Positions 1-64,000 of a stretch of 64,000 nucleotides of DNA are shown one piece after another. Source of the DNA: Lepidostoma basale (taxonomy: Eukaryota > Arthropoda > Insecta > Trichoptera > Lepidostomatidae); the NCBI GenBank assembly GCA_022606425.2, contig JAHDVF020000510.1, forward strand, positions 496,001 to 560,000, given 5' to 3'. The position numbers and the translations under genes are program-made. The stretch's first letter is position 1. Every line of letters starts with the position of its first letter. Below the pieces are notes generated by a model. The model had not been told where the DNA came from. It saw nothing but the letters and a program-made list of their open reading frames with translations, and did no database searches.

Positions 1-96
1 AATACGGACGTACTTTCACAAATATGAAAGACGTGGATCTCCGAAGCGATCATGTTCAGCAGTTTGATTTCTCTCCCCACTGGCATCACCTGAAAC
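1..96 (-). mobile_element. LINE-B fragment, cut by window start
   Basis: The sequence matches the 3' part of the LINE-B ORF2 copies at 8330-8440 and 60590-60690 (expected in that family: 'GTFRGQILLTLESM' on the minus strand). It runs off the window and is interrupted on the right by a SINE. Confidence 0.75.
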
Positions 97-266
97 CAGA
101 TTTTCAGACTGTTTTGGCCTGGTGTAGACTTCACGTGACAGTAAAATGGCGATAGATTAGCTACCTATCACAGTCACGAGAATTAAAATGATGGCGACAC
201 CCTTAAGATCGATTTGTCTCGCACTATAATGAAGTAAAGAGCGATTCAACAAAATAATAATACTAA
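97..266 (+). mobile_element. SINE-T copy T1, 5'-truncated
   Basis: This is the body and 3' end of the tRNA-derived SINE seen complete at 32249-32512. It keeps the 'GGCCTGGTGTAGA' block, 'AAAATGGCGATAGATTAG' and the final 'AGAGCGATTCAACAAAATAAT' type end with an AAT-rich tail. The tRNA-like head is missing. The left junction is with LINE-B. Confidence 0.75.
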
Positions 267-541
267 ATAAGATGGTTAGACACATGGAATGAATTAATGA
301 AGAAAGTATTTGTCAATAAATAATGCTATAAATAGAAGAAGGCCGAGGAAAACGTGGCACGATCAAATCATTCAAATATTAAATGTCGGTCACGTGAGGA
401 GTCGGATAAATCGACGTGCGTGCGTGACACGATGTATGAATGTGGAAGAACCACGAGAAGTATGTCGGGACAAAAAAAATTGGCGGGCCATTCTTTCTAA
501 CTACCCCTCCGGAGAGACGGCGAGATGGTTAAATAGTTAGT
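267..541 (+). mobile_element. LINE-A 3' fragment with tail
   Basis: The C-terminus of LINE-A ORF2 is readable from about 310 to 538: RRPRKTWHDQIIQILNVGH, then RRACVTRCMNVEE, then a degraded end before GETA. The last codons run into a short, mutated (GTTA)n tail. The 5' part (267-330) is eroded, with an internal deletion before the RRPRKTW block. It lies against the tail of SINE T1. Confidence 0.8.
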
Positions 542-978
542 TAATTTGGAACAAAATATATTTATTCTAATTCTATAAAATTGTTCATTACACATTGTTC
601 TATCCTGGTACAACTACCGCACTTCCTCTACATTTATAAACCGTGTCACGTGTATAAAAAGGTATGTTATAAATAAATGGGACGTTGTAAACTGGTCATA
701 ATTTTTAAATTCTAAAATGAATGATTTTCATTCTAAAAATTTAAATGCCAATCAATCATAGGAACCCAATCTGAATATAGAATGAAACTAACACAAGTAC
801 AGCTTACCTTATTCTAGATGATAGAATTACGCGTAAAAAAGTACCGATTCCATAGACAAAAACGTAAAGACAGGTTTCAAACTTGGAATAAAATTACTGA
901 TTCCATAAACAAAAACGTACGGATCGGTTTCAAACTTGGAATAAAAGCAAAATAATTACAAACATTTGTTTTTGAATT
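542..978. other. AT-rich spacer with a 53-bp tandem duplication
   Basis: I see no gene. Positions 846-898 and 899-951 are a head-to-tail duplication of 53 bp with a few differences; both begin GATTCCATA and contain GGTTTCAAACTTGGAATAAAA. The right end (968-978) is the first copy of a target-site duplication belonging to the next feature. Confidence 0.6.
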
Positions 979-1303
979 TCCATGGACCTCTGTGTACACT
1001 TGAGCCTGTGTACACAGGGTTGTTGACGTCATGGACCGAGTGGCAAAATTGAAATGGCAATGGGCTGGACACTTGGCTAGACAGGGTGTCAACAGATGGG
1101 CACCCAGGATACTCAATTGGAGACCATGGGAAAATAAGCGAAGTGTCGGAAGGCCACCGACGAGATGGACCGATGATATTATCAAAAGGGTTGGAAAATC
1201 ATGGATACAAAGGGGGCAGGATAGAGACGAGTGGAAGAAATTGGAAGAGGCCTATATCCAGCAGTGGAGGGAAGAAGGCTAGCAAAGAAGAAGAAGAGAA
1301 GAA
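979..1303 (+). mobile_element. LINE-C1 insertion with 11-bp TSD
   Basis: A 5'-truncated LINE 3' end. From 1031 to 1279 it reads MDRVAKLKWQWAGHLAR, then RSVGRPPTRWTDDIIKR, then EAYIQQWREEG-stop, the usual C-terminal region after the RT domain in RTE-like elements. The tail is (GAA)n. Target-site duplication GTTTTTGAATT is present at 968-978 and 1304-1314. Compared with the C1 copy at 27893-28325 it has a deletion near its 5' end (about 1000-1020). Confidence 0.88.
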
Positions 1304-1750
1304 GTTTTTGAATTGAAGGCTGGACATTACAAATGTGCCAAGTGTACAAAAAGTCAAAAATGAGTTACTCGTATTGCAGATATGCGTATAACGGAAAAAC
1401 AAACATTATTGTGTATAAGCATGTTCTGGTCATTTATAATATTTTGTTGCGAGACGTTTAATTTTTTTCATAATTAAAACACGGTTATATCCACTGATAA
1501 AAAAGGGGATAAAAATTAACACCTCCATATTGAATATTAACGAAAACGTCCGTTTTCTAGAAGTTTTAATATTTTATATGGGAGTGATTTCTGTGTCACA
1601 GATCGTCAGCTCTATTAAAAGAAGAAGAAGAAGAATATGGTATATTTGCTAGGAACTTCTCAAATATTATTCTACACCTTTGATAATATCCTAATAAGGA
1701 AAACATGTCGAACTATCCATGACGCCGTTTCTCTGAAGGGGTAATTCGAT
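1304..1750. other. Spacer with two small repeat fragments
   Basis: No gene is seen. Positions 1541-1590 match the end of the palindromic element at 18271-18454 (AACGTC.GTTTTCTAGAAGTTTTA). Positions 1600-1637 match the 3' end of the (GAA)n LINE at 61835-62047 (GATCGTCAG.TCTATTAAAAGAAGAAG). A TACTCGTA octamer lies at 1366-1373. Confidence 0.6.
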
Positions 1751-1753
1751 TTA

Positions 1754-1800
1754 AAGGCGGGCCACACTGTGATAAACAAGCTGGTTTGAAACCAAAATTT
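1754..1800 (+). mobile_element. Left end of a Harbinger-type MITE
   Basis: AAGGCGGGCCACACTG preceded by TTA (1751-1753) matches the terminal repeat of the complete MITE at 54283-54541. About 47 bp of that copy are missing here before GGTTTGAAACCAAAATT. I cannot find its right end. Confidence 0.6.
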
Positions 1801-2304
1801 GTATACTGAATGTTATTACTCAAACATAAACCATGTTCTAGACGTAGTAAAAACGTCGATTTTAGTAAACCATGAGTTAAACCGCGGATGTTTCTGCATA
1901 CGGTTGATAACCGAATTCGCGTTAAACAAATCGCATAAAAATAAGTAGAGGTGTATCAAATATCGGATGCGCTCGGCTGTACGACAGTATCGTCTTACAA
2001 ATGCCTCCTTTCCCAGAGGTATTCACTACAAATTAGATTTTTCATTTCCAAGTCAATAAATGTGTGGACATGCAACAGGTTTGTGAAGTTCATATTTCCC
2101 ATCTCCGCGTTCCCCCTACAATCTCGTACATTTCCTCTAGGGCTCCGTGGTACAGCAAATACAAGTGCTTCCTCTTTGCATGTGTTTAGAAAAAATATGA
2201 ATTTACGAGTATTACAAGTCATCGATTTCATGTATTTAAATTCACAATATACATACAACTATTGAATACCAAGTTTCTTTATATTCGAAGAGATGAGTTT
2301 CTCA
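1801..2304. other. Spacer, no feature recognised
   Basis: AT-rich sequence without repeats that I can match elsewhere in the window and without a convincing ORF. One TACGAGTA octamer lies at 2204-2211. Confidence 0.5.
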
Positions 2305-3178
2305 AAAACTTAAACTAATACATAATTAATGAAAGACCTGAAAGGGTTGGATGTAGATGCCAAAATGAGCGGAGTGTCAGTAAGCTGTCTCTTGTATGCG
2401 GATGACGCTATCCTTCTTGCAGACAACGAGCATGAACTACAAGTCCCGGTGAATATTATGTATGAGGTACGTATGCGAAATGATCTGATGATGAATGTTA
2501 ATAAGTCCAAGGAAATAATTTTTGAAAAAGAAGAAATCATAACAGTCTGCAACGTTAGCGTGAATGGTGAAAATTTGGAGCAAGTAGAGTTCGTGTATTT
2601 AGGTAGTATGTTTACAAAAGATGGGCGAGTGGAGACGGATATTGAAAGAAGGGTTGGGGCAGGCAACAAATGTGCACTAAATGTTGTCATCGCAAACAAA
2701 AACCTAACCAAAAAAGATAAAATGGCAGTGCACAGTGGTGTTCTGGTACCGACCCTTATGTATGGAAGCGAAGCATGGAACTGGTAAAAGAAGGATGAAA
2801 GTAGAATAAATGCAGTAGAAATGCGATCTCTTAGACTAATGTGTGGATTCTCTGTGTATAATAGTGTCGAATGAAAATATAAGAAATGAATGCGGTTGTG
2901 AATGATGGTGTTATGAACAAAATAATGAAACGATCATTAAAATGGTTTGGACACATGGAAATATGAACGAAGAAAGAATGGTAAAAAAATGTATATGTTA
3001 ACGATGTAAATGGAACCAGAAATAGAGGAAGACAGAGGAAAACGTGGCACGATCAAATAAATCAAATATTGAATGTCGGCCACGTGAGGAGTCAGAGAAA
3101 TCTACGCGCGTGCATGACACGATGTATGAATACTGAGGAAGCGAGAGAAAAAGTTTGGCAGTCCAATCTTTTACTTTG
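2305..3178 (+). mobile_element. LINE-A copy with RT motif C, tail lost
   Basis: ORF2 is open from 2329 to 2786. It reads MKDLKGLDVDAKMSGVSVS, then the catalytic motif LLYADDAILLAD, then VYLGSMFTKDGRVETDIERR (thumb/connector) and PTLMYGSEAWNW before a stop at 2785. Homology continues with stops and frameshifts through FGHME, a damaged GRPRKTW region and RACMTRC to about 3178. There it breaks off before the GETA end, so the (GTTA)n tail is missing. No TSD is visible. Confidence 0.85.
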
Positions 3179-3209
3179 GCAGTATTAACTTCTTATAATT
3201 TATTCATTA

Positions 3210-3286
3210 TTTTCATTCGACACTATCATGTACATATTTTTCACATATTCGTCTAAGAGATCTCATTTCTACTGCATTTATTCTAA
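3210..3286 (-). mobile_element. LINE-A internal fragment
   Basis: The reverse complement covers 'INAVEMRSLRRM' through 'YDSVE', with an internal gap. It lies just beyond the truncated copy on the plus strand, in the opposite orientation. Confidence 0.7.
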
Positions 3287-4123
3287 TATATATAATTATT
3301 TTATTACACTTCCTTTCAACGAATCGTAATAATGTATTATATAATAGTAAAGATCGTAAAATGGAATTATATAATTAATGGTGGCTACCTCTTTGCTAAG
3401 TGATTTTTACGAGTATATACCTTAATCATAGGTTTTTCATACCTTCTAACATATTGCTACATAGTTATTCATTGCTCTATCTGCCGAATATTTAAAATGC
3501 TACATTTATTAAAGGAACGCCCGGCATTTTACGAGATAAAATCAAAATACTACGAGTTAAAATTATTTTACCATGAAAAATAATGGTTTAATCAACCAAC
3601 TTAAACGCCACGAGATATGCCGGTTGGGAGATTACACGGCGTAAGAAGGAACCGGTTTAAGAAGAAAGCCCCGAAACGGTTTAAAAAAAAATACAAAATA
3701 CAACAGCGGCAACCTGATAAAAAGATTCTACACGAAGTAAAGGTGGTGATAAAATAGGTGATGATTAAAAATATAGTTTTGCTTAGGTGCCCTGTGCTGA
3801 ACGGATTTTTGTTTCGTTTTGGGACAGTAACAAAGCGACATATACGTTCGAAAACCAGTTACGTATACAAATGATGTCCAATCCTGTGTTAAAAACAATT
3901 TATCTATGAAAGGAATATGACATAATGGAATAAGTATTCTATTCCATAGATAACTTGACAAATACTAATAACATGTGTATTCGTATACAGACTTAAATGA
4001 AAGAATGTGCCCCACAAAAAAATTAAATGCATTTTTTTCGTATGCATATATTGTATTTGAAGTAAGCGCGTAAATAAAAGATGACCCCCTTTTTCTTCTT
4101 CTCTCCAAGCCATTTTAAATGTT
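3287..4123. other. Spacer, no feature recognised
   Basis: AT-rich sequence. I find no gene, RNA or matched repeat, apart from a TACGAGTA octamer at 3408-3415. Confidence 0.5.
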
Positions 4124-4224
4124 TGATATGAATGAAAACGTCTGTTTTCTAGTAGTTTCATTATATTTTAGATGGAATGACATGTATCGCCCTTCCAAGG
4201 CATTATCAAATGTTCATTTTATAA
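4124..4224 (+). repeat. Half of the palindromic element P1
   Basis: GAAAACGTCTGTTTTCTAG, then GGAATGACATGTATCGCCCTT and GGCATTATCAAATGTTC match one arm of the inverted repeat at 18271-18454. Only one arm is present. Confidence 0.6.
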
Positions 4225-5360
4225 TCAAATCAAATCAAATCATTTTATTTACTCAAAAGAGTCCAATAACATAGACCTAAGCCTCCGAAAACAACTTATA
4301 AAAACATTGGTGTGGAATGTTTTACTATACGGCTGCGAAACTTGGTGCCTGGGCGAAAGAGAGCGCAAAAGGCTGGAGGCATTTGTAATGTGGACCTACC
4401 GACGAATTGCCCATGTTTCATGGAGGGACCACGTTACAAATGTGGAGGTTCTCAGCAGAGTTGAAGAGAATAGGCACCTGTTGAACACCATAGCGGAGAG
4501 GCGCGCGAGATGGATTGGCCATGTGTTGCCACACGAATGGTTCCTGCATGGTGTATTGGAGGAAATGGTCGAGGGATCTATTGGCAGAGGACGACCTTGC
4601 CAGGAGTACCTAGACCAGATTTGCCGAGATATGGGCTGCGCCTCTTATGCGAAATTGAAGAGAGTTGCCGAGGACCGAGCGGAGTGGAAGAGGAGATGCG
4701 TCGCCTTGCTGCAGACCAATATTTAGATTGAGACTGGTGAAGAAGACTCAAAAGACATTACAAACAGCATAAATGTTTAAGGCATCTATTGAGTACAGGT
4801 AAAATATTATGCACATACAACATAATACCAGGAACGCATTAGATATGGTTCGATATTAGGAAGACAAGATACTTTCTAAAGTCGAAAGTATTTGTCCCCT
4901 GAACGTACCTTCACTAATATGAAAGACGTCGATCTTCGAAGAGACCGCGTTCAGTAGACTAATTATTCTTCCCACCGGTGTCACCAGAGGCAGATTGGTT
5001 CTGGAAGCCGGTAGGTAAAACAATCTGTGCTGTTACTGTCGGAGATATCTATCAGGGACAAAAATACCAACACCCTCCATCACGGCCGAGTTTTCGAAAT
5101 ATCCCCTAAAAAAATGGATTATGAGATGCCCATCTCTAAGACGCTGTAGAGAATTGTTTCCGAGCATTCTCAAAAGAAATGCCGTGAGATAGAGTCACGG
5201 ATAACTACCATACTCCGTCATGTAGAGATACCTCAGATTTTTTTTCTGAAGCCTCTCCAGCATAACGGAATATCTCCCCTCGTGAGGACTCCATATCACA
5301 GAACCACTTTCGAGTCTGTTCAGAACCAACGCTTTGTATAGGACTCTGAGCACATTGGAA
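4225..5360 (-). mobile_element. LINE-B copy, split by a LINE-C2 insertion
   Basis: The 3' end of a Jockey/CR1-like LINE lies on the minus strand. Its (TGATT)n tail is at 4225-4240, and its body resumes at 4756 after the insert. Coding homology runs from FLRYLYM-like residues to the TLES-like end, with many stops. The 5' end stops at CTGAGCACATTGG (5360), the same breakpoint as the copy ending at 57181. Confidence 0.82.
4261..4745 (+). mobile_element. LINE-C2 insertion with 10-bp TSD
   Basis: An open frame (4283-4726) reads KTLVWNVLLYGCETWCLGER, RIAHVSWRDHVTNVEVLSRV, RARWIGHVLPHEWF and GRGRPCQEYLDQICRDMG. It ends -VALLQTNI-stop, then GAAGAAG. This is the post-RT C-terminus of an RTE-like ORF2 without stops, so the insertion is fairly young. 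TSD ACTCAAAAGA lies at 4251-4260 and 4746-4755. The surrounding LINE-B copy joins perfectly when the insert is removed, as in the uninterrupted copy at 56540. Confidence 0.9.
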
Positions 5361-5957
5361 TCTCTGAATACAGTGCAATGTCATAAATTGTATTTTGGAA
5401 ATTTTCTTCTCTGTAATTAGTGGGGTTTTGGAGTTTATATTAAGCTGCATCATTACAGAACAAATATTTAAATACAAGATTGTTGTCTATGTATATTTCT
5501 AGTCATAGTAATCAGATATGTAAGCCGATTTGACGGACATGTAACGCTATATAGGTATATACTGCCCTAGTACGGCTCAGGAGCCAGAAAACGTGTTCAG
5601 ATATTTAACTTCACATTAATCTTGTGCCATTGGGCATTTCACGTTGAAATATGATAACATCTGGAGAACGCTAATAATCTTATATATCTAAGCTTAAACA
5701 ACTACGAATGTAACTAAGTTTTACTCATTTTTTAATGATGGTAATTAAAAATAATAAACAAAACCAATTTCTATAGCATGAAATTGGAACGAGCATGTCT
5801 CCCGTATGCAAGAAAATATGATTTCAAAGATTGCTCGAGACAATCTACCGAAGGGTTCCTGATCACGTACCGACCACGATGGCGATCCACTTTCCGGGAG
5901 GACAGAGATGCAAACAATAACAGGTCATCAGACCTATAAGAAGAAGTAGAAAAAGAT
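5361..5957. other. Spacer ending in a (GAA)n LINE tail
   Basis: No gene is seen from 5361 to about 5900. The sequence ACAGGTCATCAGACCTATAA followed by GAAGAAG (5920-5946) matches the 3' end of LINE-C4 (CAGGTCATACGACCTAAACT, GAAGAAG), so an old LINE-C4 end lies here. Its tail is the target of the following LINE-A insertion. Confidence 0.5.
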
Positions 5958-6620
5958 CGTAGTTGAGTTTGTGTATTTAGGTAGTATGTTTACAAGAGAT
6001 GGGAGAGTGGAGAGGGATATTGAAAGAAGGGTTGGGGCAGGCAACAAAGTGAATGGTGCACTTAAAGTTGTCATCGCAAACAAAAACCTATCCAAAAAAG
6101 CTAGAATGGCAGTGCACAATGGTGTTCTTCTACCGACCCTTATGTATGGAAGCGAAGCATGGAACTGGCAAAGGAAGGATTAAAGTAGAATAAATGCAGT
6201 AGAAATGAGATCTCTTAGACGAATGTGTGGATATTCTGTGTATGATAGAGTGTCGAATGAAAATATAAGAGGTGAATGCGGTGCGAATGATGGTGTCATG
6301 AACAAAATAATGAAAGGATCATTAAGATGGTTTGGACATATGGAAAGAATGAATGAAGAAAGAATGGTAAAAAAATTATATGTTAATGATGTAAATGGAA
6401 CCAGAAATAGAGGAAGACCGAGGAAAACGTGGCACGATCAAATAAATCAAATATTGAATGTCGGCCATGTGAGGAGTCAGAGAAATCGACGCGCGTGCAT
6501 GACACGATGTATGAATGTTGAGGAAGCGAGAGAAATATGTCAGGAAAGAAAGGTGTGGCAGTCCATTCTTTCTGCCTACCCCTTCGGGGAGACGGCGTGA
6601 TGGTTAGTTAGTTAGTTAGT
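5958..6620 (+). mobile_element. LINE-A insertion, nearly intact C-terminus, 11-bp TSD
   Basis: From 5962 to 6600 a single frame with one nonsense change (TAA at 6181, GAA expected) encodes the LINE-A C-terminal 210 residues. It contains VYLGSMFTRDGRVERDIERR, MAVHNGVLLPTLMYGSEAWN, EMRSLRRMCGYSVYDRVSN, SLRWFGHMERMNEERMVKK, RNRGRPRKTWHDQINQIL and SAYPFGETA-stop. The stop lies within 3 bases of the (GTTA)n tail. TSD TAGAAAAAGAT is at 5947-5957 and 6621-6631. The element is 5'-truncated just upstream of the thumb region. Confidence 0.93.
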
Positions 6621-6689
6621 TAGAAAAAGATGAATACTATAGTGATTTTGTTGAGAAAAGTCACAGTATAAGAATTTTGGTGGGAAGGT

Positions 6690-6900
6690 TATAAACAAAC
6701 ACAAACAAACACAAACACAAACAAAAACAAACAAACCATCACGCCGTTTCCCCGCAGGGTTTGGCAGCGAGAATGGACAGCCACACTACTCTATCCTGGC
6801 ACACATCTCTAGCTTCCTCCATATTCATACAGCGAGTCATACACGCACGTCGATTCTTCCGTCTTCTAGCATGACCAACCGATCGGATAAGCAACGGTAG
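6690..6900 (-). mobile_element. LINE-A 3' fragment with (TTTG)n-type tail
   Basis: The minus strand reads RRACMTRCMNMEEARDVCQD and VVWLSILAAKPCGETA-stop. Its tail is an irregular CAAA/CAAACA microsatellite (6690-6735) instead of (GTTA)n. This marks a sub-family with a GTTTG tail, also seen at 37201 and 52407. Confidence 0.8.
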
Positions 6901-7094
6901 AAATATGAAGTTACTCTCGGCTTCACTGGACCCTCTACAGCTAATATCAGGTCGTGATTTTTGATCTTCGTTGACTGATAGACTCAAATCCTTTTACAGG
7001 TTACCACTATTAATATTCGTCTCTAGGCACTAAAATGGTTTGCCCATTAATAACAAACAAAATGTAACAAACAATAAAAATACGGGGTTATTAT

Positions 7095-7272
7095 CAAATC
7101 AAATCGAATCAGTTTATTTTCTCAAAAGATATTACAAACAACAATTACAGTTTTAGGCCTCTATTGAGAACAGGTAAAACATAAAAAATATATGTTACCA
7201 GGAACGCATGAGAGATGGTTCGACATTAGGAATACAAGATACTCTCCAAAGTCAATAGTATTTGTCTTCTGA
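7095..7272 (-). mobile_element. LINE-B 3' end
   Basis: The (TGATT)n tail at 7095-7108 is followed by the LINE-B 3' UTR and final codons up to 'GTCTTCTGAA'. It is truncated and joined to a LINE-A piece. Confidence 0.8.
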
Positions 7273-7392
7273 AGTAGGAACAATCGGAGAGCGTGCATGT
7301 CACGATGTGTGAATGTGAAAGAGGCGTGAATGATATGTCAGGATAGAGCAGAGTGTCGGTACATCCTCTCTGCCTACTCCTGCGAGTGATTA
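7273..7392 (+). mobile_element. LINE-A fragment, diverged
   Basis: GAGCGTGCATGTCACGATGT and ATATGTCAGGATAGAGCAGA with CTCTCTGCCTACTCC correspond to 'RACMSRCVNVKEA..CQDRAE..ILSAYS'. The final GETA and tail are lost. Confidence 0.7.
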
Positions 7393-7671
7393 ATTACCCC
7401 GAAATTAACACCCTATCTAATTTTAGCCCCATTAAAATATTACGCGATTATTCTAATAATACCAATCAAAAAGGTTGTATTTACCATATTATGGTTTATG
7501 AATGATAGACAAATAAAGAAATATGACGCTTCGTCTTGAACAGCTGGATTTCAACCCTTTCGCGACTGCACGCCATTTAACCATCGCAGTAGATTAGGAT
7601 TGTTCCAACTTGTTTTGAAATATCAAAAGATATATATTAAGAAAGCGGTTTTATTACGATGTTTTACTTAA

Positions 7672-8155
7672 AACAAACTATCACGCCGTTTCCCAGCAGG
7701 GGTAGGCAGAGAATGGACCGCCACACTACTCTATCCTGGCACACCTCTCTAGATTCCTCCATATTCATACATACACGCACGTTGATTCTTCCGACTTCTA
7801 ACATGGCCAACCTTAAATTTTTTAATAATATAGTCATGCCATGTGTTCCTCCGTCTGCCTCGACTCCATACTCCATTTACATCATTAACGTATACTTTCT
7901 TAACCATTCTTTCTCCATCCATGCGCTCCATATCCGAACAAACGCAGCGATCCTTTCATAATTTTGTTCATAATACCTTCTTCCGCTCTACATTCCTGTC
8001 TTATACGAGTATCGGCATTTGAGATTCTGTCGTATATCGTTCTACTATACACACACGTCTTAGAGACCTCATCTCTACCGCATTTATTCTGCTCTCATCC
8101 TTCTTCTGCCAGTTCCATGCTTAGGAACCAGAACTCCATTGTGAACGGCCGTTTT
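7672..8155 (-). mobile_element. LINE-A copy carrying a TACGAGTA insertion
   Basis: Minus-strand LINE-A end: MERMDGERMVKKVYVNDVNG, RGRRRNTWHDYIIKKFKVGH and a frameshifted RSILCLPLLGN end before AAACAAAC. Upstream it covers MRSLRRVC and a damaged YDRISNA region. At 8004-8011 it carries 6 extra bases compared with the sister copy near 36885. A sister of the 36358 copy by sequence. Confidence 0.85.
8004..8011. other. TA-CGAG-TA hexamer gain in LINE-A
   Basis: The sister copy (reverse complement of about 36865-36895) has no insert: its segment between CGCTCTACATTCCT and GCATTTGA is exactly 6 bp shorter. An ancestral TATA becomes TATACGAGTA. Read as a mariner excision scar. Confidence 0.65.
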
Positions 8156-8712
8156 TTCAAATCAAATCAAATCAGTATACGAGTATTTTCTCAAAAGATT
8201 TTACAAACAAAAATTATAGTTTAAGGCATCTATTGAGAACAGGTAAAACATAAAAATATATAATACCAGGAACGCGATGGTTCGACATTAGGAATACAAG
8301 ATACTCTCCAAAGTCAAGAGTATTTGTCTTCTGAACGTACTTTCACGAATATGAAAGACATCGATCTCCGAAGCGATTATGTTCAGCAATTTGATTGCTC
8401 TCCCCACCGGTATCACCAGAGGCAGGTTGGTTCTGCATGCTGGGAGATAAAACAGTCTGTGCTGACGCTGTCGAAGATAACCATCCGGAACATAAAGATG
8501 GATAGCCTCCAAGATGACGGAATTCTCAAAGAATCCCCTGATAAGTCTGAAGAAATGGGTAAGTGTGCACCCATTCCTTTTTATTTGTAAACTATTGGTC
8601 CACAGCATGCCCAAGAGGAATGCAGTGGGATAAAGCCACGGATAGCTACCAAACTCTCTCATGTAGAGATATCTCAGAAATCTTTTCTGAACCCTCTCCA
8701 ACATGAGCGAGT
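8156..8712 (-). mobile_element. LINE-B copy
   Basis: The tail TCAAATCAAATCAAATC (8157-8173) is followed by a minus-strand ORF (8288-8740). It reads MLERVQKRFLRYLYMREFGS, YPWLYPTAFLLGMLWTNSLQ, DGYLRQRQHRLFYLPACRTN and ESTFRRQILLTLESILYS. This is the conserved C-terminal tail of Jockey/CR1-like ORF2. The copy is 5'-truncated and ends next to an ATT run. Confidence 0.88.
8178..8185. other. TA-CGAG-TA hexamer gain in a LINE-B tail
   Basis: LINE-B at 7107-7128 reads ATCAGTTTATTTTCTCAAAA. This copy reads ATCAGTA-TACGAGTA-TTTTCTC, 6 bp longer at a TA site. Confidence 0.7.
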
Positions 8713-9131
8713 ATATTATTATTATTATAAACTCTATCATTCGTCATCTTTCTTACTCAAACAAATAAACGCGTTGCTTTTATTGGTGATATCTGTTCCG
8801 CCGGCACGCAAGAGGTTAAGGCATCAGACTGTTTGTTTTAAAAAAGCACAAAGTAGCAAAACGGGGCGAACAGGGCGTCAGGAGAACGTATGAGGCAGCT
8901 AATGGTATTTTAATTATTCCGCTGCGCAGCTCTTTCACCCGAAGTTCAGAATGCCCTGGAAACGGAATTTTTCACTAATTCAAAGCGCTCTCGAGATTCG
9001 TGGCCAGGTGGGCCACCTGCCTTTGAAATATGCGTCGAGAATGCCCCTTATTTACTTTTTTAATTAAAAAAAATACCACGCTAATTGAAATCTAATTGAT
9101 TTTAAATACCAGACATTAATAAAAATATCAT
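8713..9131. other. Spacer, no feature recognised
   Basis: Starts with a short ATT microsatellite. Positions 8800-9050 are less AT-rich than the surroundings and have no repeat match or ORF that I can support. Confidence 0.5.
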
Positions 9132-9400
9132 AGCATAGCAGGCAAGACACTGAGAGATCGCGTGAAGAACACCAGAATAAGAGAGATATGTGAGGTTGAA
9201 GATATTATAAGACGGAGCAGACAGTGAAAAAGGGACTGGTACGATCATGTTCAAAGAATGGACACCACCAGACTCCCCAATATTGCGTTACATAATCAGC
9301 ATCACGGGACTCGTCCTCGTGGAAGACTTCCTAAAAGATGGAAGGATAGCTGGGAATCACCTCACAGGAGGAGCAACACTCTGGAGAATAGACCACACTG
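9132..9400 (+). mobile_element. LINE-C3 fragment
   Basis: Matches the C3 copies at 30540-30830 and 50150-50430: AGKTLRDRVKNTRIREICEV, then a region equivalent to RDWYDHVQRMDTTRLPNIAL, RGRLPKRWKDSW and SGGATLWRID. Frameshifts and a stop occur near 9225. It stops before the (GAA)n tail and is joined directly to a piece of another LINE. Confidence 0.8.
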
Positions 9401-9402
9401 TC

Positions 9403-9515
9403 AGTTCCTGGGATGTCCTGGCTGCGAAATATAAGAGAATGGACAGGAAATAACAGAGTTGAGAACCTATTACAAGTGGCGCAGGACAAATATAACATCG
9501 CTGCAGTGATATCCT
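9403..9515 (+). mobile_element. LINE-C5 fragment joined to LINE-C3
   Basis: The frame from 9413 reads MSWLRNIREWTGNNRVENLL and QVAQDKYNIAAVI, the same block as the minus-strand copy at 20452-20884 (SWLRNVREWTGIRSVEELFR). The head-to-tail junction with LINE-C3 at about 9400 has no tail or spacer, so it may be a template-switch chimera or a deletion. Confidence 0.75.
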
Positions 9516-9594
9516 TTCATTTCCCGCTGTCATGTGTCCATGAGTCCGCTTCCTATTTAATCCCTTTTTTTTCTTTTTATATATTTTGTTTAGA

Positions 9595-10141
9595 CTAACT
9601 AACCAACTAACTTACCATCACGCCGTCTCCCCGGAGGGGTAGGCAGAAAGAATGGAACGCCACACTGTTCTGTCCTGACATACGCCTCTCGCTTCCTCTA
9701 CATTCATACATCTTGTCATGCACGCACGTCGATTTTTCCGACTCCTACGTGACCGACATTCAATATTTGATTGATTTGATCGTGCCACGTTTTCCTCGGC
9801 CTTCCTCTATTTCTAGCTCCGTTCACGCCGTTTACATATACCTTCTTACCATTCTGTCTTCACTCATTCTTTCCATGTGTCCAAACCATCTTAATGACCC
9901 TTTCCTTATTTTGTTCATAACACTTTCATTCGCACCACATTCACTTCTTATACTTGCATTTGTCACTCTATCATATACAGATTTGCCACACATTCGTCTT
10001 AGAGATCTCATTTCTACTGCATTTATTCTACTTTCATCCTTCTTTTGCCAGTTCCATGCTTCACTTCCATACATAAGGGTCGGCACAAGAACACCATTGT
10101 GCACTGCCATCTTAGCTTTTTTGGATTTGGATTTTTTGGAT
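9595..10141 (-). mobile_element. LINE-A insertion with 11-bp TSD
   Basis: The minus-strand frame (10110-9835) reads MAVHNGVLVPTLMYGSEAWN, SRINAVEMRSLRRMCGKSVY, RKGSLRWFGHMERMSEDRMV. A frameshift follows, then the RGRPRKTWHDQ and SAYPSGETA end into (GTTA)n. TSD TTTTGTTTAGA is at 9584-9594 and 10142-10152. At the 5' junction the element shows a short duplicated TTTTTTGGAT (10119-10141), suggesting slippage during first- or second-strand synthesis. Confidence 0.92.
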
Positions 10142-10377
10142 TTTTGTTTAGAAATATTTAAAGTGTTTTTAGAGTTATATGCATAGTGTTACATGCGGGT
10201 CATATAGGAAAATATCAGTAGATTAAATGTGACCTGGTTCCTCTTGATTTCTTAAACATTTTTTTTTCTAAAGTAAGTCGTGCATTGTCGAGCCTAGGGA
10301 TTGAATGAGGGAAGCTGACGAAAGGAGCCGTTCGCCTATAACAGTTTCGGCTAACCGGTAGGAATCCTCTATATCCT

Positions 10378-10428
10378 ATGATCGCCAACGTTGGGGGGAC
10401 CTTACACGGCACCATAAGAAGAAGAAAC
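10378..10428 (+). mobile_element. 3' end of LINE-C5
   Basis: GATCGCCAACGTTGGGGGGA in frame gives IANVGGTLHGTIRRR, matching VIANVGGTRQGTSRRKRK of the copy at 20452, with an AAGAAGAAG tail. Confidence 0.7.
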
Positions 10429-11219
10429 CAATAATCAATCGTGTTTAGTTTTATTGGCGCACTCGCCTAGCCCTTAACGTACCGTGTTCAAAACAAAACG
10501 CTCGCTCCCATGTGGTCAATTCAGTTTACCGCTAACTTTATCTAAATATCAAGCATATGACTCGATGAATCAAAATTTAATTTATGTCATCTTGTAGGGA
10601 ATTTCATTAGGAATAGATCGATATCTATAACATACATGAATTATTTGAAAACATATCATTATTAATTTTTTTCTGGAACCATGCGATTTCTGATATGGAA
10701 TGCGTCACAGCATATGAGCAACTGACACCAAGTATGAACTTGTCTCGCCCCGCCGCGCCGCGCCGCGGCCGTGGCGCCAAATTTTACGTATGATAAAGGC
10801 ACCCAGGTAAAATGTATATTACGTTCAAGACAACGAGTACGTATTAATATTTGTCCCTTTTGGTAAAGTGTTAATATTTTCACAGTTCTGATATTATTAA
10901 GTTGCGTGCTGCGTTTCCGTCCACAGTCGGTATTATTACGTACCTATGAAAAGGCCAAACATATAATTTATAATACGTTCAAAACAGCGAGTAAGTATTT
11001 GTCACTTTTGATAAAGTTGTAAATATTAGCAAAACAAATTCTACCTTAACACGAATGAAGGTGAGGGCAGTCTTAAAAAATATTTTTTTTTGGGATGAAG
11101 GAAGTAATTTTTTGCTTTTTTTTTATTACGAAATATTGAGAACACTTCAATGGAGGATTACAATTTTATTTTTATAATGTTAGGGTCCATAGGTTTAAAT
11201 AAAATCAACTTTAAATTGG
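10429..11219. other. Spacer with GC-rich patch and a direct repeat
   Basis: No gene is supported. Positions 10741-10780 are a short run of CGCCGCGCC-type sequence, very unlike the surrounding AT-rich DNA. Two diverged direct copies of a 60-70 bp unit (about 10815-10880 and 10970-11035) share ACGTTCAA.ACA.CGAGTA and TTTGTC.CTTTTG.TAAAG. Confidence 0.55.
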
Positions 11220-11345
11220 CAGTGGAAACTCAATTGACCACATGGCAACGCGACGGCTAGCGGGATTGAACCCCACGGAAAAGGATTAAGCTGTTGTTTC
11301 CTCGACCATTAGCCCACGGAGCCGAGGTAATCGGCCCAGGCGGCC
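11220..11345 (-). mobile_element. tRNA-derived SINE-U
   Basis: The reverse complement has a tRNA-like A box (GGGCTAATGGTCGAGG) and B box (GGTTCAATCCC) about 40 bp apart, but no foldable anticodon arm. It is therefore a SINE head rather than a tRNA gene. It differs from SINE-T; a related piece may be at 44180-44310. Confidence 0.55.
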
Positions 11346-11535
11346 AAATAGTGTGATTCGAGTTAATGTCGGATTGGAGATTCGTTACCGGTCCTTAATT
11401 TGATGTCTCAATGGAGCTGGGAGGCTGAGACGGGTTCTCGTGGCTTATTACGGAGATTCGTGATGGTTTATTGAGGGTACGATGCAGTGGCGTGCACCAA
11501 GAAAATATGCATTAAAGTAATATACTCATTATGTA

Positions 11536-12733
11536 ATTTAAAGTTTCAGAGAAGTTTCTGGCCAAAAATCGCAAACTTTTCTGTGCATTTGTCGACTTAC
11601 AAAAAGCATATGATTACGTTAATAGAGAAAAGTTGTGGAAAATATTGTCTGAATATGGAATAAGTACAAAACTGATCACGGCCATTAAGTCGCTATACAC
11701 GGAAAGCACTGCTAGTGTCAGAGTAAATGGAGATCTTACAGCCTGGTTTGATATCAATAAAGGTGTCAAACAAGGTTGCATAATGTCCCCGTGGTTATTC
11801 AATCTGTATAGGACAATTGTATGAGAGAGCTGAAAGGGTTGGATGTAGGTGCCAAAATGAGCGGAGTGTCAGTAAGCAGTCTCTTGTATGCGGATGACGC
11901 TGTCCTACTTGCTGACAACGAGCATGAACTACAAGTCCTGGTGAATTGTATGTATGAGGTATGCATGCGAAATGATCTGATGATGAATGTTAATAAGTCC
12001 AAGGTAATGATTTTTGAAAAGGACGAAACCACGACAGTCTGCAACATTAGCGTGAATGGTGAAAACTTGGAGCAAGTAGTTGAGTTTGTGTATTTAGGTA
12101 GTATGTTTACAAGAGATGGGAGAGTGGAGAGGGATATTGAAAGAAGGGTTGGGGCAGGCAACAAAGGAATGGTGCACTTAAAGTTGTCATCGCAAACAAA
12201 AACCTATCCAAAAAGCTAGAATGGCAGTGCACAATGGTGTTCTTCTACCGACCCTTATGTATGGAAGCGAAGCATGGAACTGGCAAAAGAAGGATGAAAG
12301 TAGAATAAATGCAGTAGAAATGAGATCTCTTAGACGAATGTGTGGATACTCTGTGTATGATAGAGTGTCGAATGAAAATATAAGAAGTGAATGCGGTGTG
12401 AATGATGGTGTCATGAACAAAATAATGAAAGGATCATTAAGATGGTTTGGACATATGGAAAGAATGAATGAAGAAAGAATGGTAAAAAAATTATGTTAAT
12501 GATGTAAATGGTACCAGAAATAGAGGAAGACCAAGGAAAACGTGGCACGATCAAATAAATCAAATATTGAATGTCGGCCATGTGAGGAGTCAGAGAAATC
12601 GACGCGCGTGCATGACACGATGTATGAATGTTGAGGAAGCGAGAGAAATATGTCAGGAAAGAAAGGTGTGGCAGTCCATTCTTTCTACCTACCCCTTCGG
12701 GGAGACGGCGTGATGGTTAGTTAGTTAGTTAGT
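11536..12733 (+). mobile_element. LINE-A, longest copy, with reverse-transcriptase core
   Basis: This 1198-bp insertion is flanked by TACTCATTATGTA (11523-11535 and 12734-12746). The first frame holds RT motif A (FCAFVDLQKAYDYVN) and motif B region (GVKQGCIMSPWLFNLY). The second starts at 11821 and holds motif C (SLLYADDAVLLAD), then NISVNGENLEQVVEFVYLGS. The third (12221-12496) holds MAVHNGVLLPTLMYGSEAWN to HMERMNEERMVKKL. The frame is broken between motifs B and C (about 11815) and by small deletions near 12164, 12210 and 12493. The end reads RGRPRKTWHDQ and FGETA-stop, then GTTAGTTAGTTAGTTA. It is 5'-truncated, so the endonuclease domain is absent, and it could not be autonomous. Confidence 0.93.
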
Positions 12734-12887
12734 TACTCATTATGTATTGTTTCTTGAACAATTATGTAAAACTCCATATTATTATTTTTTTTAATTACGC
12801 GTTAATACTTTGGAATTCTATAATTCGATATTTTATTAATTAAATCAATGTTTTCTTTTTCTTTGAATTTTTTTAGTTTATTTTTAA

Positions 12888-13108
12888 TATAAGAAGCGAA
12901 TGCGGTGCGAATGGTGGTGTTACGAACAAACTAATGAAAGGGTCATTAAGATGGTTTGGACTCATGGAAAGAATGAATGAAGAAAGAATGGTAAAAAATT
13001 ATATGTTGACGATGTAAATGGAACTAGAAATAGAGGAAGACCGAGGAAAACGTGACACGATCAAATAATTCAAATATTGAATGTCGGCCACGTGAGGAGT
13101 CAGACAAA
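12888..13108 (+). mobile_element. LINE-A internal fragment
   Basis: Covers IRSECGANGGVTNKLMKGSL, RWFGLMERMNEERM, a frameshift, then RGRPRKT and LNVGHVRSQTN. It stops before the RRACMTRC block and has no tail. Confidence 0.8.
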
Positions 13109-13683
13109 TGAAAGTGTAGAACCTTCGAAACATGTCGAGAAAAATGACTCAAAAGTGGAAAAAAGTGTTTTAATTCATTAAATAAAATCGAAAATATACT
13201 ATAGAAAATTTTGATACGTGTGCTTCATATGGGATATAAAAAACTTTATGAAATAGAGTTAAATTGGTTACAGTTAACGTGTTAAAATTCAAGGTTAACA
13301 ATAAAAATATAATTTTAATTAATCTTGAAATCTAAGAAATTAAAAATAAAGAAAAAAACATATCATAAAAAATCAAATATTCTTAATAATATAATCAGTC
13401 ACATATTTTATTTATTTCTTTCTTCGCAAGATTAAAACCTGGACCCTAATTAGAATAATTTTTTTTTTTTAGATTTCTTCAAAATATTTGTTATAACAAA
13501 TGCATCATCGTTCGAATTTTTTATTTAAATATCTGTCAAACCACCACAGAAAAAATGTTTAAATATTTATATTGTGTATACAATAATTAATTACACTGAT
13601 GAAGGGATTCTGTGTCCGAAACTGTGTTAATTTAATTAATTTTTTTAATAAAGTGTTGTTTACAAAAAAATAAAGGTTGTTTA
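13109..13683. other. AT-rich spacer with CGAAACATG-type repeat pieces
   Basis: AACCTTCGAAACATGTCGAG (13121-13140) followed by AAGTGTTTTAATTCAT resembles 59518-59575. A second piece near 13600 has GATGAAGGGATTCTGTGTCC, then CGAAACTG. These are short repeats of unknown class. Confidence 0.5.
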
Positions 13684-13875
13684 ATGAATCTGCAACCCAA
13701 AGTTACGGTGAATAATGAAGAAAATTACGAGCCGCCGATGAAGTCAGATGTATCCATCGCTCTTGTGAGAGGCTGTGACCAATGGGAGATGCATCTGAGA
13801 GAATATTTAGAAAATTACTTCATTCCGAGGGAGGTATTGGATTACAGAGAAGCCGCCTCTATTGTGATGCTGTAG
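13684..13875 (+). CDS. Unrecognised 63-codon ORF
   Basis: An ATG-to-TAG frame encodes 63 residues. It is acidic to neutral and without a signal peptide or membrane segment; ALVRGCDQWEMHLREYLENY is its most protein-like stretch. Codon use looks less AT-biased than the flanks. I do not recognise a family. It could be an exon or a decayed element fragment, since it lies between repeat-derived sequences and no splice signals are evident. Confidence 0.2.
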   Translation: MNLQPKVTVNNEENYEPPMKSDVSIALVRGCDQWEMHLREYLENYFIPREVLDYREAASIVML

Positions 13876-14016
13876 GAGAAGCTATTGTATGTATTTGTTA
13901 TGCAATATGAAATAATTTTATTGGATATTTAATATAGTAAACAGATTATATTTACATACTTAATTATAAAAAGTGTGATGTAATAACGTAATAAATGATA
14001 GGTTAATCTAATTATC

Positions 14017-14112
14017 GGTCTGACATTAGGAAGACAGGATACTCAATATCAAGAGTATTTGTCATCTGAACGTTTTCTCACTAATACGAAAGACGTCTAT
14101 CTGCGATGACGT
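14017..14112 (-). mobile_element. LINE-B fragment, one arm of an inverted pair
   Basis: CATTAGGAAGACAGGATACT, AAGAGTATTTGTC and AAAGACGTCTATCTGCG match the 3' region of LINE-B in minus orientation. It faces a plus-strand copy of the same segment starting at 14117. Confidence 0.75.
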
Positions 14113-14116
14113 TCAA

Positions 14117-14224
14117 GTACGCTCAGAAGACAAATACTCTTGACTTTAGATAGTATCTTGTCTTCCAAAAGTCTAACCATCTCTCATGCGTTCCTGGTAT
14201 TACCTGTATTTTACCTGTTCTTAA
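14117..14224 (+). mobile_element. LINE-B fragment, opposite orientation
   Basis: CAGAAGACAAATACTCTTGA to TTTACCTGTTCTTAA is the same LINE-B segment reversed. It is interrupted at TTAA by the next feature and resumes at 14800. Confidence 0.8.
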
Positions 14225-14799
14225 CCCTTTCGTTACGGCTCGGTCAAATGCGAATCGTACCGTCAAATATAGCGCGAATATTTCTAACCATTTTTTTTGT
14301 TTAAAACAATTTATTTTTTAATGATAAATATACTTATCAGGGCTATTTTCGCAAATTATATTTGTTCGGTTATCTTTTTGCTATCAGATGATGAATAAAA
14401 AAGTAATTTATGTATTAAAACACACTCATTATTCACAGTAGAATTAATCACAATTTATAATAAATAACAGATGATAAATACAATGAAACGTCGAAAATCA
14501 AATGCGCGCGCGACGCAGGACTAACGAATATAGTATAATGGCGGCCGATGGGATACTTCACAGATGTGATTTACCGACAGCGCGCATCTAAACCTTAATT
14601 ATGACGAAGTAATATCCATTTTATTTATTATCTTTAATGATTTCTATAAAGGATACATGTAAGTAAGCACTGGAGTCATTTGTGGTTCCAAATTCTTACA
14701 ATAGAGTCACTACAAGTACTGCAAAGTCGCAAACACGGCTACCGATGTTAACGGTTATGAAATCTTACACGTGATATGACGGCTACCAATGCGAATATG
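14225..14799. mobile_element. TTAA-flanked non-autonomous element (piggyBac type)
   Basis: 575 bp are inserted into LINE-B between TTAA (14221-14224) and TTAA (14800-14803). Other LINE-B copies run directly from ACCTGT.CTCAATAGATGCC, showing the empty site. The left end is CCCTTTCGTTACGGC. The right end, read inward, is CATATTCGCATTGGTAGCCG, so the terminal repeats are poor, but both ends contain an ATGCGAAT/ATTCGCAT block. TTAA duplication and a CCC start are the piggyBac hallmarks. No transposase is present. Confidence 0.7.
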
Positions 14800-14925
14800 T
14801 TAATAGATGCCTTAAACCTTAATTTTGTAATGTCTATTGTGAAAATAAACAAATTGATTAGATTTGATGTGATCATGTTCAGTAGACTGATTGCTCTTCC
14901 TACCGGTACCACCAGGGGCAGATAG
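14800..14925. mobile_element. LINE-B pieces, tail and flipped segment
   Basis: 14804-14868 (+) is the end of LINE-B with a GATTAGATTTGAT tail. 14869-14925 (-) is GTTCAGTAGACTGATTGCTC and onward, an internal LINE-B segment in the other orientation. Confidence 0.7.
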
Positions 14926-15565
14926 CAAAAGTTTTTTTATGCAGTATAGACAAAAGTGTTTTAAAGAATTAATAAATTAATTAATTCGAAAAAACTAAAC
15001 ATAAATTATGTGAATAAAATATGAAATCGATATACATAAAATAGTTAAAATATTGACGTGCATGCATAACACGCTGCATAATTGTGTAGTTTAGAAAAGT
15101 AATCAGGATTAAATAATGTGAAGATAATGTGGTTTGCACAGAATGCTTGGCTTCTGGTCCAAGGGACCTGGGTTCATGTCTGGCTTGAACATAACCCGCC
15201 TTCCTTCGTTATATTGAGCTATTCCGTTATTCATTGAAGATTGCATAATAATCCTAATAGCATTGAATTAAAATCATGGTAGTTCTAAGTCTCTAATTTT
15301 TTTTTATGTTCAATACATCTGATAGATTTTTTTTAAAATAACATAAGTAAACATACCGTAGATTTATTTTTCTATTGCAGCATCTCTTGTTGAGCACTTA
15401 TCCTCTTATCTGAAACAAAATTAAATAAAGTCTATTAATATATGTGTGCCCTATAGACGTAAAACCATATACAAAGTTTATAAGAGTGTACATAATTATA
15501 AAAACATCGTCAAGAGATTTCAGTAAAATCGTTTGATTATACGATTCGTAATAAGAAATTAATTT
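14926..15565. other. Spacer, possible old SINE at 15120-15200
   Basis: Mostly AT-rich. CCTGGGTTCATGTCTGGCTT (15169-15188) resembles a B box, and GTGGTTTGCACAGAATG upstream could be a degraded A box, but this is weak. No gene is seen. Confidence 0.35.
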
Positions 15566-15615
15566 AAGGATCAATTCTATCTCAATAGAGACGAAGATGC
15601 AAATTGGAAACTGAA
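15566..15615 (+). repeat. 50-bp exact direct repeat, copy 1
   Basis: Identical to 16030-16079 (AAGGATCAATTCTATCTCAA ... GGAAACTGAA), 464 bp away. A third, inverted and slightly diverged copy lies at 16203-16237. Confidence 0.8.
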
Positions 15616-15732
15616 TATGGTGATCGAGGTGTTTACAGGACTTATGACTTGTCATTGGTTGGGTTAAGCGCGCGCTTTATGTAATTACAACATTCCCCAT
15701 TCCACCTTTCTAATGACCACCATGTCTGACAA

Positions 15733-15815
15733 ATTTTTGGAAGTTGTATATATGTTAATATCCAACACCACAATTCACATGTCAGTTTCAATTTACAGAC
15801 CAGCGCCATCTATGA
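15733..15815 (+). repeat. Repeat R with AGCGCCATCTAT
   Basis: Shares TTTTTGGAAG.TGTATATATG, a CACCA.A.TTCACAT block and CCAGCGCCATCTAT with the reverse complement of 45591-45679. The class is unknown. Confidence 0.55.
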
Positions 15816-16029
15816 AGATTAGATTTAAGCATTAAGCAGAAGATCTTTATAACGCAATGTGAAAGGCTACCGCCATTGACGCACTGCTAGACAACGCCTG
15901 GAAATGTCACTCCAATTTATATGCTAACTTGGACCAGTTTTTGTTTTATACAACATTTTGAATGTACGAGTATACAAACACTTGTAGACAAATACTGGAT
16001 TTCATTTATCCATTGCGGGTTATCAATTC

Positions 16030-16079
16030 AAGGATCAATTCTATCTCAATAGAGACGAAGATGCAAATTGGAAACTGAA
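16030..16079 (+). repeat. 50-bp exact direct repeat, copy 2
   Basis: See the copy at 15566-15615. The sequence between the copies contains repeat R. Confidence 0.8.
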
Positions 16080-16335
16080 ATTAATTTGTTTGGTTTTTCA
16101 TAATGAAATTTAAAATATTATAAAATTGTTTACAAATATCGATAAATTTTCAGTACAATCATTTGATTATAATTTTATTATAATTCTGTTCCCAGAAAAA
16201 ACAATTTACATCTTCGTCTCTATTGAGATACAATTAATCCTTATAAAAAAATATTTATCCGCAATGGGTAAAAAATCCAGTATTTGTCTACAAGAATTTG
16301 TAAACATTCAAAATGTTGATTTTAATCAGAAATTA

Positions 16336-16912
16336 ACTTTAAGAAGGGTTGGTGCTGGGAATAAAATAAGTCATAACTGCACCAATAGAAATATATCCAC
16401 AGAAGCAAAGATGGCAGTACACAATGGAGTTCTAGTGCCAACCCTCATGTATGGAAGTGAAGCTTGGAGCTGGCAAAAGAAGGATGAAAGCAGGATAAAC
16501 GCCGTAGAAATGAGATCACTAAGAAGAATGTGTGGGAAAACGTTGTATGATAGAATACCGAACGATGAAATAAAAAAGAAATTTAAGGCAGATGACTGCA
16601 TCACGGATAAAATTAAAAAAAGGATCCCTGAGATGGTTTGGACATATGGAACGAATCGATAAGAGTAGAATGGTTAAAAAGTTGAATACAAGCAGCGTGA
16701 GTGGAAAAAGAAGCCGAGGACGACCGAGGAAAACATGGCATGACCAAATTTATCAATTACTAAAAGGCAGCCACATTCGAAGTCGGAATAATCGACGTGC
16801 GTGCATGGTACGATGTATGTAGAGGAAGCCCGAGAAGCATGCCAGGACAAAGCATTGTGGCTATCCATCCTCTCTGCTTACCCCTCCGGGAAATGGCGTG
16901 ATGGTTAGTTAG
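16336..16912 (+). mobile_element. LINE-A copy, AYDRI/KTLYDR sub-family
   Basis: Reads RRVGAGNK, ISTEAKMAVHNGVLVPTLMY, GSEAWSWQKKDESRINAVEM, RRMCGKTLYDRIPNDEIKKK to a frameshift at about 16620, then SLRWFGHMERIDKSRMVKKL, RSRGRPRKTWHDQIYQLLKG and RRACMVRCM. A second frameshift precedes the GEMA-type end and GTTAGTTAG tail. Same sub-family as 48882-49549. No TSD is recognised. Confidence 0.9.
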
Positions 16913-17324
16913 TTTATTAATTTGCTTTATGGATACTTTTATGGTATTGAGAGATAAGTGACAAGTTTTGCTTTTATGGGCATTATCAAATGTTCCAGAA
17001 GTCGAACTATTCAACAAAAAATAGATATTTCTAAAAAGCGCATCTGCATAATACAAACAAGATATTAAAATATCTTTTGGACGATGCAGCTGTGAAACCA
17101 GTAAAAATCAACATCGTTACATGGAAGATAAGATAATCAGAGAAATAATTTGTTATGTTATCTTGGGTGGCTCTCTGACGTGAATGATGCGTATTTACTT
17201 CCAGGGTCCATTATCACACCTATCCTAAGCCCTGTTTGCCGACAGAAGTGTCATATCAAGAGTGACGATTGATACATGTCACAAAGGAAAGGAAACGAAA
17301 TAAAATATTAAATTTTTCTACAAT

Positions 17325-17367
17325 TAACTTACTAACTAACTAACTAACTAACCATCACGCCGTTTCA
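17325..17367 (-). mobile_element. LINE-A tail-only fragment
   Basis: (CTAA)n then CCATCACGCCGTTTC: the last 15 bp of LINE-A plus its tail, an extremely truncated insertion. Confidence 0.75.
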
Positions 17368-17479
17368 GAGTGTTCACATGTTCAAAATGAAAAAAAAAAC
17401 ATTAAAATAATGTTAATGTCTATTATATAGCCTTTATTTAAAAGATAATTTTATGCCGTTATTTTTTAAATATGATTTC

Positions 17480-17815
17480 GGGCATATAAGCGCCACGGCT
17501 AGCTCGAATGAAGCGCAATCGTGAAGTCCAATTTTCGACAATTGTCGTCTTTGTGGAATTGGTTCAACATTTGTTCATGGTCTTCCGAATAACTTGCTCG
17601 GATGGACGAATATGTCGACCGTAAAATGGACGTATTGACGAAAATTATTTTCAAAATAATTTTGCACAATTTGCAAGCGCTGTTCTTACGTCAGTCTATT
17701 CATGGTGAAATGGCAAAATGTACTGACTACAAATCAACTGCCAACTGTCAAATTGATCGTCTATAGAAACAATGCTGCCAGTTTAAAAACCAAACCCTTA
17801 AAAAAAACACCCTAT
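17480..17815 (-). pseudogene. Mariner-like transposase N-terminus, degraded
   Basis: From the ATG at 17703 the minus strand reads MNRLT-stop-EQRLQIVQNYFENNF and further on HPSEQVIRKTMNK. This resembles the helix-turn-helix start of a large insect mariner-like transposase group. The 5' UTR-like part ends in AACACCCTATA, i.e. an end beginning TATAGGGTGTTTTTTTT. The catalytic domain is not present. Stops and a missing segment between QYVHF and HPSEQ show it is dead. Confidence 0.6.
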
Positions 17816-18270
17816 ATTAGCAGAGCAATTTGGACGAGATGAAAAAAAACGTGTGCATTTTCCGATGATATTTATCCGGTGTTTTCCGAATTTTCCGGAC
17901 ACTTTTCGCCGGGGAATTTTAAAACGCTGAGTGACGGACGTAAATAAACACGGATATATTTCAACGCACATGAAATTTCGACTGTCAAGAGATCCGTAAT
18001 CACCCGGGCATCTCTTCTCACTCCTGTTCCCACCCGGCACACTACCGCAATTTTCATTTAAAAATGGAACGTTTTCATTCTATTAAAACATTCTTTAGTT
18101 TAAAACAAAAACAGAACCATTTAGACAGTAAAAAAAAGCTTATTTAAAATTGGAATTGGAATTTGTACTTTTAAATTATACAGAAACAGATTCAAATTAA
18201 ATAACCTTGCTCACGATTGCGAAGTTTCTAGAGATACTAAAAACATATGAAGTAAAACATTTGTAATTAA

Positions 18271-18454
18271 TATAAATGAAAACGTCTGTCTTCTAGGAGT
18301 TTTAAGTTTTTCATGGAATTACATGTTTCGCCCTTTAAAGCCATTATCTAATGCTTAAAACGAAACATTTGATAATGTCTTAGAAGGGCAAAACATGTCA
18401 TTCCATAAAAAAAACTTAATAAAACTCCTAGAAGACAGACGTTTTCATTTATAT
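18271..18454. repeat. Palindromic element P1
   Basis: Two arms of about 88 bp (ATATAAATGAAAACGTCTGT ... and its complement at the right end) around a short centre with ACGAAACATTTGATAATG. The arms differ by scattered substitutions and a few indels. Single arms or parts occur at 1541, 4124, 32850 and 56485. Probably a fold-back MITE. Confidence 0.7.
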
Positions 18455-18671
18455 TTATTGTTTTATATGGAGTTTTACATCATTGTTCAAGAAACAAGTA
18501 ATAAAACATTAATATAAAATTATTTTTCTTAACAAGGTTTTAAACCTTCATTATCAGACTTCATTAAACACAAGTGGAAGCACACTAAATATACTATAAT
18601 TAAAAAAAAATGTTTTCATTATTCTAAATTTTGAGTTACCTAGTTTAAGTATTGAGCTTATAAAAAAAAAA

Positions 18672-18811
18672 ACAATCACGCCGTTTCTCCGCAGGGGTAG
18701 GCAGAGAGAATGGACCGCCACACTACTCTATCCTGGCAAACCTCTCTAGCTTCCTCCACATTCATACAACGAGTCATACACGCACGTCGATTCCTCCGAC
18801 TTCTAACATTT
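18672..18811 (-). mobile_element. LINE-A 3' fragment
   Basis: The minus strand runs from RSRRNRRACMTRCMNVEEAR to the GETA end; the tail is reduced to TTGTTTTT. It abuts LINE-D. Confidence 0.8.
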
Positions 18812-18832
18812 TATGTATTATATACCCAGTAG

Positions 18833-19350
18833 CTCCACTGGCTGAAATGCCCAGAAAGGATACAATATAAGCTCTGCTGGACGGTCTATAAGGCATTGCA
18901 TGGAATGGCACCAGCTTATATATCTGAACTCTGCATCAACGAGAACCTGAATGCTAGACAGTCCACATTGCGATCAGCTAAGTCTTCTGCGATCGGTAGA
19001 TTGACTGTGCCAAACGCTGTCCAAGCACAAACTTTGGCGACCGAGCCTTCGCGGTAGCCGGCCCTTCAGCCTGGAACAGTCTTCCAGCAGACCTTAAGTG
19101 CATTGAGAATCAATCAGAGTTTAGATCGAGACTCAAAACGCACCTTTTCAAATTATCATTTCCTGACAGGAAGGGCTGATCGATTTCGTCGGGTGCAGCC
19201 GGTGTAACTAAATATGTTTATATATATTTATCATTATTATTATTATTATTATCTAGTTGATAAAACGGAGCATCTTCTACAGCGCCCTTGAGATGAGCTA
19301 TTCATAAAAATGGCGCTTTATAAATTATCGAATTTATTTATTATTATAGT
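18833..19350 (+). mobile_element. LINE-D copy (L2/CR1-like) with (ATT)n tail
   Basis: The C-terminal end of ORF2 reads WLKCPERIQYKLCWTVYKAL, HGMAPAYISELCINENLNAR, QSTLRSAKSSAIGRL, followed by a frameshift and a stop in the GDRAFAVAGP region. The 3' UTR contains CGCCCTTGAG and a CGCTTTATAAATTATC box, with ATT microsatellites. This C-terminal block is typical of CR1/L2-group LINEs. Confidence 0.85.
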
Positions 19351-19961
19351 ATGGTGAAATTGTTATTGTGTAACTGATATTATATTAATACGCATACTGA
19401 TCTAAGAGATCTGAGTGAAGTATAATGTGAGTGAACAGTGAGTGTAAAATAAACATAAAATAGAGATCTTTTTGGATGTTTAAATAGAACAGAATTCTAT
19501 CATTTTAAATTGGTTCAGTAGAGTTAAACTAATGACACGTATCGATAGCGTTAATTTATTTATTTATCTAGGCACTTAACGAGTTTTCCATGGAACTTTA
19601 CATCATTAGGTGACATAAACACGCTATTATTGACTCCACTTATATCTTTTGTCTATGGTTAATGGGATGGGACAGGTATTTTGACGGGGAAGAGCATAGA
19701 TAAGAGACATGCACGCTTCGAAAGTGTCTGTGGTCAATTGGAAGCGAGTGAAATGTAATCAGAGTGAACGAGAATAGACAGCGAAATAAAAAGTACAGAG
19801 AAAAACACGATACGATATAACTAATTTTCGAAAGTCGGCCATGTTAGGGATAAAAATACTTTATTATTGGTTAATCGTTCAATTATTCAAAATTACAATT
19901 TAAAACAATGTTTTTTTTCTGGTGATAGAATACGTAACTAGGCGATAAAAGATTTAATTGT
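19351..19961. other. Spacer, no feature recognised
   Basis: No gene or matched repeat is seen. Confidence 0.5.
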
Positions 19962-20303
19962 TTGATATCATCAATAGATGTAGCAGAAATGCGAACCCTA
20001 CGCTCCATCGCAGGCAAAACCCTCAGAGATAGGATCAGAAATGAAACGATAAGGTCTGCCTGTCTTGTTGAGGACATAGTGAGGTGGGGAAGAAGTAGAA
20101 GGCGCTTTTGGAGAGACCACGTGGACCGCATGGAGAATACAAGAATTGCAAAAATGGTTAAGGATGAAAACCCAAGCAGCAAGAGATTACAGGAAGGCGG
20201 CCGAAGAAATGGGGAGATGGCTGGACATCATCATCCCAGGAGCCCACCGTCACAAACAGGTCATACGACCTAAACTAAGAGGAAGAAGAAGAAGAATATA
20301 TGT
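19962..20303 (+). mobile_element. LINE-C4 fragment with (GAA)n tail
   Basis: Open from 19971: VAEMRTLRSIAGKTLRDRIR, NETIRSACLVEDIVRWGRSR, RRFWRDHVDRMENTRIAKMV. The expected RGRPPKRW block is shifted by a frameshift. It ends with CAGGTCATACGACCTAAACT and AAGAAGAAG. A second copy is at 41755. Confidence 0.85.
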
Positions 20304-20451
20304 CATTGGAAGTAAAATTTTTGACTTAATCCGGGAATATTCGAGAAATAATCACTGCGCCCCAAGCATGGGGCCACACGCTCACTGAACTTCTGGATCT
20401 CACGGTTGGGGCGGTCTGTTAAAGAGACCTTGTAATAAAGTATTTTTCTTT

Positions 20452-20884
20452 TTCTTCTTGAAGTGCCCTGTCGGGTCCCCCCAACGTTGGCGATCACCTC
20501 GGCGAACCTGTTCCTGTCCTGCGCCGCTCGGAAAAGCTCCTCCACACTTCGGATGCCGGTCCACTCTCTCACGTTTCGCAGCCAGGACATCTGTCTCCTA
20601 CCGGGCCCTCGGCGTCCCTCAATTTTCCCCTCCAATATCAGATGGAGAAGTTGGTACTTTTCCCCACGCAGTACATGACCCAGATGTGAAAGCTCCCTGT
20701 CAACTCTAGCTCGCCTCGGGACTTCGGTAACCATATCTGTCCAGGGAATTCTGAGCATCCGGCGATAGAGCCACATTTCAAATGCTTCCAGTCTGTTCAT
20801 TGAGTTGACTTTTAAGGTCCACGCTTCACATCCATACAATAAAACAGACCACACATAGGATTTGATCATTCTCTGGCGGAGTTT
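20452..20884 (-). mobile_element. LINE-C5 C-terminus, open frame
   Basis: The minus strand reads MIKSYVWSVLLYGCEAWTLK, FEMWLYRRMLRIPWTDMVTE, LGHVLRGEKYQLLHLILEGK, GRRGPGRRQMSWLRNVREW, VIANVGGTRQGTSRRKRK, about 145 residues without a stop. The tail is CTTCTT (plus strand) at 20452. This is an RTE-like C-terminal region. The open frame continues leftwards and rightwards by chance; only this part is LINE. Confidence 0.87.
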
Positions 20885-21121
20885 CGATGGGCTGGCCATA
20901 TCTTTCGGAGAACCGACGGTCGATGGGGGAGACGGGTTCTGGAGTGGAGACCGTGTACAGGATTCCGCAGAGTTGGACGTCCCCCTGTCCGCTAGACCGA
21001 CGATCTGAAGAGGATTGCTGGACATGGATGGATGGAAGCGGCAATGGATAGGGGGAGGTGAAGTGCTGTGGGAGAGGCCTACGTTCAGCAGTGGTCGATA
21101 CTCGGCTGAAGATGAATGATG
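20884..21121 (+). mobile_element. LINE-C6 C-terminus, head-on with LINE-C5
   Basis: The plus strand reads WAGHIFRRTDGRWGRRVLEW, FRRVGRPPVR-stop-TDDLKRIAGHGWM, EAYVQQWSILG-stop, then a GAT-rich tail. One internal stop (TAG at 20993) is present. It touches LINE-C5 in opposite orientation without a spacer; both begin around GATGGGCTGGCC, so the junction may be a twin-priming-like or recombination event. Confidence 0.8.
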
Positions 21122-21640
21122 AAAGTGTCTAAGGATAGCATAGATTTGTACTCAATTCTCTTTGCCTTCATATAACATAAATCGTTCGTGGGTATACTAT
21201 TAAAAAAGATAAAAATGTAATTGTAACAAATAAAGAAACAGACCCGAACTTCTCTATGCGCTATTAGAAAGAGTGTCACAGACTTGATAAGGGACTCTTT
21301 TCTTTTGTTTATTGATTTTCCAGCCATTTGGTGTAATTCGGTCTTATCGACACAGACAGGTCTCCCGGACCGCCGGCCGATTGGACCGATGATGCTGTGG
21401 GCCAGGCGGTGTTAGGGGCACGTAACAGACGTGTCGGAAGACGTGAGTGCTTGGACACTTATCTCAAATAATACATGCCGACAGAAGGGCTCGGGCAGCA
21501 AGTGATCTAAGTCAATATTATGTCGAAAATGAAAAAAACAAAAAATCAAACAATAATAGGAACATATAATTACTTCTACAAATCCTAGTTACAAGAATGT
21601 ACGAAGTATGCAATAAATGTGATCTTGTGATGAACTAGCC
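21122..21640. other. Spacer, possible LINE remnant near 21365
   Basis: GGCCGATTGGACCGATGATG gives ADWTDDAVGQ, slightly like the RWTDD block of LINE-C1/C6, but nothing else supports it. No gene is seen. Confidence 0.3.
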
Positions 21641-22238
21641 CAATAATAATAATATGCTAACTTTTAAAGCGCCGTTTTTGTGATCTAATCACCTCAAGGG
21701 CGCATTAAGACGTGTTTTAAATCTAAAAATCTAAATGCGACCGCTTAAAAAGCGATCGGTTAAAAAGTATAGTAGAACAAAATATAATATAAATGTTTAA
21801 ATTGGGTGTGAAATATGAAAAAGATGGATTTTCAATTTAGATCTGAAATCTGTCGGATCATTTATGCATCTGAGGTGTGAAGGGAGATTGTTCCAAGCTG
21901 ATGGACCGGCTACCGCGAACGCTCGATCCCCGAAATTTGTACTGGGGCAACGCTTCGGCTCAACTAATCTTCCTATTGCCGAGGAGTTCGCCGAGCGAAG
22001 TGTGGATTTCCTTGAATTTAGGCTGTCCGTTATACAGAGTTCAGATATATAACTTGGTGCCATTCCATGTTGCGCTTTGAAGACTGTCCAGCAAAGTTTA
22101 TACTGGATTCTCTCTGGACTTTTAAGCTAGTGAAGTTCTTTGAGATGTTGTGTTATATGGGACTTTTTTGGAATGCCTTTAACGAGTCTTGCTGCTGCAT
22201 TGAACGCAGATTGAAGTTTGTTTATAGCCTAATAAGAA
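21641..22238 (-). mobile_element. LINE-D copy
   Basis: The AAT tail and 3' UTR (CACCTCAAGGGCGCATTAAG) come first. The minus-strand frame from 22063 to 21800 reads MAPSYISELCITDSLNSRKS, TLRSANSSAIGRLVEPKRCP, NFGDRAFAVAGPSAWNNLPS, FRSKLKIHLFHISHPI. This is the intact last 88 residues. Upstream homology (WLKCPERIQYKLCW-like) continues with frameshifts. Confidence 0.88.
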
Positions 22239-22242
22239 ACTA

Positions 22243-22289
22243 ACTAACCATCGCGTCGTCTCTCCGAAGGGACGCAGAAAGAATGGATT
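22243..22289 (-). mobile_element. LINE-A end joined to LINE-D
   Basis: CTAACTAACCATCGCGTCGT to GGGACGCAGAAAGAATGGA is the last ~45 bp of LINE-A. It replaces the 3' UTR of the next LINE-D copy, with a direct junction and no tail of LINE-D. Confidence 0.7.
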
Positions 22290-22615
22290 GAGAGTTTGCT
22301 GATCGAAGCGTAGATTGCCGCAAGTTAGGGCTATCAGCAACACAAAGTTCAGATATATAGGCTGGTGCCATTCCGTGAAGCGCTTTTAAAACCGTCCAGC
22401 ATAGTTTATACTGGATTCTTTCAGGACACTTGAGCCAGTGAAGATCTTTTAGATGTTGTGAAATATGCGGGTTTTTTTGGAACACATTTTATAAGTCGTG
22501 CTGCCGCATTGAAAACAGATTGAATTTGTTTGTTTGTTTCTTGGGTATGTTGGCGTAAATGCCGTTGCAATAGTCGAGTCGAGATACGACGAAGGAATGA
22601 ACAAGTCACTCTATT
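22290..22615 (-). mobile_element. LINE-D internal fragment
   Basis: The minus strand reads FQKNPHISQHLKDLHWLKCP, ERIQYKLCWTVLKALHGMAP, AYISELCVADSPNLRQSTLR, SANS, then it is cut. Nearly identical to 48180-48480. Confidence 0.85.
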
Positions 22616-22638
22616 ATTTATAACAATAAACAAATAAT

Positions 22639-23389
22639 GATTTTGAAAATTTGGTTTGGTTTATGTGGTGCGGTGCTCCTGTAAATTTGGCGATTTTTCG
22701 TGTACGAGTGAATTGTTTTGGTCAATTTAACTGTTGCCTCACTTTATAATAGATAATTGTGACACGTAATACGTTTGTACTGTTTTGCTGTTAAAATTAT
22801 ATTAGTTTTATCGTTTTTATAAAGAATTTTGACAGGTGTAAAAATAAATTTTTCATTTGTTCCAATGACAATTTGAATAATTTCTTCAATATTATTTTTA
22901 AGTTCTTGCTGGTTAAGTGCCTAATTACAGCTAATTTAAAAAAACGGTGGAAATGTGTAACATAAATTAAATAAACACAAAAGTCCGGATCGTCCATGTC
23001 AACGTGTGCAACATCGAAAAAAACATTATGTGTTATTACATTATGTGCTAAATTAAAAAAACGGTGGATTGTTGGAACATAAATTAAATAGACAATATGT
23101 GCACCATCTAAAAAGAACATTTTGTGTTAAATTATTATTATTTTGTTATTTTATTTTATATCATTGTATTTTATATTATTTGTTTTAGATTTATTTTGTG
23201 GGTGTTGGACGATCGAAGTGTGCGCGGGAGATGCCTATTGGTGGCGATTAGGTTCGCAACCCATCACACCACGTCTCCCGCGGAGCGAAAAGAGAAGGAT
23301 GGAGTGCCGCATCAGTAAAAGTGTGGCAGTTCATTCTTTCTGCCTACCCTTTCGGGGAGACGGCGTGATGGTTAGTTAGTTAGTTAGTT
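22639..23389 (+). mobile_element. Element S, full-length candidate, 13-bp TSD
   Basis: A 751-bp non-coding insertion flanked by ATAAACAAATAAT (22626-22638, 23390-23402). It has a unique AT-rich 5' region with an internal ~118-bp duplication (units start near 22935 and 23050, each with AAAAAAACGGTGGA). Next comes a GC-rich stem-loop (23222-23282, CGCGGGAGA pairing with TCTCCCGCG). It ends in 60 bp matching the 3' end of LINE-A (GTGTGGCAGT.CATTCTTTCT to GGCGTGATGG) and (GTTA)n. It has no long ORF and no tRNA boxes. I infer a parasite of LINE-A machinery. Confidence 0.8.
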
Positions 23390-23402
23390 ATAAACAAATA
23401 AT

Positions 23403-23782
23403 TATCGTGACAACAAATTATTTCAAAATTAGAACGTTAGCGAAAATTTGAAAGCCGTACTTAAATTTTAAATTGCGATATTTTGATTTAAGAAAGCAGA
23501 AAAAAATATTTAAAAAAAAATATCATATTTTTGTAACGTTTTTCAATCATCAAAATTACACAATCAACTTATTGCTAAAATTATCTTTCAAATTGAGTTG
23601 TTTTGTTTCCATCACATATGAATCAAATCCAATTATCAACAGTTCGAATGTTTTAGAAATATTCAATTGAAAATTAAATAGATTGCACAAATTAATAATC
23701 AGATTGTATCGAGAACACAATACCAGCAAAATCATGTATCGACATTAATTTGGATCACTAATCGCAAATTTTGCCAAACGTC
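23403..23782. other. Spacer, no feature recognised
   Basis: Very AT-rich, without matched repeats. Confidence 0.5.
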
Positions 23783-24656
23783 CGAAGAACGTTTTTGAAT
23801 CGAATTTTTACCGAATGCACAAATTAGTTTTCGAATCGCATTCTTTTGTTTTGAACGCGTTATCATCACCAATACCTCATATTTTATTTAAAAAAATTAG
23901 AACGTTTTTGAATCGACTTTTTACCGAATGCACAAATTTGTTTTCGAATCGCATTATTTTGTTTCGAACGCGTGATAATCACTTTTTTCAGATTTTATTA
24001 AAAAAATTAGAACGTTTTTGAATTGAATTTTCACCGAATGCACAAATTTTGTTTTCGAATTGCGTTCTTTTGTTTCGAACGCGTGATAATCACCAATACC
24101 GCGTATTTTATATTAAAAAAAATAGAACATTTTTTAATCGACTTTTTACCGAATGAACAAATTTGTTTTCGAATCGCGTTCTTTTGTTTCGAACGCGTGA
24201 TAATCACCGATACCTCATATTTTATTTAAAAATTTAGAACGTTTTTGAATCTTATTTTCACTGAATGCACAAATTTGTTTTCGAATCGCGTTCTTTTGTT
24301 TCGAACACGTGCTAATCACCACTACCGAGTATTTTATATAAAAAAAAATAGAACGCTTTTGAATCGAATTTTCGCACATATTCGTTTTCAAATCGCGTTA
24401 TTTTGTTTCGAACGCGTGATAATCACCAATACCGCGTATTTTATAATAATAAATTAGAACGCTTTTAAATCGAACTTTTGCTGAATGCACATACTCGTAT
24501 TCGTTTTCGAATCGCGTTCTTTTGTTTTGGAAGAGGTGCTAATCACCAATACCGCGTATTTTATTAAAAAATTAGAACGTTTTTGAATCGAATTTTCGCC
24601 GAATGCACATATTCGTTTTCGAATCGCGTTCTTGTGTTTAGAACGTGCGGCAACCA
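23783..24656. repeat. Satellite array, about 8 units of 112 bp
   Basis: Tandem units begin AGAACGTTTTTGAATCGA at about 23787, 23899, 24010, 24123, 24236, 24350, 24457 and 24575 (spacing 107-118). Each contains CCGAATGCACA, TTCGAATCGCGTTCTTTTGT and TTCGAACGCGTGATAATCAC. The units differ by substitutions and small indels. The frames that run through it are a by-product of the repeat and not genes. Unit 7 has an extra 6 bp (24492-24499). Confidence 0.9.
24492..24499. other. TA-CTCG-TA hexamer gain in satellite unit 7
   Basis: Units 6 and 8 read GCACATATTCGTTTT. Unit 7 reads GCACA-TACTCGTA-TTCGTTTT. Exactly TA is replaced by TACTCGTA. Confidence 0.75.
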
Positions 24657-24902
24657 ATCAGTCGCCGGTCCGGATAGGTACCGGGGTACCTACCTCTGGC
24701 CTTTAATGTGCTCGTCACTACTCGGTTAATCACGGGTAGATAACGAGGGCTATTGCCGACTGACCGTCTCTAGAGCTGAATGTCTTTATAAATAGTTTCC
24801 ATTAGCGTTTTTTAGTTAACGCTGCCCTGGTCACCGACTCCCATTTATAAAAGTGAGGTTATTTCCCGATTAGAGAGCTTGGATTTAAAAAAAAAGTAGT
24901 TC

Positions 24903-25046
24903 TTAACTAACTAACCATTCCAGGGGTAGGAAGAGAGGATGGATCGCCACACTGTTATATCCTGACAAAATTCTCGCGGGCCTTCTGCATTTACACAACT
25001 AACTTTACACGCATGCATGCTCGTCAATTTTCCTATTGGCGGCCTT
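24903..25046 (-). mobile_element. LINE-A 3' fragment, diverged
   Basis: The CTAACTAACCAT tail is followed by GGGGTAGG and the minus-strand RACKVSCVN-like region. It abuts the AAT tail of LINE-D. Confidence 0.75.
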
Positions 25047-25212
25047 AATAAATAATAATAATATGCTAACTTTTAAAGCGCCGTTTTTGTGATGTAATCA
25101 CCTCAAGGGCGCATTAAGACGTGTTTTAAATCTAAATGTGAACGCTGCATCTGATTGAAATTCGCGATCGATTAGAAAGTATAATAGAACAAAATATGCA
25201 GGTTTTAAATTG
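25047..25212 (-). mobile_element. LINE-D 3' UTR fragment
   Basis: AATAATAATATGCTAACTTT to TATAATAGAACAAAATATGC matches 21641-21800. It is cut at the right by LINE-A. Confidence 0.85.
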
Positions 25213-25562
25213 AGTGAATGAATGCGGTGCGAATGATGGTGTTATGAACAAAATAATGAAACGATCATTAAGATGGTTTGCACATATGGAAAGAATGAAT
25301 GAAGAAAGAATGGTAAAAATATATATGTTAATGATGTAAATGGAACCAGAAATAGAGGAAGACCGAGGAAAACGTGGCACAATAAAATAAATCAAATATT
25401 GAATGTCGGCCATGTGAGGAGTCAGAGAAATCGACGCGCGTGCATGACACGATGTATGAATGTTGAGGACGCGAGAGAAATATGTCAGGAAAGAAAAGTG
25501 TGGCAGTCCATTCTTTCTGCCTATCCCTTCGGGAAGACGGCGTGATGGTTAGTTAGTTAGTT
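25213..25562 (+). mobile_element. LINE-A 3' fragment with tail
   Basis: Reads NECGANDGVMNKIMKRSLRW, FAHMERMNEERMVKI, a frameshift, then RGRPRKTWHNKINQILNVGH, RRACMTRCMNVEDAREICQE and LSAYPFGKTA-stop into GTTAGTTAG. Confidence 0.88.
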
Positions 25563-25607
25563 TTTAGTATTTTATCTTGTATATACTCTGTAGAGAAGTG
25601 AAGGGCG

Positions 25608-25752
25608 ACCGCAATTATGGTGGAAGGATGACCTAAACAGACGTGTCCGAATAACCTGGATCCAGCCTGTACAAGATAGAGTGGCGTAGAAGCGAATGGA
25701 TGAGGCATTTGTCCAGGAGTGGACGGGAATAGGCTGAAGAAGAAGAAGAATA
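25608..25752 (+). mobile_element. LINE-C7 3' end with (GAA)n tail
   Basis: The frame gives RPQLWWKDDLNRRVRITWIQ, a frameshift, then DEAFVQEWTGIG-stop and GAAGAAGAAGAAGAA. Copies are at 27324 (minus), 46571 and 51489 (minus). Confidence 0.8.
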
Positions 25753-26459
25753 ATAAAAATAAGGCTTTATCTTATAATAACGAAATGTCTCAGAGGTTAA
25801 CTCAGCTAGCTAGAATATTTTACAGAAATAATGTTCTCTTCGGTTATAATGAATAAAGATATTTCGATAACCAACATAGTCTTTTTTATATGGATAAAAT
25901 CAATAAAATACTAGGAAGACTATGCTTATAACGTGTTTAATCTTAAAAAAAATCTTAAATAAAACGGCAGGCAACCAGCAAAGTAAATTTATTAAGAAAT
26001 TCAAGTATTTCATTAGAAGAAGTTATTTATTATTGATTTTTTATGTCTCCATAGATAAAGCTATTAAGGACGCCGCAAAAACTTGTAAATATGACCAGGA
26101 AATGGTTTTTTCTTTGTATATTAAAATTAAAAACTGGTAATTTACATTCAGAAGAAGTCGGTAAGTTATCAAGATGGTCGTAAACTTGACAATCGAATGG
26201 GAAATACAAGTCAGCTTGACAGGTTTATGCCTTGTCGCGCCAAACACCGCGTTTTTAGGTAAAAATTAATATACAACGTATAGTTACGAAACGCGTTGTA
26301 TGAAAGTCCATTATGTACAACATAATCAAAATACAAATTCGAAGACAAAGTACAGCTAAATACAAGTAGAAAATGAAGCACCTTATGGATTCCAGAGATG
26401 ATAGGACTTGGATCATCTGGCAAATAGAGGTTCAATGGAAGTTTGTTTAAATTCATTTT
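25753..26459. other. Spacer, no feature recognised
   Basis: The longest frame (25922-26140) has no recognisable domain. No repeat match is seen. Confidence 0.5.
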
Positions 26460-26850
26460 AATTTATTTAATTTCATTTATTTATTTAAAATACTCGTATA
26501 TCTAAAGCATTACAGAATTTTTTTCCAATACACTAAAGATACAAGTTAAAGATACACAATAATAAGTAATACATAATAGATTAATAAAAAGAGCGAGAAA
26601 CATAAGATGCATGACAAATTAATAAAATAAATATACCAAACAATTATAATAAAGATAGTACTTCCCTCAGATGAGAAAATACGTCAAAATCCGAGGTGAT
26701 ACGATTAAGCAAAGATATTGCTGTACCTACCAGCATAACCATTGGCAGGTTGGTTCTGCATCGTGGGAGAAAAAACAATCTATGGCCCTTTGTCGAAGAT
26801 AATTAATTACCAGGCACGAACAGACCCACATCTCTCAGGATTTCTGAGTT
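26460..26850 (-). mobile_element. Old LINE-B-like fragment
   Basis: GGCAGGTTGGTTCTGCATCG and GAGAAAAAACAATCTATGG (26744-26800) match the RTNLPLV.. region of LINE-B at 8410-8460, but the rest is strongly diverged. A TACTCGTA octamer is at 26491-26498. Confidence 0.5.
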
Positions 26851-27321
26851 GTGTATACAACCGTCTATCAGTCGAAAGAATGTTCGGATGATTGGTGATG
26901 AACAAAATTTAGGAAAATCGACTGTGCACACGATTTTAAAAGAACATTTGAAGTTGAAAAAAATTATGAAAACACTGATTGTCCGCCAGTTTCTGACCCA
27001 TAATGCGGTCTCTGTTATTGATCACCCTCCCTATTCACCAGATTTAGCCCCTGACGACTTCTTTTTGTTCCCGAAATTTAAAAGGTAATGCGGGGGCGGC
27101 ACTGGGATGACGTATGGACGATTAAACGTGAAACGACAAAGCAGCTGAAGAGCCTGACTCCTGAAGACTTCCAGGAATGTTTTGAACAATGGAAACGGAG
27201 GTGCGACAAGTGCATTTCTACAAATATAGAGCATTTTAAAGGGAATAAGATTGATCTACCCTAAATATTGAAAAATAAAATTACAAAAAAAATAGATCGC
27301 GTATTTATTAGACAGGCCTCG
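26851..27321 (+). pseudogene. Broken mariner transposon with CGAG right end
   Basis: Transposase remnants read SRKNVRMIGDEQNLGKSTVH (DNA-binding part), then the catalytic-domain signature HPPYSPDLAPDDFFLFPKFK (27022-27087). A frameshift follows, then LKSLTPEDFQECFEQWKRRC and NIEHFKGNKIDLP-stop. The long middle of the protein, including the first catalytic aspartate, is missing. The right end reads, inward from 27321, CGAGGCCTGTCTAATAAATA and is followed by TA (27322-27323). Removing it restores the LINE-C7 sequence CC-TA-TTCCCG on that side. The left end is lost at the join to the LINE-B-like piece. Confidence 0.82.
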
Positions 27322-27323
27322 TA

Positions 27324-27445
27324 TTCCCGTGCACTCCTGGACAAAGGTCTCCTCCATTCGCGTCCACGTCTCTCTGTCATGTGCCGACTGCGTCCAGGTT
27401 ATTCCGACATGTCTGTTCAGATCATCCTTCGATTTTGTGAAAAAC
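27324..27445 (-). mobile_element. LINE-C7 fragment, target of the mariner
   Basis: TTCCCGTGCACTCCTGGACA to ATGTCTGTTCAGATCATCCT is the reverse of LINE-C7 (compare 25625-25735). Its (GAA)n tail side was replaced by the mariner end. Confidence 0.78.
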
Positions 27446-27892
27446 AGATCTAACGATTTTTTAAATAAGGCGATTCAAATTGGTGATTAGGATTTTATGG
27501 CTGGACTTGGACGCAGTCGATTCCGATGATAAATCTTTGAAACATGATCATAACTTTGATCAAACCATCAGCCGAGAAATATACGAAAGATCTAATCAAA
27601 TCGATTTGTTTATGCTGTCCGAAAATGGAAATATTACAATATAAATTATTATTTTGCGGTAAGAGCCATTGAATTTCATTACAAATTGGATTTCTGCCCA
27701 CCTTACGTCATGGAATAATTCTTATCTTTGGTTGCTTATGGAGAATGTATAAATATAACCATTTTAATCTTCCCGTAGCTATTTTGTATAGCTTGTATAC
27801 ACGGCTTCTGATATGATATTTAATATCTTTATAATTTACTAACTAAACTATCATTCGAAGCATAAACTTTTTGGTTAGGCATTTTAAACTTC
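27446..27892. other. Spacer, no feature recognised
   Basis: AT-rich sequence without repeat match. Confidence 0.5.
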
Positions 27893-28325
27893 TTCTTCTT
27901 CTTTGCTAGCCTTCTTCCTTCTACTGCTGGATATAGGCCTCTTCCAATTTCCTCCACTTGTCTCTATCCTGCCCCCTTTGTATCCAAGATTTTCCAACCC
28001 TTTTGACAATATCATCGATCCATCTAATCGGTGGCCTTCCGACACTTCGCCTATTTGCCCATGCTCTCCAACTGAGTATCCTGGGTGCCCATCTGATGCC
28101 ACCCTGTCTAGCCAAGTATCCAGCCCTTTGCCATTTCAATTTTGCCACTTGGTCCATGACGTCAGCAACCCTGGTGCGGCGTCTGATTTCTTCATTCCTT
28201 ATGCGGTCACGCAAGCTCACACCAAGTATCTGTCTTTCCGTGGACTTCTGTGTACACTTCAGCCTGTGGACTTAGTTGTCGTCTCTAGTCCGTATGTCAT
28301 CATGGGCAGTATACACATGTCGTAG
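27893..28325 (-). mobile_element. LINE-C1 copy with (GAA)n tail
   Basis: The minus strand reads MSLRDRIRNEEIRRRTRVAD, VMDQVAKLKWQRAGYLARQG, RSVGRPPIRWIDDIVKRVGK, DKWRKLEEAYIQQ. A one-base change of frame precedes the stop, then AAGAAGAAGAAG. It extends further 5' than the copy at 979. A weak, imperfect TSD (ATTTTAAA/TTTTTAAA) may flank it. Confidence 0.87.
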
Positions 28326-28379
28326 GCCTTGCTTTTTTAAAGTAATGGTTATTAAACAAATCTTTATTAAATTCTAACC

Positions 28380-28562
28380 AACTAATTAACCATCACGCCG
28401 TCTCCCCGGAGGGGTAGGCAGAAAGAATGAACCGCCACACTGTTCTGTCCTAACAAACTTCTCTCCCTTGTCTACATTCATACATCTTGTCATGCACGCA
28501 CGTCGATTTCTCCGACTCCTCAAGTGACCGATATTCAATAATTGATTGATTTGATGTTTTCG
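28380..28562 (-). mobile_element. LINE-A 3' fragment
   Basis: CTAACTAATTAACCATCACG, then GETA-end codons and RACMTRCMNV to INQLLNIGHLRSRR on the minus strand. It meets SINE T2 at 28562. Confidence 0.8.
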
Positions 28563-28697
28563 CCATTTTATTGTCACGTGAATTCTACACCAGACCAACG
28601 ACAGTGTGACAACCACACTGCCATCGCCGGGAATTGAACCCGCGACCTTCGGAATGGAAGTCAGAGCTCTTACCACTGTGCCACGAAGGTCGACGGT
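28563..28697 (-). mobile_element. SINE-T copy T2, tRNA head and body
   Basis: On the minus strand: GACCTTCGTGGCACAGTGGT (A box TGGCACAGTGG), then GGTTCAATTCC (B box), GGCGATGGCAGTGTG and TTGGTCTGGTGTAGAATTCA. Truncated after AAAATGGCG. It sits exactly between two oppositely oriented LINE-A pieces. Confidence 0.85.
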
Positions 28698-29160
28698 GGT
28701 GTTCTTGTGCCGACCCTTTTGTATGGAAGCGAAGTATGGAACTGGCAAAGGAAGGATGAAAGTAGAATAAATGCAGTAGAAATAAGATCTCTAAGAAGAA
28801 TGTGTGTTAAATCTGTATATAATAGTGTCAAATACAAGTTTAAGACGTGAACGCGGTGCGAATGAAAGTGTTATGAACAAAATAATGAAAGGGTCGTTAA
28901 TATGGATTTGCCACGAAAGAATGCGTGAAGACAGAATGGTGAATAAAGTATATGAAATAGAGGAAGACCGCGGAAAACGTGGCACGATCAAATAAATCAA
29001 ATTTTGAATGTCGGCCACGTGAGGAGTCCGATAAATCAACGCGCGTTCATGACACGATGTATGAATGTTGAGGAATCGAGAGCAATAAGTCAGGAAAGAA
29101 AAGTGAGGCGTCCATTATTTCTGCCTTCTCCTTCGGAGACACGGCGTGATGGTTAGTTAG
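28698..29160 (+). mobile_element. LINE-A 3' copy
   Basis: GVLVPTLLYGSEVWNWQRKD, ESRINAVEIRSLRRMC, a frameshift, RRERGANESVMNKIMKGSLI, then RKTWHDQINQILNVGHVRSP and the GDTA-type end with GTTAGTTAGTT. Confidence 0.87.
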
Positions 29161-29200
29161 TTAGTTGGTGAATAAAAAAATCTTTGTTGTAACTATCCCA

Positions 29201-29290
29201 GTTGATTATATTTTGTAGCGACAGTTGATTTTAAGACCTGACTATGCTAACATCGGTTAGCTTAACAGCTGTCGCGACAAAATATAATCA
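29201..29290. repeat. Small hairpin with CGACAGCTG core
   Basis: TTGATTATATTTTGTAGCGA (left) pairs with TCGCGACAAAATATAATCAA (right), stem about 24 bp. The GCGACAGCTG core recurs at 39330 (GTCGCGACAGCTGTTTCG) and, with one change, at 41635 and 42008. Confidence 0.6.
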
Positions 29291-29415
29291 ATCATATATA
29301 TGTATGTATGAATATGTATTCGCATTAGTGTATGTATGTATTTCTATCTATATATGTACACAGATATGTATTTACGTTTATGTATGTATATGTATGTATA
29401 CTCGTATGTATAATA
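29285..29415. repeat. TATG/ATGT microsatellite
   Basis: Imperfect TATGTATG repeats, interrupted near the end by TACTCGTA (29399-29406). Confidence 0.8.
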
Positions 29416-29866
29416 TCGCTTTTTAGCACCCATCTTGGCTGAGGTTTTCCATGGTTCCCTCAGCCCTAAGACGAATGTCGGGATGGAAACACAGATAGCC
29501 CATGGAACACAAGACAGGCACACTCACAAATCACCTAGATTAAACTCGCACACAGCAACACTTTTCAACATTAGCTTACAAACACCTTGACCTTATAACA
29601 CGTTAAGGTATTATCGTAGAAAACCAACACTTGCATAAAAAAAAAATATATATACTCAATTGTGATATTTATAACAAAGTTTTTTTTAAACAGTTAATAA
29701 TGCTGTAATATCAAAATATTTCGGCCAAAAGAATGGATTCCTTATAAATTCAGAAATTTAAAAATATTTTTTTATTAACATTATAATATATAAATATGCC
29801 AACCATAATCAATTGAAACTCCATTGCATTAAAAAAATAATGCTCTTAAACAAATTTTACATTATT
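29416..29866. other. Spacer, no gene
   Basis: Contains TTTCGGCCAAAAGAATGGAT (29720), a piece of a repeat with TTTCGGCCAAAA also at 35905. Otherwise AT-rich. Confidence 0.45.
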
Positions 29867-29876
29867 ATTTTTGTAT

Positions 29877-30857
29877 CTAAAATCGAATGGCAGTGCACAA
29901 TGGTGTTCTTGTGCCGACCCTTATGTATGGAAGTGAAGCATGGAACTGGGAAAAGAAGGATGAAAGTAGAATAAATGCAGTAGAAATGAGATCTCTAAGA
30001 CGAATGTGTGGCAAATCTGTTTATGATAGAGTGATAAATGCAAGTATAAGAAGTGAATGTGGTGCGAATGAAAGTGTTATGAACAAAATAAGGAAAGAGT
30101 CATTAAGATGGTTTGGACACATGGAAAGAATGAGTGAAGACAGAATGGTAAAAAAGGTATATGTAAACGGCGTGAACGGAGCTAGAAATAGAGGAAGGCC
30201 GAGGAAAACGTGGCACGATCAAATCAATCAAATATTGAATGTCGGTCACGTGAGGAGTCAGAAAAATCGACGTGCGTGCATGACAAGATGTATGAATGTA
30301 GAGGAATCGAGAGACGTATGTCAGGACAGAACAGTGTGGCGTTCCATTCTTTCTGCCACCCCTCCGGAGAGACGGCGTGATGGTAAGTTAGTTAGTTAGT
30401 ATCTAAAATCCACAATATGGAAAAACAAAGACATGGCCATTAAGAGTAAGATGAGAATCTATAAAGCATGCGTAAGACCAAATAACATATGGCGTCGAAG
30501 CAAGGGCAGACACAGTAAGGACCAAACAAGTTTTGAGGACTTCCGAAATGAAGATACTGAGGACAATAGCAGGCAAGACACTGAGGGACCGCGTGAGGAA
30601 CACCAGAATAAGAGAGATATGTGGGGTTGAGGATATCATAAGATGGAGCAGACAGCGAAAAAGGGACTGGTACGGTCATGTTCAAAGAATAGACTCCACC
30701 AGACTCCCCTATATTGCATTGCATAATCAACCTCATGGGACTCGTCCTCGTGGAAGACCTCCTAAAAGATGGAAGGACAGCTGGGAATCTACCTCACAGG
30801 AGGAGCAACTCTCTGGAGAACATACCACATAGTTCTACAATAAGGAAGAAGAAGACG
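29877..30857 (+). mobile_element. LINE-C3 insertion, itself split by LINE-A
   Basis: The outer TSD ATTTTTGTAT lies at 29867-29876 and 30858-30867. The element begins CTAAAATCC, is interrupted at 29885-30398 and continues: KNKDMAIKSKMRIYKACVRP, a frameshift, SEMKILRTIAGKTLRDRVRN, TRIREICGVEDIIRWSRQRK, RDWYGHVQRIDSTRLPYIAL, PRGRPPKRWKDSWESTSQEE, and a GAAGAAGAAGA tail. The empty target is seen in the reverse complement of 49915-49945. Confidence 0.9.
29885..30398 (+). mobile_element. LINE-A insertion inside LINE-C3, 12-bp TSD
   Basis: TSD GTATCTAAAATC lies at 29873-29884 and 30399-30410. The frame is open from the start codon at 29887: MAVHNGVLVPTLMYGSEAWN, EMRSLRRMCGKSVYDRVINA, RWFGHMERMSEDRMVKKVYV, RNRGRPRKTWHDQINQILNV, RRACMTRCMNVEESRDVCQD. 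A 2-bp deletion at the SAYPSG codons shifts the last residues. The 5' truncation is just before this methionine. Confidence 0.93.
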
Positions 30858-30867
30858 ATTTTTGTAT

Positions 30868-31417
30868 AGAATCATGTTTACCACCCCTGATCTGTATGTA
30901 TATGAAGGAGTAGGTGTTGCAGGGTGAAACATGTAGGTAATTCCCGTACAATAAAATAAACCATATAAGCAGCTTTACACTTACGTCACTGTATTATTCA
31001 CACCTTCACAGAGACGAGACAATTCACAGCCTCCGGACCCGTGTGGATATAATTTTGAATACGTAGGCGACAATCCCGAGGGATCAGCGTGATGGATGGA
31101 GGCGGTCTCTCTGCTTATCCCTGTCGGCGACACCCCGCGAACATTCGGACCCTCCATCCATCATGCAACAAAGACTCTTAATTCTCGCCAACAATATCTA
31201 CTAGAATCGAGCCCAAGATTGATCTGTTGTAACTATCAGACATCTTAAACGGTTTCTTTGAATAGCCCGTCTTTATCGTTCTTAATTTTTTTTAAAGGAC
31301 AAAAATTATTTAATGTGTTATTTATTTATTTGATTGAAGGTTAAGGCGTTAAAACTGTAGAATTCCATTGTAATAATCTTGCAATCGAAAAAATAACGCT
31401 GTTTATGTTCCACTTAC
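30868..31417. other. Spacer with a GAAACATG-type repeat
   Basis: ATAGAATCATGTTTACCACC and CTGATCTGTATGTA (30866-30903) repeat in reverse at 49898-49930. GGGTGAAACATGTAGG follows. At 31089-31105 and 31147-31163 a short inverted repeat has GATGGATGGAGG/CCTCCATCCATC. Confidence 0.5.
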
Positions 31418-31640
31418 TAGCTAACTAACTAACCATCACGCAAGGGGTAGGCAGAAAGAATGAACTACCACAAGTTTTTTTCCTGACATATTTCTCTCGC
31501 TTCCTCAACATTCCTACATCGTGCCATGCACGCGCGTCGGTTTCTCTGACTCCTCACGAGGCCGACATTCAATATTTGATTTATTTGATTGTGCCACGTT
31601 TTCTTGGTTTTCTTCTATTCCTGGTTCCATTTACATCGTT
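31418..31640 (-). mobile_element. LINE-A 3' end, left arm of an inverted pair
   Basis: CTAACTAACTAACCATCACG, a 9-bp deletion, GGGGTAGGCAGAAAGAATGA, then the minus-strand coding end back to NDVNGTRNR. It is immediately followed by a plus-strand LINE-A end. Confidence 0.83.
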
Positions 31641-31735
31641 AGGAATGTTGAGGAAACGAATTGAGAAATACGTCAGGAAAGAAAAGTGTGGCAGTCCATT
31701 CTTTCTGCCAACCCCTTGCGTGATGGTTAGTTAGT
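31641..31735 (+). mobile_element. LINE-A 3' end, right arm of an inverted pair
   Basis: GAATGTTGAGGAAACGAATT, AAAGAAAAGTGTGGCAGTCC and CTGCCAACCCCTTGCGTGAT into GTTAGTTA. Both arms share the same 8-9 bp deletion at CCTT(CGGGGAGACGG)CGTG, so one was copied from the other. Confidence 0.8.
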
Positions 31736-31739
31736 TATA

Positions 31740-32060
31740 TTGTATATAAAGCATGCAGGGGGTTTGTGCGTCTCGTCTATCCCCTGTACATATGTATTTA
31801 GCTATGTACCAAGATGCTTAGTTACCTGAGAACGAGAGCAAAGGAAGCGGGCGGGAAGTACGATTAATTAACTTTGCACCGTAAAACTTGTAGATTTGGG
31901 CAAACAGCGTTTAGCAAATCTGTTCTGTATTGTAACTTCTAATTATCTCGGTACTGAAATAAACTTTCGAGTCAATTGATCTTAGTTCCGTGTTACGGGA
32001 GCACTTGCCATACATTTCTGCAGACAGGACCGGCGCTAGACTATCCAGCATACCATTCGT
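31740..32060 (+). other. LTR-like segment (TATA, AATAAA), uncertain
   Basis: TGTATATAAAGCATGCAG (TATA-like), GGTACTGAAATAAACTTTCG (polyadenylation-like) and TCTTAGTTCCGTGTTACGGG follow in the order found in LTRs. I see no second copy, TG/CA borders or primer-binding site. A solo LTR is possible, and a host promoter is an alternative. Confidence 0.25.
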
Positions 32061-32248
32061 TTTTTTTACTATTTCATTGAAGTGTAAAAAACTATTTCAA
32101 TCAAATAATTAAAGATCTTGTATTTTCTAGACCCGTTTGTGGCGTAAGACCAGGACTCCTTATGGAACTTGCTTTCGTGCTGATCCAAACAGGAATTGGA
32201 ATGTCCACTGGGGAGGTGAGGAAATTAATTTTGTTATTTACTTCATGA

Positions 32249-32512
32249 TAGGAAGAGATATCCCACGACCGAGTGGCAAGTGCATTGACTGCCAACCCGA
32301 AGGTTCCGGGTTCGATTCCCGGCGAGGGCAGTGTAAATATCACACTGTCTTTGGTCTAGTGTAGAGTTCACGTGACAATAAAATGGCGATAGATTAGTTA
32401 CCTATCACATGTCACGAGAATCACTATGATGGCTATAATACCCTTTACATCGATTTGGCTCATGCTGTCAAGATGTAAAGAGCGATTCAACAAAATAATA
32501 ATAATAAACAAA
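32249..32512 (+). mobile_element. SINE-T copy T3, most complete
   Basis: The head has an A-box remnant (CGACCGAGTGGCAAGTGC) and B box GGTTCGATTCC. The body has GCAGTGTAAATATCACACTG, TTTGGTCTAGTGTAGAGTTC, TGACAATAAAATGGCGATAG and TATCACATGTCACGAGAATC. The 3' end is ACATCGATTTGGCTCATGCT, AGAGCGATTCAACAAAATAA with an (AAT)n tail. It is a tRNA-derived SINE of about 260 bp and not a tRNA gene. Confidence 0.88.
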
Positions 32513-32539
32513 AAATTATCCATTTCATTGAAATGAAAA

Positions 32540-32845
32540 TATAAAAATATCCACTGAAGCGAAGATGGCAGTACATAATGGAGTTCTAGTGCCAATCCCT
32601 ATGCATGTAAATGAAGATTGGAACTCGAAAATAAGTAAATAATAAATGCCGTAGAAATGAGATCACTGAGAATAATGTGTATTGGTCATGTTAGAAGTCA
32701 AAAGAATCGATGTGCGTGTATGACTCGCTGTATAAATGTGGAGGAAGCTAGAAAGGTGTGCCAGGATAGAGTAGTTTGGCGGTCCATTATTTCTGCTACC
32801 CCTGCGGGAAAACGGCGTTATGGTTTGTTAGTCTGTTTGTATGTG
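32540..32845 (+). mobile_element. LINE-A copy with internal deletion
   Basis: Covers STEAKMAVHNGVLVP, a decayed YGSEAW region, NAVEMRSLRIMC, then jumps to IGHVRSQKNRCACMTRCINV and EEARKVCQDRVVWRSIISAT. The GKRRY end and GTTTGTTAG tail follow. The deletion removes about 200 bp between the MRSLRRMC and GHVRS blocks. Confidence 0.83.
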
Positions 32846-33451
32846 CCATAAATTTTAATAAAACTTCTAGAAAACAGTTTTCATTCGTATTATTTATTTA
32901 ACGTGGAGTATCATATCTTTGTTTAAGAAACAACAGATGATTAAAATATATAATCTTACGTGTGTATTTATAATTCCTCAGTACAGCCCTGGTTCGGAAG
33001 ATAAACAACCCGCCCCCAACATGGAAGAGAAAGTTTTGGCAGAACCGAGCGTAAGGAAATATTTGGTTAGAATTATTGCTTTGGGAGACACGTAATTAAT
33101 CGTAAGAACTGTGACGCGGACACAAGGCAAATATTACACTCATACTTGTTCACAGCATCCATGATGAATAAGATTATAGCCATGTTTGCCGCGATAACCG
33201 TTGGAACACTGCGCCAAATGCAGACAATCTAAATTTAAGATTTTCTTCTAAATTCGCCTTCACTTTGTGTTGTGGATTCATATTTGAATAAATATAGTTA
33301 CACTTTGCATTACAACACTTTTTATTTTTACTGAACTCAGATATGTTTCGGTTACAAGTAACCTTTATCAATGTACGAGTATACAATTTTAACAATTAAA
33401 TAAAACAGAGCGGTCACTTACATACTGACTGCAGATCAAGTATGTATAAAA
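32846..33451. other. Spacer with a P1-arm fragment
   Basis: 32850-32930 (minus) carries AAAACTTCTAGAAAACAG and AGTATCATATCTTTGTTTAA, related to P1 and its flank at 18470. 33330-33375 has ATATGTTTCGGTTACAAGTA, a TTTCGG-type repeat. No gene is seen. Confidence 0.5.
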
Positions 33452-33563
33452 GTGGAAGGGGTACAATTATGATTGAAGAGAGGGGAGATGCAACGGGAAC
33501 ATATCGAGTGGAAGGGGTATAATTAGGATTGAGGAGAGGGGAGGTGTAACGGGAACATATCGA
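33452..33563. repeat. 56-bp tandem duplication
   Basis: GTGGAAGGGGTACAATTATG... and GTGGAAGGGGTATAATTAGG..., both ending CGGGAACATATCGA, with a few substitutions. Confidence 0.85.
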
Positions 33564-33694
33564 GCATGGGAATTGAATTTAAATTCAATTGGTTATTTAA
33601 TATATTTTCATTACTTTTGATGGCTTTTTTAATTTCTAAAATTTCTAAATTGAAATAATATACAAATAATTAGTACATCGTTCACAAGACCCTG

Positions 33695-33846
33695 CAACTG
33701 GAAGACCGAAGGAGGGGACCAGGTGTGCCACCTGCAACGTGGACGTTCACAGTTGGGAACGACCTGAAGGCGCTGGGGCTAGACAGTGAGATGACATTGG
33801 ATCGTGAGACTTGGCGGAGCCGTATAAGAAGAGCCGACCTCAAATA
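33695..33846 (+). mobile_element. LINE-C10 C-terminal fragment
   Basis: The frame reads RRRGPGVPPATWTFTVGNDL, KALGLDSEMTLDRETWRSRI, RRADLK-stop. This is the GRPxxTW...D...L...DRxxWRxxI...ADP pattern of RTE-like C-termini. No tail is identified. Confidence 0.7.
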
Positions 33847-33962
33847 ACGGGAAATAGTTAGGCGAAAGAAGACATTCATTTCACGTGTAATGCTGACACG
33901 TTAAATTAGAACTTTTAAATTGAGTTTATTTTATTCTAAATCACTTCTTAGAATCACATAGA

Positions 33963-34215
33963 TGAAAACCCTGAGAAAAATACCAGGCAGGACTTAACGC
34001 GACAGAATGAGAAACACGACCACCAGAGAGATGTGTGATATCCAGGAGGTTGTCAAATGGGGGAGACAGAGAAGAAGATATTGGAGGGACCATGTGGAAA
34101 TAATGGACATCCAAAGATTACTACACCTTACCCTACATGGGAAACCAGAGGGAAGAAGGATGGCTGGAAGACCCCCCTAAGAGATGGAAAGACAGCTGGG
34201 AATCCACATCGCAAG
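33963..34215 (+). mobile_element. LINE-C11 fragment (related to C3/C4)
   Basis: MKTLRKIPGRT-stop-RDRMRNTTTRE, MCDIQEVVKWGRQRRRYWRD, HVEIMDIQRLLHLTLHGKPE, GRRMAGRPP, then a frameshift and KRWKDSWESTS in another frame. It has no (GAA)n tail and is directly followed by another LINE. Confidence 0.78.
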
Positions 34216-34239
34216 TTATTTGAACCCAACTACTTGTAT

Positions 34240-34500
34240 ATCGCCTAGCATGGATTGGGCACGTATGCCGAGCCGAATAGACCAGAGCAATCAAGACCGT
34301 GTACGCGTCTAGACCGACTGGAGTAAGATCTCTAGGAAGGCCTAGATAGCGCCTAATGGACAATGTTCTGGCTGATCTGGCTAGGTTGGGCGAATCGGAC
34401 TGCTGGGAGCAAAAGGCGCAGGATCGAGGAGCTTGGCGAAAAATCATCAAGGAGGCTAAAACTCTTCAAGAGTTGTATGGCCATAGGAAGTAAGTAAGTA
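34240..34500 (+). mobile_element. LINE-C12 end with (GTAA)n tail
   Basis: WIGHVCRAE-stop, TRAIKTVYASRPTGVRSLGR, RLMDNVLADLARLGESDCWE, QKAQDRGAWRKIIKEAKTLQ, ELYGHRK-stop, then GTAAGTAAGTAA. Like LINE-A, the stop codon lies directly at the microsatellite tail, so there is essentially no 3' UTR. Confidence 0.8.
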
Positions 34501-34526
34501 ATTACTTTTATACACATTTTAGCTAT

Positions 34527-34640
34527 TGATTCTCATGACATGTGAGAGGTAGCTATTTTATTGTTACACGAATTCTTCACAATACCAAATACAGTGTGAC
34601 AATCACACTGACATCCTCGAAAATCAAAACCCTGAAAAAT
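34527..34640 (-). mobile_element. SINE-T fragment, old
   Basis: CATGTGAGAGGTAGCTATTT, ACACGAATTCTTCACAATAC and CAGTGTGACAATCACACTG match SINE-T in reverse with many changes. The head is lost. Confidence 0.65.
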
Positions 34641-34696
34641 TGGATACATCAGTTATGTTATTTATTGTTTCGGCATTCACTTTTTGGTAGGACATG

Positions 34697-34892
34697 ATTA
34701 AATTGTAAATAAAACACTTGTTTTTCACCACTTGAGTATTATATTTTACACGACTAGTTTCGGAAGCTACAGATGCTTCCATCTACAGGTTTTAATATAA
34801 ACTCAGATGGAAGCATCTGTAGCTTCCGAAACTAGTCGTGTAAAATATAATACTCAAGTGGTGAAAAACAAGTGTTTTATTTACAATTTAAT
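34697..34892. repeat. Perfect 88-bp palindrome P2
   Basis: 34697-34784 is the exact reverse complement of 34805-34892 with a 20-bp centre (ACAGGTTTTAATATAAACTC). I compared all 88 positions by eye and found no mismatch. The arm contains CGACTAGTTTCGGAAGCTAC. No TSD outside the arms is obvious. Confidence 0.9.
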
Positions 34893-35397
34893 GGATACAT
34901 CAACAGTATTTCCACTTGTGTATTAAAAACCACCGATTGCGAACCTTTAAGAGTTGCGTATTTGCTTTTCATATTTCATTGATTTAACACAAAATGGCGG
35001 CGGGCGCGCTAGTCTCCGGGGACACAAAATGGCCGAATAAGCGCTCCATGTACCGAAACTTTTCGGCAACTGCTCAATTTACCGACCCAATTAATGAAAT
35101 TATTTCCTCAGGTAGCTGGGGGATGCCGACGGCAAGTCATGCCGAAATTTATTATCACGTGAGTTTTCGGAGTTCTTACCGTATTGCGTCCGGCGGGAAT
35201 TGATGCGATGATGGACCGCTTGAGCCGGAGAAATTGAGGTTATGTTTTGTGTAGCACGTGTTAAAGTCGTTCTGCGATTCAGTAACAGGATAATTATTAA
35301 AATTTTAACCAAATCAAAAAGGGGTTAATTGTTAAGCAACATTCCAAGGCGTGAAAAACAGCACGAGCGTGATTTGGTTGCTGAAACTAAATATAAA
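34893..35397. other. Spacer, less AT-rich and apparently single-copy
   Basis: 34990-35220 contains AAAATGGCGGCGGGCGCGCT and is richer in GC and CpG than the surroundings. The 69-codon frame at 34994 has no recognisable domain. No match elsewhere in the window. Confidence 0.4.
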
Positions 35398-35530
35398 TAA
35401 TGATGCAATCTTTATCAGCGAAGCATGGAACTGGCAAAAGAAGGATTAAAGTAGAATTAATGCAGTAGAAATTAGTTCTCTTAGACGAATGTGTGGACAC
35501 TCTGTGTATGATAGAGTGTCGAAAACGTGG
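35398..35530 (+). mobile_element. LINE-A internal fragment
   Basis: AGCGAAGCATGGAACTGGCA, a stop in place of DE, then NAVEISSLRRMCGHSVYDRV and S-KTW. An internal deletion joins the YDRVS and KTW blocks. Confidence 0.75.
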
Positions 35531-35577
35531 AAGAATAAAAATAATAAAAATAATAGTTTCGGACTGCACTTGTCCTT

Positions 35578-35765
35578 CCCAATATTTCATACCCAATTTA
35601 AAAATTTATACTTTGTTCTACTATACTTTTAAACCGATCGTTTTTTAAGCGGTCACATTTAGATTTTTAGATTTAAAACACGTCTTAATGCGCCCTTGAG
35701 GTGATTACATCACAAAAACGGCGCTTTAAAAGTTAGCATATTATTATTATTATTATTATTATAAG
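35578..35765 (+). mobile_element. LINE-D 3' end with (ATT)n tail
   Basis: Last codons HISYPI-like, then the 3' UTR with CGCCCTTGAGGTGATTACAT and GGCGCTTTAAAAGTTAGC and an ATT microsatellite. Confidence 0.87.
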
Positions 35766-36009
35766 AGTAAAAATTTAATGAATTAAATGTTTGAATTTGA
35801 AATACTTTCAAAATACGTATGACAGGTGTTTCGTCAATCTATGTTATTTCAGTATTATGGTTAGTTTTTCTATTCTAATACAAGAATGTTGAAGTATCAT
35901 AGTGTTTCGGCCAAAAAAATACATATTTATTAATTGTAAATACAGTTCGAAACATGTTTACGAAATTTGTATCTATTAGTCTTAGTATCAAGACCGTACG
36001 AAGTATGCA
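35766..36009. other. Spacer with TTTCGGCC repeat piece
   Basis: GACAGGTGTTTCGTCAATCT and GTTGAAGTATCATAGTGTTT followed by CGGCCAAAA belong to the fold-back repeat group seen at 38730 and 41690 in reverse. Confidence 0.5.
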
Positions 36010-36357
36010 ATAAATGCGAACTTGTGATGAACGTGTCAGAGTCTAAAGTTCTGGTATTTGAAAATAATGAATGTATGATGGATTGTGACGTAAGTGCGAA
36101 CGGTGAGAAATCGTAGCAAGTAAGGGAATTTATTTATCTGGAAGAATGTTTACAAGAGACGGAAAAATGGAGAAAGATATCGTAAAAAGCATCACCGTAA
36201 ATAGAAATATTATTGAAAGAAGGCCATGTTCGAAGTAGGAATAATCGACGAGCATGCATGTCACAATGTGTAAACGTGGAAAAGGTCGGGATAGATTAGT
36301 GTGGCAGTCCATCCTCTCTGCCTACCCCTCCGGGGAAATGGCGTGATGGTTAGTTAG
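36010..36357 (+). mobile_element. LINE-A copy with internal deletion
   Basis: From 'MNVSESKVLVFE' through CDVSANGEKS and FIYLE-, it jumps at about 36175-36215 to EGHVRSRNNRRACMSQCVNV and the ILSAYPSGEMA-stop end with GTTAGTTAG. Related to the 48882 sub-family. Confidence 0.82.
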
Positions 36358-37215
36358 GAGTTGGATATCGCGTAACTCAAGACTGCTTTATGCGGACGAT
36401 GCCGTTCTCGTTGCGGATAGTGCGGATGAATTACAAGTCTTGGTGTCGCGAATGTATGACGTATGCAAGTCAAAGTCGGAAAGTCAAAAGTGTTAGTTTT
36501 TGAAAGGGAAGAGCAAATGACAGTTTGTAATATAAGTGTGAACGACGAAAACTTGGAACAGGTGATGGAATTTGTGTATTTAAGTAGCATGTTCACAGCG
36601 GATGGCCGAACGGGTAGGGACGTTGAAAGAATGAAAGAAAGTTTTGGTGCGGGTAACAAAGTGAATGGAGCTTTGAAAATAGTTTTTGGAAACAAGAACT
36701 AATTAATGAAAGCGAAAATGGCCGTTAACAATGAAGTTCTGGTCCCAACCCTTGTGTGTGGAAGCAAAGCATGGAACTGACCGAAGAAAGATAAGATCAG
36801 AATAAATGCGGTAGAGATGAGGTCCTTAAGACGTATGTGTGGTAGAACGATGTACGACAGAATTTCAAATGCTGATAATAGAAAGGAATGTAGAGCGAAA
36901 GAAGGTTTTATGAAAAAAATAATGAAAGGATCTCTGCGTTGGTTTGGACATATTATGGAGCGCTTGGGTGAAGAAAGAATGGTTAAAAAGTATACGTTAA
37001 GTATGGAGTCGAGGTAGACCGAGGTAAACATGGCATGACCAAATTAATCAAATTTTAAAGGTTGGTCATGTTAGAAGCCGGAAGAATCGACGTGCGTGTA
37101 TGACTCGCTGTATGAATGTGCAGGAAGCTAGAGAGGTGTGCCAGTATAGAGTAGTGTGGCGTATATTCTCTCTGCCTACCCCTGTGAGGAAACGGCGTGA
37201 TGGTTTGTTGTTGTT
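36358..37215 (+). mobile_element. LINE-A copy, RT motif C to tail
   Basis: LRLLYADDAVLVADSADELQ (motif C), a frameshift, VGKSKVLVFEREEQMTVCNI, SVNDENLEQVMEFVYLSSMF, GAGNKVNGALKIVFGNKN, stops, then AVEMRSLRRMCGRTMYDRIS, SLRWFGHIMERLGEERMVKK, RGRPR, KVGHVRSRKNRRACMTRCMN. It ends with GGAAACGGCGTGATGG and a GTTTGTTGTTGTTG tail. Confidence 0.87.
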
Positions 37216-38042
37216 GTCAAGATGTGACTTACACAAATGTACTAGTCAATAGCTCATTATATAATATATACAATCCATTAACATTTGGGTCTTGTAATTA
37301 TCTCCTTGATTGGCCTTTTAATTCGTTAAAATTAAAATGAAATCAAAAGACTCTAAATAAAACTAGTTTTTATTTATTAATGAAAGACTTGTTAAAACCT
37401 ATCAAGCTGCTCCAATACGAGGGTATGAGATACTTCGCGGATATTGAGTAGTCAATCATATTGTAACATGTTTTTAATCAAAGGCATAAATTATTTAAAC
37501 GAAGCTTTGATAAATTAAAGTCACCAATCTCGACATATTGATTTACGATCGCATCAATCAAACGGAGCCTAAAATAATTTATTAATATCGCTAGCGCAAT
37601 GAATAATTCATAAACAAATCACGTTTTTCAACATCGGCGCACTGTTTTCTTCACCGCGTTTCTATAATCATAAATCAGTACGCGGTAGCGGAAAACAAAC
37701 TCGCCAAAAACTGGGTCGTTTTGTAAACCATTAAAAACAATAATTTATTTTTCTGTTGAGAAACTTGGTATTTCAGTCGAACGTACTATGCCGCCGCGTT
37801 ACGCCGCGCTCTGCAGAATCCAGTTTGTGCACGATGCAAATTGAATGCAGGATGCATGCGCCGATAACAAAAAAAGTAATTAAATTTAAATTACAGTGTG
37901 CTAACGGCTATATTGACATTTTAAATTGGATAATAGTTTATGTGAACCGTTTAAAAGATTAAAAAATTACCGAGAAACACGCCCGTCCGGGCTTCGTTAT
38001 TTCATTTTCTTTCATACTTTCAACCTAAAAAAAATATGTATA
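37216..38042. other. Spacer, possible mariner end at 37416
   Basis: TACGAGGGTATGAGATACTT (37417-37436) begins with CGAGG after TA, like the mariner end at 27321, but I see no partner end. The frames here have no recognisable domain. Confidence 0.35.
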
Positions 38043-38605
38043 GAGTTTTTCAGTAAGAACGCTCGAACTTTGAAATACAATAAAAAATCTTGTCTATGTT
38101 ATTTTGACACATATTTTATTTTAATTTTAAAGAAAATTTAATGACATTATGTATGGAATGTAATCTCGGATAAATGGTCGCCATGGTTTCGCCGTATGTC
38201 GTGTATCCTAGTGGTTCTACTTTTTCAATAGGAACGCTCGAACTTTGACAACGTAAGGCAGCCATTTTAATAAAGCAATAGCTGTCAAATTTGACAAGAA
38301 TATTTGTTTAGTCTTGACATTTCACGATGGAACGCTACACGCTTCAACAACGCGTCGAAATTGTTAAAATTTATTATCAAAATCAGTGCTCTGTTCGCCG
38401 ATTAATGGCATTCATGGCCGTTATGCAGAGACCACAATACGTCGTTTAATGCATAAATTTGAGACTCTTGTAACTTAAACTGGATGATATGGATACCGAC
38501 AACATATGGTTCCAACAGGATGGCGCTACGTAGCACACAGCGGACTCCACGATGGACATTCTGCACGAGCCATTAAAAATGGAGCTTCCCTATTGAAAGA
38601 CCATG
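38043..38605 (+). mobile_element. Mariner-like MITE M1, internally deleted
   Basis: Flanked by TA (38041-38042, 38606-38607). The left end is GAGTTTTTCAGTAAGAACGC. The right end read inward is CATGGTCTTTCAATAGGGAA. Inside, MERYTLQQRVEIVKIYYQNQ (from 38327) is the mariner helix-turn-helix start. After a frameshift it jumps to MDTDNIWFQQDGAT.HTA and TMDILHEPL, the block around the second catalytic aspartate. The rest of the catalytic domain is absent. Two related copies are at 58872 and 63391. Confidence 0.8.
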
Positions 38606-38787
38606 TACGTATAATTACACAAATTATTTTATATCATAATTTCACTTCAATCTGGTTATTATTAATCTTTTTAATAACTAAGGATGTGGAATTCCATAAT
38701 GACTTTTTTTTAAATAGTAAATTGTTTTGGCCGATACGCTATGATACTTCAACATTATTAACTGTTAAATTTACAGCATTATTACAT

Positions 38788-39229
38788 TAATATACTTAGG
38801 AAACTGAAAAAAAAAAAATTATCCACAAAATATAAAAAAAACACATGTTTTGGAGGATATCTTCAAAAGGTGTAAAAATATAATAAAAACTAAACAAATA
38901 AAGACTAATATAAAAACGAATTTAAAATTCAATACAATAATTTTAATTTTAAAATTAAATTTTAAAAATTAAGTTATAAACACTAATAATTGTTTTTTTT
39001 TCTGATAAATAAAAAAATATTAGTACTTATAACAAATAGCCTAGGTTAATTTTTAAATTTAAATTATTGTATCGAATTTTAAATGCGTTTTTTTTACATT
39101 AGTCTTTCTTTGTTTAGTTTTTATTATATTTTTACACCTGAAAATGGAGGTATCCTCCGAAAATGTCGTGTTTTTTTAATATTTTGTGGATTAAACAAAG
39201 TTTCTTTTTTCAATTTCCTAAGTATATTA
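38788..39229. repeat. Long imperfect palindrome P4
   Basis: TAATATACTTAGGAAA... at the left pairs with ...TTTCCTAAGTATATTA at the right, with arms of about 200 bp (GGTGTAAAAATATAATAAAA, CTAAACAAA.AAAGACTAAT, TTTAAAATTC.ATACAATAAT). Both arms carry a GGAGGATA.CT block next to CACA-TTTT. A further pair (GTGGAATTCCATA, 38686 and 39232) lies outside, separated on the left by ~90 bp of another repeat. Probably a fold-back element. Confidence 0.7.
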
Positions 39230-39944
39230 CTATGGAATTCCACAGTGTTAATGCCTTAGCGTTCAATAAACTGTTATATTATAATATCATAATTTTCTAC
39301 GAGTACTAAACACTTTTTGAGAATGTCGCGACAGCTGTTTCGCCAACAGATGTAACTCGCTAGCGAACTCCAAAATAAAAAAAATCACTTTTTAAATCAT
39401 TGATTTTTCAAGAATTCCTTAGAGATTCTAACACTTAGAACAACAGTCTAATTCAAATAGACACACACCAGCCCACGCTTTATATTAGATGACGAAAAGG
39501 GTTGCTCATTCTTTGGTGTCTATTCAACATTCCCAAAAACTATTTTTTTCCTATCGGGGATAAATTCTACAAATTCGATTTATGGCCGGCTAATTACAGG
39601 AAATACCCCTAAGTACGACGCAATGTTTTTTTAACTGATACTTTTATTATTAAATGCCTCAACGAAGTTTGTCCAGTTTCGATCCGGTGAACAAAATCAA
39701 ACATTTAACGTTTTTTCGTTACTCAATCAATTATATACTGGACCAATCAACGACCGAGGGCAAAAAGTGCCGCGGATGTGGAGTTTAGCGGAAATCGAAC
39801 AAAAAACTAATTGATTAAAATAGTTGAGTTATAGTGCCAACACTGAAGCCGTAATTTAAATTCTTCTTTACTAGTTTCAATCTAAGATATTTGTTTGCAG
39901 CGAAGAGTAACAATTTCGTTGGTTCTTGGGATAAATAAATTAGA
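39230..39944. other. Spacer with GCGACAGCTGTTTCG core
   Basis: GTCGCGACAGCTGTTTCGCC at 39327. Otherwise no gene or clear repeat is seen. TACGAGTA at 39298-39305. Confidence 0.45.
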
Positions 39945-40365
39945 GGTCGGAAGAATCGAAGTGGATGTTTAACTTTTTTTTTTATATATACCTACATCGT
40001 ATATACAACACTAACTTTAAAAAAAATTAAAATTACATATCAGACATGTTTTGGACAACCGGTCCTTCCTCAGTGATATTATAAAGATACATATTTAAAA
40101 CATTATATAATTATATAATATTTTAAATACGTATCTTTATAATATCACTGAGTAAGGGCCAATATACAAAGTATATAAAAAAGAAAAAGACAAATAAAAC
40201 ATCTACAACACAAAGTATGGCGAACATAAAATAAATGGATGTTTAACTCGCTATATGAATGTGGAGGAATCTAGAGAGGTGAGTTAGAAAAGTGTAGTGT
40301 GGCGGTCCATTCTCTCTGTCTATCCTTTCGGTGAAACGGCGTGATGGTTTGTTATTGCTGTTGTT
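39945..40365 (+). mobile_element. LINE-A 3' end split by a 262-bp insert
   Basis: GAGGTCGGAAGAATCGAAGT and TGGATGTTTAAC at 39945-39973 continue at 40248 with CTCGCTATATGAATGTGGAG, ILSVYPFGETA-stop and a GTTTGTTATTG tail. The interruption is flanked by a 12-bp duplication. Confidence 0.85.
39974..40235 (-). mobile_element. Hairpin-bearing insert with 12-bp TSD
   Basis: 262 bp between TGGATGTTTAAC copies (39962-39973, 40236-40247). It begins with a T run (39974-39983), like a reversed poly(A), so it is probably a retroposed transcript on the minus strand. Its centre is a near-perfect palindrome without spacer: 40064-40110 and 40111-40157 (44 of 47 pairs). Next to the left arm is GACATGTTTTGGACAACCGG. 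It has no coding capacity. Confidence 0.75.
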
Positions 40366-40439
40366 TTATATGTGAAACCAAAAAACTGAGTATCGGCTAA
40401 TAAGCCTCTCATTGAAAATTTAACAATTATTACATTACA

Positions 40440-40760
40440 GTAAATTCTTCTTCTTCTTCTTGGAGTACCATGTCAGGTCCTTCCGAGTTCGGCTATCACC
40501 TTGGCGTAGGCATCTCTGTCCTGTGCCAGACGGTTCATAATGATGTCCTGGTGAGTTCGACCAGAGTGGTTTCCTTGCCTTCTCTGGAGGATTTTCTGTC
40601 GGAGTTAACTTCCCTTAGCTGGGAGTATCCAGTTTTATGACGCTGGAAACTCGCCATTCGCCCTCTCTTTATCTGCTATGACAGTGGCCACATTGCCCGG
40701 GGTTCGCGGGGCCTGAGAGACCACTCGAGGACGCTAGAGAGTTGGACTTTGGTTACTGGT
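40440..40760 (-). mobile_element. LINE-C5-like fragment with (GAA)n tail
   Basis: CTTCTTCTTCTTCTTGGAGT then the minus strand RLAQDRDAYAKVIAELGRT-like block. Farther in, homology fades (GLRGPREPRAMWPLS-type residues). It resembles the 20452 copy at the 3' end only. Confidence 0.6.
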
Positions 40761-41403
40761 GTTGTTGGAACATGGCGCATTACGATATTTTTTAGAAGCA
40801 TTAATTTTAAAAATATATATTAACAAAAAAAAAATCGACTGATGTTTTCTGAACGAAAATTCGTATACGAAAGTTTTCTATCGAATTTATAATTCAATCT
40901 ACAGTATACCAAAAGGAAAATACATTTCATGTCATGACATCAATTGTGGTATATCACAGGGGCGGAGCTTCTGAACCATCAATAAAATAGCTTCTTCGAC
41001 TTTAATTCAGAGAAGGAAGCACGCAATGCTCTTCATTTTATCAGTGGCGGGGTGAAATATATTCTAAACAAAATTAATGTAAGTATGAATTAAAAACGCG
41101 ATTGTTTTTATGGCTGGTGACAAATTTGTTTCGCCTTGCGAGGGCATTTTCAAATTGAACCTAATCGCCAAACGAAATGGGGATCGAGCCTTTGCGGTAG
41201 TATTATAATAGAGTATTACCAAATTAAAAACAAAATCATCAATAAAAATAATGTAAGTTTTTTTTATATAAAAAGTTATCAGTTAACGCATTACGTTAGG
41301 CACAATTTAGTTTTCTATGTAATTAATTTACTATTACAAATCTTTTGGTAAAACAAGATTTATAAATATTATAAAAAAATACCTAATAAAAAAATACTAG
41401 CCA
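40761..41403. other. Spacer, no feature recognised
   Basis: AT-rich; no gene or repeat match. Confidence 0.5.
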
Positions 41404-41606
41404 CCCCGAAGGTTCCGGGTTCGATTCCCGGCTATGGCAGTGTGATTGTCACACTGTCTTTGGTCTGGTGTAGAATTCTAGTGACAATAAAATGGCGATC
41501 ACGTGTCACGAGAATCACTATGATAGCTATAATACCCTTTACATCGATTTGGCTCATGCTGTCATGATGTGAAGAGCGATTCAACAAAATAATAATAATA
41601 ATAATT
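41404..41606 (+). mobile_element. SINE-T copy T4, head truncated at the B box
   Basis: CCGAAGGTTCCGGGTTCGAT (B box) onward is nearly identical to T3, with a 10-bp deletion after TGGCGATCACG and an (AAT)n tail. Confidence 0.87.
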
Positions 41607-42110
41607 CGTATCATACTTTATTTTTATGAGATTTTCGCGACAACTGTTTCGTATTAATGATAAATATACAATCCATCGTTTTGGCCGAAACACCACGATA
41701 CTTTTATTATTAAATGATTTAATTTTAACAATGTTCGTACCATATTTTATTTGTGGTCTGTGATGTTGAAGACATAGTGAGATGGGGAAGAAGCAGAAGG
41801 CGCTTTTGTAGAGACCACGTGGACCGCATGGAGAATACAAGAATTCCAAAAATTGTTAAAGATGAAAACCCAAGCAGCAAGAGATTACCAGGAAGGCCGC
41901 CGAAGAGATAGAGAGGTGGCTGGCCATCATCATCCCAGGACAGCCCACCGTCACAAACAGGTCATACGACCTAAACTAAGAGGAAGAAGAAGAAGATATT
42001 TTATTTGTCGCGACAACTGTTTCGCTAATCTATGTTGGTATCATCAGGTGTCACAAACAACTGTTGTTACCAATATACGTTCGTAAAAGAGCCTCATTAA
42101 ACTATTAAAG
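41607..42110. repeat. GCGACA-type repeat split by LINE-C4
   Basis: GATTTTCGCGACAACTGTTT at 41630 and TCGCGACAACTGTTTCGCTA at 42008, with GGCCGAAACACCACGATACT between them, belong to the short fold-back repeat group. LINE-C4 is inserted at 41755-41995. Confidence 0.5.
41755..41995 (+). mobile_element. LINE-C4 insertion with 13-bp TSD
   Basis: TSD ATATTTTATTTGT at 41742-41754 and 41996-42008. The sequence is more than 90% identical by eye to 20060-20300: VEDIVRWGRSRRRFCRDHVD, RMENTRIPKIVKDENPSSKR, then a frameshift and the CAGGTCATACGACCTAAACT end with (GAA)n. Confidence 0.92.
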
Positions 42111-42465
42111 GAGCCGTTTTTTTCACGAACCGCAGTGTGCGACTACTGCACTTAATCGTAAAGCAAAATAATATTCTGCATTTTACTAACATAGTGAGAA
42201 TTAAAAAAAAAATGTATGAGCCGCCACTGCCATCTCATGTCTTCGTGCGAACAGACGCCTTCCCCGCGCGAACCGCCCGTGTTTCGATCAACGTTTAATT
42301 AACTCCACCGCATTCATACATCGTTTATACGATGCGGAAAGCTGGGTGCAATCTCGATTCAGTTACACAGAAATACTAAACGCGGATGTGCATAATTTAT
42401 GGTCATTGTAGCAATAAATGGAACACATCGCGATATTGCTCTCTACTTAAATTAAGTTTAAACCA
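42111..42465. other. Spacer, no feature recognised
   Basis: No gene or matched repeat is seen. Confidence 0.5.
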
Positions 42466-42512
42466 ATTAGCCGTCACGCCGTCTCCCGAAGGGGCGAGCA
42501 GAAAAATAGGAC
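42466..42512 (-). mobile_element. LINE-A end fragment
   Basis: CCGTCACGCCGTCTCCCGAA and GGGGCGAGCAGAAAAATAGG are the last 45 bp of LINE-A without a clear tail. Confidence 0.65.
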
Positions 42513-43261
42513 CAAAATATACTAAAATATATTCACGTGAAAAATGCAAAACTTACTAAATATGCTCATTCAATCAGAAGCTAAAGCTCTAGGTGCTAAT
42601 ATGTACCCATTTTACAAACATATTTTGGAAGCAAAAAAAGTGCTATCCAGTCAATTCAGTTAAAATAACTGAAAATTGTGCAGAGTAAATTTACAAAAGA
42701 TATTGGATCATATAATGGAATGCTCACATGCTCCTCATTTCCTCTGACCCTTTAATAACTTCCTACAGAAGTAACTCTCAAAGGCCTACGGGTAGTTTTA
42801 ATCCAGAGGTTATAAAATTGCTACAAAATCCGCAACCACCAGATACTACAGATAATCTATCTGAGATAACATGGTTATTATGATTCTACTTAATTTTCAT
42901 TTTTGTCCTTATTTTACTTCACGTTTTTTTAAAAATATTTTTACTACTTATACCTTCGAACAATAATTACTTGTACATATGCATTTAACGGTATATCAAT
43001 AGTTTAATTTTGTCTTAGATAAATGCATTTTCTAACAATAATTAGTAGATTTATCTACATAATAATTTCGATGATTTACTAAATTTTGATATTTCTAATA
43101 TAAGTTGAAATATATTATGTATTCACATTTCTTTAATAAAACAAGTATTTCATATAACAAATATTACAGTTTTTATGTTATAATTTTTTTTAAACCATTA
43201 ATTACCATTTTATTACATATTTGAGAAATTTCCCGTCAGATTTGAATTTGGGACCTCTGTG
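42513..43261. other. AT-rich spacer
   Basis: No gene is seen. The possible frame around 42546-42885 shows no domain I recognise. Confidence 0.45.
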
Positions 43262-43312
43262 CGCCGTTACCCCTTTAGAGAGTCGGCGTGATGGTTAGAT
43301 AATTAGTTAGAG
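43262..43312 (+). mobile_element. LINE-A end fragment with tail
   Basis: GTTACCCCTTTAGAGAGTCG and GCGTGATGGTTAG with a decayed GTTAG tail. Confidence 0.65.
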
Positions 43313-43342
43313 TTTTACATCAGTGCCAAAAAAATATCTTCT

Positions 43343-43405
43343 CATTCTTCTTCTTCCTTGTTGTAGACCTATGTGGTCTGTTCTCCAGGGTGTTGCTCCT
43401 CCTGA
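43343..43405 (-). mobile_element. LINE-C3 end fragment
   Basis: CTTCTTCTTCCTTGTTGTAG to CAGGGTGTTGCTCCTCCTG is the reverse of the last 60 bp of LINE-C3 (30790-30852). Confidence 0.78.
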
Positions 43406-43451
43406 AGTTCAAGAGAAATGTGAGTGTATTTATTTACTTATTGACCTTTAT

Positions 43452-43890
43452 TAATCTTGTTCTTGTACCGACCCTTATGTATGGAAGCGAAGCATGGAAC
43501 AGGCAAAAGAAGGATGAAAGTAGAATAAATGCAGTAGAAATGAGATCTCTTAGACGAATGTGTGGATACTCTGTGTATGATAGAGTGTCGAATGAAAATA
43601 TAAGAAGTGAGTGCGGTGCAAATGATGGTGTTACGAACAAAATAATGAAAAGATCATTAAGATGATTTAGACACATGGAAAGAATGAATGAAGAAAGGAA
43701 TTGTAAAAAATTATATGTTAACGATGTAAATAGAACTAGAATTAGAGGAATACCGAGGAAAACGTGGGAAGATCAAATAAATCAAATATTGAATGTCGGC
43801 CGTGTGAGGAGTCGAGAGAGAAACGAAAGAAAAGTGTGGCGGTCCATTCTTTCTGCCTACCCCTTCGGAGAGACGGCGTTATGGTTAGTT
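43452..43890 (+). mobile_element. LINE-A copy
   Basis: VLVPTLMYGSEAWNRQKKDE, SRINAVEMRSLRRMCGYSVY, IRSECGANDGVTNKIMKRSL, then a stop in place of W (TGA at 43662), MERMNEERNCKKLYVNDVNR, RGIPRKTWEDQINQILNVGR. A deletion removes the RRACMTRC block before RKVWRSILSAYPFGETA. Tail GTTAGTTAG, where the stop codon is changed to TTA. Confidence 0.88.
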
Positions 43891-44617
43891 AGTTTTATTA
43901 TTCATTTCCCAAGTACATGGTTTTAATACCCCCAACTGGGGTTACCCGTTTAAGGGAGAGTACTATGACGTATAATATTATTATGACCTTCGCGGCCGAG
44001 TGGTAAATAATAGCTTACCACTGATTTTACAAAATGGCGCACTTAAAATATAAGTCATAAAAATAATAATAATTAATATATCAATCAATTAATATTTCGA
44101 GTTGGCGTACCAATCGTAAAGAAATCGATATTTGAGAAGTTAATTAAGTTTTGCGATTAAGTTAACACAAAACTGGTTAATGACTAAACATGGACGTAGT
44201 GCCAACACCGGGAGTTGAACTCGGATCACGAAGTGTATATTGGTCGGTCCGAAGGCAGTCCAGGCCACGTGGGCGATCGGGCTGATGACCTAGGATAGGA
44301 AGGGAAGCCACCGTATAGGGACGCGATTCACCGTTAAGTGTCATCGATGATCATAATCGATTATTCGAAAATCGAGGAATAAAGAGTACTGAAGTTCTCT
44401 TATTATTTCAATACAAGTTCTGTTTTTTTCGATGTTTTATTTAAAAAGAATGTTATTAAAAATATTGGAGGTAACATTAAATAACAAAATACAATTTATG
44501 AATAATCATAAAAAGTTTCGAATCTAAAAAAAAACCTTATGATAGAAGAGAGAAATGGAAAGTATAAAGAAGGTATGTGTAGTAGGGTGAGGAAGGCACA
44601 AACCTAGTGTGCCTACC
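43891..44617. other. Spacer with SINE-head remnants
   Basis: GACCTTCGCGGCCGAGTGGT (43986-44005) is a SINE-T-like A-box region without the rest. 44180-44310 (minus) has GTGGCCTGGACTGCC and GAGTTCAACTCCCGGTGT, a weak B box, perhaps SINE-U. No gene is seen. Confidence 0.4.
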
Positions 44618-45052
44618 CTAAAAGTTACCGAATTTGTCTATCTGAGAAGCTTGTTTACAAGAGATGGAAGAATGGAGAAATATATCGGAAGAAGGGTTGG
44701 AGTTGGAAACAAAATAAATGGGGCACTAGAAATAGAAATATATCGACTGAAGCAAAACAGTGGAATAAAAAATTAAATAAACACAAATGTCCGGATCGTC
44801 CAGCTGACGACAAGTGCACCATCTAAAAGAACATTATGTGTTAAATTATTGTTATGTGTTATTTTATTTTATATGATTGTATTTTGTATAATTTGTTTTA
44901 GATTTATTATGTAGACGTTGAATGATTGAAGTGTGCGCGGGAGACGCCTATTGGTGGCGATGAGTCGCAGTCCATTCTTTCTGTCTACCCTTTCGGGGAA
45001 ACGGCGTGATGGTTAGTTAGTTAGTTAGTTTCGACTGAAGCAAAGATGGCAT
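44618..45052 (+). mobile_element. LINE-A fragment split by element S
   Basis: Reads KVTEFVYLRSLFTRDGRMEK, a frameshift, GRRVGVGNKINGA and RNISTEAK across the insert: the segment before it ends ATATCGACTGAAGCAAA and resumes after it with GATGGC. Homology fades soon after. Confidence 0.82.
44757..45030 (+). mobile_element. Element S inserted in LINE-A, 14-bp TSD
   Basis: 274 bp between TCGACTGAAGCAAA copies (44743-44756, 45031-45044). It starts within the AT-rich body (TTAAATAAACACAAATGTCC) and lacks one of the two ~118-bp units of the 22639 copy. It keeps GTGTGCGCGGGAGACGCCTA, loses the right half of the stem-loop by deletion, and ends with the LINE-A-like 50 bp and (GTTA)4. Confidence 0.88.
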
Positions 45053-45590
45053 AAAATTATCTATTAAATAAAGTAAATATCATAGACATTAACACTATTT
45101 TAATGTGTTTTTTTCATTTTTAATATGTACGAGTATTGTATACCTCTAAAAAATAATGGTTGGAACCAGAACTAAATTGTGAACGATTATTTAGATATTT
45201 TTGATATATCTTTGACACTCGATAACTGTTCATATAATACGACACCCATCACTAGACCGAGGTCGGTTCGGATAGCTTTCTCACAAGCTGAGATAAGCGA
45301 TCGTATAATCCGGGAGTAAAACTCGAATTATCTCTATCGGAGATAAAGCGTAACAGAGATGTATCAATTTATACATATTATCTGGACCGAATACGAGGCA
45401 AACAACACGGTACTATTTATTATATCGAAATAGAAGTCAATAAGGCAATACACGATAACGTAAGATAACCATATAATATCATTTACACCATAACTAAAAA
45501 CCAAGTTAATTTATGATAGACATCACGAAAAAATGACAGTGCGTTTAATGAACGCATACCAATTATTTATACTTCTGCAGTAATTTCGTT
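45053..45590. other. Spacer with a small LINE-A scrap
   Basis: 45158-45185 (minus) resembles the GVLVPT region (GGAACCAGAACTAAATTGTG). Otherwise no gene. TACGAGTA at 45128-45135. Confidence 0.4.
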
Positions 45591-45679
45591 TAAAACTAAT
45601 ATATAGATGGCGCTGGTGTAGATTGAACTAAAATGTGAAGTATGGTGTTACATTGTAGCATATATACATCTTCCAAAAA
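45591..45679 (-). repeat. Repeat R, second copy
   Basis: ATAGATGGCGCTGGTGTAGA and TATATACATCTTCCAAAAAT pair with repeat R at 15733-15815 in reverse. It abuts LINE-A. Confidence 0.55.
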
Positions 45680-45868
45680 TTGGGTTCGGACATATGGAAT
45701 GCATGGATGGACAAATAATGGTTAAGAAAGTATACGTTAATGATGTAAATGTGTTACGGAGTCGAGGCAGACCGAGGAAAACATGGCATGAACAAATTAA
45801 TCAAATTTTAAAGGTTGGTCATGTTAGAAGTCGGAGGAATCGACGTGCGTGTATGACTCGTTGTATGA
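45680..45868 (+). mobile_element. LINE-A internal piece joined to element S
   Basis: FGHMECMDGQIMVKKVYVND, VNVLRSRGRPRKTWHEQINQ, ILKVGHVRSRRNRRACMTRC, M, then element S. The normal end of this LINE-A copy is absent. Confidence 0.87.
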
Positions 45869-46108
45869 AATTATTAGTTAAGTTATTTTATTTTATTTTA
45901 TATCATTGTATGTTATATTATTTGTCTTAGATTTATTTTTTGATCGAAATGTGCGCGGGAAAAACCTACTGGTGGCGATGAGGTTCGCAACCCATCACAT
46001 CGCGTCTCCCGCGGGATAGGAAAGAGAAGGATCGGTTAAACTGTGGCAGTCCATTCTTTCTGCCTACACCTTCGGGGAGACGGCGTGATGGTGAGTTAGT
46101 TAGTAATA
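45869..46108 (+). mobile_element. Element S, 5'-truncated copy
   Basis: AAATTATTA, TTTTATATCATTGTATGTTA, GTGCGCGGGAAAAACCTACT, AACCCATCACATCGCGTCTC, GGAAAGAGAAGGATCGGTTA, then the LINE-A-like end CCTTCGGGGAGACGGCGTGA and GTTAGTTAG. It follows a LINE-A piece in the same orientation, so LINE-A/S may be a template-switch product. No TSD is seen. Confidence 0.82.
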
Positions 46109-46570
46109 TTTAGTTTAATTTTAGCGAGCTGCCGAAACCGGTAGCCATAAACCTAGTGGAATTCAAGTAAATAAATATTACAAAAGAATTTTTAATATAT
46201 ATTTTTTTTCATTATTTAAAAAAATATAGCACTGGTTACAATACAGCACTCCTCCACGAGTACGGATCACAGGCGGAGAGTATCTGGACCATTGTGCAAT
46301 GACAAGCAATGGGTCAATTAGGCCCAATCCAAAGGGAGCTGCCATTAACGCATGATTAATGGGTAGCGCCGATCCCGATGCAAGTGCAACAATAGCCGGG
46401 CGGATAGAACGCCCATTCGGATCTCTATTAGTAGACAATGCCGGCGAGATTGGGAGTATAAATTCCTTGTTTTATATTAACTGACCATGATTATGATGTA
46501 ATCGAAATGATTCAAGAGTAACAGTAACTACCGAGCTGCTGGTTGCAACTTATGGCCTTGAAACTACTCG
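46109..46570. other. Spacer, no feature recognised
   Basis: GC is moderately raised at 46250-46440. The minus-strand 86-codon frame (46438-46178) has no domain that I recognise. Confidence 0.45.
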
Positions 46571-46905
46571 TATAACATCAACCAAACAAAGTGTCGAAAT
46601 CTGCGAGAGATCCAAAGAGCCATGTTAGGAATAAGCCTTAGAGACATAGTCAGAAACACCAACGACATCATCTACCGTGTAGCGACTGTAAAATGGCTAT
46701 AGACTGGTCACGTAGACAGAAGTTCAGACGAAAAATTGTCAATAAGACTGCTGAAGAGGATACCATGGATACCAGGGACCGCAACTACGGTGGAAGGATG
46801 ACCTGAACCGACACGCAGAACCTGGATGAAATCTGCAAGAGTCAGAATGGCGTGGAGGCAAATGGTTGAGGCCTTTGTACAGAAGACGGGAATAGGCTGA
46901 AGAAG
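46571..46905 (+). mobile_element. LINE-C7 copy with (GAA)n tail
   Basis: TKCRNLREIQRAMLGISLRD, IVRNTNDIIYRVATVKWL, TGHVDRSSDEKLSIRLLKRI, PW, a frameshift, RPQLRWKDDLNRHA-like and MVEAFVQKTGIG-stop, GAAGAAGAGGAA. It extends farther 5' than the other C7 copies. Confidence 0.83.
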
Positions 46906-47035
46906 AAGAGGAATAGTAACTACATATTGATTTTCAGCCCATTTGATTTTAATACCACATCAGCGCTTGAAACAATACACGATGTTTTTGTCACGAACTT
47001 GTCATCAACTCTCTCTTTTTCTTCTTATTCTTTTA

Positions 47036-47370
47036 GACCTTTGGTCTGTTCCTATTGACAAGCTGGCCTCTCTTGGTAAGATGAGTCCCAGCAATTCCTC
47101 TATCTTTTTGGTGATCTTCCGGGGGATGATAGCCAACAAAATCTGATCCATCACAATGTCCAGCGCCATTTTAACGTTGCCTGGCTCTAATAGTGGTGTT
47201 TATCACCCTGTCCGCTATAATTATTCCTAACATTGCTCTTTCCAAAGCTCTTTTGATAATTATCAATTTGTTTGCACTTTTCTGAGACAATTTTTATAGT
47301 TCCAAACCCAGGTTAACACCGGAAGGACGCAATAGTCAAACACGTTTCGTTTAAGGTTAATGGGTTCATA
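47036..47370 (-). mobile_element. LINE-C1/C7-like fragment
   Basis: The minus strand reads LKRNVFDYCVLPVLTWVWNY, ANKLIIIKRALERAMLGIII, ADRVINTTIRA, the block just after the RT domain (usually VFDxCVLPVxTYG... AMERAMLGVSLRDRIRN). It decays toward its 3' end (47040-47150), with AGACCTTTGG. Confidence 0.65.
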
Positions 47371-47519
47371 GATTTTCGAATATATGGTCCAATGGACGAA
47401 AAGCAGCCCAACCCATCCCAAACCAATTCTTCGGTCAGAGGCTAAATATTATAAATCATTCTTTTAAATCTTGCCCAAACATGTGTGTATAAAACGTAAA
47501 GCAATGTTGTTAAAGTTAA

Positions 47520-47850
47520 ATAATATCTTCATCAGCTTGTCTCCATCCACTGCTGGACGTAAGCTTCTCCAAACCCACGCCATCCCTCTCGGTCTCTCCC
47601 CGGTTTTCTCCAAACCCTTCCCGCTGTCCGCACAATATCTTTGCTCAACCTGGCAGGCTGTCAACCTTGGCATCCAGTAACCCTCTGGCTCCATCTTCCA
47701 TCATTCCGTCGGCACACATGCCCAGCCCACTGCCTTCATTAACTTGCATCATTCTTGCAATGCGTATCCTTATGTCGGTGACCCTGGTGCGTCTTCCAAT
47801 CTCCACTTTGGGAATATGGCATCTAAGCGAGATAGCCAACGTGGATCTTT
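47520..47850 (-). mobile_element. LINE-C8 C-terminal fragment
   Basis: The minus strand from 47854 reads MERSTLAISLRCHIPKVEIG, RRTRVTDIRIRIARMMQVNE, GMCADGMMEDGARGLLDAKV. Then, frameshifted, RDGVGLEKLTSSSGWRQADE and a GAT/GAAG end. Related to C1/C6. It abuts the AAT tail of LINE-D. Confidence 0.68.
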
Positions 47851-48490
47851 CCATAATAATAATAATAATAATAATTAGGCTAATTTGTATAGCGCCGTTT
47901 TCGTGAATAGCTCACCTCAAGGGCGCTTTGACAATGTTTTTAGTCATGAGAGCTGCATGTGACACCAGCAATCAGATAACCGTTGTTTACATTTTATGGG
48001 ATATTTTGAAAAGGTGGGTTTTTAGGTGAGATTTAAAGTCTGTCGGATTGTCAATGCATCTGAGGCGTGCAGGAAGCATATTCCAGGCGGACGGACCTGC
48101 CACTGCGAAGGCCCGATCTCCGAAATTTGTCCGGGGGTTGCGCTTTGGCTCAACTAATCTGCCTATTGCCGAGGAGTTTGCTGATCGAAGCGTAGATTGC
48201 CGCAAGTTAGGGCTATCAGCAACACAAAGTTCAGATATATAGGCTGGTGCCATTCCGTGAAGCGCTTTAAAAACCGTCCAGCATAGTTTATACTGGATTC
48301 TTTCAGGACACTTGAGCCAATGAAGATCTTTTAGATGTTGTGAAATATGCGAGTTTTTTGGAACACCTTTATAAGTCGTGCTGCCGCATTGAAAACGGAT
48401 TGAAGTTTGTTCGTTTGTTTCTTGGGTATGTTGGCATATATGCCGTTGCAATAGTCGAGTCGAGATACGACGAAGGAATTAACAAGTGTT
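47851..48490 (-). mobile_element. LINE-D copy, long open frame
   Basis: (AAT)n tail, 3' UTR, then a minus-strand frame of 154 codons (48451-47987): QRHICQHTQETNEQTSIRFQ, HISQHLKDLHWLKCPERIQY, KLCWTVFKALHGMAPAYISE, LRSANSSAIGRLVEPKRNPR, NFGDRAFAVAGPSAWNMLPA, FKSHLKTHLFKISHKM-stop. The best-preserved LINE-D C-terminus here. 5'-truncated. Confidence 0.9.
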
Positions 48491-48871
48491 TTTAATGCAT
48501 GGTTCCATGGTTCGATATAAATAATATAGTATGTAATAATGAAAAAAACTAAATTATAATTAGGTCCCAGCGGGGCCTAGAAGTCCTCACGACACACTCG
48601 ACTGTCAAAAACCATCAATCAACTGTTGGGAGTAATCTCGGAGCTAATTTCCTAACATACCGTATACGGGTCCGTGCATAAGAACCACCGTCCGAGTACA
48701 CTACATCCAATGTATGGGACGCAATTAAAATACTCAAATAATTACAAATTATATATAGACGGTAGTGAGTAATAATTATACTGCTGCCATGTCAGGAACG
48801 ATGCTGCTTCATCTGTGATCGCAGTGGTGGCGCGTAACTTTTATACGCCTCCGACTTTGACTGTTATATTC
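48491..48871. other. Spacer, no feature recognised
   Basis: Some moderately GC-rich sequence at 48560-48720 without a match. Confidence 0.45.
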
Positions 48872-48881
48872 CATACTAGTT

Positions 48882-49549
48882 AACTAACTAACTAACTAAC
48901 TAACTAACCATCACGCCATTTCCCCGGAGGGGTAGGCAGAGAGGATGGATCGCCACACTGGCCTGTCCTGGCACACCTCTCGGGCTTCCTCCACATTCAT
49001 ACATCGCACCATGCACGCACGTCGATTATTCCGACTTCGAATGTGGCCGCCTTTTAGTAATTGGTTAATTTGGTCATGCCATGTTTTCCTCGGTCGTCCT
49101 CGGCTTCTTTTCCCACTCACGCTGCTTGTGTACAACTTTTAACCATTCTACTCTCATCCATTCGTTCCATATGTCCGAACCATCTCAGGGATCCTTTTTT
49201 AATTTTATTCATGATGCAGTCATCTGTCTTACATTTCTTTCTTATTTCATCGTTCAGTATTCTATCATACAACGTTTTCCCGCACATTCTTCTTAGTGAT
49301 CTCATTTCTACGGCGTTTATCCTGCTTTCATCCTTCTTTTGCCAGCTCCAAGCTTCACTTCCATACATGAGGGTTGGCACTAGAACTCCATTGTGTACTG
49401 CCATCTTTGCTTCTGTGGATATATTTCTATTTGCAGTAATGACTTTCAGTGCGCCATTTATTTTATTCCCAGCACCAACCCTCCTTTCGATGTCTTTCTC
49501 CATTTTTCCGTCTCTTGTAAACATGCTTCCCAGATACGTAAATTGTAAA
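48882..49549 (-). mobile_element. LINE-A insertion with 10-bp TSD
   Basis: TSD CATACTAGTT at 48872-48881 and 49550-49559. The minus strand reads MFTRDGKMEKDIERRVGAGN, KINGALKVITANRNISTEAK, MAVHNGVLVPTLMYGSEAWS, RRMCGKTLYDRILNDEIRKK, SLRWFGHMERMDESRMVK. A one-base loss follows at about 49137, then RSRGRPRKTWHDQINQLLKG, RRACMVRCMNVEEAREVCQD, ILSAYPSGEMA-stop and a long (GTTA)n. Only one frameshift is present, so this is a young copy of the KTLYDR sub-family. Confidence 0.93.
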
Positions 49550-49561
49550 CATACTAGTTCG

Positions 49562-49610
49562 ATTATTAAACTGGACTTTTAAGCCAGTGAAGTTCCTTTA
49601 AATGATATAT
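49562..49610 (-). mobile_element. LINE-D scrap
   Basis: ATTAAACTGGACTTTTAAGC and CAGTGAAGTTCCTTTAAATG match LINE-D at 22105-22150. Confidence 0.6.
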
Positions 49611-49955
49611 TCATAATATTCCCGTGGTTATTTATAGAATGATACGAACCGAGTCATAATTAACTTTTAAATTAATTAATACTTTTCGTAGGACAGGCAA
49701 ATATAACCTTAATATAATCAAATGATTTTTCTGAAATCTCTTGATGGATATTCATTTTAAATAATAATTAAATAAAACGATGTTTTTAACTACTTCCACT
49801 TTGTCTTTATTTCGACAGCGACCGGTTTCGCCAGGCTCGCTGGCATCGACAGACTGGTGACACTATTGCAAATCGAGTCCTTTATATACTCGTACATACA
49901 GATCAGGGGTGGTTAACATGATTCTATACAAAAATAATCTTAAATATTTATGTAA
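49611..49955. other. Spacer with inverted-repeat-type core
   Basis: GCGACCGGTTTCGCCAGGCT (49817) is a palindromic-core repeat of the CGAAAC kind. 49898-49945 is the reverse of the sequence flanking LINE-C3 at 30858-30905 and shows that copy's empty target site. Confidence 0.55.
49887..49894. other. TA-CTCG-TA hexamer gain
   Basis: The paralogue at 30893-30912 reads CTGTATGTATATGAAGG. The reverse complement here reads CTGTATG-TACGAGTA-TATAAAGG, exactly 6 bp longer at a TA. Confidence 0.72.
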
Positions 49956-50455
49956 AATTAGTAGTAAACAAGGCAGCTGCAATCTCTGGGGCTCTAAAAT
50001 CCACAATATGGAAAAACAAAGACATGGCCATTAAGAGTAAGATGAGAATCTATAAAGCATGCGTAAGACCAATTATAACATATGGCGTCGAAGCAAGGGT
50101 AGACACAGTAAAGACCAAACAAGTTTTGAGGACTTCCGAAATTTAGACATTGAGGACGATAGCAGGCAAGACACTGCACAAAGATCGCGTGAGGAACACC
50201 AGAATAAGAGAGATATGTGAGGTTGACGATATTATAAGATGGAGCAGACAGCAAAAAACGGACTGGTATGGTCATGTTCAAAGAATGGACACCACCAGAC
50301 TTCGCTTTATTGCATTGCATAATCAGCCTCATGGGACTCGTCTTCGTGAAAGACCTCCTAAAAGATAGGACAGCTGAGAATCTACCTCACAGGAGGAGCA
50401 ACACTCTGGAGAACAGACAACATAGGTCTACAACAAGGAAGAAGAAGAACACATT
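49956..50455 (+). mobile_element. LINE-C3 copy with (GAA)n tail
   Basis: AAAISGALKSTIWKNKDMAI, KSKMRIYKACVRPIITYGVE, ARVDTVKTKQVLRTSEI-stop, TLRTIAGKTL, RVRNTRIREICEVDDIIRWS, DWYGHVQRMDTTRLRFIALH, RLRERPPKR-stop, and AACAAGGAAGAAGAAGAAC. It includes more 5' coding sequence than the 29877 copy. Confidence 0.87.
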
Positions 50456-50857
50456 TCACTTCCTGAACAAAATGCCGAGCGGAAGTCCACTGGTAACATG
50501 AGGCAAGTTTCCTTTTACAAAATAGATATCACGAACCGCCACTGTTCCCCAATGATTCTTCAATAAGTGGTAGATCGTTTTTTTTATGTGCTGGGAATAA
50601 GATCAAGAGAAAAAAATCGATTGAATGAACGCGAAGCGTTTAATATGAAATAATCGGGATCTTGCTATGTAAAAGAAATTGTATCAGATTTATACATAGA
50701 TTAAATATTTAAAAAAATTGATTAATTTTAAGTAAACGATTTGAATTAATTAATCTAAACGACAGAACGCCTCGCACCTGATCCAGAAACGCGTGTTCAA
50801 TTTTATACGCGACGCGGTGTCCCTTCAAATCACAAATGTACCGCTTAGTTTGATTCC
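50456..50857. other. Spacer, no feature recognised
   Basis: AT-rich; no gene or repeat match. Confidence 0.5.
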
Positions 50858-51150
50858 CTTATGTATGGAAGTGAACCATGGAACTGGCAAAAGAAGGATG
50901 AAAGTAGAATAAATGCAGTAGAAATGAGATCTTTAAGACGAATGAGTGGCAAATCTGTATATGATAGAGTGTCAAATGCAAGTATAAGAAGTGAATGTGG
51001 TGCGAATGAAAGTGTAATGAACAAAATAATGTAAGGGTCATTAAGATGGTTTGGACACATGGAAAGATATATAAATTTATATGTTATTTTAAGTGTATGT
51101 AACCGACGGAAATAGAAATAGAGGAAGACCGAATAAACATGTTTTAACAT
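50858..51150 (+). mobile_element. LINE-A copy, eroded 3' half
   Basis: PLMYGSEPWNWQKKDESRIN, AVEMRSLRRMSGKSVYDRVS, IRSECGANESVMNKIM-stop, GSLRWFGHME, a deletion, then GNRNRGRPNKH. It ends without a tail. Confidence 0.82.
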
Positions 51151-51488
51151 TAAAAAAAATCGTTATTATGGAATTTCAGTGTTAACCCCTTAAGTTAATT
51201 AAAAACAATTCGACAAGTTTTTGTATGTCTGCTGCATTCGGCCAATAGTTCTAGTCAAAGTTTCCAGAAAGTTTTATATAGTGCTTAAAGTCATGGCGGG
51301 AACGTGATAAGGAAACTAAAATCGATCGAACCAACTTTATCCATCGGGAAAGTTTTTATACACTAAATAATAAAACGAACAGAACGTTGAGCAAACATGG
51401 TTAGTACCAACATATTGGCAAACAATAAACCTTTTTGATAGAAGAAGACAAATTAGGCGAAATGATAACACTCCCATTTTTTCCTTTC
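51151..51488. other. Spacer, no feature recognised
   Basis: AT-rich without repeat match. Confidence 0.5.
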
Positions 51489-51615
51489 TTCTTCTTCTTC
51501 AGCCTGTATTGACCTTCCACTCCTGGACGTAGGCCTCCTCTCGCATTTTCCATTCACTTATATCCTGAGCGATCCGCATCCAGGCACTTCCTGCACTTCT
51601 CCGGACATCGTCGAC
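51489..51615 (-). mobile_element. LINE-C7-like end with (GAA)n tail
   Basis: CTTCTTCTTCTTCAGCCTGT, TCCTGGACGTAGGCCTCCTC and TCCGCATCCAGGCACTTCCT on the plus strand are the reverse of an EAYVQEW-type end. Confidence 0.65.
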
Positions 51616-51825
51616 TACCATGGGACTCCAAAGGCATAATCATAGATGGCACTCACCTTAATCACCTACGTTTCGCATACGATATTATTGTCATCAGTAA
51701 CAACCCTACACAACTGACGGAAATGCTAAAGGAGTTGAACGAAGCATCTAAAAAAGTTGGCCTAAAAATGAACCTCACTAAAACCAAGTTGATGACGTCA
51801 AAACCAGGACAAATCGTATTGGATT
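51616..51825 (+). mobile_element. LINE RT fragment with decayed YADD
   Basis: DGTHLNHLRFAYDIIVISNN, PTQLTEMLKELNEASKKVGL, KMNLTKTKLMTSKPGQIV. This is RT motif C, expected FADDI but here FAYDI (first aspartate lost), followed by the conserved helix with GLKMNxxKTK. A different LINE family from LINE-A; the frame is open otherwise. Confidence 0.72.
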
Positions 51826-51896
51826 TTTTCCTTTTATAATGATCCTTGCTGGTGATTATCTCAAGGATATTAATTCCTACATTTTATTTAAAAAAT

Positions 51897-52210
51897 TGCC
51901 CATGTTTCAATGAGGAGGTTCTCAGCAGAGTTAAAGATAATAGGCACATGTTGACCACCATAGTGGAGAGGCGCGCGGGATGGATTGGTCATGTCGCATG
52001 AATGTTTCCTGCATGATATATTGGAGGGAATAGTCGAGGGATCGATTGGCAGAGGATGACCTCGCCAGGAGTACCTAGACCAGATTTGCCGAGATATGAG
52101 CTGCAACTCTTCTGCGGGGTTGAAGAGAGTTGCCGAGGACCGAGCGGAGTGGAAGAGGAGATGCATCGCCTTGCTGCAGACCAATCTTTAGATTGAGACC
52201 GAAGAAGAAG
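51897..52210 (+). mobile_element. LINE-C2 insertion with 11-bp TSD
   Basis: TSD ATTTAAAAAAT at 51886-51896 and 52211-52221. Matches 4400-4745 with a deletion (WRDHVT lost) and a small one near HVLPHEW: AHVSMRRFSAELKIIGTC-type frame, then RARWIGHV, GRG.P.QEYLDQICRDMSCN, WKRRCIALLQTNL-stop, GAAGAAGAAG. Confidence 0.9.
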
Positions 52211-52406
52211 ATTTAAAAAATATATTTCTATATTATGAGTTAACTTTCAATTCTACAGAGCTGACTAAGTTAAGCCTTGGGGTCCATGGGCTATCCATAT
52301 ATATTTCGTCATTTGCCTTACAGCTGAGGAAACCATGGAAAACTTCCACTTTTACACTCCCTTACCGATAATGTATAGCAAGAACCCATTGTTTCTAATA
52401 ACTTAA

Positions 52407-52613
52407 ACAAACAAACCATCACGCCGTTTCCCCTGGGGCAGAGAGCATTGACCGCCACATTGTTCTGACCTGACATACTTATCTCGCTTCCTCTACATTC
52501 ATACACCATGCCATGCACACGCTTCGATTTCTCCGATTCCTTACGTGATCGATATTATTATATATATTTGATTGCGTCGCGTTTTCTTCGGCCTTCCACT
52601 ATCTCTAGCTCCA
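52407..52613 (-). mobile_element. LINE-A 3' fragment with (GTTT)n tail
   Basis: AAACAAACAAACCATCACGC, an 8-bp deletion, then the minus strand back to RACAWHGV-like and GRRKRDAIKY. It is directly joined to a LINE-C1 piece at 52613. Confidence 0.78.
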
Positions 52614-52712
52614 TGATGTCGGCAAATTTCGTTCGCCGTCTAATTTCTTCAATTCGTATTTTATCTCTAAGACTCACGCTAAGCATTTGCCTCAACATGG
52701 ATCGTTGATTTG
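52614..52712 (-). mobile_element. LINE-C1 internal fragment
   Basis: On the minus strand: RQMLSVSLRDKIRIEEIRRR, TKFADIM. The same block as MSLRDRIRNEEIRRRTRVAD at 28200. It precedes LINE-A in the same orientation, as a template-jump chimera would. Confidence 0.7.
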
Positions 52713-53308
52713 TTTTAGTATTGGTAATATGCATGCATCGATTTTTATTTTCTTTTCATACAGATGTATATTGTTTCCAGATTTTTTAAAAGTAGGTCTG
52801 TATTTGAACAAAACCAAACGAATCCATCTTTAAAATTTCCATTTTGTAACGAAGACATCTTTGGAAGCCATTTAAATTTTAAATCCCCGAAATCCTAACA
52901 AAAAACTTTCTTTAACAAGCTTTTAAAAAAAATGCGAATGGAAAAAGATTCGTTTGTTTTAAAGTTTCTTTTTTTTGAAAATCATTTTAACCTTTATGAA
53001 TCCTTTGCGAATTTAAGAATTAAATGAACTTTTGCCTAAGTATACCTATAAATACTTATACATTTTCGAAATTTCCACGGCAGAAGTTAATTTTCCGGGT
53101 TGAAAAAATATTAAGGAATTTTCGGGAGGGTCGAACAAGAACTGTGAAAGTTTTAATGCTATTAAAGGGATTACTTTCTTTGTCTTTGGAACATTTTTGT
53201 TTTACACTTTTTAAATTATTGTTCAAGATACACATTGGACCAAAGAGAGATAAACACGATTTCTGAATTGTTTTTCGTTAATTATAAAATGCGTAGAATA
53301 TAATATAA
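52713..53308. other. AT-rich spacer
   Basis: The 80-codon frame at 53024 has no recognisable domain. No repeat match. Confidence 0.45.
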
Positions 53309-54185
53309 TGTGTGAATGGTGAAAATCTGGAGTGAGTAGATGAGTTCTTGTATATAGGTAGTAACTAACTAACTAACTAACCATCACGCCATTTCTCCGA
53401 AAGAGTAGGCAGAGAGGATGGATCGCCACAATGCTCTGTCCTGGCATACCTCTCGGGCTTCCTCTACATTCATACATCGTACCATGCACGCACGTCGATT
53501 ATTCCTACTTCAAATGTGGCCGCCTTTTAGTAATTGATTAATTTGGTCATGCCATGATTTCCTCGGTCGTCCTCGGGTTCTTTTTCCACTCACGCTGCTT
53601 GTGTACAACTTTTTAACCATTCTTCTATCATCCATTCGTTCCATATGTCCAAACCATCTCAAGGATAAAAAAAAATAATTTTAATTTTATCCATGATGCA
53701 GTCATCTGCCTTACATTTCTCTCTTATTTCATCGTTCGGTATTCTATCATACAACGTTTTATGGGTAGTATGTTTACAAAGTATGGGCTAGTGGAGAGGG
53801 ATATTGAAAGAAGGGTTAGGACAGGCAACAAAGAAAAGACCCTTATGCATGGGAGCGAAGCATGAAATTTGCAAAAGAACGATGAAAATATAATATTATA
53901 GTGTCAAATGCAAATATAAGAAGTGAATACGGTGCGAATAATGGTGTTATGAACAAAATAATGAATGGTTCATTAAGATGGTTTGGACACATGGAAAATG
54001 TAAATGAAGTAAGAATGATAAAAAGTATATGTTAACGATGTATATGGAAGTAGATAAAGAGGAAGACCGAGGAAAATGTGGCATGATCAAATCAATCAAA
54101 TATTGAATGTCGACGAGAGGAGTCATAGAAATCGACGCGCGTGCATGAAACGATGTATGAATGTTGAGGAAGCGAGAGAAATGAA
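53309..54185 (+). mobile_element. LINE-A copy hosting another LINE-A
   Basis: VNGENLE-stop-VDEFLYIGS before the insert (53364-53760) and GSMFTKYGLVERDIERRVRT after it, then frameshifted EAWN, NANIRSEYGANNGVMNKIMN, GSLRWFGHMENVNEVRMI, RGRPRKMWHDQINQILNVDE and RRACMKRCMNVEEAREM. No tail. Confidence 0.85.
53364..53760 (-). mobile_element. LINE-A inserted into LINE-A, 10-bp TSD
   Basis: ATAGGTAGTA (53354-53363) and ATGGGTAGTA (53761-53770) flank a minus-strand LINE-A 3' end of the KTLYDR sub-family (KTLYDRIPNDEIREKCKADD, frameshift, RRACMVRCMNVEEARE, LSALSFGEMA-stop, GTTAGTTAG). The host reads through correctly when it is removed. Confidence 0.88.
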
Positions 54186-54186
54186 A

Positions 54187-54570
54187 AGACATTGTGATGA
54201 ACGTGTCAAAGTCTAAAGTTATGGTATTTAAAAAGGAAGATGTGTGACGGATTGTGACATAAGTGCGAACGGTGAGAAATTAAAGGCGGGCCACACTGTT
54301 TTAAACAAGCTCTCCACATCGGTCTCCACCAACGGTTTAAAACTGTGTAGACACTTGTTTGAAACCAAAATTCGTTTGACCTTCAACAAACTTTGTGGAC
54401 GGACACGCGTTTTAACACGCATTCCACGTGTGGAGAGCTTGTTTTAAACCAAGTGTGGACGCTACACCAACCGCGGGCTCCACAGCTCTCCACCAAGGTC
54501 ACCCCTGTGGAGAGTTTGTTTCAAACAGTGTGGCCCGCCTTTTAGAGCAAGTTACATATTATATATACCA
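54187..54570 (+). mobile_element. LINE-A scrap hosting the MITE
   Basis: VMNVSKSKVMVFKKEDV, TDCDISANGEKL interrupted at 54283-54541, then GAGCAAGTTACATA. Parallel copies without the MITE are at 36040-36125 and 60925-61020. Confidence 0.8.
54283..54541. mobile_element. Harbinger-type MITE with TTA duplication
   Basis: 259 bp flanked by TTA (54280-54282, 54542-54544). Terminal inverted repeats AAGGCGGGCCACACTGTTT (perfect, 19 bp) extend imperfectly through AAACAAGCTCTCCACA. The centre repeats GTGTGGA/CTCTCCAC motifs, so it can fold on itself. The empty site GAGAAATTGGAGCAAGT is seen in the other LINE-A copies. No coding capacity. TTA duplication points to PIF/Harbinger. Confidence 0.88.
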
Positions 54571-55031
54571 ATGTGGAGGTTTTTCAATTAAATATTTATA
54601 TGATATATTTTTAAACATAAATACCAATGTAAAAGTGAAAAAGCAATCTCGCTTTCATTTTTCATTAATTTTAAAAGCGCGTTAATATTATTTCAACTAA
54701 AAGTTTAATTACTCACGAAATACTTCAAATGTATTCACAATTCAACGTTTTATTCGGGTAGGTTTATCTTTTATGATAAATTCCCATGTAAATGAGAACC
54801 ACCTTTTTACGTCACCTCATCAAATACCTTACTTTGAATACTCTTAAACCCTTGAAATTACTGGTTGAAAAAGTCATTAGGTGCCCGAAATATGAACATT
54901 AGGCCCGACAAGCCAGATATTAATTTGGCGGGAAAAAACAATAAAGAGTAAAGTGATGAAAACAGGGCTAAGTAAGACATTACTGAGGCAATATAACACA
55001 AGGGTCAGCTTTTTAGCTAGAGTCTTAGTTT
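54571..55031. other. Spacer, no feature recognised
   Basis: No gene or repeat match. Confidence 0.5.
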
Positions 55032-55045
55032 CATTTCATAATAAC

Positions 55046-55742
55046 TAACTAAGTAACTAACTTACCATCACGCCGTCTCCCCGGAGGGGTAGGCAGAAAG
55101 AATGGAACGCCACACTGTTCTGTCCTGACATACGCCTCTCGCTTCCTCTACATTCATACATCTTGTCATGCACGCACGTCGATTTTTCCGACTCCTCACG
55201 TGACCGACATTCAATATTTGATTGATTTGATCGTGCCACGTTTTCCTCGGCCTTCCTCTATTTCTAGCTCCATTCACGCCGTTTACATATACCTTCTTTA
55301 CCATTCTGTCTTCACTCATTCTATCCATGTGTCCAAACCATCTCAATGACCCTTTCCTTATTTTGTTCATAACACTTTCATTCGCACCACATTCACTTCT
55401 TATACTTGCATTTGTCACTCTATCATATACAGATTTGCCACACATTCGTCTTAGAGATCTCATTTCTACTGCATTTATTCTACTTTCATCCTTCTTTTGC
55501 AGTTCCATGCTTCACTTCCATACATAAGGGTCGGCACAAGAACACCATTGTGCACTGCCATCTTAGCTTTTTTGGATAGGCTTTTGTTTGCGATGACAAC
55601 TTTAAGTGCGCCATTTATTCTGTTGCCTGCCCCAACCCTTCTTTCAATATCCTTCTCCACCCTCCCATCCTTTGTAAACATACTTCCTAAATAAACAAAT
55701 TCATCCACTTGTTCCAGATTTTCACCGTTTACACTAATGTTG
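55046..55742 (-). mobile_element. LINE-A insertion with 14-bp TSD, one frameshift
   Basis: TSD CATTTCATAATAAC at 55032-55045 and 55743-55756. The minus strand reads CNISVNGENLEQVDEFVYLG, SMFTKDGRVEKDIERRVGAG, INGALKVVIANKSLSKKAKM, AVHNGVLVPTLMYGSEAWN. One base is missing at about 55500, then SRINAVEMRSLRRMCGKSVY, SLRWFGHMDRMSEDRMVKKV, RNRGRPRKTWHDQINQILNV, RRACMTRCMNVEEARGVCQD, ILSAYPSGETA-stop, tail. With the single base restored the last ~230 codons would be open. Among the youngest LINE-A copies here. Confidence 0.95.
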
Positions 55743-55789
55743 CATTTCATAATAACAATACTTTATTTTCCAAACGTAAAACGTTTGTA

Positions 55790-55845
55790 CTGCTTTGATG
55801 TTAAAATTATATAAGTTTGACGTTTATATAAAGAATTCGTGGTCG
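55790..55845 (+). mobile_element. Element S 5'-region fragment
   Basis: ACGTTTGTACTG.TTTG.TGTT and AAAATTATATAAGTTTGACG, TTATATAAAGAATT match 22768-22832 of the full S copy. It ends where SINE-T begins. Confidence 0.65.
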
Positions 55846-55847
55846 AC

Positions 55848-56045
55848 CTTCGTGGCAGAGTGGTAAGAGCTCTGACTACCATACCGAAGGTTCCGGGTTC
55901 GATTCCAGGCGCTGGCAGTGTGATTGTCACACTGTCTTTGGTCTGGTGTAGAATTCTCGTGACAATAATATGGCGATATATTAGCTACATATACTCGTAT
56001 AAGCTCTATCACATGTCATGAGAATCAGTACATTAGTTAAAAACA
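55848..56045 (+). mobile_element. SINE-T copy T5, variant 3' end
   Basis: TCGACCTTCGTGGCAGAGTG (A box), GGTTCGATTCC (B box) and body as T3. After TGAGAATCAGTACATTAGTT it ends with AAAACAAATTGTATACAGTA instead of the GATTCAACAAAATAAT end. T6 (61526) shares this second type. TACTCGTA (55992-55999) with extra bases interrupts the body. Confidence 0.87.
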
Positions 56046-56089
56046 AATTGTATACAGTAATTGGGTTGAAGCGACGTGTTGTAGACAAA

Positions 56090-56258
56090 AAAAAGAATAG
56101 GTAGGCAGAAATAATGGACTGTCACACTTTAACCGATGCGACACTCCATCCTTCTCTTTTCGCCCCTGCGGGAGACGCGGTGTGATGGGTTGCGAACCTC
56201 ATCGCCACCAATAGGCATCTCCCGCGCACACTTCTATCGTCCAACGACTACAAAATAG
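56090..56258 (-). mobile_element. Element S, minus copy, tail lost
   Basis: The reverse complement has GTGTGCGCGGGAGATGCCTA, TTGGTGGCGATGAGGTTCGC, AACCCATCACACCGCGTCTC, GCAGGGGCGAAAAGAGAAGG, ATGGAGTGTCGCATCGGTTA and AAGTGTGACAGTCCATTATT, then the LINE-A-like end is cut short. The stem CGCGGGAGA/TCTCCCGC is intact. Confidence 0.83.
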
Positions 56259-56539
56259 TCACTCAGAATTTCATATGATATCGGTTGATTTTTATATTAA
56301 TTTTTAGGTAGAAGTGAATTGTTAAAGTGAGAAAAAATGATATAAAATTAACAAAATATAAATTAAAATGCTTAAATAATAAAAATATAAATACTGTGTA
56401 TAATAATAATAATATTTATATCTAATTCGAAAAACATATTTGTTTCTATAACAATGATATAAGACTTCATATTAAATATATAATACGAAAGAAAACGTCT
56501 GTTTTATTCTATATTTTTGATAACGATATTTGATTATCA
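56259..56539. other. AT-rich spacer
   Basis: 56485-56510 resembles the end of P1 (GAAAACGTCTGTTTT). No gene. Confidence 0.45.
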
Positions 56540-57181
56540 ATCAAATCAAATCAGTTTATTAACTCAAAAGACATTACAAACAGGAAAATGTTTAAGGCAT
56601 CTATTGAGTACAGGTAAAATATTATAAAAATACAACAAAGTACCAGGAACGCATTAGAGATGGTTAGACATTAGGAAGACAACATACTTTCTAAAGTCAA
56701 GAGTATTTGTCCCCTGAACGTACCTTCACTAATATAAAAGACGTCGATCTCCGAGGAGACCGCGTTCAGCAGACTAATTGCTCTTCCCACCGGTGTCACC
56801 AGAGGCAGATTGGTTCTGGTGGCCGGTTGGTAAAACAATCTGTGCTGTCGCTGTCGGAGAAATCTATCAGGGACAAAAAGACCAACACCCTCTAGCACAG
56901 CCGAGTTCTCGAAATATCCCCTGATTAATTTAAAGAAATGGGTTATGAGATGCCCATCTCTTCAAAGCTGTAAAGAATTGGTTCCGAGCATTCCTAAAAG
57001 AAATGCCGTGGGATAGAGCCACGGATAACTACCATACTCCCTCATGTAGAGATACCTCAGAAATTTTTTTTGAACTCTCTCCAGCATAACGGAATATCTC
57101 GCCTCGTGAGGACTCCATATCACAGAACCACTTTCGAGTCTGCTCCGAACCAACGCGTTGTATAGGACTCTGAGCACATTG
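56540..57181 (-). mobile_element. LINE-B copy, young
   Basis: (TGATT)n tail at 56540-56553. The minus strand reads MLRVLYNALVRSRLESGSVI, WSPHEARYSVMLERVQKKFL, RYLYMREYGSYPWLYPTAFL, LGMLGTNSLQL-stop, RDGHLITHFFKLIRGYFENS, VLEGVGLFVPDRFLRQRQHR, EGTFRGQILLTLESMLSS. The single stop (CGA to TGA at about 56972) is a CpG-type change; the copy at 60402 has arginine. The 5' end is at CTGAGCACATTGG, as in 5360. Confidence 0.93.
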
Positions 57182-57199
57182 GGTTATATTGCTTATAAT

Positions 57200-57275
57200 A
57201 TATTATATTGCTCACAGGAGGAGCAACACTCTGGAGAACAGGCCATATAGGTCTACAACAAGGAAGAAGAAGAAC
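57200..57275 (+). mobile_element. LINE-C3 end fragment
   Basis: GCTCACAGGAGGAGCAACAC, TCTGGAGAACAGGCCATATA and GTCTACAACAAGGAAGAAGA match the C3 end. Confidence 0.78.
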
Positions 57276-57824
57276 AGAAGAAGAAGATATTTGATGATGC
57301 CTTAAAAAGGTGAAACATTTCATTCGCATAAAATATAGATAATTAAACTTTTAGTAAATTTAAAAAATATATTCTCAATTCAAAATCAGTATCGAAAAAC
57401 TGGGTCACCCAATAAATCGAGGAAACAAGTCTCGATGATTAGGTAGAACATAATACAATATTTCGTCTATTATACCTTTCCGTATACCTGTCAAGTCCAC
57501 GATTATCGGCGCCGGCGATAGGTACGTCCCCCACCCCACCACATCCCCACCCTCATGCCCCACGGCCGAAGGTCCGTGTGAAACTGGTCTGCGGCGTGAC
57601 AAGGGTAGGTTTGTGTGGAACATACCTTATATCTTGCCTTGTATCAAGTGTAATAGAAACAAGGGCTGTTACATATGATTGATCATTTTTTTATTAAATC
57701 AAAACATTCTATCTTTCAATTTTTAGCTTATTTTGAGAGAGCAGACGCTTTCGACTATCAAAAGAGATCGGATCCCACCAAATTCCACCCAAGACAGATA
57801 GTCAAGGAGACGCCATACAAGAAT
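57276..57824. other. Spacer, no gene
   Basis: AAAAAGGTGAAACATTTCAT (57304) is a CGAAACATG-like repeat piece. 57490-57600 is GC-richer without a match. Confidence 0.45.
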
Positions 57825-58255
57825 GGCGTTACATGGAATGGCTCCAAATTATATATCCGAACTCTGTATAACGGACAGCCTAAATACAAGAAATCCACAC
57901 TTCGCTCGGCGAACTCCTCGGCAATAGGAAGATTAGTTGAGCCAAAGCGTTACCCTAGTACAAATTTCGGGGATCGAGCGTTTGCGGTAGCCAGTCCATC
58001 AGCTTGGAACAATCTTCCTTCACACCTCAGATTCATAAATGATCCGACAGATTCAGATCAAACCCATATTTTTCATATTTCATACCCAATTTAAAACTTG
58101 CATATTTTGTTATATTATAATTTCTAATCGATCGCGAATATCAATCAGATGCAGCGTTCAGATTTAGATTTAAAACACGTCTTAATGCGCCCTTGAGGTG
58201 ATTATATCACAACAACGGCGCTTTAAAAGTTAGCAAATTATTATTATTATTAAGA
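57825..58255 (+). mobile_element. LINE-D copy with (ATT)n tail
   Basis: MAPNYISELCITD in one frame, then YKKSTLRSANSSAIGRLVEP, KRYPSTNFGDRAFAVASPSA, WNNLPSHLRFINDPTDS and HIFHISYPI-stop, 3' UTR and ATT tail. One or two frameshifts. Confidence 0.88.
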
Positions 58256-58565
58256 AGAACCGACCCCGAGTAAATGGGACAAGGCTAGGAAGAAGAAGAC
58301 GAAGAAAAAAACATCTTAAAATAGCAGAACTGAAAACATTGTGACCCATCATGGGTATAAAACCTTAACCTAACCTAAACAAAGAAGACATACGCAGAAC
58401 CAGAAGAATTGATGACACAATGAGATGGAGTAGGCAGAGAAGACTGACCAAGAGAATATGGACCAAGCGAGGATTCTCAAAATCATGTTGCACGATACTC
58501 GTCAACCACTAGGATGACCACCAAAGAAATTGAGAGAAAGGTGTACGTCTCCACCAGAAAACCAA
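58256..58565 (+). mobile_element. Two LINE-C-type scraps
   Basis: 58258-58303 ends in GGCTAGGAAGAAGAAGACGA, a (GAA)n LINE end. 58380-58565 reads DIRRTRRIDDTMRWSRQRRL and TKRIWTKRGFSKSCCTILVN, a very worn C3/C9 relative. Confidence 0.5.
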
Positions 58566-58871
58566 ATTTAATATATATTGTCTAAACATATCACAAGATC
58601 TACATGAACAAGAAGATATATACAGATAAATAATTGGGCCAAACAGTGTCAAATGTCCTTCTCTGGACCGTGACAAGCGTAAATCCAATCGCGTTTTATT
58701 TTTCTCGACATGTTTCGAATGGTTTTAAATCGTTCTACCGACAATCGCTGTTTGTTGCCCTAAATAAATCATTTAATAAATAAAATAATTACAACAATAT
58801 TAATTTCACATTGGGACAATTCAATTCCCAGAATAAAACACAGTAGAAATAATTTATAAATCCTTATTGTA

Positions 58872-59946
58872 TCGGGTTTTTCATTAAGAGCGCTCGAACT
58901 TTGAAATGAAATAAAACAACCTGTCTAAGTGACATTCCCACAATTTTTTTAAAATTTAAATGAACATTCAATGACATATATGTATGTATGGAATATAATT
59001 TCGGCTAAATGGCCACCATGTCAAATCAAATGGATCTGGGGCGGTGGCGTGCTTTGGGAGAGGCCTACATTCAGCAGTGGATGACAGACGGCTGACGATG
59101 ATGATGATGGCCACCGTGGCTTCGCTGCAGGTAGTGTATCCTGGTGGTCAGAGGTTTTTCTATAGATATCTGTCAAATTTGACAAGAATACTTATTTATT
59201 CTTGAAATTTCACCATGAAACGCTACACGGTTCAACAATGTGTTGAAATTGTTAATTTTTTTTTATCAAAATCAGTGCATTGTTCGCGAAATTATGGCAT
59301 TCATGGCCGTCATGCAGAGTCCACAATACGTCGTTTAACGGATTAATTTGAGATAAACTTAAGGCGTTATCTTTCTAGTAGGTACTAGCCAAGTTAACTA
59401 ACACATGTTATAAATAATTCTAGGTTCTTGCACTCAGTTTATACATACTTAATTTTGAATTGCTATTACATAATTTTGGTTAGTTTATATCGTTCTCCCG
59501 ATGATAAAGGTGCAAGCCTTCGAAACATGTCGTGAAAAATAAACTCAAAATTAGAAAAATGTGTTTTAATTCATAAAAATTCGGATTCATTTGATACAAC
59601 CGGATCGGTGGTTGATGAAGCAGTTTTTTTTTTAAAGGAACATAGAAGTTCCCGCCACATACTCGAGGCTGTTATAGGGCGTAGCGGCGCCCTTTTATCA
59701 GCCTCGCTCGTACACTCCCTAGGCCTGTCCCCGGTCCATCCGGGACTTGCATTTAAATACGGCAACAACAAGGGGGTGCCAGACCACATTTAATCTACTC
59801 AATCTCACTTCTATGCTCCGCTGTACTTTATGAAGCAGTGCTTGTACGTCAAAGAAACGCAGGATGAAAAAAATTTGTGACAATATCACTTAGACAGGTT
59901 GTTTTATTTCACTTCAAAATTCGAGCGCTCTTAATAAAAAACCCTT
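58872..59946. mobile_element. Mariner-like element M3, TA-flanked, with inserts
   Basis: TA at 58870-58871 and 59947-59948. Terminal inverted repeats of about 65 bp: GGGTTTTTCATTAAGAGCGC at the left and, read inward at the right, GGGTTTTTTATTAAGAGCGC, continuing through AACAACCTGTCTAAGTGA. The left half contains MKRYTVQQCVEIVNFFLSKS (N-terminus of M1's remnant). After about 59345 M1's right half is replaced by unrelated sequence, including a CGAAACATGTCG repeat (59518). A LINE-C6 scrap is inserted at 59018. Confidence 0.75.
59018..59106 (+). mobile_element. LINE-C6 end with (GAT)n tail inserted in M3
   Basis: GGTGGCGTGCTTTGGGAGAG, GCCTACATTCAGCAGTGGAT, GACGGCTGACGATGATGATG: the WRALGEAYIQQWMTDG-stop end. 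ATGGCCACC is duplicated at 59009-59017 and 59107-59115. M1 (38155-38200) shows the uninterrupted target region. Confidence 0.82.
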
Positions 59947-60401
59947 TATAATATTTTTCTTTGCCCTTTTCGCAGCCCTCGCAACAACGCCGCCTATAAT
60001 AATAATGTCCGATGTCAACGGCTAGAATTCGTAGATCCTGGAGTGTATTGCATTTGACGTGGGCGCTTTTGGATTCTGGTACGTAGGTACCCACTTTTAT
60101 ATGGGGTAGAATTAATACAAGAAATTTACCCAATTTCTGGAAAATTAATACGACTTTCATTATCATGATAAAAATTGTTATAAATATTATAAAACGTGGG
60201 TTTCACTCGTGAATTAAGTGTGGGAATAGCTCGTACTAATTAAGATTTTAATTAATTTGAGGTAGGTAAGACCCTTATCAAATTTACACCCGTAATGTTT
60301 TCAAGGCCGCTTCAAAAAGAAAAGGTGATAATCATTTATTATTTTATTACAGGAAGAGTGAATTAATTAGAAATAATATTTTTTTTGTCAAATGGACAAC
60401 T
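59947..60401. other. Spacer, no feature recognised
   Basis: No gene or repeat match. Confidence 0.5.
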
Positions 60402-60917
60402 TTATCAAATCAAATCAAATCAGTTTATTAACTCAAAAGACATTACAAACAGGAAAATGTTTAAGGCATCTATTGAGTACAGGTAAAATATTATAAAAAT
60501 ACAACAAAGTACCAGGAACGCATTAGAGATGGTTCGACATTAGGAAGACAACATACTTTCTAAAGTCAAGAGTATTTGTCCCCTGAACGTACCTTCACTA
60601 ATATAAAAGACGTCGATCTCCGAGGAGACCGCGTTCAGCAGACTAATTGCTCTTCCCACCGGTGTCACCAGAGGCAGATTGGTTCTGGTGGCCGGTTGGT
60701 AAAACAATATGTGCTGTCGCTGTCGGAGAAATCTATCAGGGACAAAAAGACCAACACCCTCTAGCACGGCCGAGTTCTCGAAATATCCCCTGATTAATTT
60801 AAAGAAATGGGTTATGAGATGCCCATCTCTTCGAAGCTGTAAAGAATTGGTTCCGAGCATTCCTAAAAGAAATGCCGTGGGATAGAGCCACGGATAACTA
60901 CCATACTCCCTCATGTA
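60402..60917 (-). mobile_element. LINE-B copy, open C-terminus
   Basis: Almost identical to 56540-57055. The minus-strand frame of 124 codons (60914-60540) is open from MREYGSYPWLYPTAFLLGML to EGTFRGQILLTLESMLSS-stop. It is 5'-truncated at CTCATGTAGAGAC, where LINE-A begins. Confidence 0.93.
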
Positions 60918-61338
60918 GAGACATGTGTCAAAATCTAAAGTGATGGTTTTCGAGAAAGAATAATGTATGACGATTTGTGATATAAGTGCGATGGGGGAGA
61001 AATTGGAGTAAGTTACCTAATTTACGTATCTGGGAAGCATGTTTACAAGAGACGGAAAAATGGAGAAAGACATCGAAAGAAGGGTTGGTGCTGAGAATAA
61101 AATAAATGGCGCACTCAAAGTCATTACTGCAAATAGAAATATATCCACAGAAGCAAAGATGGCAGTATACGAGTACAATGGAGTTCTAGTGCCAACCCTC
61201 GTGTATGGAAGTGAAGCTGGAGCTGGCAAAAGAAGGATGAAAGCAGGATAAACGCCGTAGAAATGAGATCACTAAGAATAATGTGCCGGAAAACGTTAAG
61301 TATGGAGATCGTTCGGACATATGGAAAGATATGCGGAT
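60918..61338 (+). mobile_element. LINE-A fragment
   Basis: CVKI-KVMVFEKE, CDISAMGEKLE, YVSGKHVYKRRKNGE-type frame, then MFTRDGKMEKDIERRVGAEN, KINGALKVITANRNISTEAK, MAVYEYNGVLVPTLVYGSEA. The YEY residues come from a 6-bp gain at 61168. It ends about 61338 after FGHMER without a tail. Confidence 0.85.
61168..61175. other. TA-CGAG-TA hexamer gain in LINE-A
   Basis: Other copies read GATGGCAGTACACAATGG (for example 16410). Here GATGGCAGTA-TACGAGTA-CAATGG is 6 bp longer, adding two codons (MAVHNG becomes MAVYEYNG). Confidence 0.7.
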
Positions 61339-61344
61339 ATCCTT

Positions 61345-61415
61345 GTGTTTAGGCTGTCCGTTATACAGAGTTCGGATTTATAACTTGGTGCCATTTCATG
61401 TAGCGCTTTAAAAAC
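61345..61415 (-). mobile_element. LINE-D scrap
   Basis: TTTAGGCTGTCCGTTATACA and GGTGCCATTTCATGTAGCGC match 22018-22078. Confidence 0.75.
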
Positions 61416-61525
61416 AATTTTTTCCAAAAAGTTTTCTTGTTTTTTATACATCAAAACGGTGTTATCTCAAAGAAGACGCCACATATAGCATGAGAAATAA
61501 TAACTACAACAATGAATTAAATTCA

Positions 61526-61745
61526 CGACCTTCGTGGCAGAGTAGCAATAGCTCTGATTTCCATATTAAAGGTCTCGGGTTTGATTTCCGGCGATTGCAG
61601 TGTGATTCTCAGACTGTCTTGGGTCTGGTGTAGAATTCACGTAACCTTAAAATGTCGATAGATTAACTACCTATCACATGTCTTGAGAATTAATATAATA
61701 GCTAAAAAAACAAATTGTATACAGCAATTGGGTTCAAACGATGCG
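61526..61745 (+). mobile_element. SINE-T copy T6, variant 3' end
   Basis: ACGACCTTCGTGGCAGAGTA (A box), GGGTTTGATTTCC (B box, mutated), TTGGGTCTGGTGTAGAATTC, then AAACAAATTGTATACAGCAA and TTGGGTTCAAACGATGCGT, the same 3' type as T5. Confidence 0.83.
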
Positions 61746-61834
61746 TTTTATACAATAAATAAACTGTATCATCCTCGAGATAAACAGCCACAGAGATAAA
61801 AAAGAAAGAATAATAAAATAATGAAAAAACAATT

Positions 61835-62047
61835 GCTAATAAATTTGCGAAATATAGGATATCTTTCGGTGGAGTAGATCCAGAATAAGATACAGGAGGG
61901 ACCATGTAGCCAGAATGGATAGTGACAGACTCGCATATACCAACCGATTACGATATCGTCCACCTGGAATTACACATAAGAGATGGAAGGACAGCTGGTT
62001 CTCATCATTCGAAGATACATGATCGTCAGATCTATTAAAAGAAGAAG
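61835..62047 (+). mobile_element. LINE-C9 insertion with 11-bp TSD
   Basis: TSD AAAAACAATTG at 61824-61834 and 62048-62058. The frame gives RRRYRRDHVARMDSDRLAYT-like codons, GITHKRWKDSWFSSFEDT-stop, ATCGTCAGATCTATTAAAAG and AAGAAGAA. The RW-KDSW ending relates it to LINE-C3. Confidence 0.82.
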
Positions 62048-62058
62048 AAAAACAATTG

Positions 62059-63388
62059 AAGGAAAAAATATACATATACAAATATTACAAGCGTAATAGG
62101 TCAGAACAGCTCTATTATACCTTGAACTACTCCAATTTCATCTCTTTCATTTCCAGACCACGACATAAATTATTACCATCTTCCTTATCAATAATGACCC
62201 TTTACCACCAAGTTATCCACCATCATTCAGTCCATTACCCCTCCCTCAAATCAATGCGGATAAAAAAAAATCCTCCCCCATAGGCCACTACGTACTCCGC
62301 CAAACAAAATGGTCTCACACAGGATGCTATCTCCTACCACAACTCCATCCAGACACTGGTCCTCTTATCTTCCCCTCGGGAACAGACTTTTTTTTATAAA
62401 TACAATCCCAACTGGTCTTCCATTCCTCGAGAATAATGTAAGACTTTATCATAAACCCTAAATCCCCCCTCGCCTTCTTTCGGAGGGACACTCCGGGCCA
62501 TACATTTAGCCCCATCATAAAAACAACTACCAAATCACATTCCAACAAAGTTTCACAGACGTAAGAGGAATAGCCATTAGAGCTGAACCTCTGTACGCCA
62601 GAAGACCCAAGTCCAAGTGGAGTGTCCAGAAGAGTTCATTCGTGTTAATTTCTAAACGATATAGTACTGTTATGTAAATTAAGAATCATTTTAAAGTCAA
62701 TATAGCGTGAATCTCTTCTGTGGAACGAATCAATACTGTGAAAGACATTTCAATTAACAAAAGTTGGCGGCAAATTGGATTTGAAAAAGACGTAAAAACA
62801 AAAGAAAAATTCCCCCAGACAGCTCGCATAATAGTGCGCTAACTAGCCCAGCGGAACGCGGAGGAAAAATGGAAATGATTCGAAAATCAAACGCTTTCCC
62901 GCCAACGCTGTTGCCATGGAAACGAACTCGTCTTTTTCAATTCGATTTGCGGGGTAATCCACATTCGAATCTGATCTCGAGATACGTAGGTACTAGAATA
63001 AGCCAGAGATCACAGAGAATAACAAAGATTTATTGAAGTTTTTTTTTCTTTCTTTCGATATCTGTGGAATATTATAAGTTTTATTCGCCCCGCCGAAGAT
63101 GGTAGGCAGGATAATACGGAGAAAATAATAAAAAATGTCCTTCGCATATCCGATATATCCCGTATAATACATTTACTCTACTCGATGTTTCCTTTTTACG
63201 AGGCAAATGCCATTCTTTCATATTTGAATTTTGTTTTCGGAAATTTATGTTTAGCGGCCGGGTTCGGGACTTTTACGACTAAACTACCTACAAGATTCTA
63301 CGGAGACCTGTTTTAATAATATTACAAATAAATAAGTAAATAACCTTCCCGCCATTTTCCACGGAGACACGTAAAACTTACAACATAC
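62059..63388. other. Longest repeat-poor stretch
   Basis: I find no gene, RNA or matched repeat in these 1.3 kb. The frames are short and domain-free. 62840-63000 is less AT-rich. Confidence 0.45.
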
Positions 63389-63390
63389 TA

Positions 63391-63910
63391 CAGGGTCTTC
63401 CAATAGGGACGCTCCATTTTAATGGCTCGTGCAGAATGTCCATCGTGGAGTGCGCTGTGTGCTACGTAGCGCCGACCTGTTGGAACTATATGTTGTCGGT
63501 ATCCATATCATCCAGTTAAAGCTACAAGAGTCTCAAATTTATGCATTAAACGACGTATGGTGGACTCTGCAGGACGCCCATGAATGCCATAAATTGGCAA
63601 ACAGAGCACTGATTTTGATGATAAATTTTAATAATTTCAATGCGTTGTTGAAGCGTGTAGCGTTCCAAGGTGAAATGTAAAGACTAAATAAGTATTCTTG
63701 TCAAATTTGACAGCTATCGCTTTACCAAAATGGCCGCCATACGCTGTTAAAGTTCGAGCATCCCTATTGAATAACCCTTTGACCACCAGGATATACCACC
63801 TTCAGCGAAACCACAGATTATATGTCATTTAAAAAAAAAAAGTGGTAATATCACTTAGACAGGTTGTTTTATTTCATTTCAAAGTTCGAGCGCTCTTAAT
63901 GAAAAACCCC
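63391..63910 (-). mobile_element. Mariner-like MITE M2, internally deleted
   Basis: TA at 63389-63390 and 63911-63912. The element starts (right end, read inward) GGGGTTTTTCATTAAGAGCG and ends (left, read inward) CAGGGTCTTCCAATAGGGAC; 16 of the first 22 aligned bases agree. The minus strand reads ERYTLQQRIEIIKIYHQNQC, then, after the internal deletion, LDDMDTDNI and the TMDILHEPLK block. A sub-terminal GGGTTATTCAATAGGGATGC (63778-63759) repeats the end sequence internally, as in M1. 520 bp; structure as M1. Confidence 0.82.
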
Positions 63911-64000
63911 TACATAATACTAACTATAAAATCAACTGTTCCGACTTTTCAAATAATGTCATCATAGAGTATAGCTTTCACATTCGCCTTCATATTTTGC

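Follow-up and report, generated by a model that had tools for sequence, protein, structure and literature searches.

Recurrent TA-CGAG-TA octamers in the genome of Lepidostoma basale, probable excision scars of CGAG-ended mariners

On insertion, Tc1/mariner elements duplicate a TA, and after excision they leave a few of their terminal bases between two TA. The stretch of 64,000 nucleotides of the trichopteran Lepidostoma basale analysed here (the window) contains the octamer TACGAGTA/TACTCGTA, of the form TA-CGAG-TA, 16 times, which raises the question of whether these octamers are mariner footprints and, if so, of which mariner. All 16, nine in forward and seven in reverse orientation, lie where a preliminary description of this DNA had placed them. 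They are given below together with a mariner remnant from the window; segments L002, L005, L011, L012, L015 and L100, named here and in the text, are further DNA of the same genome.

1366-1373, minus strand: octamer TACGAGTA, presumed scar; no sister copy in the window
2204-2211, plus: octamer, presumed scar; no sister
3408-3415, plus: octamer, presumed scar; no sister
8004-8011, plus: scar in a repeat copy; sisters with TA and exactly 6 bp shorter, among them L002, which is 94% identical and lacks the 6 bp
8178-8185, plus: scar; sisters with TA and exactly 6 bp shorter
15965-15972, plus: scar; sister 16318-16259 and the L015 copy (GTATAC) 6 bp shorter; classed as 'other' under the stricter sister test
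24492-24499, minus: scar in a tandem array; remaining units 6 bp shorter
26491-26498, minus: octamer, presumed scar; no sister
26690-27321 (left limit approximate), plus: decayed, frame-shifted mariner remnant of an old CGAG family, right end ...CCTCG
27298-27321, minus: terminal inverted repeat of the remnant, CGAGGCCTGTCTAATAAATACGCG
27322-27323, no strand: TA flanking the remnant
29399-29406, minus: octamer breaking up a TATG-rich simple repeat; matches are to the simple repeat only, no usable sister
33374-33381, plus: scar; L011 sister with TA, 6 bp shorter
39298-39305, plus: octamer, presumed scar; no sister
45128-45135, plus: octamer, presumed scar; no sister
46565-46572, minus: scar; L015 sister with TA, 6 bp shorter
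49887-49894, minus: scar; sister 30909-30852 (93% identical over 58 bp) with TA, 6 bp shorter; no sister under stricter settings
55992-55999, minus: octamer; 17 bp absent from sisters
61168-61175, plus: scar in a repeat copy; 97% identical sister 6 bp shorter, with CA, not TA, at the site

Octamer counts in the window and in the genome

The excess over chance claimed for the window is borne out by dinucleotide shuffling, which gives a mean of 1.35 octamers and did not reach 16 in any of 100 shuffles; Markov models predict 1.0-1.5 octamers with orders 1 to 4, and 4.2 with order 5. Among 1,817 octamers with a count of at least 7, TACGAGTA ranks first by independent contexts relative to expectation (14 vs 1.3) and second by Poisson p, behind the simple repeat AGAAGAAG, while permutations of its middle four bases occur 0-4 times each in the window. 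The excess is also present genome-wide, with 122,244 octamers against 9,479-12,944 for three control words, including the reversed word (12,163) and TAGAGCTA (9,479), and the two strands are evenly represented (61,181:61,063; balance p 0.74). Likewise, a random genomic sample of 166 kb contains 20 octamers, with 3.35 expected. From these data we estimate about 110,000 scars in the assembled genome, which would imply about as many cycles of insertion and excision in its ancestry.

Six-base gains at TA

Five of the window sites (8004, 8178, 24492, 49887 and 61168) had been described as longer than sister copies by exactly 6 bp, the sisters having TA in place of the octamer. The difference in length is real in all five, whereas the empty TA does not hold at 61168, where sisters read CA (one AA), so that an additional substitution has to be assumed. 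Using sisters from the window or from other genomic DNA, we found further exact 6-bp gains at 15965, 33374 and 46565; seven window sites have no usable sister, and 55992 is uninformative because its difference is of 17 bp and not of 6 bp. L005 contains two nearly identical repeat copies, one with the scar and the other empty, and a pair of adjoining scars was observed in L100. Two octamers in L012 are, however, common to sister copies only about 80% identical, indicating that some octamers are old or part of a repeat.

An empty-site test with 76 octamer sites, 50 of them without a sister, yielded 26 informative comparisons, in 13 of which the sister lacked exactly 6 bp, that is, the end bases plus one TA that an excision scar gains over an empty site; 2 sisters had the same length and 11 were classed as 'other'. 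None of the 203 control sites with a sister, from a total of 600, was empty (135 same length, 68 'other'; Fisher 1.9e-14). In an unbiased indel scan of 230 kb, TACGAG at a TA accounted for 8 of the 64 distinct 6-bp insertion sites, and CGAG for 8 of the 13 gains of the form TA-X-TA; such gains are therefore not equally common for unrelated hexamers. The scan also retrieved other recurring hexamers (such as GGAACC/TGGAAC and CTGTCG), by their alignments in matching places of one repeat family and mostly against a single shorter sister.

Octamers with one mismatch were not in excess (88 vs 118-140 expected), in a test that is weak because control words vary between 0.77 and 1.26 of expectation. 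Use of the Markov-expected neighbours as a clock was discarded as too noisy.

Mariner families with CGAG ends

The mariner end at 27321 does begin with CGAG, as originally described, since CTCG occupies positions 27318-27321 and adjoins the TA at 27322-27323. Against Pfam, the broken remnant did not match any mariner domain; relatives were found among PDB and protein-database entries, and none in viral_contigs and genome_contigs. The copies of this old family have CGAG ends and TA duplications, and are 82-94% identical to the query copies, with 422 ends within 2 mismatches genome-wide. A scan of 230 kb for TA-flanked inverted repeats, with an output dominated by long palindromes, revealed no other CGAG family.

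The genome also contains a young mariner of 1,326 bp, including both TA, with CGAGGTCTGTTCAAAAAGTATCGCG at both ends and an intact DD34D transposase. Six copies that we fetched are 99.3-100% identical, and all six show the TA duplication; of 40 further ends, 33 have TA in exact register, and the others are shifted one base, mutated or missing. There are 3,455 such ends genome-wide (control 0), equivalent to roughly 1,730 copies, and some 70 of 113 copies retrieved in a search scored exactly 414.4 bits, the others 413.2-416.8. The first 100 listed ends, all exact matches, formed 39 pairs, 37 of them spanning 1,316-1,327 bp and 2 shorter, and 22 single ends. The inverted ends, of 40-42 bp and 90-95% alike, and the size of the element agree with a mariner of about 1.3 kb with repeats of about 28 bp. 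The transposase frame of 353 aa, translated from two copies, contains TGDE, HDNAPAH and a D 34 residues on, matches domains PF01359 (Transposase_1, 6e-19) and PF17906 (Mos1-type HTH, 5e-7), and aligns with Mos1 3hos over residues 4-345 (E 1e-48). The element is probably still working. The young and old families share their first 11 end bases, and mariners of this genome do begin with CGAG, as had been assumed.

Scars and young elements have a similar target preference. At positions -3, -2 and -1, young-element ends (n = 45) are flanked by A 60%, T 64% and A 78%, and scars (152 sides) by A 57%, T 51% and A 65%, compared to A 37%, T 37% and A 37% for all TA in the sample. No difference between the two was detected in these small samples (chi-square p 0.97, 0.25 and 0.11), although base preferences are somewhat weaker around scars than around young elements. 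Among 36 scars the left and right sides differed at -2, but with 76 scars this difference was gone.

The genome-wide excess, the 6-bp gains at TA and the CGAG ends all support the reading of the octamers as mariner footprints advanced in the preliminary description. Taken as a whole, the octamers are very probably excision scars of CGAG-ended mariners, with the young family as the probable main source; the evidence is sequence comparison within one assembly, from which we infer excision itself. The preliminary description had assigned the scars to the family of the window mariner, and this stands as far as a CGAG-ended mariner goes; yet that family is old and diverged, its flanks differ from those of the scars, and the young one fits better. 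We had ourselves entertained the window's own family as the main source, and replaced it after the count of 422 ends, the discovery of the young family and the comparison of flanks.

An origin of the scars mainly in the old family, or in several extinct CGAG families through slow accumulation, nevertheless appears unlikely rather than implausible. This family has the appropriate ends and TA duplications, its divergence would have left ample time for scars to accumulate, and some octamers are shared by the diverged L012 sisters. Against it stand its few ends, the lack of an excess of one-mismatch neighbours in the weak test above, and flanks that differ from those of scars at -2 (p 0.008) and -1 (p 0.024; uncorrected for six tests), whereas those of the young family do not. 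Because of this flank match, and of its abundant and near-identical copies, the young family would be the better source; the decayed window mariner is probably not the main one, and the old family and other CGAG mariners would have contributed a minority of the scars.

In the literature searched, Rpmar57 from Rhodnius prolixus, a mariner DD34D of the 'drosophila' subfamily, was the single match to the TIR words among the matches listed (CGAGGTCTGTTCAAAAAGTATCACGAATTTTG vs CGAGGTCTGTTCAAAAAGTATCGCGAATTTTG here, with one difference; available portions of PMC4678618). By this TIR resemblance alone, the young family may be placed in the same subfamily. As far as those portions go, Rpmar1 and Rpmar6 are full-length elements of about 1.3 kb, a size like that of the young mariner, whereas Rpmar57 is a deleted element of 918 bp with 17 copies, compared to the approximately 1,730 near-identical copies and 110,000 scars estimated here.

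Scar formation and its alternatives

After insertion, the duplicated TA would give TA-CGAG...CTCG-TA; the transposase would then remove the element, with its terminal CGAG retained by one flank or by both, and host end joining would produce TA-CGAG-TA, an empty TA plus six bases. We consider it likely, although with less certainty than the source, that the 3' overhangs of both flanks self-anneal as 5'-CGAG/3'-GAGC, through C:G, tandem G.A and A.G, and G:C pairs, and that replication of this mismatched duplex would be equally likely to yield TACGAGTA or TACTCGTA. Alternatively, a 3-nt CGA overhang, annealed one base out of register via a G.A pair and followed by a 1-nt fill-in, would lead to the same product. 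Tandem G.A pairs would lend stability to the annealed overhangs. CGAG ranked 10th of 220 mismatched tetramers by DNA energy (ViennaRNA), a weak ranking because the DNA parameters apparently have no special term for tandem G.A, and our literature search for sheared tandem G.A pairs in CGAG retrieved no paper.

The scar keeps four end bases, in place of the canonical 2-3 of mariners, and was rightly described as unusual. In published work, mariners are cut 2-3 bases in from their ends (available text of PMC2642840 and PMC7827188), which predicts scars of the TACGATA type; these are not in excess in the window (6 vs 8.3) or in the sample (14 vs 17-20). Genome-wide, the 3+3 fill-in product TACGATCGTA is not enriched (379 vs 422), and the 4+4 product TACGAGCTCGTA is slightly so (42 vs 6), from only 42 sites. 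Footprints of three and five bases were dropped after counting them in the window and sample, as were the Tc1-like 2+2 footprint TACGCGTA (found once in the window and never in the sample) and the mixed repair product TACTAGTA (never in the window and once in the sample).

In the parts available of PMC4505599, PMC7827188 and PMC2874221, Mos1 and Sleeping Beauty likewise make a staggered cut with a 3' overhang and leave TA, a few end bases and TA after joining, but their overhang and footprint are of three bases, compared to four here. The ends of human Hsmar2 begin with CGAGGG, similar to the CGAG described here, although its rebuilt transposase leaves non-canonical footprints and the accessible part of the report describes no CGAG scar (PMC3770610). 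Natural footprints of Stowaway MITEs in Triticeae also consist of a few end bases flanked by TA repeats, but those in the text available (PMC1925063) are a handful of several types from one gene, as opposed to one uniform genome-wide scar. The octamer was not reported as a mariner footprint in the titles and abstract openings among the matches listed, in a search that left most subscription papers outside.

Studies of transposon footprints usually deal with small numbers of them. In this case, one uniform scar would occur an estimated 110,000 times in a single animal genome, alongside its probably working source. Such scars would permit counting past jumps, following the outcomes of germline excision and repair, and deducing the preferred targets from abandoned sites in the tens of thousands. 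They would also date the invasion of a family for which the copies now present reflect a small part of its activity. Repeat annotation would be expected to miss them, because they are six bases long. A doubtful extension is that CGAG acts as a built-in sealing signal, and is hence the end of many mariner subfamilies, allowing very high jump rates with little damage; if so, the more than 100,000 uniform scars would record, like an odometer, how much transposition one lineage has undergone.

There are about 64 scars per resident young-mariner copy, a ratio far above our expectation that we count against the excision of CGAG-ended mariners as the best explanation. This ratio would favour placement of the hexamer without a completed insertion, by abortive or hit-and-run transposase events at TA, either insertion with removal at once or joining of end fragments, which would produce identical scars. 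We hold this to be improbable: ordinary excision would account for sequence, TA and target preference alike, and we know of no mariner step of this kind.

It is even harder to credit that TACGAGTA is a functional motif under selection, as the scarcity of decayed one-mismatch versions might suggest, because the 6-bp gains are found within copies of repeats and within a tandem array, 10 of the 16 window octamers lie within repeats (which cover 53%), and 100 forward sites on contig C1 are spaced nearly at random. The latter showed no significant clustering (3 gaps below 100 bp vs 0.9 expected), and clustering through local hopping was dropped. Finally, chance or an octamer-carrying repeat family can practically be dismissed, despite the octamers common to two L012 copies, given the 14 independent contexts in the window and the 30-bp flanks of 40 further genomic sites, no two of which are alike.

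Abundance of the octamer

The octamer TACGAGTA (TA-CGAG-TA, on either strand) is present at all 16 window positions listed in the preliminary description, nine forward and seven reverse, versus a mean of 1.35 in shuffled windows, none of 100 of which reached 16; permutations of its inner four bases occur 0–4 times each in the window. After collapsing occurrences with similar flanks, 14 independent contexts were left versus 1.3 expected, the top ratio among the 1,817 octamers with a count of 7 or more in the window, and only a simple repeat preceded it when these were ranked by Poisson p. A spread sample of 17 further stretches of the genome (166 kb) contained 20 octamers versus 3.35 expected. 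Genome-wide, we counted 61,181 forward and 61,063 reverse octamers. The control words were scarcer: the reversed word occurs 12,163 times, TAGAGCTA, a permutation flanked by TA, 9,479 times, and ATCGAGAT, in which CGAG stands without TA, 12,944 times. The excess suspected from the window thus extends to the whole genome, at approximately 110,000 above control words, and the window lies above average (250 octamers per Mb versus 159 genome-wide). Around one tenth of the octamers should be due to chance, which should blur the flank profile of the scars.

Among neighbours of the octamer in the window and the 17-stretch sample, TACAAGTA (17 versus 7–10 expected) and TACGAGTG (10 versus 3–4) are mildly over-represented, and TATGAGTA was found 0 times versus 7–12 expected.

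Six-base gains at TA

Five octamers of the window had been described as having sister repeat copies exactly 6 bp shorter, with TA in place of the octamer. All five comparisons hold, except that at 61168 the sisters have CA, or AA in one case, instead of TA. We then evaluated 76 octamers, 36 from the window and sample and 40 from a further contig (the latter with 30-bp flanks only), by seeking a sister in 230 kb and comparing its fit with and without removal of the six bases; controls were 600 sites drawn at random from the other occurrences of TANNNNTA, excluding those that were all A/T or had low-complexity flanks. Of the 26 octamer sites with a sister, 13 had one exactly six bases shorter, 2 one of equal length and 11 neither, versus 0, 135 and 68 of the 203 control sites with a sister (Fisher p 1.9e-14). 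The join was TA in 12 of the 13 shorter sisters, the exception being 61168. Likewise, in a scan of gaps between paralogues, TACGAG at TA accounted for 8 of 64 distinct 6-bp insertion sites and every other TA-X-TA insertion of equal length for at most two, as the footprint proposal anticipated; other hexamers also recurred, and these lie at equivalent positions within a single repeat family.

In one repeat pair (stretch L005), separated otherwise by a few substitutions and a single larger gap, one copy carries the octamer and the other TATATA. Another stretch, L100, contains two octamers side by side. The octamers are not all recent or independent, because two inverted sister copies about 80% identical (L012:2630 and L012:4896) both have it; this pair holds either an ancient scar or an octamer native to the repeat. 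Within the window, one unit of a tandem array of roughly 113-bp units (23786-24640) also contains a scar.

Mariner families with CGAG ends

The CGAG/CTCG mariner end reported for the window is real and adjoins TA. It belongs to the single mariner detected there by translated search:

Window, about 26690-27321: mariner remnant, frame-shifted, right end CTCG adjoining TA

Scored copies of this old, diverged family are 82–94% identical to the query copies. Its ends read CGAGGTCTGTCC(A/T)(A/T)TAAATACGCG with TA on both sides, and this pattern, within two mismatches, occurs 422 times genome-wide versus 23 for the control. Many copies of the family, whose members include window 26690-27321 and those in L018-L021, are internally deleted, as seen in L019-L021. 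The 31-bp end matches are 97–100% identical versus 88–94% inside, a comparison in which the E-value cut favours good ends; it looks as if diverged copies stayed mobile.

A search of the genome with the transposase of a relative (P0001) revealed a second, young family. From 19,013 first-look candidates, 113 copies were scored, all at 413.2–416.8 bits and about 70 at exactly 414.4 bits, most with a 372-codon open frame. Six fetched copies are 99.3–100% identical and about 1,326 bp long including both TA, with ends CGAGGTCTGTTCAAAAAGTATCGCGAATTTT (one or two mismatches in L104) and TA outside; since they were drawn from the score list, more diverged members may exist. Two of them were translated:

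L105:18-1343: young mariner copy
L106:30-1355: young mariner copy

Both contain a 353-aa transposase frame with a DD34D triad, Transposase_1 and Mos1 HTH domains and similarity to Mos1 along its length. Young-family ends within two mismatches number 3,455 genome-wide, and the reversed control gave none; with two ends to each copy, this corresponds to roughly 1,730 copies. The first 100 ends listed (exact matches) formed 37 pairs 1,316–1,327 bp apart and 2 shorter pairs, with 22 ends single; therefore, the true number may exceed 1,730 and some copies are not whole.

Outside the TA, young ends (n=45) have A 60%, T 64% and A 78% at positions -3, -2 and -1, and scar sides (n=152) A 57%, T 51% and A 65%, versus 37% for each of these bases around all TA of the window and sample. 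Young and scar flanks showed no detectable difference (p 0.97, 0.25 and 0.11), whereas those of the old family (40 ends) differed from scar flanks at two of the three positions, with p 0.008 for -2 and 0.024 for -1 but 0.51 for -3, these values being nominal in six tests. Overall, the octamers are best read as excision scars of CGAG mariners, as proposed, with the young family, and not that of the window remnant, as the likely main source.

CGAG ends occur in vertumnana, irritans and drosophila subfamily families in the Rpmar table of PMC4678618, where Rpmar57 ('drosophila' subfamily, Rhodnius) has ends that differ by one base from the young family's, and human Hsmar2 begins CGAGGG in a passage of PMC3770610. 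The words 'footprint' and 'excision' are absent from the main text of PMC4678618 and of a Drosophila mariner survey (PMC4161770), and a literature search for this octamer as a mariner footprint gave no report among the matches listed. Judged by its components, the young element is an ordinary mariner; what seems to be new is the uniform four-base scar and the number of scars. Apparently intact from its sequence, it is possibly still active, or a recent arrival by horizontal transfer, given its Rpmar57-like ends.

Among other repeats of the window, two hairpin-like MITE candidates (34706-34883 and 18271-18453) are flanked by TA and have inverted repeats whose terminal 24 or more bases match perfectly, the ends lying 170–180 bp apart. 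For a LINE frame, 19 of 62 relatives have a species name, from Plutella, Phthorimaea, Pectinophora, Cydia, Amyelois, Eumeta and Parnassius, all of them Lepidoptera.

Possible formation and age of the scars

Passages of PMC7827188, PMC2642840 and PMC4505599 place the mariner and Sleeping Beauty cut on the non-transferred strand 2–3 bases within the element, and the Sleeping Beauty footprint is described as equal to the overhang. TACGATA, the product of a CGA footprint, is not in excess in the window or sample. Counting palindromes once per site, genome-wide, neither is TACGATCGTA, expected from blunt joining of filled 3-base overhangs (379 versus 422 for the control), and TACGAGCTCGTA, its equivalent for 4-base overhangs, occurs 42 times versus 6. 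By the words counted, therefore, the four end bases are retained, and nearly always in a single copy.

Two CGAG 3' overhangs could anneal as C:G, G.A, A.G and G:C, and replication of the mismatched duplex would yield both orientations in equal shares, matching the observed strand balance (p 0.74). When set between C and G, tandem G.A pairs are unusually stable; CGAG ranked 10th of 220 mismatched tetramers by pairing energy, and a literature search on tandem G.A stability in CGAG found nothing apt. Alternatively, a 3-base CGA overhang annealed one base out of register, followed by fill-in, would give an identical product, and therefore the scar fits either cut position.

The six young copies differ by a mean of 0.33% in pair comparisons. 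With a lepidopteran mutation rate of 2.9e-9, we infer an age of about 0.6 million generations for the family, from copies that are a selected set; to leave 110,000 scars in that time, each of 1,730 copies would have to excise at a rate of about 1e-4 per generation. One-mismatch octamers number 88 versus 118–140 expected, against a scatter of some 25% among the control words, and this absence of a one-mismatch cloud weakly hints at young scars.
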